Assembly: GCF_964355755.1 (NCBI RefSeq) | Contig: NC_092670.1 | Location: 24,601,795-24,665,794 of the forward strand | Length of the DNA: 64,000 nucleotides | Source of the DNA: Antedon mediterranea | Lineage: Eukaryota > Echinodermata > Crinoidea > Comatulida > Antedonidae | Reading direction: 5' to 3' | In this document: one piece after another, positions 1-64,000 of the stretch | Layout of the letters: the number at the start of each line of letters is the position of its first letter | Numbering within the stretch: the first letter of the stretch is position 1 | Program-made: the position numbers and the translations under genes | The notes under the pieces: model-generated | What the model saw: the letters and a program-made list of their open reading frames with translations, nothing else | The model's database searches: none | What the model was told of the DNA's origin: nothing

Positions 1-2148
1 ATGGTGGTTTTTAGATAAGGCGTTAGAGATTTTACTTTGAATGTCCAGGATTGCAAGATCAGTAGAATGTTTTGGTCTGAAGCCATATTGGTTATCATGA
101 AAAGATGTATGTGAAGAAAGAAAGTTGTAAAGTCTATTGTATATAAGGCGTTCGAGTATTTTAGAAAAGCAAGGCAAAATTGAGATTGGACGGTAGTTTT
201 CAAAGGAATGGGAATCATTTTTTTTATGAATAGGAATTACTTTGGCGATTTTTAAAGATGATGGAAATACACCATTAGTTAGTGATAGATTAAAAATGTG
301 GGTAAGGGGTCTGGTAATAAAAGGTCCAATTTTTTTAATAATCGTGGGTTCAATATCATCAAGGCCAGCACTTTTACTGTTTTTTAGATTAGAAATTATT
401 TCAAGAATCTCTTTACCAGATGTAGGTTGGAAGAAAATTGAATTTTGAGTGGGATTCCTTAGATAATCAGTAAAGTTGCCATGAGTAGCCGAAATTTTAG
501 AAGAAAGTTTAGGTCCAATATCAGTAAAATAGCGATTGAATTTATTGGCAATTTGAGATGGGTCAGTAATTTTTGTACCATTATCTGTAAAATAACTAGG
601 TAGCGTCTTTGTGGTGTTTTTACAGAGAATGTTATTAATTATATTCCAGGTTTTTTTAATGTTATTTTTATAGTCGTTAAACTTATTTGTATAGTGTTGC
701 TTACATGATGTTCTTATTAGTCGTGTGAGTTTATTTCTGTAAGTAATGTAATTGGTTTTATTAATCATATTTGGTGTTTTTATATATTTTTTATATAATT
801 TATTTCTAGTGTTTATAGATTTGATTATACCTTTTGTTATCCATGGTTTACAAAGTTTACGTTTGTTAATTTTAGTTCTTGTCTTTGGGAGGTGAGTATC
901 GTATAGTGAAGAAAATCTGTCGAGAAAAATATTGTAGGATTCATTTGCAGAGTTATTTTGGTAGACATCGTCCCAGTTCGTGTTCATTAAGTTAATCCCT
1001 AGAGATGCTATATTTTCTTGGTTTATCTTTCTTGAGTAATGTTTTTTGTTACATTTTAAATTTTTTATTTGATTTGAATGGGAATTGTTTAGGATTTGGA
1101 ATACTGGAAAGTGATCAGTAATGTCGTTAAAAAGAATACCAGGAGTTATTTTTTGGTCAAGTACATTTGTAAAAATATTATCAATAAGTGTAGATGTTTT
1201 AGTGGTTATTCTAGTTGGTTTGTCAATTAGAGGATATAAAGATGCTGAGTACATGGTGTTTAAGAATTCATTCGTGTAGTTATGGGTTGAGTGTTTTATA
1301 AGGTCTAGGTTAAAGTCACCACAGACAAATAATTGTTTTTTTTCCTTTGTTATTGAATCAATGCAGTTAGAAATGTTGTTTATGAATGGTTGAAAAGAGC
1401 TATTAGGAGGCCTATAGATAATACCAACAATGCTATTTTTGGTAATAGATTCTATTTAAATAAATAACGAATCATAATTTTGGTTTGTTGGTAAATTTAT
1501 ATCACTTCTGATTTTGAAATTTAGTTCATCTGAAATGTAAAGGGCAACTCCCCTGCCTCTTTTACCTGCACGGTTAGATTGTATCATTGTGTATCCTTCG
1601 ATATGAGTGAGTGGAGACGGTACATTGTTGATGTTATCCAACCAGGTTTCACTAAAACCAATAATTTGGAATTTATGATTTAGAGTAAGAAGATAGTTTG
1701 TGATGGAATTAAAGTTTTTTATGAGGCTTCGGGAGTTCATATGAAGTATACTGAGATTGGAATTTGTGTTGATTATTTTGTTGTTAAATGAATCACTCAA
1801 ATAATATTCACATTTATCATTATGATTAGTTATTTCATTAATATAGTCGTAATCATTATTGTCGTTTAGATCAAAAGGATTAAATAGTAATGATTGCAGA
1901 TTAGAATAATTTATGGTATGATCATTGTTTAACTGTTTTATTTCATGTTTGAATTCATCATCATCAATTATGTGGTTGAAAGGAAGGGTTTCTTCAAGAC
2001 ATTTGCAGCAGTAAAATTTGAGCGAATTTGAGTAGGGAAAACCGGCGCAGGTTGCATGAGAAGGCTTATTGCAAATATCACAGTTAACATATGTGGCTAC
2101 CCTTATACATTTATCACAAGACACACAAGACATAGAACGAGTATACAT
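1..2148 (-). pseudogene. LINE pol: zinc finger, endonuclease, partial reverse transcriptase
   Basis: I translated this frame across its whole length and found it open for 716 codons except one in-frame TAA at 1456-1458. The start is the ATG at 2148, directly preceded by an in-frame TAA. Residues 8-51 carry a Cys-rich PHD-like finger (CVSCDKC, CDIC, then HxxC and CCKC). The endonuclease follows, with FSETWLD, GIIYRPPNSS, GDFNLDL and an ITDHFPV stretch matching the family's catalytic segments. The reverse transcriptase begins with SAGLDDI, VIPIHKK, ENYRPIS and QYGFRPKHST and is cut by the window before its YADD core. It would nick the target and prime reverse transcription. The stop separates the finger and start of the endonuclease from the rest, so this copy cannot make the full protein without readthrough. 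Confidence 0.85.
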
Positions 2149-2684
2149 TTAAACAATTAATAATAACAATAATAATAATAATAATGAGGTTTATAAATAT
2201 TCGATTTATCAGATGAATTATAAGTAGGAATAATATTGCATAATCGCACAGAGCACTACAAAATTGCGTAATATGGAAGTTTTAAATTAAATTAAGGCAT
2301 TGAGGTTGGTTGTTTACTTATTTTTATACCAATATATATGTTTGATAATAGAGTTATTGGTAATTAAAGTAATATTAGTTATACAATGTTTATTCTCAAA
2401 GTTATTGATTAAAAGTATTGCTAATAGTATGAAAACAAAGGCAATAATAATGATAGGTATATAAATCAATATACTTCATAATAGTGATTTTAGGGATATC
2501 AGTTGTTACAATTATTGAATAGTAGTCGTAATAATATAATAACGGTATTATAATAAAGAAAAATAATAATAATTAATAATACCGTACCGTACCAATTATC
2601 AATTAACTATTACGATCAAGTGAATGGTATAGCAATACAAATGAGATGATAATAATACTAGTAATAATAATACCGTAATAACAC

Positions 2685-2732
<48 letters not shown>

Positions 2733-2913
2733 TAACACCAATAATAATAATAATAATAATAAAAGATGATGATGACGATAAACGACAACAGCAGGAGTAA
2801 TGTAATATAAATAATTTTGGGATCAGACAGGAACAATCAAGGTTTACTGTAGCTGAATCCGCAAAGCGGAACATACAAGCAATATTAATTGATAGTTGAT
2901 GTTTTAATTACAT
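2149..2913. repeat. LINE inter-ORF spacer with (TAA)n microsatellite
   Basis: This stretch is AT-rich and holds no credible gene. A nearly pure TAA/ATT triplet run occupies about 2660-2765, and a shorter one lies at 2160-2185. The spacer is unusually long for a two-ORF LINE. Expansion of the triplet run may explain part of it. Confidence 0.6.
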
Positions 2914-3870
2914 CTAGAGATTACGGAGGTCGGATGTAGACCTAATGACAATCTTCTTCTTGTTATGCATAAGGCAGTTGATCCGTCCATCGAGCGACCA
3001 CGCGGCTTCCACAGCGGCATGTGCGCCCGCTTCGCGCAGGAGGGTCATGCGAGAAGGTGTTAAGTTCTCGGTTATGGAGTAAGAAGAATTTTTAAGCAAT
3101 TTCTTGTTGCGAAATACTTCTGCTCGTGCGCGGTATGTGGAAAATTTTACGGATAATCGGACGAGGCCTCGGTTTAGAACTGCTGCGTGTTTTGTTGTTA
3201 TGGAGTACTCTCTTCCGTCCAAGTCGATGAGTTCGGTCAATCTCGATTAGTTCCATATCTTCGCAGATGCGTGATGTTATAATATCTAGAGTTAAGGTAT
3301 CTGTGTTTTCATTTGCCGTTTCGAGTACTCCGTGAATTAGTAGGCAGTTGCGCCTACTGTACTGTTCGAGGTCATCGATCTTGTCCACCATACCGCGATG
3401 TTCTTTTCTCAGACGGTCATTTTGCTCTTGTAGAGTAATAATGTCGCCCGCTATAGTCTCGTTTTGTCCATGGAGATGCTACTGTAAATATTTTGGCTAA
3501 CCTGGTCAATAATAGCGTCACTTATTGATCTTATTACAGTTTCATTTCCGCATATGGATGATATTATTTTATCCATAAGATCGGGTGACGAAAGAATATG
3601 TTTGCTTATCGTTGCTGCAACAATACTTACAAGTTCCTTATCGTCTGATAGGAGGAGCTTAACATCTTGCAAAGTAGACGAGTCCTTTGACAACAATGGG
3701 CTTTGTTGTTGTACCGGCAAGGCTTCGGTTTCTGGTATGTTGGGTGAATCAGCAGGCTGGGTAGCAGGCTGTTCTCCATCGTTGATCGGGCCTTCGGTAG
3801 GCACAGATAAATTATCGGTTGATTTCCCGGTTGTCCGTTTTGATCTTAAATTTGGCTTCGTAGACATCAT
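2914..3870 (-). pseudogene. LINE ORF1 protein (RNA-binding, coiled-coil type), two frameshifts
   Basis: Three overlapping frame pieces form one protein of about 320 residues: 3870-3451, 3391-3092 and 3240-2914. The middle piece has the ORF1 signature DDLEQYSRRNCLLIHGV followed by EIDRTHRLG, and the last piece continues with VKFSTYRARAEVFRNKK, the usual order in L1/Tx1-type and some CR1-type ORF1 proteins (nucleic-acid chaperones of the LINE particle). The start at 3870 has tandem ATGs after an in-frame TAA. The first break is an apparent one-base loss in the A-run at about 3462-3465; the second is an apparent one-base gain in the A-run at about 3145-3148. The N-terminal third is low-complexity and rich in P, S and Q. 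Confidence 0.75.
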
Positions 3871-4241
3871 TTAAAAGCCTTTAGAAGTATTGGTGTTTGA
3901 TTGATTATGCCGTATAGTGTATAATTATGGAGCAATTTAGAGTTTTTGTGAGCGATCTGAAATGCGTTGTTATCAGTGGCTCGACATGTTAGGTCATGTT
4001 TGTCTTGAAATTAAATCAATAATTGTGTTCGTTTTTTTTTTCCGTGGAAGAAAACTGCAAAATGGCCTATTCAAAGAATGGTTTTATATAAATCTTTATT
4101 TGTCATGGTTTTTGGGGGACAAAACATCTAATTTGCGTGAATGACTAATATGTACTCATTATATAGCTGAAATATTTGACTGATTAGTAGGCGCATCATA
4201 GATGCGGCCGGTCGGAGTGAATTGCGGCCGGTAAATGAACG
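3871..4241. other. No gene seen; possible LINE 5' leader
   Basis: The bases upstream of ORF1 may include the LINE 5' untranslated region, but no boundary or target duplication is visible. A GC-rich GGCCGGT word pair lies at 4205-4235. Confidence 0.3.
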
Positions 4242-4680
4242 GTTGCTAATTGGAAGTGATCTATAATATTGGAAGAAGACCAGTAGAATTACTTGTTTTT
4301 TTATCACATGATTAAAAACTATTTATGCTTCTTGTCTTTACTCATACAAAATAATATAACGGTCGCTTATGGGAAGTGTCTTAAAGTAAAGTGATCTATA
4401 ATAATATATAAGAGGACCAGTACAATTAGGCCTACTTGTTTTTTTATCACATGATTATAAATTATTTATTCTTCTTGTCTTTATTCATACAAAATAATAT
4501 AATGGTGGCTAATTGGAAGTGTTTAAACTAAAGTGATCTTTAACTGGAAGAGGACCAGTATAATTACTTATTTTTATCACATGATTATTATTATATTATT
4601 ATTTTATTCTTCTTGTCTTTATTCATACCAAATAAAATAATGGTCGCTAATTGAATGTGTTTTAAAATAGACCTGAAATG
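4242..4680. repeat. Tandem repeat, about 3.3 copies of a 119-142 bp unit
   Basis: Copies begin near 4242, 4361, 4503 and 4641 (partial). Each starts with a GGTNGCTAATTGGAAGTG-like word and contains GAGGACCAGTA, TTTTTATCACATGATTA and CTTCTTGTCTTTA. The second copy carries an extra AGGCCT at 4428-4433 that the first and third lack. Confidence 0.85.
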
Positions 4681-5269
4681 GATTTTCGATTTTCAAGAAA
4701 TTCACACATGTTATTTAAATGTATCAAATTAACACAAACCCATACAAATAAAAACAAAATGTATAGTATTTTGAGTAAAAACGAAATTTTAAGATACCAT
4801 GGTAAATTAGCGAAAATTACTCACGCCATTGCAATATTCTATTTCAACGGCCGTCGGAAGCCCCTATATTCACGACGTCACATATACACACACACACGAT
4901 GATCGAGAGCGTGCATGCCGCCCGATAGTCAGTGAATGATCGACGGCCTGGAAAGATACCCGAAGCGTTGACACTAATACTAATTTATTCAATATCTAAT
5001 GTTGTTGAAATATAGGTCCCTAAAATGTACTTCGTTTGTTCTAAAACCCGAATTTAGAAGGCCTACCTCCCAAACCTTTACTAGGCCTAACTAGGCTAGG
5101 CCCCCAATCCAGCGCGCGGAGTCGATCCACTACCCACATCATGCGCGGCGAGGCTCCGTTTCATGTGCATCCAAGGACCAAAGCGATATCAACAACTTGC
5201 TGCGCTCATTGTCAAGCCAAAGTAAAATATGAATAAAATTCGTTTTCGAACTGCCTGATTCGTGACAAA
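4681..5269. other. No gene seen
   Basis: There is no supported ORF or repeat here. A short cluster of AGGCCTA words lies at about 5060-5102, followed by a modestly GC-rich stretch to 5165. Confidence 0.5.
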
Positions 5270-5277
5270 TAAATTAT
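5270..5277. repeat. Left target site duplication TAAATTAT
   Basis: This 8-bp direct repeat directly abuts the left end GGCGCTAATG of the foldback element. Its partner is at 11814-11821. Confidence 0.9.
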
Positions 5278-5494
5278 GGCGCTAATGCAGTTTCGTACCC
5301 ACCCCTTAAAATTACTCAAAATGATTTCAATACTTCATCTAGCCTACTCACGAGTTGTCTACAGCATTCAGCAAGCATAAAATGGTAAAATATCGATAAT
5401 TTCTTATTTATAACTATTTTTAATCAATTAATAATTGAGCACCCTTCAGAAATCCATCGCCAGCTTAGCTTCGCGAAAATCATCGCTAGGCCTA

Positions 5495-6583
5495 CCGATG
5501 AAAGTACGGAGGCCTCATAGGGCATCGATCTATAGAGGACGCTGTTATGATCATATTATGGCGATAATAAAATATTTTTTACATGTTCCTCGTGAAACGG
5601 ATTTTAAGTTTTTTTCATAAAGAAATATTTTGTGTTTAATTATGTTGTTAATGTTTATTTTGAATGTTGTGTGTTATTGTCTTGTCAAATTATATTTTTT
5701 TGTAAGGGTCCCTAATGATCAGCTTCGGCTGGATGGACCACCCTCATAAAATATTGTTGAAATAAATTAATGAATAGTTGCTTCATTATTTAATGTTTTA
5801 TTTGATTTTATTTTAATAAACACAACATGAAAGAAGATAAAAAAGAAGAAATGAAAGACATGAAATGATGTATTCAGTGTCAGCAGAAGTAAAATAAATT
5901 CTAGTAATTGATGGAAAACATTTATTATAATTATTGTATTACTGTACATTACATTTCAATAAATTATATCTTTCTGTTTTTGTTGCATTTCCTATTTCCA
6001 TGTATTTGAAGAGGTCTTTCATAGGTGAATAAAAAATGTTAATTAATAATAATATACTTCTATAAAATCTTAAAACAGGGAAACCATTAGCGTTTCTAGT
6101 ATAGCTAGTGATAACAAATACTAAAACAATTAATTCGTCATAGCTTGATTATTGTGTTATAACATTAACAATGTAACTCAGGAATGAAGTACTGTAATTC
6201 TTTTTAATCATTTCATTTATTTATTTGACCTACAAACCATAATGTAAAATAAACTTTTAAACAGAGGAAAATTGCCAGGTCAGTACTTATATCTTCAAGA
6301 GTCAGCAGTTCCATATTTATCTTCTTTTCTGTGTGAAATTTTACTAGTAAAATGAAAGAACAAATTAAAAACATAACATAATTATGATGATACCCACAAT
6401 GATGAATACAGCAATTGTATAGTATTTCTTTTTCTTTATTAAAAATACGAAACGCATGTCGGAAATAATGAAAATTATAATTATTTGGTGCGTGCTTTAA
6501 ACGTTAGTAACTACGCCCTCTATAGAACGCAACTGTTTACTCTATTAATAGAGTTAATGTCCTGTGAGGCCTCCGAACTTTTA
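5495..6583. mobile_element. Nested insertion in the left arm of the foldback element
   Basis: The right arm runs from CATCGCTAGGCC straight into TATATA...ACTGGCGAGTAA, but the left arm has about 1.09 kb between the equivalent points. The inserted block has imperfect inverted ends, with CGGAGGCCTCA near 5510-5520 and TGAGGCCTCCG near 6564-6574. It contains a LINE-like 3' tail in plus orientation near 5690-5785 with GGGTCCCTAATGATCAGC and CACCCTCATAAAATA words before an AATAAAT-rich end. Confidence 0.55.
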
Positions 6584-6975
6584 TCATATATCCAATACCA
6601 AATTGGCGAGTAAATCATGTTTTACTTTAAATTAAATTTATACGCTCTTCCACAAGGTCAATTGTTAGTTATACATACAGACTATATTAAAACAATGATT
6701 TTGAACACGTAGGGCATTTCTTTGAATTCTTTCCTATTGTCGTTTTGTGGTAATTTACAGCTTTTTATATGTTTAACAAACGTACATAATCAATTGCGTC
6801 TGCATCATGCTAGACTACAACTTCCGGTAGTGACGTAATCAGCATATTTTTGGTAATAAAACTTTTTCACTAATCTAGGGAATCTTCTGATATCAATATT
6901 CATTAGACCGTACTTTAGTTAGCCAATCAAAATAAACATATAAACAATTTTGCGGCGATGTTGTTGAAGTAAAAT

Positions 6976-8900
6976 ATACTGTGTTTTACAATAACCAATT
7001 TGGTTAGAGTAAAACACAATGATAAAGAATAGGAAACATTTAATAATATGATAAATGTCATTACATAGCAATTTATCACTGTGTTTTACTATAACCAATT
7101 TGGTTAGAGTAAAACACAATGATATAGAATAGGCAACATTTAATAATATGATAAATGACATTTACATAGCAATTTAGCACTGTGTTTTACTATAAACAAT
7201 TTGGTTAAAGCAAAGCAGAATGATAAAGAATAGGAATTTAATAATATGATATATGACATTTACATAGCAATTTAGCACTGTGTTTTACTATAACCAATTT
7301 GGTTAGAGTAAAACACAATGATAAAGAATAGGAAACATTTAATAATATGATATATGACATTCACATAGCAATTTAGCACTGTGTTTTACTATAACCAATT
7401 TGGTTAGAGTAAAACACAATGATATAGAATAGGAAACATTTAATAATTTGATAAATGACATTTACATAGCAATTTAGCACTGTGTTTTACTATAACCAAT
7501 TTGGTTAAAGTAAAACACAATGATAAAGAATAGGAAACACTTAATAATATGATAAATGACATTTACATAGCAATTTAGCACTGTGTTTTACTATAACCAA
7601 TTTGGTTAGAGTAAAACACAATGATAAAGAATAGGAAACATTTAATAATAATGATTATTTACATAGCAATTTAGCACTGTGTTTTACTATAACCAATTTG
7701 GTTATAGTAAAACACAATGATATAGAATAGGAAACATTTAATAATATGATAAATGACATTTACATAGCAATTTATCACTGTGTTTTACTATAACCAATTT
7801 GGTTATGGTAAAGCACAATGATATAGAATAGGAAACATTTAATAATATGATAAATGACATTTACATAGCAATTTAGCACTGTGTTTTACTATAACCAATT
7901 TGGTTAAAGTAAAACATAATGATAAAGAATAGGAAACATTTAATAATTTGATAAATGACATTCACATAGCAATTTAGCACTGTGTTTTACTATAACCAAT
8001 TTGGTTATGGTAAAGCACAATGATATAGAATAGGAAACATTTAATAATATGATAAATGACATTTACATAGCAATTTATCACTGTGTTTTACTATATCCAA
8101 TTTGGTTATGGTAAAGCACAATGATATAGAATAGGAAACATTTAATAATAATGATTATTTACATAGCAATTTAGCACCATGTTTTACTATAACCAATTTG
8201 GTTATGGTAAAGCACAATGATATAGAATAGGAAACATTTAATAACATGATAAATGTCATTACATAGCAATTTAGCACTGTGTTTTACTATAACCAATTTG
8301 GTTAGAGTAAAACACAATGACAAAGAATAGGAAACATTTAATAATAATGATTATTTACATAGCTAGCAATTTAGCACAATGTTTTACTATAACCAATTTG
8401 GTTATGGTAAAGCACAATGATATAGAATAGGAAACATTTAATAATATGATAAATGTCATTACATAGCAATTTAGCACTGTGTTTTACTATAACCAATTTG
8501 GTTAGAGTAAAACACAATGATAAAGAATAGGAAACATTTAATAACATGATAAATGACATTCACATAGAAATTTAGCACTGTGTTTTACTATAACCAATTT
8601 GGTTAGAGTAAAACACAATGATAAAGAATAGGAAACATTTAATAATATGATAAATGACATTTACATAGCAATTTAGCACTGTGTTTTACTATAACCAATT
8701 TGATTAGAGTAAAGCACAATGATAAAGAATAGGAAACATTTAATAATATGATAAATGACATTTACATAGTAATTTATCACTGTGTTTTACTATAACCAAT
8801 TTGGTTAGAGTAAAACACAATGACAAAGAATACGAAACATTTAATAATAATGATTATTTACATAGCTAGCAATTTAGCACAATGTTTTACTATTTACATT
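6976..8900. repeat. Left satellite array, about 19 copies of a 101-bp monomer
   Basis: The word TTAGCACTGTGTTTTAC recurs at 7272, 7373, 7474 and 7575, giving a 101-bp period; a few copies have small deletions. Each monomer holds an almost perfect palindrome centred on AACCAATTTGGTT with arms GTGTTTTACTATAACCAA. Open frames of 60-80 codons here are products of the repeat, not genes. Confidence 0.95.
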
Positions 8901-9147
8901 TATACTTACATTTTAACTATGATAAATGATATTTAGCACTGTGCTGGATACAGTAAAACACAAATAAAGAATAGGAAACATATAATAATATGATACATTT
9001 ACATACAAATTTAGTATTGTGTTTTACTATAGCCAATTTGGTTACAGTAAAACACAATGATAATGAAACATTTATTATATGATATTATTTACATAGCAAA
9101 ATATTATATTAAACATATCTTATTATCTAAACGTTATGAAAAGAATA

Positions 9148-10310
9148 GGATACATATAATGTAATAATATAATAAATACAAGTTACATAGTTTATCATCT
9201 TGTTTTACAGAACCAATTTGGTGACACAGTTAACACAGTGATAAAGAATAGATACTGTTTTAGGTTATATAACCCTAACCCTAGTTTGAAGCGACATAAT
9301 AAATTCATCGCGAAAAAGTACGTATCGTATTTAGAAACTTTTGAAATTTGTTAGATATGTTTAATAGGTTCTTACGTCTATAAAACAAACAAAAAATATA
9401 AATTTCACAAAAAAATTCGTGATTTTAATAATTTGCATTTCTAAAAATGTACACTTATGAAATACCATACATTTTCCAACACATTTTTACTTCATTGATG
9501 ATTCCCAGAAATCAAAATAAAACAAATTATGATATTTCTTTTACATTATAGATGTAAGAACCTATATTGAACATGTACCAAATTTCAAACGTTTTTTAAG
9601 ACGATACATATTTTTATCGATGAATTAAGTATGTGATCGCTTCAAACTAGGGTTAGGGTTAAATAACCTAACAGTTCCATTCTTTAACACTGTGTTTAAC
9701 TTTTAACCAAATTGGTTTTAGTACAACACAATGATAAACTATGTACATTTTATTTTTCATATTACATTATAGGATACATATAATGTAATAATAATAAATA
9801 CAAGTTACATAGTTTATCATCTTGTTTTACAGAACCAATTTGGTTACACAGTTAAACACAGTGATAAAGAATAGACACTGTTTTAGGTTATATAACTCTA
9901 ACCCTAGTTTGAAGCGATCACATACTTAATTCATCGCGAAAAAATACGTATCGTATTCAGAAACATTTGAAATTTGGTAAATATGTTCAATAGGTTCTTA
10001 CGTCTATAAAACAAACAAAAAATAAAAGTTTCAAGCCAATTTCTTGATTTTAATAATTTGCATTTCTAAACATTTACACTTATGAAAGACAATACATTTC
10101 CAACACATTTTTACTTCATTGATGATTCTCAGAAATCAAAATAAAACTATTAGGATATTTCTTTTGCATTATAGATGTAAGAACCTATATTGAACATATC
10201 TACCAAATATCAAACGTTTTTCAAGACGATACGTATTTTTAGCGATGAATATTAAATATGTGATCGCTTCAAACTAGGGTTAGGGTTAAATAAACTAAAA
10301 CAGTTCTATT
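9148..10310. repeat. Two direct copies of a 624-bp unit, each an imperfect foldback
   Basis: The word GGATACATATAATGTAATAA starts at 9148 and 9772, a 624-bp period. In each copy the left part from CCCTAACCCTAGTTTGAAGC (about 9281 and 9898) is mirrored by the right part ending CTTCAAACTAGGGTTAGGG (about 9638-9658 and 10265-10285), with arms of roughly 115 bp around an AT-rich core. Together the two units form the spacer between the inverted satellite arrays. Confidence 0.85.
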
Positions 10311-10324
10311 CTTTATCACTCACT

Positions 10325-11392
10325 GTGTTTAACTTTTAACCAAATTGGTTATAGTAAAACACAGTGATAAATTGCTATGTAAATGTAATTTATCATGTTA
10401 TTAAATGTTTCCTATTCTTTATCGTTGAGTTTTACTCTAATCAAATTGGTTATAGTAAAACACAGTGCTAATTAAATTGCTATGTAAATGTTATATATCA
10501 TATTATTAAATGTTTCCTATTCTTTATCATTGTGCTTTACTCTAACCAAATTGGTTATAGTAAAACACAGTGCTAAATTGCTACGTAAATGTCATTTATC
10601 ATGTTATTAAATGTTTCTTATTCTTTATCATTGTGTTTTACTCTAACCAAATTGGTTATAGTAAAACACAGTGATAAATTGCTATGTAAATGTAATTTAT
10701 CATATTATTAAATGTTTCCTATTCTTTATCATTGTGTTTTACTCTAACCAAATTGGTTATAGTAAAACACAGTGATAAATTGCTATGTAAATGTAATTTA
10801 TCATGTTATTAAATGTTTCCTATTCTTTATCGTTGTGTTTTACTCTAATCAAATTGGTTATAGTAAAACACAGTGCTAAATTGCTATGTAAATGTTATAT
10901 ATCATATTATTAAATGTTTCCTATTCTTTATCATTGTGTTTTACTCTAATCTGATTGGTTATAGTAAAACACAGTGCTAAATTGCTATGTGAATGTCATT
11001 TATCATGTTATTAAATGTTTCCCATTCTTTATCATTGTGCTTTACTCTTACCAAATTGGTTATAGTAAAACACAGTGCTAAATTGCTAAATGTCATTTAT
11101 CATGTTATTAAATGTTTCTTATTCTTTATCATTGTGTTTTACTCTAACCAAATTGGTTATAGTAAAACACAGTGCTAAATTGCTATGTAAATGTAATTTA
11201 TCATATTATTAAATGTTTCCTATTCTTTATCATTGTGTTTTACTCTAACCAAATTGGTTATAATTTATTTAATTTCATTGCAAAAGACATTTACCTAAAT
11301 TGCTATTTAAATGTCATTTATCAAATTATTAAATGTTTCCTATTATTTATCTGGTTATATAGTAAAACACTGTGCTAAATTGCTATTGTATT
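10325..11392. repeat. Right satellite array, about 10.5 copies of the 101-bp monomer, inverted
   Basis: The same monomer as at 6976-8900 appears as its reverse complement, for example TGCTATGTAAATGTCATTTA followed by the ACCAAATTGGTT hairpin. The last unit, at about 11260-11392, is degenerate and fades into non-repeat arm sequence. ORFs at 10993-11575 are repeat-derived. Confidence 0.95.
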
Positions 11393-11813
11393 AAGGACGA
11401 GTTCCGAGAAGATGTATTCAAAGCTACAACCAATCAGAACAGTGTTAATCAATATAGTCCATGGCTAAAGCCAATCAGAAACGTCCAAATCGCAATAACC
11501 CCTAGGCTAATAGAAATTATTGGTCCGAGTAGCCTTTTCAACCAGACGTTGCGAGGTTTAAAAAGTAAAACATGATTTACTCGCCAGTTTGGTATAGTTT
11601 ATATACCTGGGCCTAGCGATGATTTTCGCGAAGCTAAGCTGGCGATGTATTTCCGAAGGGTGCTCAGTATTAATTGATTAAAAATAGTTTTAAATAAAAA
11701 ATTATCGATTTTTTACAATTTTATGATTGCAGAATGTTGTAGACAACTCGTGAGTAGGTTGGATGAAGATTTTGAGTAATTTTAAGGGGTGGGTACGAAA
11801 CTGCATTAGCGCC

Positions 11814-11821
11814 TAAATTAT
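11814..11821. repeat. Right target site duplication TAAATTAT
   Basis: This is an exact match to 5270-5277, immediately after the right end CATTAGCGCC of the foldback element. Confidence 0.9.
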
Positions 11822-13729
11822 CATCTCATATTACTAATTTAATTCTGCTAAACTAAACACACACATTTTAGCAGTATAAATTACGAACGATACAAAATAC
11901 ACAAACGGAAAATATGGATACGCATCATTGCGCACGGAGCTGTATCCCGGACAACGTTGCCAGGCCAACTTCGGTATTGCCAGAAAAAAAACCGTTGATT
12001 TTAAATCGTCATTTACTCGATAAATAACCGTTTATACGGTAATAATTTTATCTAAAAAAATTCTAAATACGTTTCTGCAAATGCACAAGCATTTTTTAGA
12101 AAATACTCCATAGATTTCAAGAGTTATAGCCAAAAAACTGCAAATTGTCCATTGGAGGGATAGGAATATATTCGCAAAGTGACGTCACCCGCGAATTTTT
12201 TTGATTTTCAAATAGGGCTTTCCCCAAAAGGGCCAATTTATATTTTGTAACAATATACATTCTATCAACACCTAATAGCCCCCAAAACATCATTCTAAAA
12301 TGAAAAAAATCGAAAATCCATTTCAGGTCCATTTTAAGCGAATATCTTTGAAAAATAAAAAGTAGTTTAATTGACATTATTAACAATAGTTGTCCGTTAA
12401 AGTGCATGCGCGATCGCGATCAAAACCTGAATCTCAAATCTCAACCACGGACGGTATTCAATCCATGGGTCAGACATTATTAACCCATTGACCCCTAAGT
12501 TTATTTTGCTCCCCTGGGACCCAAAAAGCATATGTCATATAATTAACCCTAACTTTTTTTCTAAACACAGACATTAAAAAAATTAAAAAACAAAAATAAT
12601 GCAAAGGACATTTTATTTCCAAATATGTTATCAAATTTGTGTTACAACTTATTTTGGCGGAGTATGGATTATGCAAATTTTAGAAATATTTTAGGAAAAT
12701 TATTAAAAATTTGTAATTTATCTTTGACTACCAAATGCACAAAAATTAATAAATATTTCATAATAAAACTCATCTCTTCATCAGAACCTATTTCTTCTCT
12801 TCAAAATAAGACCAAACTTGACCATTATGAATGACCGGTTTCGAAATTATGAAGAAATTAGTAGACTGACTCATCCGACGATGACCATATGGGGCCTAGG
12901 CCTATCGGGAGCCGCCCCGAGAGCGTCCTCGCCGCTGTTTGTTCACCGGGAATGTTAAAAAAAACATCCCGAAAGCGACTTGGAATTCGCGATTCCCACG
13001 CGCACCGGCATCCCTCGGGAGCTTAGTCCGCTGTTTTAGACGTGTAGCTTGCAGAAAATTTGACGAAAATGCGTCGAAAACTTATGAAATTAAAACAAGT
13101 TTGGTATCAAAATGTTTGTCAAAAGTTATGCTTCAATAAACTGACCTTTGCGCAGAGTTTGAACAAATATTTCATGCCCATAATGCATCTGACATGTCAG
13201 GGTTCATATTACAATCAAAGGTAAACAATATGGCGCGGCCCTTGTGAGGACATCTTCACGACTTTTCTCCGGTAGAAAAATCACATTTTTACATGGAAAT
13301 ATGACGATTTAGACACTGTAACTGATACATAATCTTTATTTATTATACATTTATTGTATACAAGCTTCAAAATAGTGATTATTAGAAATAAAGATGGATT
13401 TTAGACGATTTTACGTTGTATGTCTAGGCCTAGATTCATTCAACGCGCCTGTCGCGTTTCGAACAGCGTGCTTCGAAAAACGGTTATATTTTCGAATTTT
13501 ATTTTCAAACTAACTTCAACAATTGTTTTTATATATTTAGAAGCATATTTTTTAAAAAAAAGTTGTGAGTATTTTGTATAATTTGTTGTTACGATTCATG
13601 CACAGCAAACTGCGCATGTAAATTCGATTTACTTTTTTTTTGTTGAAAATTTGTTTACAATGACCTTGACTTTTAACCTTTTGAGCGCTTTAAGCGCTTA
13701 TCGTGGTGAATCGGTTAAACGGGCCGGAC
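11822..13729. other. No gene seen
   Basis: I find no exon-like frame with splice sites and no terminal inverted repeat. The stretch mixes AT-rich sequence with GC-rich patches near 12880-13030 and 13430-13470. A palindromic AGCGCTTTAAGCGCT word lies at 13684-13698. Confidence 0.45.
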
Positions 13730-14668
13730 GCGATTTTTTTTTTCGTACATAAGTTGGGGACCCCCTCATGAAACGTCACAAAATAAACATGAATAATTCA
13801 TCAGTTTAATTTGTTGTTCCGTGTGCACCCAAGCGTATAGCAACAAGAAGTGATTACACAACTGCGATACGATACTTTCTACTTCTACAGTAGGCCTAGA
13901 ATTCTAAGTCAATTCACGTGATTGCCTTCGCGCACTCTTCTTCACACAAAATGTGTCGAGTCGAGGCTAATCGACAGCTAGGCAAGACATTAAACTAAGT
14001 AGTAAGTCATTGGACATAGCCCAAAGAAAGCTTAGAACCACAAGAATAAAGAATGTGTATAATTTGTGTAATGTATTTTTTTAATTCTGCTATTTTATTA
14101 TCAAACAATATGCATGTACTCAAAGGAACTTTAAAAATGCGCGTATATGAACACATGAGATGGGAAGATTTGACCCACGAGAATAAAAAATGTATTTTTC
14201 TGTAATGTTTATTGTTTAATTTTGCTGACTTATTACTGGGATTGTGTCATACTCGGATAGTGTAACTATCTTTGGTCATACCTAACACACACACGTCACA
14301 CACACCCACACAGCTACTACTAGAATAGACATGGGTTTAGAGACTAATAATTAGGCCTAATAGTATTAATAGAAACTATAATTTTAACACGTAATTCTTT
14401 AGTAATAAATTATATTAAAAACACCATAAACTAAAGGCTGATTATTTCGACAATCCACACAAAACGCCGCTATTCTTCTATGAAATCGCACGCCGCAACA
14501 ACAGCGGAGATAGGCCTAGAATCGTACCGCACTTGTGTAATCACTTCTTGTTGCTATACGCTTGGGTGCACACGGAACAAGAAAATTTAACTGATGAATT
14601 ATTCATGTTTATTTTGTGACGTTTCATGAGGGGGTCCCCAATTACTTATGTACGAAAAAAAAAATCGC
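13730..14668. mobile_element. MULE-like nonautonomous TIR element with 9-bp target duplication
   Basis: Inverted repeats of about 147 bp (13730-13876 and 14522-14668) start GCGATTTT, continue CGTACATAAGT, GGGGACCCCCTCATGAAACG and end near ATCGTA. The flanks carry the direct repeat GGGCCGGAC at 13721-13729 and 14669-14677. A 9-bp duplication with long TIRs fits Mutator-like elements, but no transposase is encoded in the 939 bp, so the superfamily is an inference. Confidence 0.85.
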
Positions 14669-14677
14669 GGGCCGGAC

Positions 14678-15132
14678 AGCATTAAATTGTTGGAAAACGC
14701 CCGCGAACCTGTTAAAACATGCAACTGGACACTATCCAATGCTGAAAAGTGTCCATCCGGACAGACACATCAATCAATCTTACACCGGAACGAACCGCGG
14801 CCGGAGTACTTGGTCTGTATTTCTCTAGCCAGTCCACGAGCTACACACTACAGCATGAGGGCAGGAACTCTGTTTATTACGTGTTTCCGCAAGCGTAATT
14901 TTTTTTTCCAGGACGAACGTGGGCAGAAACCATGAATAATTCATGATTAATTATGACATAATAGGGAACATTATAGAGGGCGCACGCTTTCCGCAACACA
15001 CTTCCCGCTGCAATCATTTTGGGCCGGGTGATCGATCTTCTAAAAGAAAAATACGATATTGATCAATCACAAAATTATTGTTGGTTGATACGAAGCGAGG
15101 CGCGCGTAAGTGTAGTGTGTGTGCGTTTGAAA
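14678..15132 (+). promoter_or_regulatory. CPPED1 upstream region, core promoter not identified
   Basis: This is the segment between the MULE-like element and the CPPED1 start. No TATA box or initiator stands out. The bases just before the ATG, from about 15080, are moderately CpG-rich and probably include the 5' UTR. Confidence 0.3.
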
Positions 15133-18100
15133 ATGGCTTCAGATCCTTCATCTTTACGTCGTGCGAGCGAAAGAGTTATTTGTAATTTACAAAAAGGTGA
15201 GAAGTTAAACTAGGCCTATTAGGCCTAGCCTATATCTATATAAATACTAGCCCCATTACATGGTAGGCCTAAGCCTAGACCTACTGCTAACTAGTACTAG
15301 CTAGGCCTAGTTAGCTAGCCCTGCCAGTATAGGTCCGGGCCCCTAAACTATGAGGCTAGAGTATAGGCCTAGTAGTAGGCCTAGGCTAGCCTAAATTGTA
15401 GGTCTCCTTCTAGCATATCCTAGTAGCTAGCTATCTTTACCTTTTTGGTACTACCTCTACTCTAGCTAGCCTAGTCTCTACTAGGTCCTACTTTTTTAGG
15501 GAGACCCTGGCTACAGTAGTCTGGGCGGAGTATGGTCGAAGCGGCCGCCAAGCAAAGCGGCCGCCAGTTACATACAGCTGTATGTATGGTCAAACCAATA
15601 AATATAAGCCAAATCGTGAACTATCGAATCTTTATATTTCTATAAAAATTAAGTTTGCCGATAAATTAATGTATATTTTATTTGTATTTTAATACTGTAT
15701 TAACTAACTAAATATATTTACATATACTATCGAATCATTAATAATTTACGTTTGTATCATAATCTACGTACTATTGAACCTTTATATCTCATTTACTATT
15801 ATTTATTTATATCTCTTTTTTTTAATATTGGCAGTGAAGGGAAAAAATAACGTTGAACTAACCCGACGTTTCTCGAGCACTCTCCTATTGAATCTTTATA
15901 CATACGTATTGCATTAATAATTTACGTACGGTATTGCCGAATCTTTATATCTCATTTACATACTATCGAAACTTTATACTGTACAGTATTGCAATAATTT
16001 ACGTACGGTATTGCCGAATCTTATATCTCGTTTACTTTACTCTCGAATCTTCATACAGTATTGCAATAATTTACGTACGGTATTGCCGAATCTTTATATC
16101 TCATTTACATACTATTGAATCTTCATACAGTATTGCAATAATAATTTACGTACGGTATTGCCGAATCTTTATATCTCGTTTACTTTACTATCGAATCTTC
16201 ATACAGTATTGCAATAATGATTTACGTACGGTATTGCCGAATCTTTATATCTCGTTTACTTTACTATCGAATCTTCATACAGCAGTATTGCAATAATTTA
16301 CGTACGGTATTGCCGAATATTTATATCTCGTTTACTTTACTATCGAATCTTCATACAGTATTGCAATAATAATTTACGTACGGTATTGCCGAAACTTTAT
16401 ATCTCGTTTACTTTACTATCGAATCTTTATACAGTATTGCAATACTAATTTACGTACGGTATTGCCGAATCTTTATATCTCGTTTACTTTACTATCGAAT
16501 CTTCATACAGTATTGCAATAATAATTTACGTACGGTATTGCCGAATCTTTATATCTCGTTTACTTTACTATCGAATCTTTATACAGTATTGCAATACTAA
16601 TTTACGTACGGTATTGCCAAATCTTTATATCTCATTTAGGCCTACATACTATCAAATCTTCATACAGTATTGCAATAATAATTAACGTACGGTATTGCCG
16701 AATCTTTATATCTCATTTACAATGTGTACTATCGAATCTTGTTTTTTTATTGATTAGTAATAGGGTGTGTTATACATTAAGTGTTATTCCATTGTAATAC
16801 ATTGTTTGTGTTTTCAATAAAGCAACATGGGGACGAAAACGCGACCTTCTACAGCCGGCCGTGTAGTTATTAGCAGAAATTCGCGTAATTAATTACCGTA
16901 CCGTACAGACACTTGCATCTTATTTTAGTATTTAAAACTCATTTTAAATTGATCAATATTTATATCTGAAGGTATAAAATAATTTAGGATATTAAATAAA
17001 TGAATTGATGTCATCATGTTATTGTAATTATTATGATTGCGAACACTACTACAGTAGTTACTTTACTAATTAATTAATATACAATAACAAATATATATAT
17101 TTTGATATAATTTATTGAAAATATATATACATTATTCTTAATAATTGGCTTATTATATATTATATTAATATACAATACAAACACCACAATGTATTTTATT
17201 GACTTTATTAAACATATCATTTAGAACAGTTAAAGTAAGTAATCATCGATTCGCCATTTCGTTTAAAAGAACGTATCACATTCAATCTGTAAAAAAAGAG
17301 AATAAATTACATAATAATTTAGATTGTTATTTACGTCCGAGGTAAAGAAAACCTGTCGAAACAATGACAATCAAAGATTACAAAACAACGACAATCAAAG
17401 CGCACACGGCGTTCCATACAAATTACCGTTATTGAACTAGCGGCCGCTTTGGTTGGCGGCCGCTTCGACCGTAATCCGTCTGGGCTGCGGAACTTTGAAA
17501 CACATGACATACCACTACGGCCTAGGCTAGCTAGGCCTATAGGGCCTATCAATCAAGTATTTCTGTATCTGACCAGTCTTATAAACATTTTATAGTTTGT
17601 ATTTTTTTTTTATATTTCAGATGATGAAGGTGAATGGAATGGAAACTTTTGCTTCATCCAAGCAGCTGATACACAGTATGGAATGATTAACAGCTATGTA
17701 GATCGTGGAGACGGTAGTAAATGGGATAAGGAACGAAAGCTTACCAGACGAGCCATAGATGCAGCCAATAACATGCATCCTAAGCCAAAGTTTTTTATTG
17801 TCTGTGGTGATCTAGTTGATTCATTTCCAGGTAAAGCATGTCATACAACTTATAATTTAAGTTTATTTATATTTTGTGAGTGGAAAAGCTTTTTTATTGA
17901 ACAGAGTTGTGAATGCGATCCCTCCAGCATTTCTAGATAGAAGACACTTGATATCTCTAGAGTGTCTTCTGCTGTTAATGTGAAAGAGGTATAATTGCAT
18001 TGGTGCAGATAAGTACTTTACTAATACAATGACACAAAAAAAAAGATTAGAGGAATTTCTTATTAAAAAATAAATATATTAATCTACCTTAATTAATTTC

Positions 18101-20830
18101 TTTTTTAAAACTAGGTACTTCATCAGATGACAAAGTAAAAAAAGAACAGATACAAGATTTTAAAATAGATTTTAAAACACTAGACAGCAATATACCACTG
18201 ATATGCGTGTGTGGTAACCACGATGTTGGGAACTCTCCTACACAAGATAGCGTAGAAAAATATAAGGAATCGTTCGGAGATGACTACTTCAGTTTTTGGG
18301 TTGGTGGAGTCAAATTCCTGGTGCTAAATTCACAGTATTATAAAGACTCAAGTCAAGTTCCAGAACAAAAGGAAGAACAAGATGTGTGGCTGGAGACACA
18401 ATTACAAAGTTTGTTTTATTGTTTTATCAGAACCCCTTTATACTACCATAATGACTCTTTAATACTACCTCCAATTTAATATTTACCATTGCTACTACTG
18501 TATTATTATACACAATTAATATAATATACTGTAGTGTTTAATTGACAGCCCCTTCTTAGTATAGTACTACCATAATGACTACAAATCTACCTCCAACAGT
18601 CTTTTGATCTGTCAATATTATTTTAATGTGTGTAATTTGTATTTCTGTAATTGTGCAGTATAATTACATAGATAGATTTTCATATCTTTTCTTTAATATT
18701 ATTTAATAAGTGTGTTTTCAAAGAGGTAACAACTGATTATCTCATATCTTTCGCCATTGATGTGTTTAGTTATGTATTTAGCTTGGTGCATTGTTCCCTT
18801 TAATTGTGAAACACCTTCGATTTTGGACAGTGTCAACACTTCAAGTTGAATCTTAAACATCAGGTTGACCCTTAATAGTATGTAAACAGATTGAAAAAAA
18901 ATATATATTTTGAGATGGGTGTTGAATAAACACTAGGAGATTTACTGGGAGGGGTTATATGCTACCTTGTACATTTAATGCCTTTTGATTTCTCATTTGG
19001 AAGTATTTTCTCACGTTCTGCGATTGGCAAGCTAACAGTTAGCTCCGATCTGGATTACAGTCTGCTAGTGTGAAACAGGCCCTAGTTTGATTTAACAAAC
19101 AATTGACAAATCTAAATTGTTGTTTCATACCGCTTAACTTATTATTACATAATACACAAATCTCATAGGAAGTTGGAAATCCTCTGACCCTGTATTAATC
19201 ACTGGCTTCTTTGTCATTCAGAGAAATGTGTTTTTGTGTTTGTTAGTTTACCTTACTACATACAAAACAAAACCACTATGACATTCTTGTAGGATATACG
19301 GTATGACATACAGTAATTTCACAGATCTATATTACCACTACCAGGATCTGGTGATAGATAACAAATTTGATTTGATCTATCTAGAACGCAACACAAGGAC
19401 GTACATGCAACGCAAGTAATTTGACCAATCACAAGTGATGGTTATTCAAACTATCACTTGTCATTGGTCAACCCGCTTGCGTTATGGTTATGTCCTTATG
19501 TGTTGTGTTTCTAGTGGGAACCAAGCAGTAAATAAATATAAAACAACCAATTAGGATATTTGTAATAATAATCACTTCAGGCTAGTTCAGTAAAACTATG
19601 TACGATACAAAATTCAATTACATTTTTTTAGATGATGGATGGCAACATCTTGTGGTATTCCACCATATTCCATGGTTTTTAGAATCTCCAGATGAAGAGG
19701 ATCAATATTTCAATATTGATATAGATGTCAGGAAGACAATGTTAAAAAGGTTTCACGATGCAGGTGCGTAGTTGTAATAATTTCTCCATAATCATTTGTA
19801 TTAATAATGATGATGATGAAACAATGATAACAAATAGGAGATAATTCAATTCAATTCAACTTTATTTCAGACAAACTGTCCATATGAAACATATAAATAC
19901 AATAAAAAATAATACAAAGCATTATGTGACAACCATCATGGAGAGAGGGCTAATAATTATTTGTTGACATATAGTGCCTCTTAAAATACATGTGGATTAT
20001 GTTTTGGGATTTATTGGATGTAGACTGTAGACATTATTATATTATTGATTACTATAGTTTACAAAACAACACATTATTATGGCTATACTGATACTAGTTA
20101 ACACACGTAAAAGTATACATGAAATTATATATACAGAAGTTCAATCCATTTTCTATGCAACTTTGAATCTTTTAGAATACGAGAAAAAACGCATGTAATT
20201 AAAGTATTACAGCTTTTTTCAATTTTTGTTTAAAAAAAAAAAAAAATTTATATAACCCGAGCACATCGTTCAATTCAATACAGATCCACTGGCCAGTAAA
20301 ACCCATAGCGGGCATGTAACACTTCCCAGTAACTGGCCTGTATTCAACAGACACTAAAATTATTTATGGCCAATAAGTTTGAATTCAGACCACCAAATCT
20401 GTGGTTTACTTGAATATAATAATTTCATGGACATTCCGTCGGCTTTGTGTTCATTTTCAGTTCCCTATTTTCACATAACAAGTGTAAGGAGCATCACTCA
20501 ATGGTCTTTGAAAGATGAGACAATTATTCTTTCCAAATTATTGCTTTAGTTTGGCATCAATTATGCTATTGATTTTCATATAATTTAGTTATCAATTAAT
20601 AATATTTGTATTAATTTTATCATTTAGGAGTTAAGAAAATATTCTGTGGGCATTATCATCGAAATGCAGGTGGATTTGACGAAGATTTGGAAGTTGTGGT
20701 GACCTCTGCTGTCGGCTGCCAAATGGGAGAAGATAAATCTGGTTTTCGAGTTGTTACTGTAAAAGAAACAGAGATTCAACACAAGTATTATGACCTGGGC
20801 CAAGTTCCAAAAAACATTGATCTAGAATAA
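15133..20830 (+). CDS. CPPED1: CPPED1, calcineurin-like phosphoesterase domain protein, 5 exons
   Basis: Coding exons are 15133-15196, 17621-17830, 18115-18408, 19632-19763 and 20628-20830. They sum to 903 bases, 300 residues plus stop; the human protein is about 314. Every junction is GT-AG and every intron is phase 1, which keeps the frame through all five exons. The product is a cytosolic metallophosphatase; mammalian CPPED1 is reported to dephosphorylate Akt1 at Ser473. Metal-binding motifs in order are DTQYG (38-42), CGDLVD (83-88), GNHD (125-128), FHHIP (199-203) and [10 protein letters not shown] (240-249), all intact, and the family stretch [10 protein letters not shown] is present. 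The ATG at 15133 is chosen because the frame upstream offers only a TTG. Transposons fill introns 1 and 3. The gene converges with actin. Confidence 0.95.
15203..15518. repeat. CTAG/AGGCCT-rich low-complexity island in CPPED1 intron 1
   Basis: The stretch is built almost wholly from overlapping CTAG, TAGGCCTA and GCTAGC words, far denser than elsewhere in the window. It ends at the left flank of the adjoining TIR element. No coding potential is seen. Confidence 0.7.
15527..17477. mobile_element. Nonautonomous TIR transposon with 8-bp target duplication, in CPPED1 intron 1
   Basis: The left end reads GGAGTATGGTCGAAGCGGCC and the right end in reverse complement reads GGATTACGGTCGAAGCGGCC; about 43 bp pair with a few mismatches. 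Both ends contain two GCGGCCGC-type words. The flanking direct repeat is GTCTGGGC at 15519-15526 and 17478-17485. The 1951-bp body has no transposase and is dominated by a 76-bp satellite array. The 8-bp duplication fits hAT or P superfamilies, but the termini are not the classical hAT CAG start, so I leave it unassigned. Confidence 0.85.
15900..16740. repeat. Tandem array, about 11 copies of a 76-bp unit
   Basis: The word TTTACGTACGGTATTGCCGA recurs every 75-80 bp, followed by ATCTTTATATCTC, TTTAC and TATCGAATCTTCATACAGTA. It sits inside the TIR element of CPPED1 intron 1. One copy has an extra AGGCCT at 16638-16643. The 120-codon frame at 15934-16296 is repeat-derived. Confidence 0.9.
17939..17970. 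repeat. Short hairpin in CPPED1 intron 2
   Basis: The arms AGAAGACACT and AGTGTCTTCT are perfect inverted repeats of 10 bp with a loop of about 12 bases. No function can be assigned. Confidence 0.5.
19380..19514. mobile_element. Small foldback MITE in CPPED1 intron 3
   Basis: The left arm TCTAGAACGCAACACAAGGA and the right arm in reverse complement CTAGAAACACAACACATAAG pair, and the pairing continues through the ACGCAAG and TTGACCAATCACAAGTGAT words. The loop is about 14 bases. The right flank continues as CTAGTGGGAACCAAGC, the terminal word of the MITE family clustered at 22.6-24.7 kb, so this is probably a related copy. Confidence 0.75.
19845..19990 (-). mobile_element. LINE 3' tail fragment in CPPED1 intron 4
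   Basis: Read on the minus strand the segment ends in GTCTGAAATAAAGTTGAATT followed by short GAATT repeats, the style of 3' end seen in CR1/L2-type LINEs. No coding part remains, so the call rests only on the tail pattern. Confidence 0.4.
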
Positions 20831-22406
20831 GTATTAAGTTTTGATGTAATATATGTATTAGCCAAAGTTCATATTTACCTAAAATGTTTATTTTTTTTAA
20901 TTTTTCTAATATTTCTTACCTTCCATAATTGTGCAAATGACTTCTATTACAATGCATATTTACAGTGTAATCATTTTCACTGCATTAAAAAAAAAGGAGT
21001 GGTAATTTGGGTAAATGCACACAAAAAAAATGGATTTATTAGGACAGATCCACGATGGGCACACTTTACAGTCATGTGACCCTAATTCCTAATTTTCAGG
21101 AAAAATTTATGAAATATATTAAGCTATTATAATAATAACTATTGATATTAACAGAGCTTTCTTGTTTTATTGTTTGAACATATTACGTTTAAGGAAAACA
21201 GTACTAAATAACAATAGTGTAGCCTTTTGTTTATTTCCAATAATATTCGAGTAGCTAAAATCTTGTAATAGTTAAATTATGCTGCTCATTTTACTTGTAT
21301 ATATTGTTTTCAGCGTGAGATTATAAAGAAAAAAACTGTATAGTATTGGAGAGAGTATATATCTAGTTTTAGTCTTGTTAGATGTTTATATTGGAGTATG
21401 TTAATATATATATATCTAAACCATCTAAATTTCTATTATCTCAGGGTTTTATATTATGTCATAGCATTTCTATGCAAATGTAAATGGTAGATCCGAATTT
21501 AAAATTTCTATTGTTTATTTGGAAATATAAACCACTTTTTAAAAATTGCTTATTTCACAATGCTCTTTTTCTTTACCGCCAACGGAAAAAAGTGGGGTTA
21601 TTATCAATGTTTATGCTTTATGGTAAACAATAGAAACTTTATCCCCGGAGCTGCCCTTTAAAGTAGAACATTTTATTATTAATGTGTTTAAGAATTATAA
21701 ATTGTATTATACCATATTATCCACTGAAGCATAGTTGTAAATGTATGTTTAATGTTTAGTCAATGCAATACGCGGTGCTACTGTACTTTCGCACTCAATC
21801 TCGCAAGATTGTCCCAATTTTAAAATATTTACACGCTGCGCAGCGGTGACAGTGAGTGACTGTGCAGTCTTATGCCCGGTTAGGTGCGAAATTACAAAAG
21901 AGCCCAATACGCTGGATCGGTAGGCGTCAACAATTAGTTTTGAGTAATAGTAATAGTAATACAACCAAAGTGCCTCATTAAAATTGCCTTTGTTGGTAGT
22001 AATGTTCAATTATTGTGCTTTCATAACTGTATGGTGTTTATATTTTACTATCAAGAAGTAGTAGGCCTATACTACTGTTGTTCACACTAACTGTACAGTA
22101 CGTATTTGTCACTGGACCTAAAATATCAAGTGTGGTTGTTTACTTCTAATTCCTTTTTTTTTTTATTATGTTTTCTTTGATTTCCCTTATTTATGTTTTC
22201 TTTGATTTCCCTTATTTATGTTTTTCTTTTCTTATTTATTTTTTCTGATTTATTTACATTTTTTTTATATTTTGTCTATTGAAACCCATTCACTTATTTT
22301 ATTCGCTTTATAATATTATAAACATTATTTTTGTAAGGTTTGTCTAAACGTTTAGAGTATTCTAAAAACAATCTGAAATAGTCCACTTTAGAATATTATT
22401 TCATAC
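20831..22406. other. CPPED1 3' flank, no further gene seen
   Basis: The CPPED1 3' UTR should start here, but I could not find a convincing AATAAA close to the stop. The rest is AT-rich, with homopolymer runs and a short duplicated TTTCTTTGATTTCCCTTATT near 22170-22225. Confidence 0.4.
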
Positions 22407-22640
22407 AATAACAATGCATTGTAACGTAAGGAACGTATTCATTTAAATATAAGATAGTTTAAACATTTTTACAATTATTCTTTTTTATTTCTTTTACTGT
22501 GCAAACCAAAAAATACAAGTTTTGAAATTTATAATAATAGACATATTTTTTCTTTATTACTTTACTTTTTGTATAATGTTATTTTATGCTAATAAATCAA
22601 AGACAAAACATGTATCTAATAAGACAATTCGTCTGGGTCT

Positions 22641-23335
22641 AAAGCGTGGTTCCCACAAGAACGCAACGCATCGACGTATTGACGTAAAGTGATGTATTGC
22701 GTAAAGCTTGGTTTCCACTAGCGACGCAACGTAAGAAAATATCCTTCTAATAATTGTGTTTGCCCCCGCCTGCGTGAAATCAAACCAAATCATTCTTGTG
22801 TCTTCGGTTCCCACTTTTGATCACGCAATACATCACTTTGCGTCAATACGTCGCTGCGTTGCGTTCTAGTGGGAACCACGCTTAATTAAGTGTGAACCGA
22901 CAACGCAATAATGCTGCAAACATCGCAGGTTTGATTTCGCGCAGGCGGGGGCAAACACAATTATTGGAAGGGCATTTTCTTACGTTGCGTAAGTTGCGTT
23001 ACGTTGTGTCGCTAGTGGGAACCAAGTTTAAGCGGCGCTTCATAAGCCCGGGGAGGACGTGCACATAATCCCGTTCATACAAAAGTTCTGCTTCTGTGAC
23101 GTATCGACGCAAATGGCTGTATGGCGTAATCACAAGTGGGAACCGACGACGCAACAGTGCAGCAAAAATCACAGGTTTGATTTCACGCAGGCGGGGGGGC
23201 AAACACAATTACTGGAAGGGCATTTTCTCACGTTGTGTAGGTTGCGTTACGTTTCTTTGCTAGTGAGAACGCAATACATCACTTTGCGTCAATACGTCGC
23301 TGCGTTGCGTTCTAGTGGGAACCACGCTTTAAAGA
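22641..23335. mobile_element. Cluster of palindromic MITEs (copy 1)
   Basis: The termini are AAGCGTGGTTCCCAC and GTGGGAACCACGCTT, with internal ACGCAACG, GTATTGACG and GCAATACATCACTTTGCG words in both orientations. A first unit runs 22641-22883; further units follow to 23335, each carrying GCCCCCGCCTGCGTGAAAT or its reverse complement. Small frames here are shadows of the repeat. Confidence 0.75.
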
Positions 23336-23684
23336 ATAGATCCTCAAACAACTTTGTACTGGTTTCTGCTACGTTGCATTGCCCAGCTTGCTTGAAATGT
23401 CTGTTCCGATTTTATAATAATTTTGTACCAACAGGATGTCCATTTCATACAATAACAATGCATTGTAACGTAAGGAACGTATTCATTTAAATATAAGATA
23501 GTTTAAACATTTTTACAATTATTCTTTTTTATTTCTTTTACTGTGCAAACCAAAAAATACAAGTTTTGAAATTTATAATAATAGACATATTTTTTCTTTA
23601 TTACTTTACTTTTTGTATAATGTTATTTTATGCTAATAAATCAAAGACAAAACATGTATCTAATAAGACAATTCGTCTGGGTCT

Positions 23685-24674
23685 AAAGCGTGGTTCCCAC
23701 AAGAACGCAACGCATCGACGTATTGACGTAAAGTGATGTATTGCGTAAAGCTTGGTTTCCACTAGCGACGCAACGTAAGAAAATATCCTTCTAATAATTG
23801 TGTTTGCCCCCGCCTGCGTGAAATCAAACCAAATCATTCTTGTGTCTTCGGTTCCCACTTTTGATCACGCAATACATCACTTTGCGTCAATACGTCGCTG
23901 CGTTGCGTTCTAGTGGGAACCACGCTTAATTAAGTGTGAACCGACAACGCAATAATGCTGCAAACATCGCAGGTTTGATTTCGCGCAGGCGGGGGCAAAC
24001 ACAATTATTGGAAGGGCATTTTCTTACGTTGCGTAAGTTGCGTTACGTTGTGTCGCTAGTGGGAACCAAGTTTAAGCGGCGCTTCATAAGCCCGGGGAGG
24101 ACGTGCACATAATCCCGTTCATACAAAAGTTCTGCTTCTGACAAGTGAGCAAATGCACCCATTTTCTACTTCCAACCGTTTCAAAACAAGGGACCTGGCG
24201 AGCATAAAGCGTGGTTCACACTAGCGACGCAACGCAACATACGTAACGTAAGAAAATGCCCTTCCGATAATTGTGTTTGCCCCCGCCTGCCTGAAATAAA
24301 ATCTGCGATATTTGCAGCATTGTTGCGTCGTCGGTTCCCACTTGTGAATACGCAATACAGCACTTTGCGTCAAAACGTCGCTACGTTGCGTCGCTAGTGG
24401 GAACCACGCTTTAAGCGTGGTTCCCACTTAAACGTAACGCAGTGACGTATCGACGCAAATGGCTGTATGGCGTAATCACAAGTGGGAACCGACGACGCAA
24501 CAGTGCAGCAAAAATCACAGGTTTGATTTCACGCAGGCGGGGGGGCAAACACAATTACTGGAAGGGCATTTTCTCACGTTGTGTAGGTTGCGTTACGTTT
24601 CTTTGCTAGTGAGAACGCAATACATCACTTTGCGTCAATACGTCGCTGCGTTGCGTTCTAGTGGGAACCACGCT
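23685..24674. mobile_element. Cluster of palindromic MITEs (copy 2), with one unit absent from copy 1
   Basis: The family is the same as at 22641-23335. A complete 206-base unit lies at about 24209-24415, from AAAGCGTGGTTCACACTAGC to GCTAGTGGGAACCACGCTTT, and another at about 24413-24674. The first of these falls wholly within the 304 bases missing from copy 1; the second crosses the edge of that gap. Confidence 0.75.
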
Positions 24675-24788
24675 TTAAAGAATAGATCCTCAAACAACTT
24701 TGTACTGGTTTCTGCTACGTTGCATTGCCCAGCTTGCTTGAAATGTCTGTTCCGATTTTATAATAATTTTGTACCAACAGGATGTCCA

Positions 24789-25489
24789 CATCTTTGAAAA
24801 AGACTGTTACTTACTTATGTGAAATAATACTTGCCTATAATAAATAATTGAATAATTGGGAATTACTGTAAGAATTACACAAACCAGAAGTGGTCTTACA
24901 TCCCTGATTATACCGTATAATTTCGTAGATCTCTCTCTTCCTTGTTTTGTCGCACATTATTAACAGGATGCATTGTGAAGAAATGAAGTTAACACGGAAT
25001 GTACTACCAACATTTAAAAAAACAAGTAAGAGTACCGGTATGATTTGATCATGAAACTTAACAGTTAACCATAAGTTAACGGCGTTCTGTTATAGCGGTC
25101 TCTCGTATGATGTCCTGTGGGCGACAGATTATCTCAAGTTCAGCGCCCTCGACAAACCTCTTTGTGTACGTCACTTTCTGAGTAGCGATGATTGATACGG
25201 TTCTGACAAAATGTTTATTAAGTGATGATTTAAAGTCAACCTCATCATTGTCATTGTCTTATATTGTTATTATAATCATTATTATTATTATTTATTTGCC
25301 CTGTTTTCACGTTATTTCGGTAGTTTCATTTGTTAGTTGAACATCCAGTCGTCACTGTTAATGTACACTGTTTCATTTGCATTCATCACTGTTTAATGAG
25401 TTCGTCATTGTTTGTTGTGCATTTCGTCACTTTTTCATGTCAACTTTCTTGCCCACAAGAATAAAATGTACACGAATAAACGTTTGTGT
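24789..25489. other. Intergenic between convergent CPPED1 and actin genes
   Basis: The segment is AT-rich with a short ATT triplet run near 25265-25295. Nothing gene-like is seen on either strand. Confidence 0.5.
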
Positions 25490-26096
25490 TTTCTACTTAT
25501 AAAATATCTACATTTATTGTGAATACCCTTAAAAGATACAATTAAAAGAAGAAAATATTCTACAAGTTTGTTTTACAAGGAAAATTATTTAAATGTAAAA
25601 TTGCAAGGTAAATTGATAATAGTTTGATTTAGCTGTAACACCCAAATAAGAAAATGCTTTCATTGGATGTAAATACGGGATTATTAGGTATTTCCCGTCC
25701 AGTTTCATTCTTCGATATTGCCTGTCAATTCGGCTATTTTAAATAATTAAAAAATATAATAAATTAAATATTCATTGGATTAAATACCAATTCCCCCTTT
25801 AAGTTTCCTGCTAATTCTACTTGCTAAAAATTGGCCTACTGAAGAGTTTCGCCGGTAGCACCTCAATATTGTACTGTATTTGCACTAATTAAAATGATCT
25901 ATAGTTTGTTTTTTTTAAATAACTTCTTACTCCTTCTCCAATTTAATCCTTCTCTACTCCCCTTCTTGCAATCCGAGATGTTAACGACACTGCTCTAAAA
26001 TTGACTCCAGATCCGTTTTGTTGCACATGTTTTTTTTAGATTATAAGACTCATCGCTGAGATCTTTACAATTAGAAAATTAATAAAGTTTGATGAT
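25490..26096 (-). terminator. Actin 3' UTR with probable poly(A) signal
   Basis: On the minus strand an AATAAA lies at 25513-25518, about 580 bases past the actin stop. Cleavage would fall near 25490-25500. The end is inferred from the hexamer alone, without transcript evidence. Confidence 0.45.
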
Positions 26097-29705
<3,609 letters not shown>

Positions 29706-29890
29706 GACCTAAACACCACCGCTAGCCACTCATATTAATTGGGGTGAAATTCTTTGAGAAAATATGGAAAGACAGCGCTTCCCTAATTTAGAGATGTTTG
29801 CAAGTGGTAATGTAAGCCGTCAGAAGTACACGGGTGGCGCGCTTTGCCTGTTCCTACGGCGAGCATTCCATTACCAAATAAGGAGAGACA
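29706..29890 (-). promoter_or_regulatory. Actin promoter with CArG boxes
   Basis: A perfect CArG box, CCAAATAAGG, lies at 29873-29882, about 170 bases upstream of the inferred start. Near-matches are CCTAATTTAG at 29782-29791 and CCATATTTTC (minus strand) at about 29767-29758. CArG boxes bind serum response factor, the known regulator of actin genes, so this placement supports the promoter call. Confidence 0.6.
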
Positions 29891-32800
29891 CTAATGTAGC
29901 GTTGGCCTGGCAACAACATCATATTAGCCCCACCTCTTAACTGGTTTCACGAATCTCTCATAAGTATTACAACCGGTTGACTTAAAATGGGAATAAGAAG
30001 GAGGAGAAATAATTACAAGACGCAATGAAATCATTGAATATGTATGAGGACTGGATAAACTCGTGAAGGTGAGATACCATCAACACGATAATACAGAAGC
30101 GGTTGGCCTAGGTTTATTTAATTACATTACTATAAAAAGGCCTGTAGGTCTTCTCATTTTAGAGCTAAGTTTTAAAACACAGTTTTGTGATTACGAAAGA
30201 ATTTTTTACTTAAATTATTAGGCCTAAATGAGAGCAATCACATGATAATCTGACAACGTTGAGAACCTCAGAACTTTCATGATTAATAACACTATCTAAA
30301 TTATTAATTAATAAAACGACCCATTTGTTATATTGTTTCGGTATAACGTTTATCAATCAATAAAGAATATAGATATATGACCTAACAGTACTTTTTACAA
30401 ATTCATTAAATTATAATTATTTAAGTATTTACGCTTATTTATATTAAACTTATTTTAATCATCAAAATGATTCAAATGATTAAACTAATTTAGATATAAG
30501 AAAGAAATCTTTAATAAGGATTTATATAATAAATGAAAAATAGAAGGCTGCGGATAAGGGTAGAGAAATAGAAACGATTTTTGTTTTGAAAAAAAAAGAA
30601 GAACTCAAAGGGGCATCCAGCAACTTTTGATGCTGATATGTTGTGAAGGTCTCGTATATTTTTAGCCTTGTGTAAATATTTTGGAATAAAGTAGTTATAC
30701 GAATTAATAAGTCCGGTTTAATTTCTAATAATTACCTTAAAATGTTTATAAATTATTGATATTAGCATTAATAATCAACAGCATCAGTAGGGCTTTCATT
30801 ATTATCATCATTTTTTATTTATTTTTATTCATTTCAGTAATACAAAAAGGAAAAGCATGTACCAACATATATGGGCTGTACACAAAAATCATCGAACAAA
30901 ATCCATATTTAAAAAAAAAAAACACTATCAGTACATGCTAATTATAATAACATTTTTACAACATGATGCTTATTTTAAATCTGGAGCAATGTGGGTATAG
31001 GTGACTTTACTTTCTGTATCTTTGAATCTTAAATTCCAAGCATAGGCCTAATTGTTATTTATGGTAATCATAATTTTTTTTTTATTATTACTATTATTAT
31101 TATTGTTATCATAATGGTCATTATTATCATCACAATTGTCTTTACCACCACCATATCTCATCATCATTATCATCACCATATACCACATTATCAACAACTT
31201 AATTTTACTCACTCAATAATTAGGCCTCGTAATGCCTAATGATATTTAGTTTTATTTTTTGAATGAATTGCTAGCTTATTAAATACAATTATACAATAAT
31301 ATGTATTCTCAGAAGACATATGCCTAATATTATCTTTAATCTTTCCTTTCCTATTCGCGTGCTGTGTTATTTATTGCCAAAAAAGTCATAATGTTTTACG
31401 ACCAACGAATGTTATGAAAATGAACTTATAGTATTAAGCGTGAACTGAAATTATGTCATCCAATGAAATTATGGCAATGTCAGTAGGCTCCATATTGAGT
31501 TTGAGGTCACTGTATCCAAGGCCATGTCACAATTTGACAAAAGTAGGAGGAGTTATGGTGGCCTAACCCATGTTAATGGAACACACGGGGACACTGTATA
31601 AATAACCATTTATGGATGCGTTGATATAGTTAAGCCAAAGTTTGTCGCCCGGACTTTAATTGGAGCGTAACCGATGAGAGGTTATGTAAAATTGGTATAC
31701 ATGCTAAAAGTAGGCCTAATGTAATGGAATGTAGCAACTATGTCCATCAAGAACCAAAAAGTGTTTTATTATATTATTTAGAACGATGAGTTTGTTTGTG
31801 GATAGTGTTCTGGCTATTAAAACTACGACGGAGAATTGCAATGTATTTTTTTACGCGTATGAACGTGTATTATTACCTTGGATCGGGCAGTTTGTTTATT
31901 CTGTCATTTTGGTCTGTTATCAGTCATATCTTCATACCCGGCCCATGTAATAGGTGATGCTGGGGTTGATTAGCGCAAATCAATGATTGTAAGACATAAA
32001 GTTAGCCACTCATCATCCATGTATTTGTATGTTTTTGTTTGTGCACGGCCCCAGGGAAAAACAACCATGTTGATCTGGACCTCCGTGATAAAATAATGTA
32101 GAATTTAATTGAATAGGCCTACACTGTGTAGGCCTAATTGTAACAGCAATTACATCTAAACAAATTATTATTTTTATTAAATATTTATCGTATAACTTGA
32201 TGGCCTCATTACATTATCATTACATGTATGTCTGGTGTTCCGATATCAAGTTTTGTGGGACAATAGGCCTGTAGGCCTACTACTACCACTAAAGTTCGTG
32301 TGTTCAGGTAGGCCTATCTTGTTTTTCCCCGCCACATTTTATCTGTAAGGTTGTGGGTAACTCACCAACAAACCCGGGTATAACTAAGAAGCAACATTAC
32401 TGTGATATACTTTTATAGCTCCCTGTACTAACTGATGAACGTAGTTTTAGGCCTAATGATAAATAGTCGACATTCCGACAGTTTATGATTCACACAAATT
32501 CCCCGTAATATTGCACTGATATTAGTCAATGTTAATTGCATGTCGTATGCCGAAGTTTTCGCGATAGAATGAATCACGCAGTTTTTTTAGGCACATAGGC
32601 TTAAACATAGAGATATTATAGTTATATATAATATCTCTATGGCCAGAATAAAAGCTTGGAGCTCGATATTCTCGCCACAAATAGGCCTTGTTTTATCATC
32701 CGTAAATATGATTATTCTGTCTGCAGTTTTGACGCCATACACTGAACTGTTTACAAGCGTTCTTTGCTGATGAAAAGCATACTTTTGTACGCGCACGTTT

Positions 32801-33517
32801 AATGTTTTTTTCGTTTCATACCGTAACACCCGGCATAGCACCACATATGATTTCAGGTCATTCCCATTAGATTACAATTGAAGTGTTACCGGAAATGCAT
32901 TATTTGGAGTGTTTTGTACTTCCGATTTACGTACCACAAAATCCATACGATGATGGAGACGATTTAAATTAAGTAAATCGAATAATAACAATAGGCCTAT
33001 ATAACAGAATAATTTACTGTATTGTATTATCTGGTTTTTGTTTGTTTGAATGTTATAAATCATTAATGTTGTGTGTCTCTATTCGTCAGCTGTTATTGAT
33101 TGGCTCCTATGAATATTATGCATTTCATCTTTATGTCTTTAGAAATAATGTATACAAACCATTGTCTTATTTGGTTTTTTTTCTTTTGTGTTTTCGTCCC
33201 ACTTTTCTACTTTTAAAATACATTTACAAGATATCAATCATAAACAACAGTGAATGTATTGACAGACATAGAACATTTTTATTTTCTACATGTCATTATT
33301 TCAAATCAACTATAGATAGGCCTTAAGAAAGCGTGCCAAATTCGGTATTGGCATAATGAGATATAGTGAATGTTTTTTTGTTTCTAGTGAGTCGATCGTG
33401 ACACCCCTAGAAAGCACGAAGATTATTTTTTATCCCATGATGATATTTCTTTCTCTTTCTTTCTCTTATTATTTATACTATTTGTATTCTATCTGTATTA
33501 AATACAAACATTGTTTT
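29891..33517. other. Intergenic, no gene seen
   Basis: The segment is AT-rich with scattered TAGGCCTA words (for example about 31045, 31711, 32115, 32132, 32275, 32450 and 32991). It has a TTA/ATC triplet-rich patch at 31080-31200 and a perfect hairpin at 32606-32641. Long frames around 33042-33562 are T-rich without splice signals or known motifs. Confidence 0.5.
32606..32641. repeat. Perfect 15-bp hairpin
   Basis: The arms CATAGAGATATTATA and TATAATATCTCTATG flank a 6-base loop, GTTATA. It may be a MITE remnant or chance in AT-rich DNA. Confidence 0.5.
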
Positions 33518-33690
33518 CCAGTTCATAATGATAGGGACGAGTCGACTTCTCTAAGCCATTAATTATTAATAAATTCCAGTTCATAATGATAGGGACGAGT
33601 CGATTTCTCTAAGGCATTAATTATTAATAAATTCCAGTTCATAATGATAGGGACGAGTCGACTTTTCTAAGTCATTAATTTATTAATAAA
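33518..33690. repeat. Tandem repeat, 3 copies of a 58-bp unit
   Basis: Copies start at 33518, 33576 and 33634 with CCAGTTCATAATGATAGGGA, followed by CGAGTCGA and a TTAATTATTAATAAATT tail. The copies differ at only a few bases. Confidence 0.95.
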
Positions 33691-33721
33691 ATGATCATAT
33701 GAAAAGTGATTATATAGGCCT

Positions 33722-34300
33722 ACAATATTAAATGTATGCATGGGCCAATTATTGTTTCTGAATAGAGATAACAATGTAGTTACCAGCCCTGCAATGCTGG
33801 ATATTGTCAAATTTATTAACAAAATGATCAAATGGCCGAGCGGTTAAGGCAGGGGCGCCGTTTACCGTACCGGTACATAAGAGCCAACAACATCGGCAAG
33901 GGTTCGAGGCCGACTTGCTCCTAGTTCTGGTGGTTGAACAAGTCTTCTCGGATAAGGACTATAACCGTAGGTCCAGTGTACACAGTTATAACCTGTATGC
34001 ACTTTAAAGAACCCAGTTCATTATTCGAAAAAGAGTAGGGGGTTACCCCGGTGAACTGGTTCACAAAATAGCTCCTGTATCAGGGGGATTACCACCTATC
34101 TGATAGGACAGTGATTAATTCACTATTGGTAATCCTTGGCCGCATTGCCTAAAGACATAAAATAAAATAAAAAATAAATAAAAATATGCAGAGTTATGAA
34201 CAAAGAACAAACAATTAAAATATTAAATGTATGCATTGGCCAATTATTGTTTCTGAATAGATATAACAATGTAATTGGGCCTTGCAATGCTGGATAATAT
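33722..34300. repeat. About 85-bp direct duplication flanking the SINE
   Basis: AATATTAAATGTATGCAT, then GGCCAATTATTGTTTCTGAA, and CCTTGCAATGCTGGATA or its close match, occur at about 33726-33810 and 34220-34303, an offset near 495 bases, on both sides of the SINE. A shorter echo lies at 34360-34390. Confidence 0.7.
33829..34175 (+). mobile_element. tRNA-derived SINE
   Basis: The head has a Leu/Ser-type tRNA box A, TGGCCGAGCGGTTAAGGC (33832-33849), and a box B, GGTTCGAGGCC (33900-33910), about 50 bases apart as a pol III promoter needs. A body of roughly 230 bases follows, with GGTCCAGTGTACACAGTTAT and CTTTAAAGAACCCAG, and the copy ends in an ATAAAATAAA-type tail at about 34147-34172. The body resembles conserved SINE cores of marine deuterostomes, but I could not check the family. 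Confidence 0.8.
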
Positions 34301-34396
34301 CAATATCATTAATAACATTATCATGTCGTAATATCGGGAGTTGTGAACAAACAATTAAACAAATATTAAATGTAGGTCTATAAATGCATGCATTTG

Positions 34397-34715
34397 AAAA
34401 ATACTATTACTTAAGTGCTATTTCTTTATGTCATTTTATATCAATCTCACAATAACAGTATGATATTGTTTAATATGCCTTCGTGCAAACAAAATACTAT
34501 TACTTAAGTGCTATTTCTTTGTGTCATTTTATATCAATCTCACAATAACAGTATGATAGGCCTATTGTTTAATAGGCATTACGTCCAAACAAAATACTAT
34601 TACTTAAGTCCTATTTCTTTGTGTCATTTTATATCAATCTCACAATAACAGTATGTATTGTTTAATAGGCATTACGTGCAAACAAAATACTATCATAGTC
34701 TATAGGCCTACTTTG
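34397..34715. repeat. Tandem repeat, about 3.3 copies of a 93-100 bp unit
   Basis: AAAATACTATTACTTAAGT or its start recurs at 34397, 34491, 34591 and 34684 (partial). Each full unit contains ATTTCTTTGTGTCATTTTAT and CTCACAATAACAGTATG. The second copy is longer by an AGGCCT hexamer at 34558-34563. Confidence 0.9.
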
Positions 34716-34789
34716 TTTTGAAAGTTAAGTGATCATGAATGAAATTCTTTTAGTGTTCATCACGGTTGATATGACTTACTGAAGTTAGA

Positions 34790-34940
34790 ATCATAACCCG
34801 AAGCTTTAACGAACCAATCAGAGAACGGACCCGGCAGGCGGCGTGCCCGACACCCGTGTGACCCGAGCCGCGCCAAATTAGGAAGAAGAATGCCTCGCTA
34901 CCTATCCATTGGCCTGGCATAATGGGTTGCCCCGTGGCCA
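34790..34940. promoter_or_regulatory. GC-rich block with two CCAAT boxes
   Basis: Amid AT-rich DNA this block is GC-rich and CpG-rich. It carries AACCAATCAGAGA at about 34812 and an inverted ATTGG within TATCCATTGGCCTGG at about 34905. Promoter-like spacing is possible, but no adjacent exon is recognised, so this is only a candidate. Confidence 0.25.
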
Positions 34941-35761
34941 TGTATTCCAGCCATTTTTTAATTTATTAGAATATTTAAATCCCTCGTAGGTCTATAGAGG
35001 TTAAAAATCACTGTAGCGTTTCAAATAATGAACAACGTTTGTGAGCTAGCTTTATTGCCCTATAATTCATGGTGTCATAAAAATAAGCATATGTACTGGG
35101 CCTCGACTTAAAATATAGAAATAGTATTTTATACAATATTACATACATAAATTAAATATAAAAATATGTATTGTATTGGATTTTGCAAATTACAAATTAA
35201 AACAAAAATTGAAAGAATTTTATATACTAAAATATAAAATATTGCTTTGCAACATTTCCGAATCAATCCTATATATATATAGTACAATAAGTTAATTAGG
35301 TTTTTTTTTTAATTTTTTTTCTTTTAAAGTACTAATTATTACAAATAACCTACAAAATTGAATATATAAAAAGTGGTAAACTCGAATCGTAATGAAATGT
35401 AGATCTTGAGTAAAGAATATTGTTAATGATAAACAGTTAATTGAATTAATAAACGTAAGAAGTGCTTCTCCGAACCCTATTTTTGTAGCTACGATGACAA
35501 TAGAGGGAGTTAATATCATATGGACTAGTGATGATTTCAAAGGGAGCCCTAATTTGAAAAAAATTAAATTACGGTCCAATACACTTCCTCTATCGCCGAT
35601 TAGCAAAATTTAACCAAAAAAATTAGAAAATTGCAGTTCATCCTATAAAACGGACTTATTTGTTGTGAATTGACGGATAAATTATGTAAGAGCCCTGGAA
35701 AAAATGTTGGAAAACCAGATCTGATTTTTAAAATTAAAACGTGTGTTGTGTAAAACTTTGA

Positions 35762-36340
35762 TTATTTACCTTGATTTACCTTGATCTTGGACATCTAAAG
35801 CAATGCTTGTGTGTCCCTCCGGTATATTCTATTACATGTTCTATCATATGGGGAAAACTTTAGTGGGTGGTGTTTCCAAAACTTTTCTAGTCGGTTTTTA
35901 AATTGATTAACATTTGCAGCTTCTATTACATCCTGAGGCAAGTTGTTCCATGTGTCGATAATAGAGTTTGTAAAAAAATTCTGCCGTATCCTTAAGTGAG
36001 TACGAGGTTTGCTAATTTTCAAAAAGTGTCCTCTGGTTCTAGATTCAGTGGTTAACTTAAAAAAATCCTCATTGTTACATTTAGTGAAACCGTAGAACAT
36101 TTTGAATACTTGAATCATTGCGGATCTCAATCTTCTGTATTCTAGAGTAGGAAGGTGCATTTTGGAAAGTCGTTGACTGTATTCATACTGACGTAAATCT
36201 GCTATCATTTTAGATGCACGCTGTTGAATCTTTTCCAACTTATCAGATTCTTTCAAAAAAACATGTTGCCAAACAGTACTGCAATATTCCATGGATGGTC
36301 TTACAATCGATTTGTACAGAAGAGATAAGATAAATGAGAT
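35762..36340 (-). pseudogene. 5'-truncated LINE: reverse transcriptase C-terminal region
   Basis: The minus frame from 36292 to 35795 (165 codons) carries the C-terminal signature of CR1/jockey-type polymerases: MEYCSTVWQHVF, DKLEKIQQRASKMI, LPTLEYRRLRSAMIQV, FFTNSIIDTWNNLP and FKNRLEKFW. The frame continues upstream of the first ATG with LLYKSIVRPS, which matches the family, so the Met is internal and truncation lies near 36340. After the stop the 3' end has a 10-bp tandem word, CAAGGTAAAT, twice, typical of the non-poly(A) tails of this group. The fragment itself has no stop or frameshift, but it lacks the catalytic core. Confidence 0.85.
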
Positions 36341-38360
36341 AAATTTGTATTAATTTAAATTCATAAAATGTTATGATGATTAAAGAAAAATGGTGTTTTG
36401 TGGAGGCTAGATTGGGGGTGAAGGAGGGATGAGTTTGTAAATATCAGGGTACTGTTTGGTTTTCATCATTATTACATTTTTACTATTGTTGATTGTAAAT
36501 GTTATAGTTAGCATTGTAATGTGGTTTTGAGTAATTTTTTGTGCCACTGTTACAAAAGTGTATGTTCAAATAAATGATTATTATCATTTGTATTAGTATT
36601 ATAAGCTAAGTAAGTGTGGCCTACGTCTTTTGTAAGCGAACGAATACAAATTAATTAATTATTCATAATAAAAAAATTAACAGAGTAATCGGCTCAACGC
36701 ATGTACAACTATGCGTATTCGTGAGAAGCTATATAGCTTTACTCGATTCGAAAGTACTTTAGACCAATTAGAAGAAGCCTTAAGGTACATCTGAACGCAG
36801 GAGATGGGCTTACTAGCGCGTCGTGGATACTGGACTTACGGTGCAGTCCTGAAATTGCTCAATTAAAATGTCAGGTCTCACTCTTTCCTTGCAAGACCAA
36901 CTGAAACGATGTAGTAGAAGAATATCTATAGAGGGGGTACTTACATTTTTCAATTGAAAGTACATTGGCTTAGAAACAGACACTATTGACCTTAATCCTA
37001 TTGGCGGATTTAGAATATAAATGAATTATAATGCTGGCATTAAAGTGTTTCAAAAGCGCGTACGTTTATATCAAACTTTACTCTATTGTGCTTTAAAGAT
37101 CAATGCGATTAAACAGATACCTTTGTCACTTTCTATTGTAGAGTTCCACATTTTGGTCTTCTTTTGTGCGTGGTTAAAAAAACATTTATTTTTATGGACA
37201 ATTTGTTTTATTCGTATTAACAAACTTGTTATTGGGTAATCAATAAATGTGTATAGGCCTCAGGGTCTAAAGGCACTAGTTTATGTCCATAGTTCATAGT
37301 TGGGACAACCACACCACCACAAAAACCTCTTAAAAATCATTTCAAAATATCACAACAAAATCATAAGAAACACGAAAGTGTAGAAGTCGGGTTCAATTCG
37401 GGTTTAGGTTCACGCTTTTCAAGTCACGTAACTCATACCGTGAAATCCACACTAAGGCCTAATCAGTAATCAAACGTTTGATCTAATAATAATAATAATA
37501 ATATCACCATCATAAAGGTTAGATTGTCAACTACAAAAATGTATCAATTTTTTCTACAAAAGTTTCAACCAATCATAAAGTCTGTTTGAATAACGTAAAA
37601 AGAGGGTTAGCGCCCTCTATTTATGTACGTTCTTTGCAGCATGCTACTTAAGTCAGTTTCTTCAGACAATGGCGGTGATTTCAACGGAAGATTGTTTACA
37701 GTACTTTGCACGAACCACTTCGTAAATGATTATTGTCGTAATAGTTGATGGAATATAATGTTTAAGGTGAGTTTAAATACCAACATCAAGACCGGTTTAA
37801 TTGTATACCGTCCGAAGATGTTTTACTGTAGATAGGAACATTGGTGTTGCTTAGGCTTAACTTTAAGAAAGTGCGGCGCACTTTCGACCTGTCAAACATG
37901 GGCCAACAGTTGAGGCACTGCCTCCTCTTTACAGTGATGATTGTAGGCCTAGATGAATACCTTTGGTTTTCATCAGAATCGTAAGGATTTCATGTGCTCC
38001 AGCCTGTGCCCCATTTAGCCTGTGCTTTCAGAACGTACGGTATATTAATTTAGTTGAATCTAAACTGGAACCTTTTTTTTTTAAAGTTATCAAACCTTAA
38101 CATGTGTTTTTCTAGTTTTCGAATAGTATTTCAGAAAAAAAGCTTGAAGCAGCAAAATGTATAATTGGAAGAATTTATGTTACTGTAATTGACATTGCAA
38201 GTTCCTAAATAAAAGTAGTTTATTTCTGTTACACCAATTGACCTACTTTTTAAGATAAGTTCATATACATTTTTACAAATGTGTAAAATTGTACTAGATA
38301 GATGACCATTTCTTTTGAATTGAAAGTAGAAACAAATGGAAATGAAACTTGTTGAATAAT
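36341..38360. other. Mostly unannotated; one candidate first exon
   Basis: No clear gene is seen. A TAA triplet run lies at 37487-37502. Around 37620-37770 the sequence is somewhat less AT-rich and ends in a strong donor at 37767 (AAGGTGAGT). Confidence 0.4.
37758..37766 (+). CDS. Candidate start codon exon of an unrecognised gene
   Basis: ATG TTT AAG is followed at once by GTGAGT, a consensus donor. If it joins the exon at 51077-51148 in phase 0, the protein would start MFK then VYKRKVKFFG. The reason to consider it is that the frame and donor fit; nothing else supports a 13.3 kb intron. It could equally be chance. Confidence 0.25.
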
Positions 38361-38731
38361 GAATTTCTTCTCTGTGCATACTGTAGCAGGTTGCCCATAC
38401 TTAATGTAATTTCTTCTCTGTGCATACTGTAGCAGGTTGCCCATACTTAATGTAATTTCTTCTCTGTGCATACTGTAGCAGGTTGCCCATACTTAATGTA
38501 ATTTCTTCTCTGTGCATACTGTAGCAGGTTGCCCATACTTAATGTAATTTCTTCTCTGTGCATTCTGTAGCAGGTTGCCCATACTTAATGTAATTTCTTC
38601 TCTGTGCATACTGTAGCAGGTTGCCCATACTTAATGTAATTTCTTCTCTGTGCATACTGTAGCAGGTTGCCCATACTTAATGTAATTTCTTCTCTGTGCA
38701 TACTGTAGCAGGTTGCCCATACTTAATGTAC
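38361..38731. repeat. 46-bp minisatellite, 8 copies
   Basis: TGTAATTTCTTCTCTGTGCA recurs at exactly 46-bp steps from 38405 (for example 38405 and 38451), with an earlier partial start at 38361. Copies are nearly identical; one has CATTCTGTAG in place of CATACTGTAG. Strong homogeneity suggests recent expansion. Short frames over it are artefacts. Confidence 0.95.
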
Positions 38732-39611
38732 ATTACATTTTATGCTAGGGTTGTAAAGGTAAAAAAGGAAAATACCATACTAAATCCATTTCAGGATATG
38801 AGTCATCTTTAAACCCCAAATGGTCATGTTATTAACTTGGTTATCCACAGGTTCTATAGAAGCTTACTTAAGTACTTTAAAATTGTGTTTTTTTTTCTTA
38901 CTACATCAACACTTTTTTATTTCAATTTTTTAAGTAACAGAAAGCACAGCTTTAATGAGGTCTCTGGTAAAAGTACACATTTAATAACATAAAGCACTAA
39001 AACATTATAACATGATTTTAAACTGAAACCATCCAGTATCTTGAATATACTGCATTGCATAAACTTTTTTCATTACCAAGACATTACCAAAAAGTCAAAA
39101 TTCTATAACTCACAACTCATTTAATTAAAGGAATTAATATCTCTAGAAATGATTTTTTCCCCATATTTTCTTAGTTACGAACCAACCTGCCCAATAACAA
39201 AACATGTTAACAAAGAAAATATGTCAATCAATACCGAGAGCTTGTCAATATTTGAGCAACGTCTGAAGTATAAAAAATCAATTCATTATCAGATATGTTT
39301 GCATTGATTATGATTGATAGCTACAGTATCACAAATAGTATTAAAGTCAATAAAGAAATTTCAGTTTTTCCAATCATTTAGTTTATCAAGAGTACTGTAG
39401 GCTATATTTTTATTGCATTGTCAAACTAATTTAAGAAAAATTGCAAGAGAGAATAGTGAAAATTATCTTGTTAGATACTACAAACTATCTGTTACGATTT
39501 TCAAATCTCTTCACTAAATGGGAGAAAATCTTATTTTAGTGTGATTTTCTGTATTTTTTGTTGTATATATGGAATTTGTATTCTGAAATAAAGTGATCAA
39601 TCAATCAATCA
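38732..39611. other. No gene seen; possible LINE tail at the end
   Basis: The segment is AT-rich and ends in CTGAAATAAAGTGATCAATC with a short TCAA run (39583-39611), resembling a LINE 3' tail in plus orientation. Confidence 0.35.
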
Positions 39612-41352
39612 CAGGCCTCGAATTTGGGGATTTTAGGGGCAAGGCCATTTGGCCTCCGGTTTTCATTGATTTTAGGGGCACCAAGGCCAAATGGGAGGGC
39701 ACCAAGGCCATTTGTTTTAAATCAAAGGGGCACCAAGGCCAAAATTAAAAAATATTTTAATAACTAGGCCAAAATTTTAAAATAGCTTGTTTCCGGTTGA
39801 GGGTGGAATTTTTTTCCATAAAAAAAAAATTCTACCCGCAAAATGTTTTGGGATTTCCCCCTATTCATCAGATCGCGGAGTAGTAGTACTAGTAGGACTG
39901 TCTACAATACATCATCTTTTTGTATTTCATATAAATATTGCGTGTATTTACGATCCATATAAATAATAAATAGGTACGATGTTCAGCGTTTATAGTTTAC
40001 CGTCCTGTGTTGAATGTTTCATTTAGTTTCAAATAATGCGATAAAAAGGCATGTGAAGCCGCCAACCAAGTAAGGCCCGGAACAGGTATAAAAACCCTTA
40101 CAACAACAGCAAGCTACTCAGCCTTACTTAGCTAGCAGCCGACGGAGAAAACATGATACAAAAACAATTTGTTTGTAGGCCTTACCTACAACTATTCATA
40201 CACAGAGTGTTAACCACGATAAAAATCAAGCCAATTACATTATGTAGTAGAATATAAATTATAGTTATTTTCCGAGTTTCAATTTCTGAAGCTTTTTTGT
40301 TAGTACAGGTATAACCCATATTTATAAGAATTCAAAACACGGACGGACACCGACCCCTTTCTCTCTCTGTTTAGCCTTCGGCACGTGTATTCTGGACTAT
40401 ACCATTTCCTTGAATTTGGTAAAAACGCGTTTGGTAATTTAGTGTACGACGTTGTTAAACAAGATTTTTCGATGATCTGTCTGCTGGATTATTGAGGTGG
40501 GTGCGATAAAATATAAATATGATATACTTCAAACGATCTTCGGGTTGAGGTGCAGGTTTAACTTTGGTGCTAAGGGTAAACACCCCTAATTTTACACGTA
40601 TAATGGACTACACCATGCAGGAACGCACATGGTATTTTCTTCTCAGAGGGTGCGTGTACGTCAAAAGGAATTGTTTTTCCAACGATCCGCCGATCCTTCG
40701 CGCGGCCGGTGGTTGTTGTGTGTGAAATTTCTTATCAGAGGGTGCGTGTGCGTCAAATAGAATTGTTTTCCCAATGCATCATTGAATTGCGTGTGTTCGA
40801 CCGGATCGGCGGCGGGGGAGGATAGGCTAGGCTAGCTAGGAGTGCGTGTAATATTTTTTTCATCGAAGGCGGCTAGCTCGATTATTGTGCGACTTTAATA
40901 CTTTCAGTAACCTCCGATCGAGGAACGTTTTTAGCTTGATTATTAAAAGTTTACACCCCTGTATTTTAATGTACTATCTATACCATGATTTACCACGCAC
41001 GGCGGCCGGGATGATATTGTTTTGGTTACCCGGGTACCCTATTGCAATGTTCGATGTTTTGTTTACTGTTTGTGTATTAATAAATGCGTTTAGAGAAATC
41101 CCCTTGCAACGAAGACAGGCGATAGTTTTGCGTCTCGTCCGAGTCGTGTAAACAAATCTTCTTGACATTATTTTCTATCTAATTCAGTGGTTTTTATTGT
41201 GGTAAAACTCGGGAAGGGCACTCGCGGCCAACGCAAAAAAAAGGGCAGGCCAGTAGTGGCCGTGGGTGCTATTCATTTTCGAGGGCATTGAGGCCAACTG
41301 GGAGGGCACCGACGGCACTGGCCGCGGTGGCCGCGGTAAAATTCGAGGCCTG
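39612..41352. mobile_element. hAT-like nonautonomous TIR element
   Basis: The termini are CAGGCCTCGAATTT at 39612 and its reverse complement ending at 41352. CAGG(G/C)-type ends followed by TCGAA are common in hAT elements. The flanks share CAATCA (39606-39611 and 41353-41358), shorter than the 8 bp expected of hAT, probably blurred by the TCAA run on the left. Subterminal words GGGCACCAAGGCC and GGGAGGGCACC repeat near both ends. No transposase frame is present. A TATAAAAA word at about 40087 might be a relic promoter. Confidence 0.7.
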
Positions 41353-44300
41353 CAATCATAATAAACATTTAAGGATACATCAGCATCTGAATCAGAGATT
41401 ACAAAAGACCTTTTGGGAGAACAGAATAAAATAAATAATAACAGATTACTTTGTATCATTTTACATACAGTGGATTCAAGCTCTTATTCTTTTTATTGAT
41501 CATTATGCTCTAATATTATATGGTGAGCAACAGGACTTAGAGTGGGGCAATGTGGGTCAAAGGTCTTTTCTTGCCATTACTGTTGTTTGTGTGTAAGTCC
41601 TTAGACTTTATTCATCATATTTGTGGCCTGTTAAATAAGGAGCTTTTTCCTACCGGTAATTTCAATTGTACTGGTTACACTACTATACCTGTAGGTTTAA
41701 TTTTGTGATACAATTGACTTACCAGATTTACTGTACATACAGGTAATATGAATGTTATCATCATCATCATCACACATCACCTATGGTACTAGTACAGTAC
41801 TCAAGTGGTGTGGGTTTATAGTACAGTATGAAATGTTATCTCTGGCATTTGATTAATACCAACTATTTAATTTTTGCTAACTCAAGAGTGCAATGGTGAT
41901 GATAATGCATTTATGACAGATTTTCTTTTCTCAAAAAAAATGAGAAAAAAAAATTAAGCATTTAGAGTGAAAAATTGTAGAGTTCACCTGTACTGAATTG
42001 TACAGTAGTAGTGTGAACATCAGTTGCTCTTGATATTCTTGATGAATCAGTGTTAATTTGCACATAATCAAGTCTCATGTGTGAACGTAGCTTTGTTTTA
42101 CTACATAAGATTTATTACTTGAGTAATTTACAACGCAGGTCTTATGTTACCTACTGCCATGCTATTTAATCCAAATTATCTAATTTTAGTTTAGTTAAGA
42201 ACATGTTACTTTGAAAGTAATATGCGAGCATTTGATACATAATGCAATTAGTATTGGTATACCTTCACTTATTTTGTAACACAAACTTTGTATTCTGCAT
42301 TTACATAGAATACCGGATACTTCTGTACAATTACAAAAGTATTTTGTTTAAAATAACTGTCTGTATAAGATGAATATAACTTTAATGCATTTGTTTCAAC
42401 CCTCAATCTCTAATGAAGAATAACGAGACATGCTAACAGTACTATACATTTATTAGCAAATAAAAAATTAATGTACAAAACATGAATAATGACACAACAT
42501 GACATGTCATAATGATGATTATGAAACAGCTTTCTTCAATATTTGGTGCTTACTGTACAGAAATTATTTTTAGTTGGTACTATAAATTATGGTATATGGT
42601 TGGATCTAGGCTAACACAGAGAAAATATGTTTTAATTAAAATTAATTTGGTGTTTCTTTATAGGTATAATAATGAGAAAATATTTTATTTTTAGATGTTG
42701 ATAAAACACAGAATAGAAAGAAATGTGTATTAAACATTAAAAAAAATATACCAATGTTTGCATTTTTCTCCACATACTGTACAATATGACATCCAGTATC
42801 ATAAGCAAACTATGGTTTAATGTATAGCTAGGATGTATCTACCACATGTGATACATATGTGACACTGTATACAGAATTTGCCTATGATACAGTACAGTAT
42901 ACAGTACCCATAGACACAGTACTGAGAATCAGCTACTTATTTTACCTGTATTGTTACTAGAGTAAGCTTATTGACCATTATACAACTTAGTTTATTCTCT
43001 CGCATTTAAAAATAAAAAATGCTAAAAAAGGTCCTTGTTTTAATTGACTATGAAACATATTTCTTGTTCTTAATCAATTTGAATTAAATTCAGCGTCTAA
43101 TGCTTTATTTTGGTCAGTTTAGCGTTTCATTGTTGAAGATAAATGCCTGTTAAGGTGACATTGAAACATTGTTAATGAGTGAATTTTACTTCTAAACAAG
43201 GTTTAGCAAACAAAGCATTGTATTGAATCAGCTTAGTTGGTATTGTACTGTTTGTACATAATGTGCTCTGAACTACGGATGGTGGATCCATTAAAGAAAG
43301 AAGAGAGAGAGAAAGACATTGAAAAATGTTGCATCCACAACTCCTTTCTAAATCACTTCCAGCTCACAATGTTACAGTATCTAATAAGTTCAGAAATTTG
43401 TTCTGTTTAAAATTAATTTTAATGAAAAAATGCTTTTTTTTGTGTATCTGTTTTTCATTGGCAATATTTTTATAATCAACTTTAATTTGAATTATATAAA
43501 ACTGAGAAAACAATAATGAGATAATATTCACACAGGACAGAATGGAAACAAAATATTATTTGTGTCTTTTTTAAATTAATGTATCAAAATGCTTGCCAAA
43601 TTTCTTAGATAAAGTTTTACATTTATTTTTATTGTTTGTGTTGTTCAATAATAATATAGTAGTAGTGCCAAATTGTCTGCATAATTTTACATTAATTACC
43701 ACTGTATAACTTTATTACTGTCAGTATGTCTATTCACTGTGTTAGTACACTTTTCAATGTTTGCACTTGAAGCTATTTTGTACAGACATTTTAGTATTCT
43801 AATATGTTTTATTCCTAATAATGTATTCATACTTGTCTGTCACATAGTTTTCTTACCAAATAAGGTAGGGTATAATACACAGCTTACCTGTACTCCCTAA
43901 CTCGGGGTAAATTTGATTAGCTAAATTGTAATATAAATTGTTTTTGTGGATATAGAGTAGACTGTATTATAACATTTAAATTGATGCCAGGCAGTACAGT
44001 AAAGTATGTACACTACATTGTTGTGTAAAATCCAAATGTAAAATAAACTGATATGTTCTTATTTTAAAAAGTAAAGAATAATTTAAATGCAAATAATAAA
44101 TGTATTTTTTTAAATTATTTATTTTACTAATATAGGCCTACTTACAGTTACCAAAAACACTACAGTATTAGGTTTAGTTAAAGTAAAACACTAGGTTGAT
44201 ATCGCTTTGTTGTGACTGTACAGTACTGTATCAAATATGTAAGGAATTTAACTGGATGAATAGTACAAGTGCTATAGCAACTTATTAAGTCCTGATACAT

Positions 44301-45756
44301 GAATCTAATTAGCCTCATACTGTGATCTATCTACCAATGAGGTATATCAGTACTAACTGTAGTGTTATTATGTTTTGTTTCAATGGTTTAGAACCGCTAT
44401 TAAGAGGACGCTATTGTGACCCAACAAAGCGTGGCCTTAATAGGGATGTCCCATGAATATGAGTTGGCCATTGGTACTGTAAAACATATATTTCCCCTTG
44501 TTTGTTACACAGAAAAATGTCTAGTAAGGGATGTTGCTGAATAGGGGTGTCTCCTGAATAGGGGTTTCCCTTGAATAGGTATGTCCCCTTCCCCCCTCCC
44601 CCTGAATAAGGTGCTCCCCCTGAATACGGAAAAGATCTATTGTAATTACATCCTAATGGAATGTCTACATGCTCTTTCCCTTACTGTATATATCGTAGTT
44701 AAATACGGTTCTTCAATCGGCTTAACTTGCATTTAAATGTCTGTGGTATAACAACATTACATCGGGTATACAGTACAGTACCTCTGAAACCTGGGAGTAT
44801 ATATCGGAGGTTATTTGTGAAAATGAACGAATTATATTGCGAGTTAACGAATCACACTTGTATAGTGATATGATTCAGTTTAGTGAACTCTATGCTAGAT
44901 TCTCTAGTGTTTGTGAACACCGCACAGAACTATATAAAACTGTAGATAGCCTATAAATGCATCACTACATAGTACATTGTACTGGACTTTGTTAGCTCTT
45001 TCACTGTATAAACTGTCATTTTACATAAATTAGATTAAAATTCTTACAGTGAATCTGCAGTACGTGTCAATATCCGGGCAACGAATGCTGATTACAAAAG
45101 GAAATAGATAATGTGATTCTTGTGAATTGTTTATTGTCGTAAGATTAATACAATTGGACTTTGAGCTAATAGTTCTTTTATTTAATATATAGACTACCAT
45201 TATTAAAGTGCAAAACTAGATTAAGAAAAAATTCCATCTTTATAGAAGTGTAATCCTCCTGCTTTTCTGCATGGTTGGCTGCTCTAATTTTGTCTTTTTT
45301 AAGTTGTCTGTTCAATGTTGTCTGTTCTAAACTATTTCCATTCTTTTTGATTATTTCTTTTCACTTTGAAAGTTGTTGTATTCTTTTCCATTTCATTGTA
45401 TCTTCATCTGCTTCAATTCTTGTTGTTTATGTGTACTTTATGATAGAGTATGTAACCTGTATTCTCTTCCTTAAGACTTCCAGAGCTGTTTGTCTTTGAC
45501 TGCATCTTGAGCTATTTCAAACTGATTCGTACATTCTCTTTCTATTCATCTCTCTTTCAATATGCTTACTTATTCACACTAGAATCTGACTTGGTTTCAG
45601 TTGTCTCAATTCGCATTTATTTTTACATGGACTTGGGGACAATCCTAAATTTACTTGTGGCTTTAATGTTGAGAATACACTTTTCTTATGTTACTGAGTG
45701 CCCTATTATAATACACAACGAGATGCTACACTTGTAAACACTATTAGTAGGGTAGG
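41353..45756. other. Intergenic, no gene seen
   Basis: The stretch is AT-rich with many TACAGTA words and an ATC triplet run near 41759-41771. At 44395-44640 there is a patch of repeated GAATAGGGG and GTGTCYCCTGAATAGG-type words, which looks like a degenerate short tandem repeat. Frames at 45275-45737 are T-rich and lack motifs. Confidence 0.45.
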
Positions 45757-47384
45757 AAGGAGGGGTTACCGTGCACCCCCATGATGTATTTTTTTAATGT
45801 ACATTTTTGTAATCCTGAATATATGTAATTAACATTTTTTGATGTTCCCAAGACGAAATATTGTCCCATGGGGTTTTTTGGGGGCCATTTTGGTGGCCAT
45901 CTTGGATTTATCAAAATCATAAATATAGACGGTACTTGACAAAGACTGATCATAGAGGTCTGATTTTGGTCTTAAATTGTTCAGAATATGCACATTTCTA
46001 TGTACTATAATGAAAAGTTTTTGTTCAAAATGGCCGTAAATGCCACTTTTGACCTTTGACCTTGTTTTTACATAAGGGTCATATCTTGGTAACCCCTGGT
46101 CATAAAGATTTTATTTTTGTCTTAAATTGTTCAGAATATCCATATTTATATTCGCTTTAATGGAACATATTTTTGAAATTTGACGGGAAATATCATTTTT
46201 GACCTTTGACATTATTGCATAACGATTTTCGCAATAATTTAGGTTATTTTTGTATTCGACCTATATCTTGACAACGAGTGATCATAGAGGTTTGATTTTG
46301 GTATTATATTGTTCAGAATATGCACTTTCCTATGTACTATAATAAAACATTTTCATACAAAATGACCGGAAATACGACTTTTGACCTTTGACCTCGTTTT
46401 TACATAAGGGTCATATCTCGGTAACCCTCGGGTGGAAATAATGTCAAAGGTCAAAAGTGATATTTTCCATCAAATTTCAAAAATATGTTTCATTAAATCT
46501 TATATAAATATGGATATTCTGAACAATTTATGATAAAAATAAAGTTTTTATGACCAGGGGTTACCGAGATATGACCCTCGGGTGGAAATAATGTCAAAGG
46601 TCAAAAGTGATATTTTCCATCAAATTTCAAAGATATGTTTCATTAAAGCTAATATAAATATGGATACTCCGAACAATTGAAAACAAAAATAAAATCGTTA
46701 TGACCATTGGTTACCGAGATATGACCCTTATGTAAAAACGAGGTCAAAGGTCAAAAGTCGTATTTCCGGTCATTTTGTATGAAAATGTTTTATTATAGTA
46801 CATAGGAAAGTGCATATTCTGAACAATATAATACCAAAATCAAACCTCTATGATCACTCGTTGTCAAGATATAGGTCGAATACAAAAATAACCTAAATTA
46901 TTGCGAAAATCGTTATGCAATAATGTCAAAGGTCAAAAATGATATTTCCCGTCAAATTTCAAAAATATGTTCCATTAAAGCGAATATAAATATGGATATT
47001 CTGAACAATTTAAGACAAAAATAAAATCTTTATGACCAGGGGTTACCAAGATATGACCCTTATGTAAAAACAAGGTCAAAGGTCAAAAGTGGCATTTACG
47101 GCCATTTTGAACAAAAACTTTTCATTATAGTACATAGAAATGTGCATATTCTGAACAATTTAAGACCAAAATCAGACCTCTATGATCAGTCTTTGTCAAG
47201 TACCGTCTATATTTATGATTTTGATAAATCCAAGATGGCCACCAAAATGGCCCCCAAAAAACCCCATGGGACAATATTTCGTCTTGGGAACATCAAAAAA
47301 TGTTAATTACATATATTCAGGATTACAAAAATGTACATTAAAAAAATACATCATGGGGGTGCATGGTAACCCCTCCTTCCTACT
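45757..47384. mobile_element. Large palindromic element carrying DR1-type sites
   Basis: The left arm from about 45757 to 46430 is matched in reverse complement by about 46713 to 47384; outer words are TAGGAAGGAGGGGTTACC and GGTAACCCCTCCTTCCTA. The arms are nearly identical, so the same 69-codon repeat frame appears on both strands. The loop (46430-46713) holds two further copies of the internal unit. Each unit of about 150-190 bp contains CATAAGGGTCATATCT, a TGACCTTTGAC core and TTGTTCAGAATAT. No transposase is encoded and no clear target duplication was found. Confidence 0.8.
46050..47085. promoter_or_regulatory. Cluster of eight DR1-like hexamer pairs
   Basis: Perfect AGGTCAAAGGTCA lies at 46050-46062 (-), 46382-46394 (-), 46741-46753 (+) and 47073-47085 (+). 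One-mismatch TGTCAAAGGTCA versions lie at 46200-46212 (-), 46442-46453, 46592-46603 and 46924-46935 (+). This is the DR1 consensus bound by HNF4, RXR, PPAR and COUP-TF nuclear receptors. Whether they are bound is unknown. Confidence 0.55.
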
Positions 47385-47526
47385 AGACTATATCTCAATT
47401 GTGTAAAATATTGAATAAAAAAAATGCTTAAATTCTGCTGCAGTACTCTTTTTTGTTCATGATCTCCTTGTTTGAAATCCCAAACCCTTCCCTCATCAAT
47501 TACTCAGGCTTCCCCTTCTCAGACCC

Positions 47527-47758
47527 ACATGTTAACCTGGTTATGTCCTGTTTTTGTTACCTTTATTTATTTCGGTAAATATTAGGGTGAACACTATTTC
47601 CAAAAGAGTTGGCCTGGGTGTTCCTTTGACATACAGTATGTATCCACATATTAACCTGGTTATGTCCTGTTTTGTTTAAACCTTTTATTTCGATAAATAA
47701 TAGGGTGAACACTATTTTCAAAAGAGTTGGCCTGGGGGTTATTTTAACATACAGTATT
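47527..47758. repeat. Two tandem copies of a unit of about 116 bp
   Basis: TTAACCTGGTTATGTCCTGT, AGGGTGAACACTATTT, CAAAAGAGTTGGCCTGG and ACATACAGTAT occur in the same order in copies starting near 47527 and 47643. Confidence 0.85.
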
Positions 47759-49096
47759 TAAAAGAATTCCCTTCTGTGTCAAGTTTTACACTTGCATAAT
47801 TCAAGGGGATTTCTTGCCATGAATAGGGTTGGCCAGCTTGGTTTATTCACCATTTGTTAGTGTAAACATTGTATTATTTTTTACACTGGTGTCTTTTTAT
47901 GTAAGTGTACCTACAACTTAAACAGATCAATTCGGCTCACAAAGAAGTATTTATTTTGGCTTTTGGCGTATTTGTCATTGAGTATAACAATAGTTTTTAA
48001 CCGTTCTTAGTTCAAACCGTAGTAGAGAGGACAAAAGTTGCTTGCAAAATGATATCTTTAATTCTGCCCCTCACCCACCGTCAAGTTGGTCAAACTCACT
48101 GAAACCATCTGAAATGGGATTTTCCTTCCAAGACGATTTTTCTTCATCTCATTTTTATTTATTTTTTTTATGACAGTTTTGAGGTTTTTCTCCCGGAGAG
48201 GCCATATAGTGGCTAAGGTTATCGCCCCCCCCCCCCTCCCCCTTACTTAATCTTAATTTTACACACAAACAATATAATATCTAAAGTTGCTTAAAATATC
48301 ACTTTATGACATGGTAAAGTTGGTAAAACACAGTTATTGTTTTGTATTAAAATATCAAAATATGGAAACATACTGTACAGGTAAGATGTTTTACAATTTA
48401 ATAGAAACAAAATTAGCACAATTACAGTAGTAAAATATGCAAAAATGAATTTTCCCATAATCATATTTTTGTGAACATTAAATTATATTATGTCTGTGTG
48501 TGTACATTTCTGGAGGCGGTACGCTTGACTTATTCGCTCCTTAATTACCAATTTTGTTTCTATCACAACACAACGCACGTGGTAAAAATAATGAATATCA
48601 CCTGTCAAATATTGTCATTCTTCTCTGGAAATTATATCTGCAAAGATCAATAAATGTTAAATTTGACGCCGCACAATGAAAAGCATTCAAGACAATTTAT
48701 GAATAAATTGTGATCCAACTTCACATAAGCATTGACAAGTCACTAATGGAAAGAATAAGGAAAATTGAAATATAATGCTAACGTCAATAGTAATATGAAG
48801 TGGATATTGTAGACTGTGGCAAGCCGTAAATATTCTTTTTTTCTCAATTCAACAGTGCAGATTTTAAGGGAAACCTTTGAAAACTACCAAACACAGTAAA
48901 TATTTATATTATATTACTTTATATCGGCGTACATGCGCGTATAGCAAAAAACTTCAACAGTGCAGATTTTGAGGGAAACGTTTGACAACTACCAGATGAT
49001 GTTGTGGTTCTTGGGGGCTGAAGCCCAGTTTTTACATGACCTTGAATAAAGTTACTAAGGACAATTCCTTGTGTTTATTACTCTCACTGAGAACCT
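47759..49096. other. No gene seen
   Basis: The segment is AT-rich with a cytosine run at 48225-48243. The short duplicated phrase TTCAACAGTGCAGATTTT occurs at about 48848 and 48953. Confidence 0.45.
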
Positions 49097-49103
49097 ATAC
49101 TAT

Positions 49104-49972
49104 GGAACGCCGTTTACGCAACATTTCAATGATATGAATTTTATGACGCGATATATGAATGAAATGCATCGATATGAATGGAATGGCGCGATATATGAAT
49201 GAAATGTTTTGAATTGAATGCTTTGAATTGAATGTTTTGAATGAAATGTTTTGAATGAAATGTTTTGAATGAAATGTTTTGAATAAATTGTTTTGAATGC
49301 AATGTTTTGAATGAAATGTTTTGAATGAAATGTTTTGAATGAAATGTTTTGAATTAAATGTTTTAAATGAAATGTTTTGAATGAAATGTTTGAATTGAAT
49401 TGAAAAGTCAAACTATTGGTGGCGTATGTCATTCTCGCTCGCGATTTTTTTCTCAACCTCTTAGGCCTAAGCGTCCCAGCGTGGGTACCCTCATCTCCTT
49501 TCCACGCTGCCTTTACAGAGAATCCTAACAGACCTGGGTTCGGAAATATGTATTCCAATGTTTCAGGTCTGTTAGGATTCTCTGTAAAGGATCCATATTG
49601 ATGACAGCGTGGAAAGGAGATGAGGGTACCCAGGCTTAGGCCTAAGAGGTTAAAACAAAATCGCGAGCGGGAATGACATACGCCGCCAATAGTTTGACTT
49701 TTCAATTCAATTCAAACATTTCATTCAAAACATTTCATTCAAAACATTTCATTCAAAACATTTCATTCAAAACATTTCATTCAAAACATTTCATTCAAAA
49801 CATTTTATTCAAAACATTCAATTCAAAACATTTCATTCAAAACATTCAATTCAAAGCATTCAAGTCAAAACATTTTATTCATAATCGCGCCATTCAATTC
49901 ATATCAAAACATTTCATTCGTATATCGCGCCATTCAATTCATATCATCGAAATGTTGCGTAAACGGCGTTCC
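49104..49972. mobile_element. Palindromic element with 14-bp internal repeats and short target duplication
   Basis: The ends are GGAACGCCGTTTACGCAACA and its reverse complement; the direct repeat ATACTAT flanks them at 49097-49103 and 49973-49979. Each arm holds a run of TTTTGAATGAAATG-type units, and the arm tips around a loop at about 49535-49562 share CTCATCTCCTTTCCACGCTG. The 201-codon frame on the minus strand and its plus counterparts arise from the repeats. Confidence 0.8.
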
Positions 49973-49979
49973 ATACTAT

Positions 49980-51072
49980 ACAGTTAATCATAAAAGTATC
50001 GAATATAACATGGTATAACAGTTGATGTACAGTACCAACGGTGGATACAGTCTTTCAAGTGTCCCATTAATATGGATGTCCTCAGAATAGGTGGTATCAC
50101 AAAGGACTGATAATCTACAGTATTTCTATACTTTCACTTTGTCTTTAATACTGTGTCAAAGTTTTAATTTAAAGCTCTGTCTACACTATCAAACTTTATG
50201 TGACAAAAAGAATGAGATGCGGCCATATAAAAACATGATGACGTCATATCACTACAATTTTTGGGCACTTTTTTGTCAAATTAGTTGTAAAGTTAGTTAC
50301 TTTAAAGGACATGCAGTCCTTTAACCAGCATGACATCAACTGTTTGGCAATGTGCCTTTACAAATGCATTCAATGTTGCTAGATTGAAGATGTTTATTTT
50401 CACAAAGTATGAAGTGGTATGATATCTCATATTAGGTAAAGCCTAAAAGCATTCCTGTGCCCTATTATTAGCAATGAGCAGTCACTATACTCGTTAACAT
50501 TTGACCTTGATTTAACCATCTTCCCTGTTGATTGAAAGTTTTTATTAATTATCAAGCAACTTTTTCTACACCAGTTTTTTTTGTTTCAGTTAATTGAAAC
50601 TAATTTACATCGGTGACACATTCATAACAGTGTTGGATACAATATGTCTATGGGATGATCCAAGAACAACAACAAAAACCTTACTGTATAATTAATAGAT
50701 TAGTTGAAACACACCAGTAAATGATACTGAGGTGATTCAAACAACAAGCCATGTGGAAGAGATGGGCCCATCATGCGTCAAATCCAAAGCCTGTGACTAT
50801 ACCGTATATAGTTTATTATCGGAAAATGGATCGCATGGGCAATTCCGTTTCATCATATTGATTTTAACTTTAAGTCAACTTAAAAGAATAGACTTGATGA
50901 ATGAGAACATGATGCTCCTGTCGTATTGAATTGAAATTGAGTATTTTGAGTTATTTATTCATTGTCTTCTAATACTGTAACTGAAGCATCATTTTTTAAT
51001 CAAAAGTTTAATACTTTAGTTCTCCTCTCCAGAGACCTTGCATTTATTTTCAATTTCACTTTATTTTTTCAG
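49980..51072. other. No gene seen; possible small MITE
   Basis: AAGCTCTGTCTACACTATCA at about 50171 and a small palindrome AAAGGACATGCAGTCCTTT at 50302-50320 suggest a degraded MITE. The stretch ends in a pyrimidine tract at 51060-51070 leading to the exon at 51073. Confidence 0.35.
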
Positions 51073-51148
51073 GAAGGTTTATAAGAGAAAAGTGAAATTT
51101 TTTGGACACCGTGAATTAGATTCTCTTGGAATGGAGGCAAATCATAAG
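51073..51148 (+). CDS. Candidate internal exon of an unrecognised gene
   Basis: A TTATTTTTTCAG acceptor precedes this exon and AAGGTAGGG follows it at 51149. The exon is open in the frame that reads VYKRKVKFFGHRELDSLG then MEANHK, a charged peptide unlike the surrounding noncoding DNA. Two acceptors are possible, CAG at 51072 or AAG at 51076; the second keeps phase 0 and would fit the start at 37758. I do not recognise the protein family, and I found no convincing next exon before the window end. Confidence 0.5.
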
Positions 51149-52125
51149 GTAGGGATACATATATTATATTTTGTAGCGACTGAATGCAAAATATCTTAAG
51201 AGCTACTTTCTTCTAAAAGACCGGCATGAATGAAAGGTTACTTCTTTCTAATTTCTTCTCATCCGCATTCAAACTAGAATTTAAAAATGTACTGCATCTT
51301 CAAATATTTGAAAAATATATTAAATTTGTACTATTTAAATTGTTTTTGTTCTTGCTTGTTTGGAGATTAGAATTTATATATTTTAGTCTATTTCGTGCCC
51401 AGCTTACCTGGATAAACCGACAATAGCCCTTTCTTCTCGAAGAGTGAGATATACCTCGAAAAAGTAGAAATTTTCATTGAACACCCCTCTCCACAAGTGG
51501 TATAGTTCATGAACTATGCCCTCAGGTGGGAGCCTCCCCACAAAGCACCATCATCATTTCTCTTCGAGACATAAGAGAGTAAACATGTCTTCAAGAGAGC
51601 TTGTACAGGTAAGCTAGCATTCATAGACTACCAACACCCCTGTTGGTTTGTGTAATTTATTTCTTGGATGTTTGTTTATGTAAAAGACATGAATATATAT
51701 AATAAATAAAAATTACTACAGTAAATAAAAAAAAACAAATCTTGTATGGACAAGTTAAAATTAATTAATAAATAATAACAATTAATAATGTCTAAGTTTG
51801 AGACACCTTTATACATAGCATAAACCAATCAGAACCTGTTATTATATAAGTTATAATAGCCAATACTACTGTACGCATTTTGTAAAACAACGATATGGTT
51901 TTGTCAAAAAAATATTGTTCATTATATTAACCTTGGTATTACTATTACATTTCTTTTATTCCTGTTTTTATTACCAGCAATGATCGAATAAGGTAACTTG
52001 AGTGCAGAAAACAGACAGTATAGAAAGCATAGCATTTTGTAAGCACAACCATACTTAAATAATTATTTACATAAAGTACTGTAAAATCAGAAAGATACAA
52101 ATAAATAAACATCTAAACTAGAAAG
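51149..52125. other. No gene seen; short inverted repeat
   Basis: AGCTTACCTG near 51400 and CAGGTAAGCT near 51606 are inverted, with partly matching TCTTCTCGA words inside, perhaps a degraded MITE. The rest is AT-rich. Confidence 0.35.
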
Positions 52126-52129
52126 CCAC

Positions 52130-52185
52130 TCCGAGAGTGCATACCTCCGCCTACTGTAAAATTCTCCTACATAAGATTTCTCCGG

Positions 52186-52238
<53 letters not shown>

Positions 52239-52815
52239 GTGTGTCTTAATGCTGTTTGTGATTTAGGCTAATTTCACTACAAGCACGTGTATGCGAGTTT
52301 GGTGTAATGGTTATGTAACAAGCCTTTCAATTAACAATAGCTTCAGTTGACTAACAATAGGACAGCAACGCGAAAATCAAACGAGTGAATTTGAAAAGAA
52401 AATAGGTTTTTTAAACTACTGGCATCAAAAAACGTGCACATTAAATCACATTATGTTTTGAAATTACAAATCACAAATTATAACTTTTGCCTCTTGTACA
52501 AAAATGAAGTTTTTTGGACAAGTAGTTGTCGAGAAAATACAATTTCAGTATACTTGTTACTTTAAGACTGCTCGCCGGCTTTTGAAAAATTCTGTCCTAT
52601 CTTTTAACACTAGCAGGTCTGAAAAGTATACTAAAAAGTGGTCCAGAATTGGGACAATGGTCCCAAAATTTAATGGAATGGTCCTTGGCCACATATCTAT
52701 CTGTATATTCATTTTGGTAAAGATCTTGTAATTACTTTTTGAGTAATCCTGCTAACAAACAAACAAACAAACAAACACACGCTACCGATTACATATACCT
52801 CCATGGCGGAGGTAA
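52130..52815. mobile_element. Unclassified interspersed repeat with short inverted ends
   Basis: The left end reads GAGTGCATACCTCCGCC and the right end CATGGCGGAGGTAAA, so ACCTCCGCC is inverted. Near the right end lies TGAGTAATCCTGCTAAC followed by a run of AAAC units (52757-52777), a phrase I associate with widely dispersed invertebrate repeats. A pure TA run at 52196-52231 sits inside. The 75-codon frame at 52504-52731 has no known motif. Confidence 0.4.
52196..52245. repeat. (TA)n and (TG)n microsatellite
   Basis: A continuous TA run of about 36 bases is followed by a short TG run. Confidence 0.95.
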
Positions 52816-54355
52816 ACAATAGGATAAAACTGACAATCAAATGTCAGGTTTTAAGGTTTAGTATGCAGGTGACCTAATGCTAGGCCACTAGGACTTCCGT
52901 GACTGATAGAGCAGTTTAAAATTATTTCTCTTTTCAACTATTTTAAATAATAGTATGCTACAATTCCAACCAGTGATCTTAAAAAGTTTTTTTACTAAAG
53001 GAGCCTCAATTCTCGTGTCAAAATTGGTATTTTTTAGTTTAACAATACAAATTTATACTTGACATTCTAAATGTTCCACATCGATTTTGTAATAAAAAAC
53101 TCATATAATTATGTGCTCTATTCTACCATGCTTCAATCAAGTTGTTAGTGCTACCGTATGCATCATTTGTTTTTTTCACAATGCTTGAAATTGATGCTTG
53201 TAATTTCACTCGTTAACTGCACAGTAAACGGTTTTTTAATTACCATTATTTATAATATTTATCATTTCATTCATTAAACATGATAGTCTGTATGTTTTTA
53301 GCACAATATATTCAATTTAACTTTAACATACTGTCATGTGATTAAGTTTTATAATGTTAATTAAGCAACTAATTTTAACGTTCCTTATTAGTCTGTTGGC
53401 AAGTTTTAAAAAGGGAAGTAAAAAATATATTTTTTGTGGGTTATTTTACTTAGTAAAAATATAATGAATACCCTTTGTTTATTTGAACATATATTTCTTT
53501 GTGTAATTTTTCAATAACAAAGAGCTTGCTAATTATTTAAAGACCTACACTAACTCACCTTGGCTTGTTTGATATGTTGTAACCATAGCAACAGACTCTT
53601 TCTTCAAATTAGGGGATTCCCCGGGGTCTCGCTGGACACATGTTTTGCTTAATATCTATTTTATTGAATTTTTAAACTGAATTAATATCACCCAGATCAA
53701 ATGACCCCAATAGGAATAAGCATCCATTGAAGTGGATACTCATGTTTGTTGGTTTGATGCCTCAAACCTAAAGACTTATTCCCTACGTTTTTTAGATCTA
53801 TTTTAAGATCACAAACTATATTGAATGTAAAAATAATACTATATGGTTTTGCGATTGCGATAACTTTTTTCGTCTTTAAATGGTTAAAATTGTGAAAAAT
53901 AAGTCGATTCTAATAATTATAGCGGCCCGCTATAAATCCCAAAATGCATTGCGCGCGGATTGATATTTTTGTTTTTCACCTGTAATTCGCCCATTTTTCG
54001 ATCGATCGTAAGGCCAAAACAAATGGAAGACTCATAACTTTTCAACGAAAATACCGGGTTTTCCTCAATTTGTATCAACGTAGTCTGGCAAAAACAGAAA
54101 GACAATTAATGCAGCAACTATGCAACATTAGGCTAGGTATATAGCTAGCGTACGATGTTCGTACGTTACCGATGTTTACCAGCTAGGCCTACAAAACTAA
54201 GCCTAGCTAGGCTAGGCCTAAAGCCCATCCACGAGAGGTCAGTCGCCGCGAGCTACTTAGGTAGTGCATTGTTTCTCACTTTTTATCATAATATACCATA
54301 AAACGTACATTTAAGACAAGGAATGTCCTGGTTTAATGTTTTTAAAGTAATATAT
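52816..54355. other. No gene seen
   Basis: This is AT-rich intergenic DNA. A TAGGCCTA/CTAGGC-rich patch lies at 54135-54225, next to the following TIR element. Confidence 0.45.
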
Positions 54356-56001
54356 GTGACCCGATCTGGCAAAACCCTACTTTTGTCAGAAATATTCATT
54401 TTGTATTTTTTTTATATATTTGGATTATTTTAATCATAAGCTTTGTAGTGGTGTTAATTTCATAAAAATTGAGTAAATATTTAAAAAGTTATTACATTTT
54501 AAAAACTTACAAATCATTCAATTAGTTTACGAGAAAATCGCGTTTGAAGTTTGCAATGAAATTCTTTTTGATACGCGCTGAAAACTCACTCCGTAGCAAC
54601 GCGGTATTTTGGTCTAAGGCACAATGACGTCATACCAGGAAGTGTGTGCGATAATAGCAGCGTGCACATCATAGTCAATTTGACTGATTTCAGACCCCGT
54701 TTTAACCTATTTAGTCACTCGAATTAACTATTTTGCACTATTGAAAAGCAGCATTATAACGTCAAGCTTATTTTAACTGGTTTCGTAGGTGTTTACGATA
54801 TCAACAGCGAAAAACCAAGCAGGCCTAGACCTAGCTAGGCCTATTCAGATTTTCGCCGTCATCGCCTGTAAGACTTTACTGATGGTGTTCATCAAGCCGT
54901 GTATGGCAGCAGTGCATTGACACTGGGCCGGCGTTAGTAGTAAACTAGCCTAGACAAGTTTGGCGCCTTGCAGAGTCACAACTTGCTAGCTACTAACATT
55001 GTATTGACGATTTAATACATTTATTTTTTTTATAACGTGGAAGATTCGCTGTAATGTTTGGACTTGAATCCAATGATTAAAAAAAAACATTTAATATGAA
55101 TGGACTGGACAATAAATTAAATAAATAATTAAGAGCCGATTGGATATATAAAATGTATAAAGAAAACTATTATTGACAATGAAGCTAGGCCCAGTAGTAG
55201 TAGTAGGCCTACAACCATAATAAAATTAAGGCCTAGCCTAGCCCAAAAAAATATAGAAAATAGAATTGAATTTATGACGTGAATTGTTTTTGACTTGTCT
55301 ATTTTACTATGGAATAAACAAATACAGGCTACAGCTATTGCAGAACACGCCGAACACTTTACTTTGAATATTAAAATCGTTTTTATTCCAATTTACGACA
55401 TGCTGTGTGTAAAATGAAAATAACCTCACAAAAATGTAAACAACTTTTTATTTCCGCGCGTAGAGTGTATAACATCTAGCGCGTTGACCAATAACGTTTG
55501 TTATTGCGATGATGCGCCATAGCAACACACGCAGTTCGCTGTTCCAGAAACTTCGAAGAACCGAATTTTCTGAAATTATGTCATAGTAAATCAAAGATTT
55601 CATTGGTTCCTTCTTTAAATTCCCCCCTAAAACTTCCATATTTGGAATGTCAAATGGATGAGCTTTATTTTGATGTGTGACCTTTCAACATTGTGCAGCG
55701 AACTGGCGATCAAAATATCGTCAAACTCAGCAACTTTCAACTGAATTTACGCAAAATTTTAGCGTAGATCGTGAATAAATTGTTAGGCTTGAGGAAAATA
55801 CATGTTTTTAAAACTTTCTTTTTTTCATAATTTTAAATAAATTTCGGGAGTTTAAATCAGGTAGACGTATTCTTAAATAGTGAAATATTTCGAAAATGCA
55901 AAAACATGTAATCTGCCAGGGTAGTCGAATTGGACGTATTTTGACTGATTACGTGAATTTTGAATTGCCGACAAAGAGAGGGTTTTGCGAGATCGGGTCA
56001 C
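54356..56001. mobile_element. TIR element of 1646 bp, nonautonomous
   Basis: The left end reads GTGACCCGATCTGGCAAAAC and the right end in reverse complement GTGACCCGATCTCGCAAAAC, continuing CC then a partly matching stretch. The flanking bases ATATAT (54350-54355 and 56002-56007) could be a target duplication, but low complexity makes this weak. No transposase frame is found. Confidence 0.75.
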
Positions 56002-56771
56002 ATATATGTATTATTTTTACAAAAACGTCACAAATTGTTGGGAAGGTGTCTTTAAAAGTCATGAGTTCGAGTCCTGTCTAACTCTTAGCCAGATTTTGTT
56101 CTCATGATGGAAGCCTCAAAATGAGGCTAGGTTTAAAATAATCTCATTTGGATATAGTAAGTTTAATTGTTAAGTTTGGTGCTGTCACCATGACGCAGCC
56201 CTTAGTTTACTTTGAAATAATGCATAAGTGTTGGTTATTGGCTGGTATACACAGATTCACATGTTCCACTACAGTACTGTATAGTATACTAGCAGTACTA
56301 CTAGGACTATACTGTTCTACAATCCTAATTGGAATCAAATTATCTTACCATTCTGCACTGAGGGGGATATATCATTGTTTATATTATTCATATTTCCTTA
56401 CCAGCTAGTATGTAACTCTGTGGTATTTTTATGTAAAATAGGAATTGTGGAATAGCCTATCTGTCAGCATAACTATTCATAAATAACCATAATGGTATTT
56501 TATCTGTTCAAATTTACCTTAATCAAAATTCTTTGTAGTTGTAGTGGTCTGGGTATTAAATGTAGGAATGTTTTTCTTTCATTTTATCATTGATCAGAGC
56601 ATTGGCATGTACAGTAGCAGTCATATCACAGAATGTTTAATAATAATGCAATAAATAAGACTTCCTTTATACATTTATTATATAAAATTAAATTAAATTA
56701 AATATGCATTTTTATACAAGAAAAAAAAATTGAGTTCAGATGATTGATTTAAAATAATACATTCTGAATTA
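56002..56771. other. No gene seen
   Basis: The segment is AT-rich. The 86-codon frame at 56148-56408 has no motif and no splice context that I trust. Confidence 0.4.
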
Positions 56772-57131
56772 TATAGAGTATCACGGTGCTGATGTTACAA
56801 CGGTAGGTAAATTAAATGCGTTTAACCTGCCTGAGTGACTCCAATGTCACCAATGGTATGGAATAGGCTTATTGAAGTAGTCATTTTAAAACTTAATCAT
56901 TTTTAATAAAAACAAACTAAAATTTCAAAAGATCACTAAATATTTGTTTTTAATAATCTATTTATTCTTCAACTACAGTTTAAGTTTTAAAAAATCAAGC
57001 TAAGATACATAATTTACTAGAAATACAGATCTTTACAGTTTATCAACATAGTAGCGTTGAACGCATTTTTTGGTGGCTAGCAGCCATGCAGTGCCCTCTA
57101 TCGTTGTGAGGTCACACCGTGATACTCTATA
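56772..57131. mobile_element. 360-bp MITE, possible TA-targeting
   Basis: TATAGAGTATCACGGTG at the left is matched by CACCGTGATACTCTATA at the right. The ends abut TA dinucleotides on both sides, as in Tc1/mariner-type insertions, but the AT-rich context leaves this uncertain. Inside, GCGTTTAACCTGCC and GTTGAACGC are loosely inverted. Confidence 0.65.
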
Positions 57132-58299
57132 TTCAATTTTATTCTATTCAATCAAAGAAAATATAATTTGTAATAATAAGCAAACATCTAAATAAAAATA
57201 ACAGAATAAATTAAGCTGGGTGAAATACTTGCGACAGAAAGCGTGACCTATTTATTAATATACAGTGATACAGATATCTCAAAATTGTGTTAAGCCAAGT
57301 AAAAATGTAGAAACAATTAAATGTGGGCTAAATTTAAAACAGGCAGATAAAATATACTAAATCCTGTATACTGGTAACCTATTATAGTTTTATACCTGTA
57401 TTAAGTAGCCTAACCTAATTCTTTAAGTTTTGAAGTTTATTGTTTTACAGTATCAAAAGTCACAATTCAAAAGTCCTGGAATTACTTTAGTATCCCATTG
57501 CACACTTTGTTTTATGGATTTTAGCTTGATATATTGTGGTTATTCTTAAGCACTTGTTGAGACATTTAATGTCAGTGAGTATGCAAATGTCTGATAGGTC
57601 CTTGAATCTATAAGCTGTGTAGGCTACTTGATAGGAATTAATGTCTTTGTATACAAAATTTATTTTGTATATTAATTTAAATACCTAGGCATTTGGATAC
57701 ACATTGCTTTGATATTATGCCCTTATTATGTATTGATTCAATTAAACCTTGTATATATAAAAAAAAATCCCCCTACAAATTATAACTCCAACGATTTTTT
57801 TCCCTTTTCCCTTGCCTTTTTACTGGGAAATTCGTATTTCAAAGCTATTTATAGAAAACCATACTCAGATTTTGTGTATGTTGGTAGAAATTGTCAAGTC
57901 AAAAAACTTTCTTTTGAATTATGTAACAATCTATAATATAGTATTACTATAGTTTTTTACATAATTCAAAAGAAAATGATGTCAAATTTATTACCGTATT
58001 AACATGTTTGTTTCAAATTACATTTTCTTACAATTTAAAAATTGTGTTTGCTGCCCTCTATAAACACATAAGTTTGAACATTCCCAGCACAGCATCAATC
58101 CACTTAGTTCCAATTTGAATTAATCAATGATGGTGTACAATAAGGTATTCCTACCACTTGTAATCTACAGCACTGAATATTATGTTGTAATTATATTTGT
58201 TTAGTTTATGCTACAATAAAGAGATAGGCCTAAACAGTACTTCACACATGTAGCCTATATCTTACACGCTTTAATTAATTCTGTCTTCTATTTAAGGCA
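57132..58299. other. No gene seen; one strong hairpin
   Basis: This is AT-rich intergenic DNA apart from the perfect hairpin at 57908-57975. Confidence 0.45.
57908..57975. repeat. Perfect 18-bp stem hairpin
   Basis: TTTCTTTTGAATTATGTA (57908-57925) pairs perfectly with TACATAATTCAAAAGAAA (57958-57975) across a 32-base AT-rich loop. A tiny MITE or a hairpin RNA precursor is possible; the sequence gives no way to choose. Confidence 0.6.
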
Positions 58300-58306
58300 T
58301 CTATGA

Positions 58307-58957
58307 CCCCATTTACACTTACGATTTAGGCCGGCCCTGGGTCGGCCCTGGGTCGGCAATTGATAAGTGTAAATACTCCAAAAAGTTAGGCCGGCCCTGG
58401 GCCGGACGCAGATCTGGGCCACCTCTCCAGGTAGGTTCAGGAGCGGCTTTTACGTTTGGGCCGGTTTACGCAGTGAACCGTGAACAACGTTTGACCTTTT
58501 TATGAGGTTGTTGTTATGACGATCCGACATTTTCAGTACATACCTTCCTCCTTTTCGGGCGACAATTTGTTTTCTTCATCATTTATATAGTTAAATTTAT
58601 TTTCAGACATCTTCTTTCAATAAAGTATTCCTCCGCTTGTTTCGCATATACATAAAATACAGCCATATTATATATAAAACAGTGGGGTTCATTTTGTTTT
58701 TAATGGGACAAAAAAACAACAATAGGCTAAATATAAAACGGTCGGTTCGCGCGGAGAGTAATTGAATTGACGATCGAGAGAGAAAAAATGTAAACAAACT
58801 GTACTTCGTATCCCAGCATGCAATGGTACTTCCGATAAAATTATTTACGACCAGTAATCTGCGTCGCTAGTGTAAACGCTCTGGGGCCGGCCTAAAAGAT
58901 TAATATTTGCAACCGGCCCAGGACCGGCCCTGGACCCAAACGTAAGTGTAAATGGGG
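58307..58957. mobile_element. GGCCGG-rich TIR element with 7-bp target duplication
   Basis: CCCCATTTACACTTACG at the left is matched by CGTAAGTGTAAATGGGG at the right. TCTATGA flanks both ends (58300-58306 and 58958-58964). Subterminal sequence is rich in GGCCGGCCCTGGGTCGGCC-type words in both orientations, strikingly GC-rich for this region. No transposase is encoded in the 651 bp. Confidence 0.8.
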
Positions 58958-58964
58958 TCTATGA

Positions 58965-59869
58965 TTGATTTGATATGCCTGTAATACAAAAAATTTGGTT
59001 TTAGAAACCTAAGATTTTTGTAGACATAGTTATAATTCCATAATGATAATATTAAATAATAATTGTTGTCTTAAATAATTCAAATTCAAATTTAAAATCT
59101 TTTATTGTCCAATATTCATAAAAATAAATAATTGGAAATTTGTTGTTTGACATACTACTATAAAACACACAAAAGTACGAACAAACATAGTATATAAAAA
59201 TATAATACAAAATGGAATAAGTTGATTAAATATTGGTACAGAATGTAAAATGATGTGAATTGCGTTTTAATCTAATTTTTAAAAACTGTTTCTATTGCAC
59301 ATCTTATTAGATTATTAGTATGTAGTATTACTAGTATTACTGTATTGTATTTTTTTTTTTTTTATTTGTTTTTATTTCGACCGCGATTTTTGTCTGAAAA
59401 TACAGACTTGTGAAACACGTATAGAAATCGATTTGCAGACCGCAAACATCCGATAAGAATGACGTAGGTTATCATACCGTATTTGGCTATATGGGGCGGG
59501 CGGTATGTAAATATGGATTTCTAATTAACCAATGATCATTTTGTTTCAAAATGAAAAAGATCGAGTACGTACAGTGCTGAATGTACGATCGAGACTGTTG
59601 AAATATGAAATCGTGTTGACAAGTTGTTTTGTTTATTAATTGTTTAGTCCTTAGCCTAGGCCTCCTTCGTAGGTCCAACTCAGCTCGCACGTATGACCTG
59701 CCAAATAAAACGCCAATAAGGTAGGCCTACATACCACCACCGGCACACAACAGGATTCACACACAACAGACAGGGCTACACCACTACACAGAACAGGACA
59801 GGGTCTGGGTGGGAATTAAATCAAATTATCGAATTTTTTGGAAAGTCCCAATTCTTTCCTATATATTAC
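58965..59869. other. No gene seen; LINE tail-like segment
   Basis: At 59085-59230 the minus strand reads as a LINE-like 3' tail (TGGACAATAAAAGATTTTAA followed by TTGAATTTGAATT). A thymine run lies at 59350-59362. Confidence 0.35.
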
Positions 59870-60562
59870 TGTGTAATTTTTATTTGTAAGTCGAATTTTT
59901 CTAAGTCGAAATTCGTCTAAGTCGACGTCTTTTTGCGGTCCGAATACACACCTTCTTTAGTGATTTATATCGTATAAGTCGAAGTCACAAATTACGCGGC
60001 AACAACGCGCTAAAAAAGCCGATGAAACGTACGTAATTCTTCGATAAACAAACAACAGAGGGGATAATGTGGGACCATATCGGTTCTCTCAAGCAGGTTG
60101 TATAGTATAGGCGGCGTCCTACAACTCGCGCTAGTGTATAGTGTATGACTTGTTTCAGAGTTGAGAACTTGAGCGGCGTTTTGTGGGTACCTATTTTGTG
60201 CTAGACAGATGGCAATAAACAATGGATACCGATTTCGAATAAAAACCGAAATGTATTTATTATACGTTTTTGTATTGTTTCGGGCTTAAACCATAAAAGA
60301 AAATACAGTTTATCATTGCCGATAAAGAGGCTTAGCATTTATTAGGCCTAGCTAGCTAGCTAGCTATGCAAACTCAATTCAAGAAGGCTCATCGCGTGGG
60401 CCGCGATTGCGACAGGGCAGGGTCCACTAGGCCTAGCCATAGCGCGGCTAGTGAGTGAACCTAGGCCTAGCATTTTTTTTTGGCAAATCTGTAAGTCAAA
60501 GTTCGCGTAACTCGAATTTTTATACCGGTCCCATTAGATTCGACTTAGGCGGAGTCGACTGT
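59870..60562. mobile_element. Probable pogo/Tigger-like remnant
   Basis: The right end GGCGGAGTCGACTGTA at 60547-60562 and internal TAAGTCGAA, GTAACTCGAATTTTTATA words resemble ends of pogo-type elements, which start CAGTCGACTC next to TA. The left end is not a clean match; AAGTCGAA words near 59890-59925 may be its decayed partner. Confidence 0.35.
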
Positions 60563-61289
60563 ATTAAAAAAAACTCTGTCTGGATCCCAGACTAGCTACT
60601 ATGCAATCGACAGCCAAAACGAATTAAGTTGTACTCTCCAAGATGCATAGTAGTGAAAATGTTTCTAAATGCCTAAAAAAAATAAGCATATAAATAACTT
60701 TCCTATTGTTTTACACCAAATAAAAACCCAAAATAATTATTAGTTTTCCTTCCTTCTCTTCTCTGTTTTTTCCCATGTCTATCTGTCGGACTACTTCAAT
60801 TGCTTATTTTTAGGCTGCTTTTAAAACTCATCTTTTCAACGCTTTCTTTCCTCTTATTTTTCCAGGTTTTTTATTAAAAGTCTTGGCATAATGTGCTATA
60901 TAAATAAGGCCACATTATTTTATTCTAAATATTTTTTTTAATCCTTTTCAGATTATTATTTAATTACTATTTTGAATAAGATATCAAAATAATGATATGA
61001 ATGTGAGTGTGCTGCTTCCACATCGTTTATTTGTCCAAGTATATAAAATTTGATTAATTCAAAGGTTTGTGAAATGACGTAATTAGGAAATGAGAACGAA
61101 TTAAGTTTGTTAAATTGACAGTTAAACTAGAGTAATAATACTACCATATTAATGCTTTAGGCAGTGAAATAATGACTCAATTAGTTGCTGTCTTTGAGGT
61201 ATTATCACACATTTTGTTGCATAGTAAAATCACTAATGATAGGATATAATAGTTAATTATATCTCAACCGTAATAGTAATAGTAAATAA
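60563..61289. other. No gene seen; LINE tail-like segment near 60810-60920
   Basis: TTTTAAAACTCATCTTTTCA followed by GTGCTATATAAATAAGG resembles the 3' end of L2/RTE-type elements in plus orientation. The rest is unremarkable AT-rich DNA. Confidence 0.35.
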
Positions 61290-61880
61290 CGATTATTTTA
61301 TTTACCTGACGTTTTGCCAACTATCAGTTGACTTTCTCAAAGTGTAGTGACACGTATGTCACCGTTGACCTCTAGATGACGGGGTCAACACATTGGTCCA
61401 CACTTGACTGAGTTTGTAACCGCCCTCGTCTCTATTAAAATTGGGGGTCTTCCTGATCCAGATGGATTCCGTAGCCCAGCATCTTAATCTGACCGATTCC
61501 CTGTCAACTACTTTCAAATTATCCCAATCAATGGTGTGATTTGTCTGCGAAGCATGGTCAGTGATTGCTGACTTGTTGATTTCTGTTTGCGATTGTTTGC
61601 ATTGCGATCATGTGTACGCTCGTTCCGAGACCAAATCAACGTCCTTTTGATGTTCTTTTAGTCGAGTGCCCAATTTTCGTCCTGTCTCACCGATATATTA
61701 TGATCTGTTGCAACCGGCACAGGGGATCTTATATACACAATCTGTGGTACCTTATCTTTTGGATGTACAAGCTGCTTTCGGATGGTGTCCAAAGGTCTCA
61801 CTGCGGTGGCAACCCCTGCTTTATTGAAATGTCGTTGCACTACCTCCGTTACTCCTTTTACATACGGAATGACTACCATC
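61290..61880 (-). pseudogene. Penelope-like element, GIY-YIG endonuclease end, degenerate
   Basis: On the minus strand a frame from 61879 reads MVVIPYVKGVTEVVQRHFNK, RKQLVHPKDK, the segment before the endonuclease in Penelope-like polyproteins. A one-base shift near 61745 then moves to the frame with VYKIPCAGCNRS, an in-frame stop, YIGETGRKLGTRLKEHQKDV (YIGETG at 61697-61680), and after another stop AITDHASQTNHTIDWDNLK, VVDRES and NRDEGGYKLSQVW. This order fits the GIY-YIG nuclease that follows the reverse transcriptase in these elements. The reverse transcriptase itself is missing. Confidence 0.8.
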
Positions 61881-64000
61881 TAATGATGACTAATGATAGG
61901 CTTGGATCAACGTTAGCTTCAAATTACTTAACATTGTACATAATCGGGTCTAATCTCTCTCTCCCTAAAGAACAACAATTTTTAGAAAAGTTTAGGAATC
62001 TTATTTAGGGTTAGTCCTACTGTAGACTCAATAACCAAAAGTACTGATTTATAATAGTTGTTAACAGAGGAGCACTATAACATAATAATATTAAAAAATA
62101 GCTATAAAAAAAGCTGTCCAAATTGGGGAATTCGCTAACCGCCCAACCATTCCTTCAACCCAACAATTTCTTTATAAGATTTAGTATTTTATATTTGTCT
62201 CAATTATTCTTGTAAAATGGTACGGCAGATGGAGAAAGAACCTACTTCCAGAGTCGGTAAACGTGCGTAGCGTGTCGTTTTATCCATCCGCACATTCAAA
62301 CAACCTTTTGAGAACTGTGGAATTATAGTAAAAAAAGAATATTAAAGTATTCCTTTTTATCCTTAAGAGAATTATCCACTATACTGATAACATTTTAATG
62401 GATTATCAGGATTATGTTTTGATTAAACAACCAATCAAAAATGTAATGGTCTTGGGATCAAATCCCAAAGGCAGTCATGCTTTCTCATTTTTCAAATTAA
62501 AATTGTGAAACATTAATTCTTAAATCTTCAATATGATTGAAGTTTTTTTATTGCCAAGTTTAAACACGATTATTCTGCGTATTTTGTCAAGCCTGACTTA
62601 TTGTTTTTAGTTTCCATGTCTTATAAGATAAAACAGACCAGCCTTGGTAATTTACCAAGAAGGTTATGAGAAATATATCTGTCTGTCTGGGCATCGCCAA
62701 TATTTGTTATGATATTATGAATTAAATTCAGGCAGAAATAATTTGTTTATTTTGTCCATATTCATTGTAATCTAAAATATCTCTTTTCTTCCCCCCTTCT
62801 TATTTTCCCCAAATGTCATACTCAGCAGGCCCCTAGGTATTTAACTTTGTTAGAGATTATTATTCATACATATTATAAAAAAAACACACAATTTTGATTG
62901 ATACTTACTATGAAGTAATAACACAGATCTGTCAATAAAAAAAAATTAGTTAATTTATTATGTAAATTTAGTTCAATGGAAATTATTTGTTGCCAAATTT
63001 GTTGTTTCACAGGTTGTTAATTAAATTATGTACAAGAATAGAATTGTGACGTTTTTATGTTTTGTCACTTGCTGGATTTGAAACAAAGTGTGTATTACAT
63101 ATACTGATTTCACTTAGCGTTATTCAACAAATCAATATTCTGAGAGATCAGCACATATTGATTAGTGCTTTGTACTCTATTCTGACTCATTTAAAATCAT
63201 AAACCGAGCAAATTGAGATTGAAATGTAGTTATGCCCGACAAAATGAGACTGGCAATGTTATGCCTGACTTACATTTCGCCGTCTGCATGCTACTAAGGC
63301 GTCCATCATGTTCAAATCACAGCAGCTGGGTTTTTATGCGAACTTAATTTATATTGAATGAATTTGTTACATTATTGTATGGCTGTTCATCCAGTTTTCC
63401 TGTAATTTTTTATTTGTATGGATTTTTTTCTGAAGAGAGATTATCACATTAAGTATTAGTTGGCTACGACTAAATTTTATGACTTATATCAATGAGATAT
63501 ATTGACCACGTAGAATGGGTAAGATTTTATTTATATTTTAACAATAAAATGACTTATCTGTATTTTAAAATAACCATAGGTAGCGGTAATAAATAATTGA
63601 TGTTAATATTTGTTTTTGTTTAGTGTCAGTCATTTGAGTGGATCTCATAGATCTGTAAAAAAACCACTAACATTTATATAGTAACGTTTCTTTCTGTATG
63701 TTTAATTAATAATTAGTAATCTCTACAATGGGTTACAGTAGCAGTGTTTACATGCTCTTTTTTAAAAGTCATTGCAGTCTAATTAATATTAGCTTGTTCA
63801 AACTATGTTCAAATATTCGATATACCCCTAGTCTTATTTAACATTCTTGAATTTATCAAAGTAAAAGTTACATCAGAGTTAAATATCAGAAGTATATAAA
63901 CTGTGTTGGGATAAACTACACAGATATATTTAAGTAATATACAGTAAATACTGACCATAACAAGCACTTTACTGCAGTAACTTGGATTCGATTCAGATCA
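61881..64000. other. No gene seen
   Basis: This is AT-rich DNA without motifs, clear repeats or splice-flanked frames that I can support, on either strand. Confidence 0.45.

What the first reader, a model, noticed from the sequence alone, without database searches (positions are those of the whole stretch)
4427..34564. TAGGCCTA behaves as a discrete insertion at TA, like a transposon excision footprint
In three unrelated tandem arrays one copy has TAGGCCTA where sister copies have TA: 4427-4434 (sisters near 4290 and 4563 read AATTACTT), 16637-16644 (sisters at 15949 and 16098 read ATTTACATAC) and 34557-34564 (sister near 34463 reads GATATTG). In each the change is TA to TA-GGCC-TA, a 4-bp insert with TA duplication. 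Tc1/mariner-type elements duplicate TA and leave a few terminal bases on excision, so an element ending GG...CC would leave this footprint. The word occurs dozens of times here (for example 5085, 13431, 14355, 27929, 31045, 32132, 55204, 59724), so such a process would have marked the whole genome. A replication or repair process that adds GGCC at TA is the other option.
Basis: partly seen in the sequence, partly recalled or inferred. Interest (0 to 1): 0.8.

Follow-up and report, generated by a model that had tools for sequence, protein, structure and literature searches.

The report
TAGGCCTA: footprint-like insertions at TA
An eight-letter palindrome, TAGGCCTA, is scattered about 129,000 times through this eukaryotic genome, and sister copies of repeats show it arising by a precise six-base insertion at TA, the kind of scar left when a TA-loving jumping gene hops out, although the jumping gene itself was not found.

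Summary
TAGGCCTA occurs 44 times in the window (0.52 expected) and 128,596 times in the 354-Mb genome (reversed control word: 1,587). At the three named array sites sisters read TA where one unit reads TAGGCCTA. Paralogues gave two more independent cases, array L150 and transposon copy L047: five exact gains. They belong to a wider spectrum. Of 56 distinct non-tandem 4-8-bp insertions in six repeat sets, 22 duplicate TA (null means 5.4 and 6.0; 0 of 2,000 shuffles as high), with inner letters such as CTG, CAG, CTC, GCC, CATG and GGCC. A stricter set gives 10 of 34. Motif positions in repeat families change at the neutral rate. Best reading: excision footprints of TA-specific cut-and-paste (Tc1/mariner-type) transposons, the dominant one with GG...CC or GGC...GCC ends. 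Against it: no such element was identified, few transposase matches were found, and TAGGTA/TACCTA are not enriched. A TA-specific repair or insertion process is the main rival. Some copies lie in TAGGC-rich clusters that grow by small duplications.

The parts
4427..4434 (.). TAGGCCTA inserted at TA in the middle unit of a 3-unit array
   Evidence: sisters read ATTACTT; exact 6-bp gap
4254..4662 (+). 143-bp tandem array holding the 4427 insertion
   Evidence: TRF, 3.0 copies, 79% matches
16637..16644 (.). TAGGCCTA inserted at TA in one unit of a 76-bp array; shared by four near-identical arrays elsewhere (L114-L117), absent from the other 35 arrays fetched
15901..16740 (+). 76-bp tandem array (about 11 units); array family used to read the insertion spectrum
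   Evidence: TRF; genome matches; insertion spectrum
15977..15983 (+). TACTGTA, a second footprint-like insertion (TA to TACTGTA) in the same array
   Evidence: could instead be a diverged duplication of the adjacent TACAG
34557..34564 (.). TAGGCCTA inserted at TA in the middle unit of a 93-bp array
34398..34693 (+). 93-bp tandem array holding the 34557 insertion; the genome search returned only this place
   Evidence: TRF, genome search
54351..56006 (+). copy of repeat family B (about 1.65 kb, about 43-bp terminal inverted repeats); carries TAGGCCTA at 54836 and 55204, places shared with other copies; family member L047 carries a private TA to TAGGCCTA insertion
4662..5277 (+). truncated copy of repeat family A (about 1.14-kb element with inverted ends); carries TAGGCCTA at 5082, a place shared with other copies
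15211..15383 (.). cluster of six TAGGCCTA with TAGGC/GCTAG-type sequence around them; secondary multiplication likely (inference)
13425..13432 (.). example of an isolated TAGGCCTA without related words within 40 bp (37 of 65 sites in the masked sample are of this kind)

Best explanation
TAGGCCTA is created by a recurrent, sequence-specific insertion event at TA dinucleotides: TA becomes TA-GGCC-TA (shown, five independent cases). The most likely cause is excision of TA-targeting cut-and-paste transposons of the Tc1/mariner/pogo type (inferred). Such an element inserts at TA and duplicates it; on excision the staggered cuts leave 2-3 terminal nucleotides on each flank, which repair joins between the two TAs. 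An element with ends 5'-GG...CC-3' cut 2 nt inside gives TA-GG-CC-TA after fill-in. An element with ends 5'-GGC...GCC-3' cut 3 nt inside gives TAGGCCTA when the overhangs pair through the 2-bp GC, and TAGGCTA or TAGCCTA when they pair over 3 positions with a central mismatch; both of these words are also in excess. Other elements with CAG...CTG ends would give TACAGTA/TACTGTA, likewise in excess and likewise seen as insertions. Once made, the octamer drifts neutrally. Some copies then multiply with repeat families or inside TAGGC-rich clusters.
For: Excess of the exact octamer, window, sample and genome. Five independent TA to TAGGCCTA insertions with empty-TA sisters: 4427, 16637 and 34557; L150, 1 filled against 436 empty exact units; L047 in dispersed family B, where five sisters of its subfamily (L041, L042, L044, L045, L046) read TTTACTGATG. 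Among 67 TA-GGCC-TA sites in window plus sample, 3 have an empty-site paralogue, against 4 of 1,362 other TA-N4-TA sites left after excluding the microsatellite-like words ATAA and TATA (Fisher p = 0.003). Insertion spectrum: 22 of 56 distinct non-tandem insertions duplicate TA (next AC 7, AA 6); 11 have 3-4-nt inner words containing G or C (CTG x4, CAG, CTC, GCC, CATG, CAGG, GGCC x2), against null means of 1.7 and 2.0; 0 of 2,000 in both nulls. Excluding inserts within one mismatch of a neighbouring segment leaves 10 of 34 with TA duplicated (null means 1.8 and 2.2; 0 and 1 of 2,000 as high) and 7 with such inner words (0.9 and 1.0; 0 of 2,000). Word counts in 134 kb: the top TA-N3-TA words are CAG/CTG (5.4-fold) and GGC/GCC (4.7-fold). 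Motif positions change as fast as the rest in families A and B: 10 of 1,024 against 800 of 90,239. The genome holds Tc1-like (8 matches; an uninterrupted 340-aa ORF in L175) and pogo-like (47 matches) transposase domains; one pogo-like locus has CAG-ended inverted repeats flanked by TA. Published mechanism: Sleeping Beauty cuts 3 nt inside (PMC7827188, passages), ISY100 2 nt inside (PMC2170065, passages), and Tc1/mariner footprints are 2-4 bp (PMC7913693, passage).
Against: No element with TA-GG...CC-TA ends was established; the only candidate (45755-47380, GGAAGGAGGGG ends) is a single palindrome with no second copy in the fetched sequence and an uncertain boundary. Six of seven transposase loci fetched showed no clear TA-flanked inverted repeats. 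128,596 copies is far more than the transposase matches found, though such match counts are lower bounds. TAGGTA and TACCTA are not enriched. The overhang model's other prediction, TACCGGTA, is weak genome-wide (6,792 against 4,686 control). Isolated sites show no AT-rich palindromic target beyond TA. No new TAGGCCTA insertion was seen in the aligned parts of families A (40 copies) and C (39), or in 13 arrays of the 101-bp satellite. The L047 event lies about 40 bp from inherited TAGGCCTA copies, so a local source cannot be excluded there. Twelve of the 22 TA-duplicating inserts are within one mismatch of a neighbouring segment.
Confidence: 0.6

Rival explanations
1. A host process other than element excision adds GGCC between duplicated TAs: for example a domesticated TA-specific nuclease or transposase, or end-joining that captures or synthesises a self-complementary AGGCCT/GGCC at TA breaks.
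For: One 4-nt product dominates (GGCC 70-fold, next word CCGG 5.6-fold); no source element found; copies greatly outnumber the transposase matches.
Against: The same repeat sets show other TA-framed inserts (CTG, CAG, CTC, GCC, CATG), which fits several transposon families better than one fixed reaction.
Confidence: 0.2
2. TAGGCCTA is a functional binding or chromatin site, created by ordinary mutation and kept by selection.
For: Fewer one-substitution neighbours than expected for old neutral sites: excess of about 34 loci against 65 exact.
Against: New copies appear as exact insertions in satellite units and a transposon copy; motif positions inside families A and B are not conserved (10/1,024 against 800/90,239 substitutions). 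The neighbour deficit is explained as well by recent origin.
Confidence: 0.07
3. Slippage in TAGGC/GCTAG-type cryptically simple sequence makes the word, so it is a by-product of local duplication.
For: 28 of 65 sites have related words within 40 bp, against 18% of random window positions; CTAG, AGGCCT and CTAGG tandem gains are seen in families A and B. Two of the five insertion events have a TAGGCCTA not far off: L047 at about 40 bp and 34557 at 146 bp.
Against: 37 of 65 sites are isolated; the other three events have no TAGGCC or GGCCTA nearer than 363 bp (4427), about 900 bp (16637, counting from 15500-17500) or in the 781-bp locus (L150); none of the five is an exact tandem gain; the run TAGGCCTAGGCCTAGGCC is rare, 264 + 281 strand matches against 128,596 octamers.
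Confidence: 0.13

Closest known systems
Tc1/mariner excision footprints (Sleeping Beauty, ISY100, ZB)
   Same: TA target duplicated; 2-4 nt left between the two TAs; identical letters at unrelated loci; TA-framed 3-nt CAG/CTG inserts also present here
   Different: the dominant 4-nt palindrome GGCC requires GG- or GGC-ended elements, not found here; scale of 363 per Mb
Highly iterated palindromes of cyanobacteria (HIP1, GCGATCGC)
   Same: an octameric palindrome far above expectation across a whole genome (PMC4390886, passages)
   Different: HIP sites are tied to DNA methyltransferases, and the passages seen report no insertion at a fixed dinucleotide; here the word arises by insertion and drifts neutrally
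pogo/Tigger-like elements with CAG ends
   Same: present here (47 DDE_1 matches; L171 with 24-bp CAG-ended inverted repeats next to TA) and able to explain TACAGTA/TACTGTA
   Different: CAG ends cannot give GGCC

Membership tests
Tc1/mariner-type excision footprint | insertion at TA with the TA duplicated | tested here: met
   five TAGGCCTA events; 22 of 56 non-tandem insertions duplicate TA, 0 of 2,000 shuffles as many; strict set 10 of 34
Tc1/mariner-type excision footprint | 2-4 nt between the TAs | tested here: met
   GGCC is 4 nt; 11 of the 22 TA-duplicating inserts have G- or C-bearing inner words of 3-4 nt, others are 2 or 5-6 nt; range from PMC7913693
Tc1/mariner-type excision footprint | letters equal the terminal nucleotides of an element that sits at TA in the same genome | tested here: inconclusive
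   only a CAG-ended pogo-like element was resolved; no GG/GGC-ended one established in 134 kb of sample and seven transposase loci
Tc1/mariner-type excision footprint | transposase of the superfamily in the genome | tested here: met
   8 DDE_3 and 47 DDE_1 matches, an uninterrupted 340-aa Tc1-like ORF
Tc1/mariner-type excision footprint | shortened or altered variants around the main form | tested here: inconclusive
   TAGGCTA/TAGCCTA in excess, one TA-GGGCC-TA gain in family A, but TAGGTA/TACCTA not in excess
Highly iterated palindrome (HIP) | overrepresented palindrome genome-wide | tested here: met
Highly iterated palindrome (HIP) | matching DNA methyltransferase | not tested
Tandem or cryptic simple repeat | copies made by local duplication | tested here: not met
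   37 of 65 sites isolated; the five insertion events are not exact tandem gains; met only for a subset inside clusters

The most novel reading that the evidence does not exclude
A single TA-specific cut-and-rejoin activity, possibly a domesticated or hyperactive transposase with few surviving element copies, has been writing the same 6-bp scar into a eukaryotic genome at roughly one scar per few hundred neutral substitutions. TAGGCCTA has thereby become one of its most over-represented octamers (as judged in the sequence sampled), and each scar is a directional record of the activity.
Probability: 0.3. Interest if true: 0.82.

Novelty: new variant of a known kind. Interest (0 to 1): 0.64.

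Why it matters
Excision scars are normally described one at a time. Here a scar-like word is the most enriched 8-mer of the window by base composition, occurs more than 10^5 times in the genome, and its birth can be read in repeat alignments. If it is a footprint, it counts excision events, which are otherwise invisible, and gives their rate relative to substitution. It would also explain a strong k-mer bias by a known enzymatic mechanism. If it is not a footprint, it is an unknown TA-specific insertion process in a eukaryote.

Tried and rejected
Substitution origin: rejected for the five events with sisters. Inside the TAGGC clusters of families A and B some extra copies arise by small duplications; raw motif positions in L046, L048, L052, L064 and L069 differ from the consensus and I did not resolve each. 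Raw TAGGCCTA at L009 position 1095 and L096 position 412 were taken to lie outside the aligned element. Simple tandem (TAGGCC)n as source: rare.

Selection or maintenance: not supported. A general 3-nt-overhang rule predicting TACCGGTA: 5.6-fold in the sample (six loci) but genome-wide only 6,792 against 4,686, so I do not lean on it. Element ends: scans for TA-flanked inverted repeats gave mostly palindromes and array artefacts. TAGG-starting 14-mers that looked enriched (the four checked) came from one satellite piece, L155. Young families were poor test material. A first reading of the L047 insertion as CTTTAGG was replaced after using the subfamily consensus. In one search the empty-site test also gave, for TA-N3-TA, hits for GCC (2 of 47 sites, both in TAGGC clusters), CAG (2 of 142, one array), AAG (6 of 74) and a few others; I rest nothing on these. 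Species identity: 11 contigs of 22-41 Mb among 18 (lengths shown) and 354 Mb fit none of the four bryozoan genome notes whose size I saw in abstracts (10 of 88 listed); left open.

Literature: ten searches were made. Those on the word, on iterated palindromes or on genome-wide footprints (9, 11, 49, 50, 61, 62, 72, 74) showed, in listings that were capped (for example 40 of 182, 15 of 32), no paper that by title or abstract start describes TAGGCCTA as an iterated eukaryotic word. Only passages of PMC7827188, PMC2170065, PMC4390886 and PMC7913693 were opened. I recall seeing similar TAGGC-type words in fish and echinoderm sequence; that is memory, not a test.

Full report
What was checked. TAGGCCTA occurs 44 times in the 64-kb window, against a mean of 0.52 and a maximum of 3 in 100 dinucleotide shuffles. 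It is the most enriched window 8-mer, by base composition, of those counted at least 10 times. The window lies on contig C1 of an unnamed 354-Mb genome, where the word occurs 128,596 times and the backward-read control 1,587 times. In seven 10-kb pieces taken elsewhere it occurs 24 times in 70 kb, close to the genome density. After masking tandem repeats, window plus pieces (134 kb) hold 65 copies, 70-fold over a first-order model.

The three named insertions are real. In the 143-bp array at 4254-4662, the 76-bp array at 15901-16740 and the 93-bp array at 34398-34693, one unit reads TAGGCCTA where sister units read TA, with matching flanks. The net change is 6 bp.

Polarity and independence. 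I fetched 39 further arrays of the 76-bp family. The 16637 insertion is shared by four near-identical arrays (L114-L117; 97-99% identity) and absent in the other 35. One of those 35, L150, has its own TA to TAGGCCTA insertion at a different place in the unit: one filled against 436 empty exact units. So the filled state is derived twice in this family. In family B (about 1.65-kb elements with inverted ends, 34 copies) L047 alone reads TTTAGGCCTACTGATG where five copies of its 13-copy subfamily (L041, L042, L044, L045, L046) read TTTACTGATG; the other seven differ there. That makes five independent exact events. The aligned parts of families A (40 copies) and C (39 copies) and 13 arrays of a 101-bp satellite showed none. 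These sets are young or homogenised, so few events are expected.

The wider spectrum. I listed all clean 4-8-bp insertions relative to the family or unit consensus in six sets: 36 of 40 A copies, 31 of 34 B copies in two subfamilies, 39 C copies, 40 arrays of 76 bp and 13 of 101 bp. The dropped A and B copies were truncated, poorly aligned or carried large inserts. Insertions with another gap within six columns were also dropped, which removed the 16637 event; the 4427 and 34557 arrays were not in these sets. Of 75 distinct insertions, 56 were not exact tandem duplications. TA is duplicated in 22 of these; the next dinucleotides are AC 7 and AA 6, although AT (295), AA (252) and TA (304) are similarly common in the flanks. 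Permuting the inserted letters, or moving the insert, gives means of 5.4 and 6.0 with no value of 22 in 2,000 runs each. Counting only 3-4-nt inner words with a G or C, 11 are seen against 1.7 and 2.0. The inner words are CTG (4), GGCC (2), CAG, CTC, GCC, CATG and CAGG. Some of these could be diverged duplications of a neighbour such as TACAG. Dropping every insert within one mismatch of a neighbouring segment leaves 34, of which 10 duplicate TA (next AA 3; null means 1.8 and 2.2, reached in 0 and 1 of 2,000 runs) and 7 have such inner words (means 0.9 and 1.0, 0 of 2,000).

The same words stand out in bulk sequence. Of TA-N3-TA words, CAG/CTG (124 loci, 5.4-fold) and GGC/GCC (48 loci, 4.7-fold) lead; of TA-N4-TA words, GGCC does. 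TAGGCTA plus TAGCCTA number 95,494 genome-wide, control 21,652. They look too many to be decay products of TAGGCCTA: 48 loci against 10 expected, an excess of about 38, while all 24 single-substitution neighbours together exceed expectation by about 34. TAGGTA and TACCTA are not in excess. About half of the TAGGCTA loci (26 of 48) lie in TAGGC-type clusters, so clusters add to this count.

Age and constraint. With constant neutral gain and loss, one-substitution neighbours should be about as common as exact copies (my reckoning); here the ratio is about 0.5. Either the process is recent (roughly within 0.2 substitutions per site; my estimate, wide error) or copies are protected. Protection is not seen: motif positions in families A and B changed in 10 of 1,024 cells, other positions in 800 of 90,239. 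The genome density then implies about one insertion per few hundred substitutions (inference); I did not obtain a clean count of independent substitutions in the arrays to test this closely.

Mechanism. Tc1/mariner elements insert at TA and on excision leave 2-4 bp (PMC7913693, passage). Sleeping Beauty cuts three nucleotides inside the ends (PMC7827188, passage) and ISY100 two (PMC2170065, passages). GG...CC ends with 2-nt overhangs, or GGC...GCC ends with 3-nt overhangs paired through GC, both yield TAGGCCTA; the second also yields TAGGCTA/TAGCCTA. This step is inferred. The genome has Tc1-like and pogo-like transposase domains (8 and 47 matches, lower bounds), an uninterrupted Tc1-like reading frame and a pogo-like locus with CAG-ended inverted repeats beside TA, which would explain TACAGTA/TACTGTA. 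The single candidate, 45755-47380, has ends GGAAGGAGGGG next to TA but an uncertain boundary.

What speaks against it. The missing element, the uniformity of the GGCC form, the lack of TAGGTA/TACCTA, the weak TACCGGTA excess and the lack of a target preference beyond TA (slight G excess one base outside isolated sites) leave room for another TA-specific process. The L047 event has inherited TAGGCCTA copies about 40 bp away and 34557 has one 146 bp away, so a local source is not excluded for these two. Part of the 128,596 copies are inherited or multiplied: in the sample they sit at fixed places in families A and B and in clusters (28 of 65 sites).

Verdict. The identity of the element, and whether one exists, is open. 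In the held library, the searches named in Tried and rejected, whose listings were capped, showed no paper on this word as an iterated eukaryotic sequence.

Noticed in passing
window and L153-L159: TACAGTA/TACTGTA is also strongly over-represented (124 loci in 134 kb masked, 5.4-fold; 97 isolated), the form expected from CAG-ended TA elements.
   Followed up: partly
45752-47383: Inverted repeat with 675-bp arms 99.85% identical, ends GGAAGGAGGGG beside TA; a recent foldback-like element and the only GG-ended candidate.
   Followed up: partly
33828-34183: SINE-like repeat: a 5.3-kb query holding it had 2,884 first-look candidates, and 39 of the 42 listed matches other than the window were to this repeat; tRNA-like head by recalled features, no tRNA called by ARAGORN.
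   Followed up: partly
22398-24788: Nested direct and inverted repeats, 699 bp and 347 bp at 100% identity: recent local duplication or an assembly effect.
   Followed up: no
49098-49978: Element with inverted ends that carries TAGGCCTA in opposite arms at 49462 and 49637.
   Followed up: no
L155: Sampled piece with words recurring about every 1.2 kb over most of its length, apparently a satellite, and no TAGGCCTA in 10 kb.
   Followed up: no
L021 (family A copy): A 7-bp gain that turns TA into TA-GGGCC-TA, one base longer than the usual form.
   Followed up: no
window and L153-L159: The octamer TGACGTCA is about 20-fold over a second-order model in the masked sample.
   Followed up: no
L171 151-2906: Pogo-like locus of about 2.76 kb with 24-bp inverted repeats starting CAGTAGAACC after TA and a 550-aa open frame at the transposase match.
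   Followed up: partly
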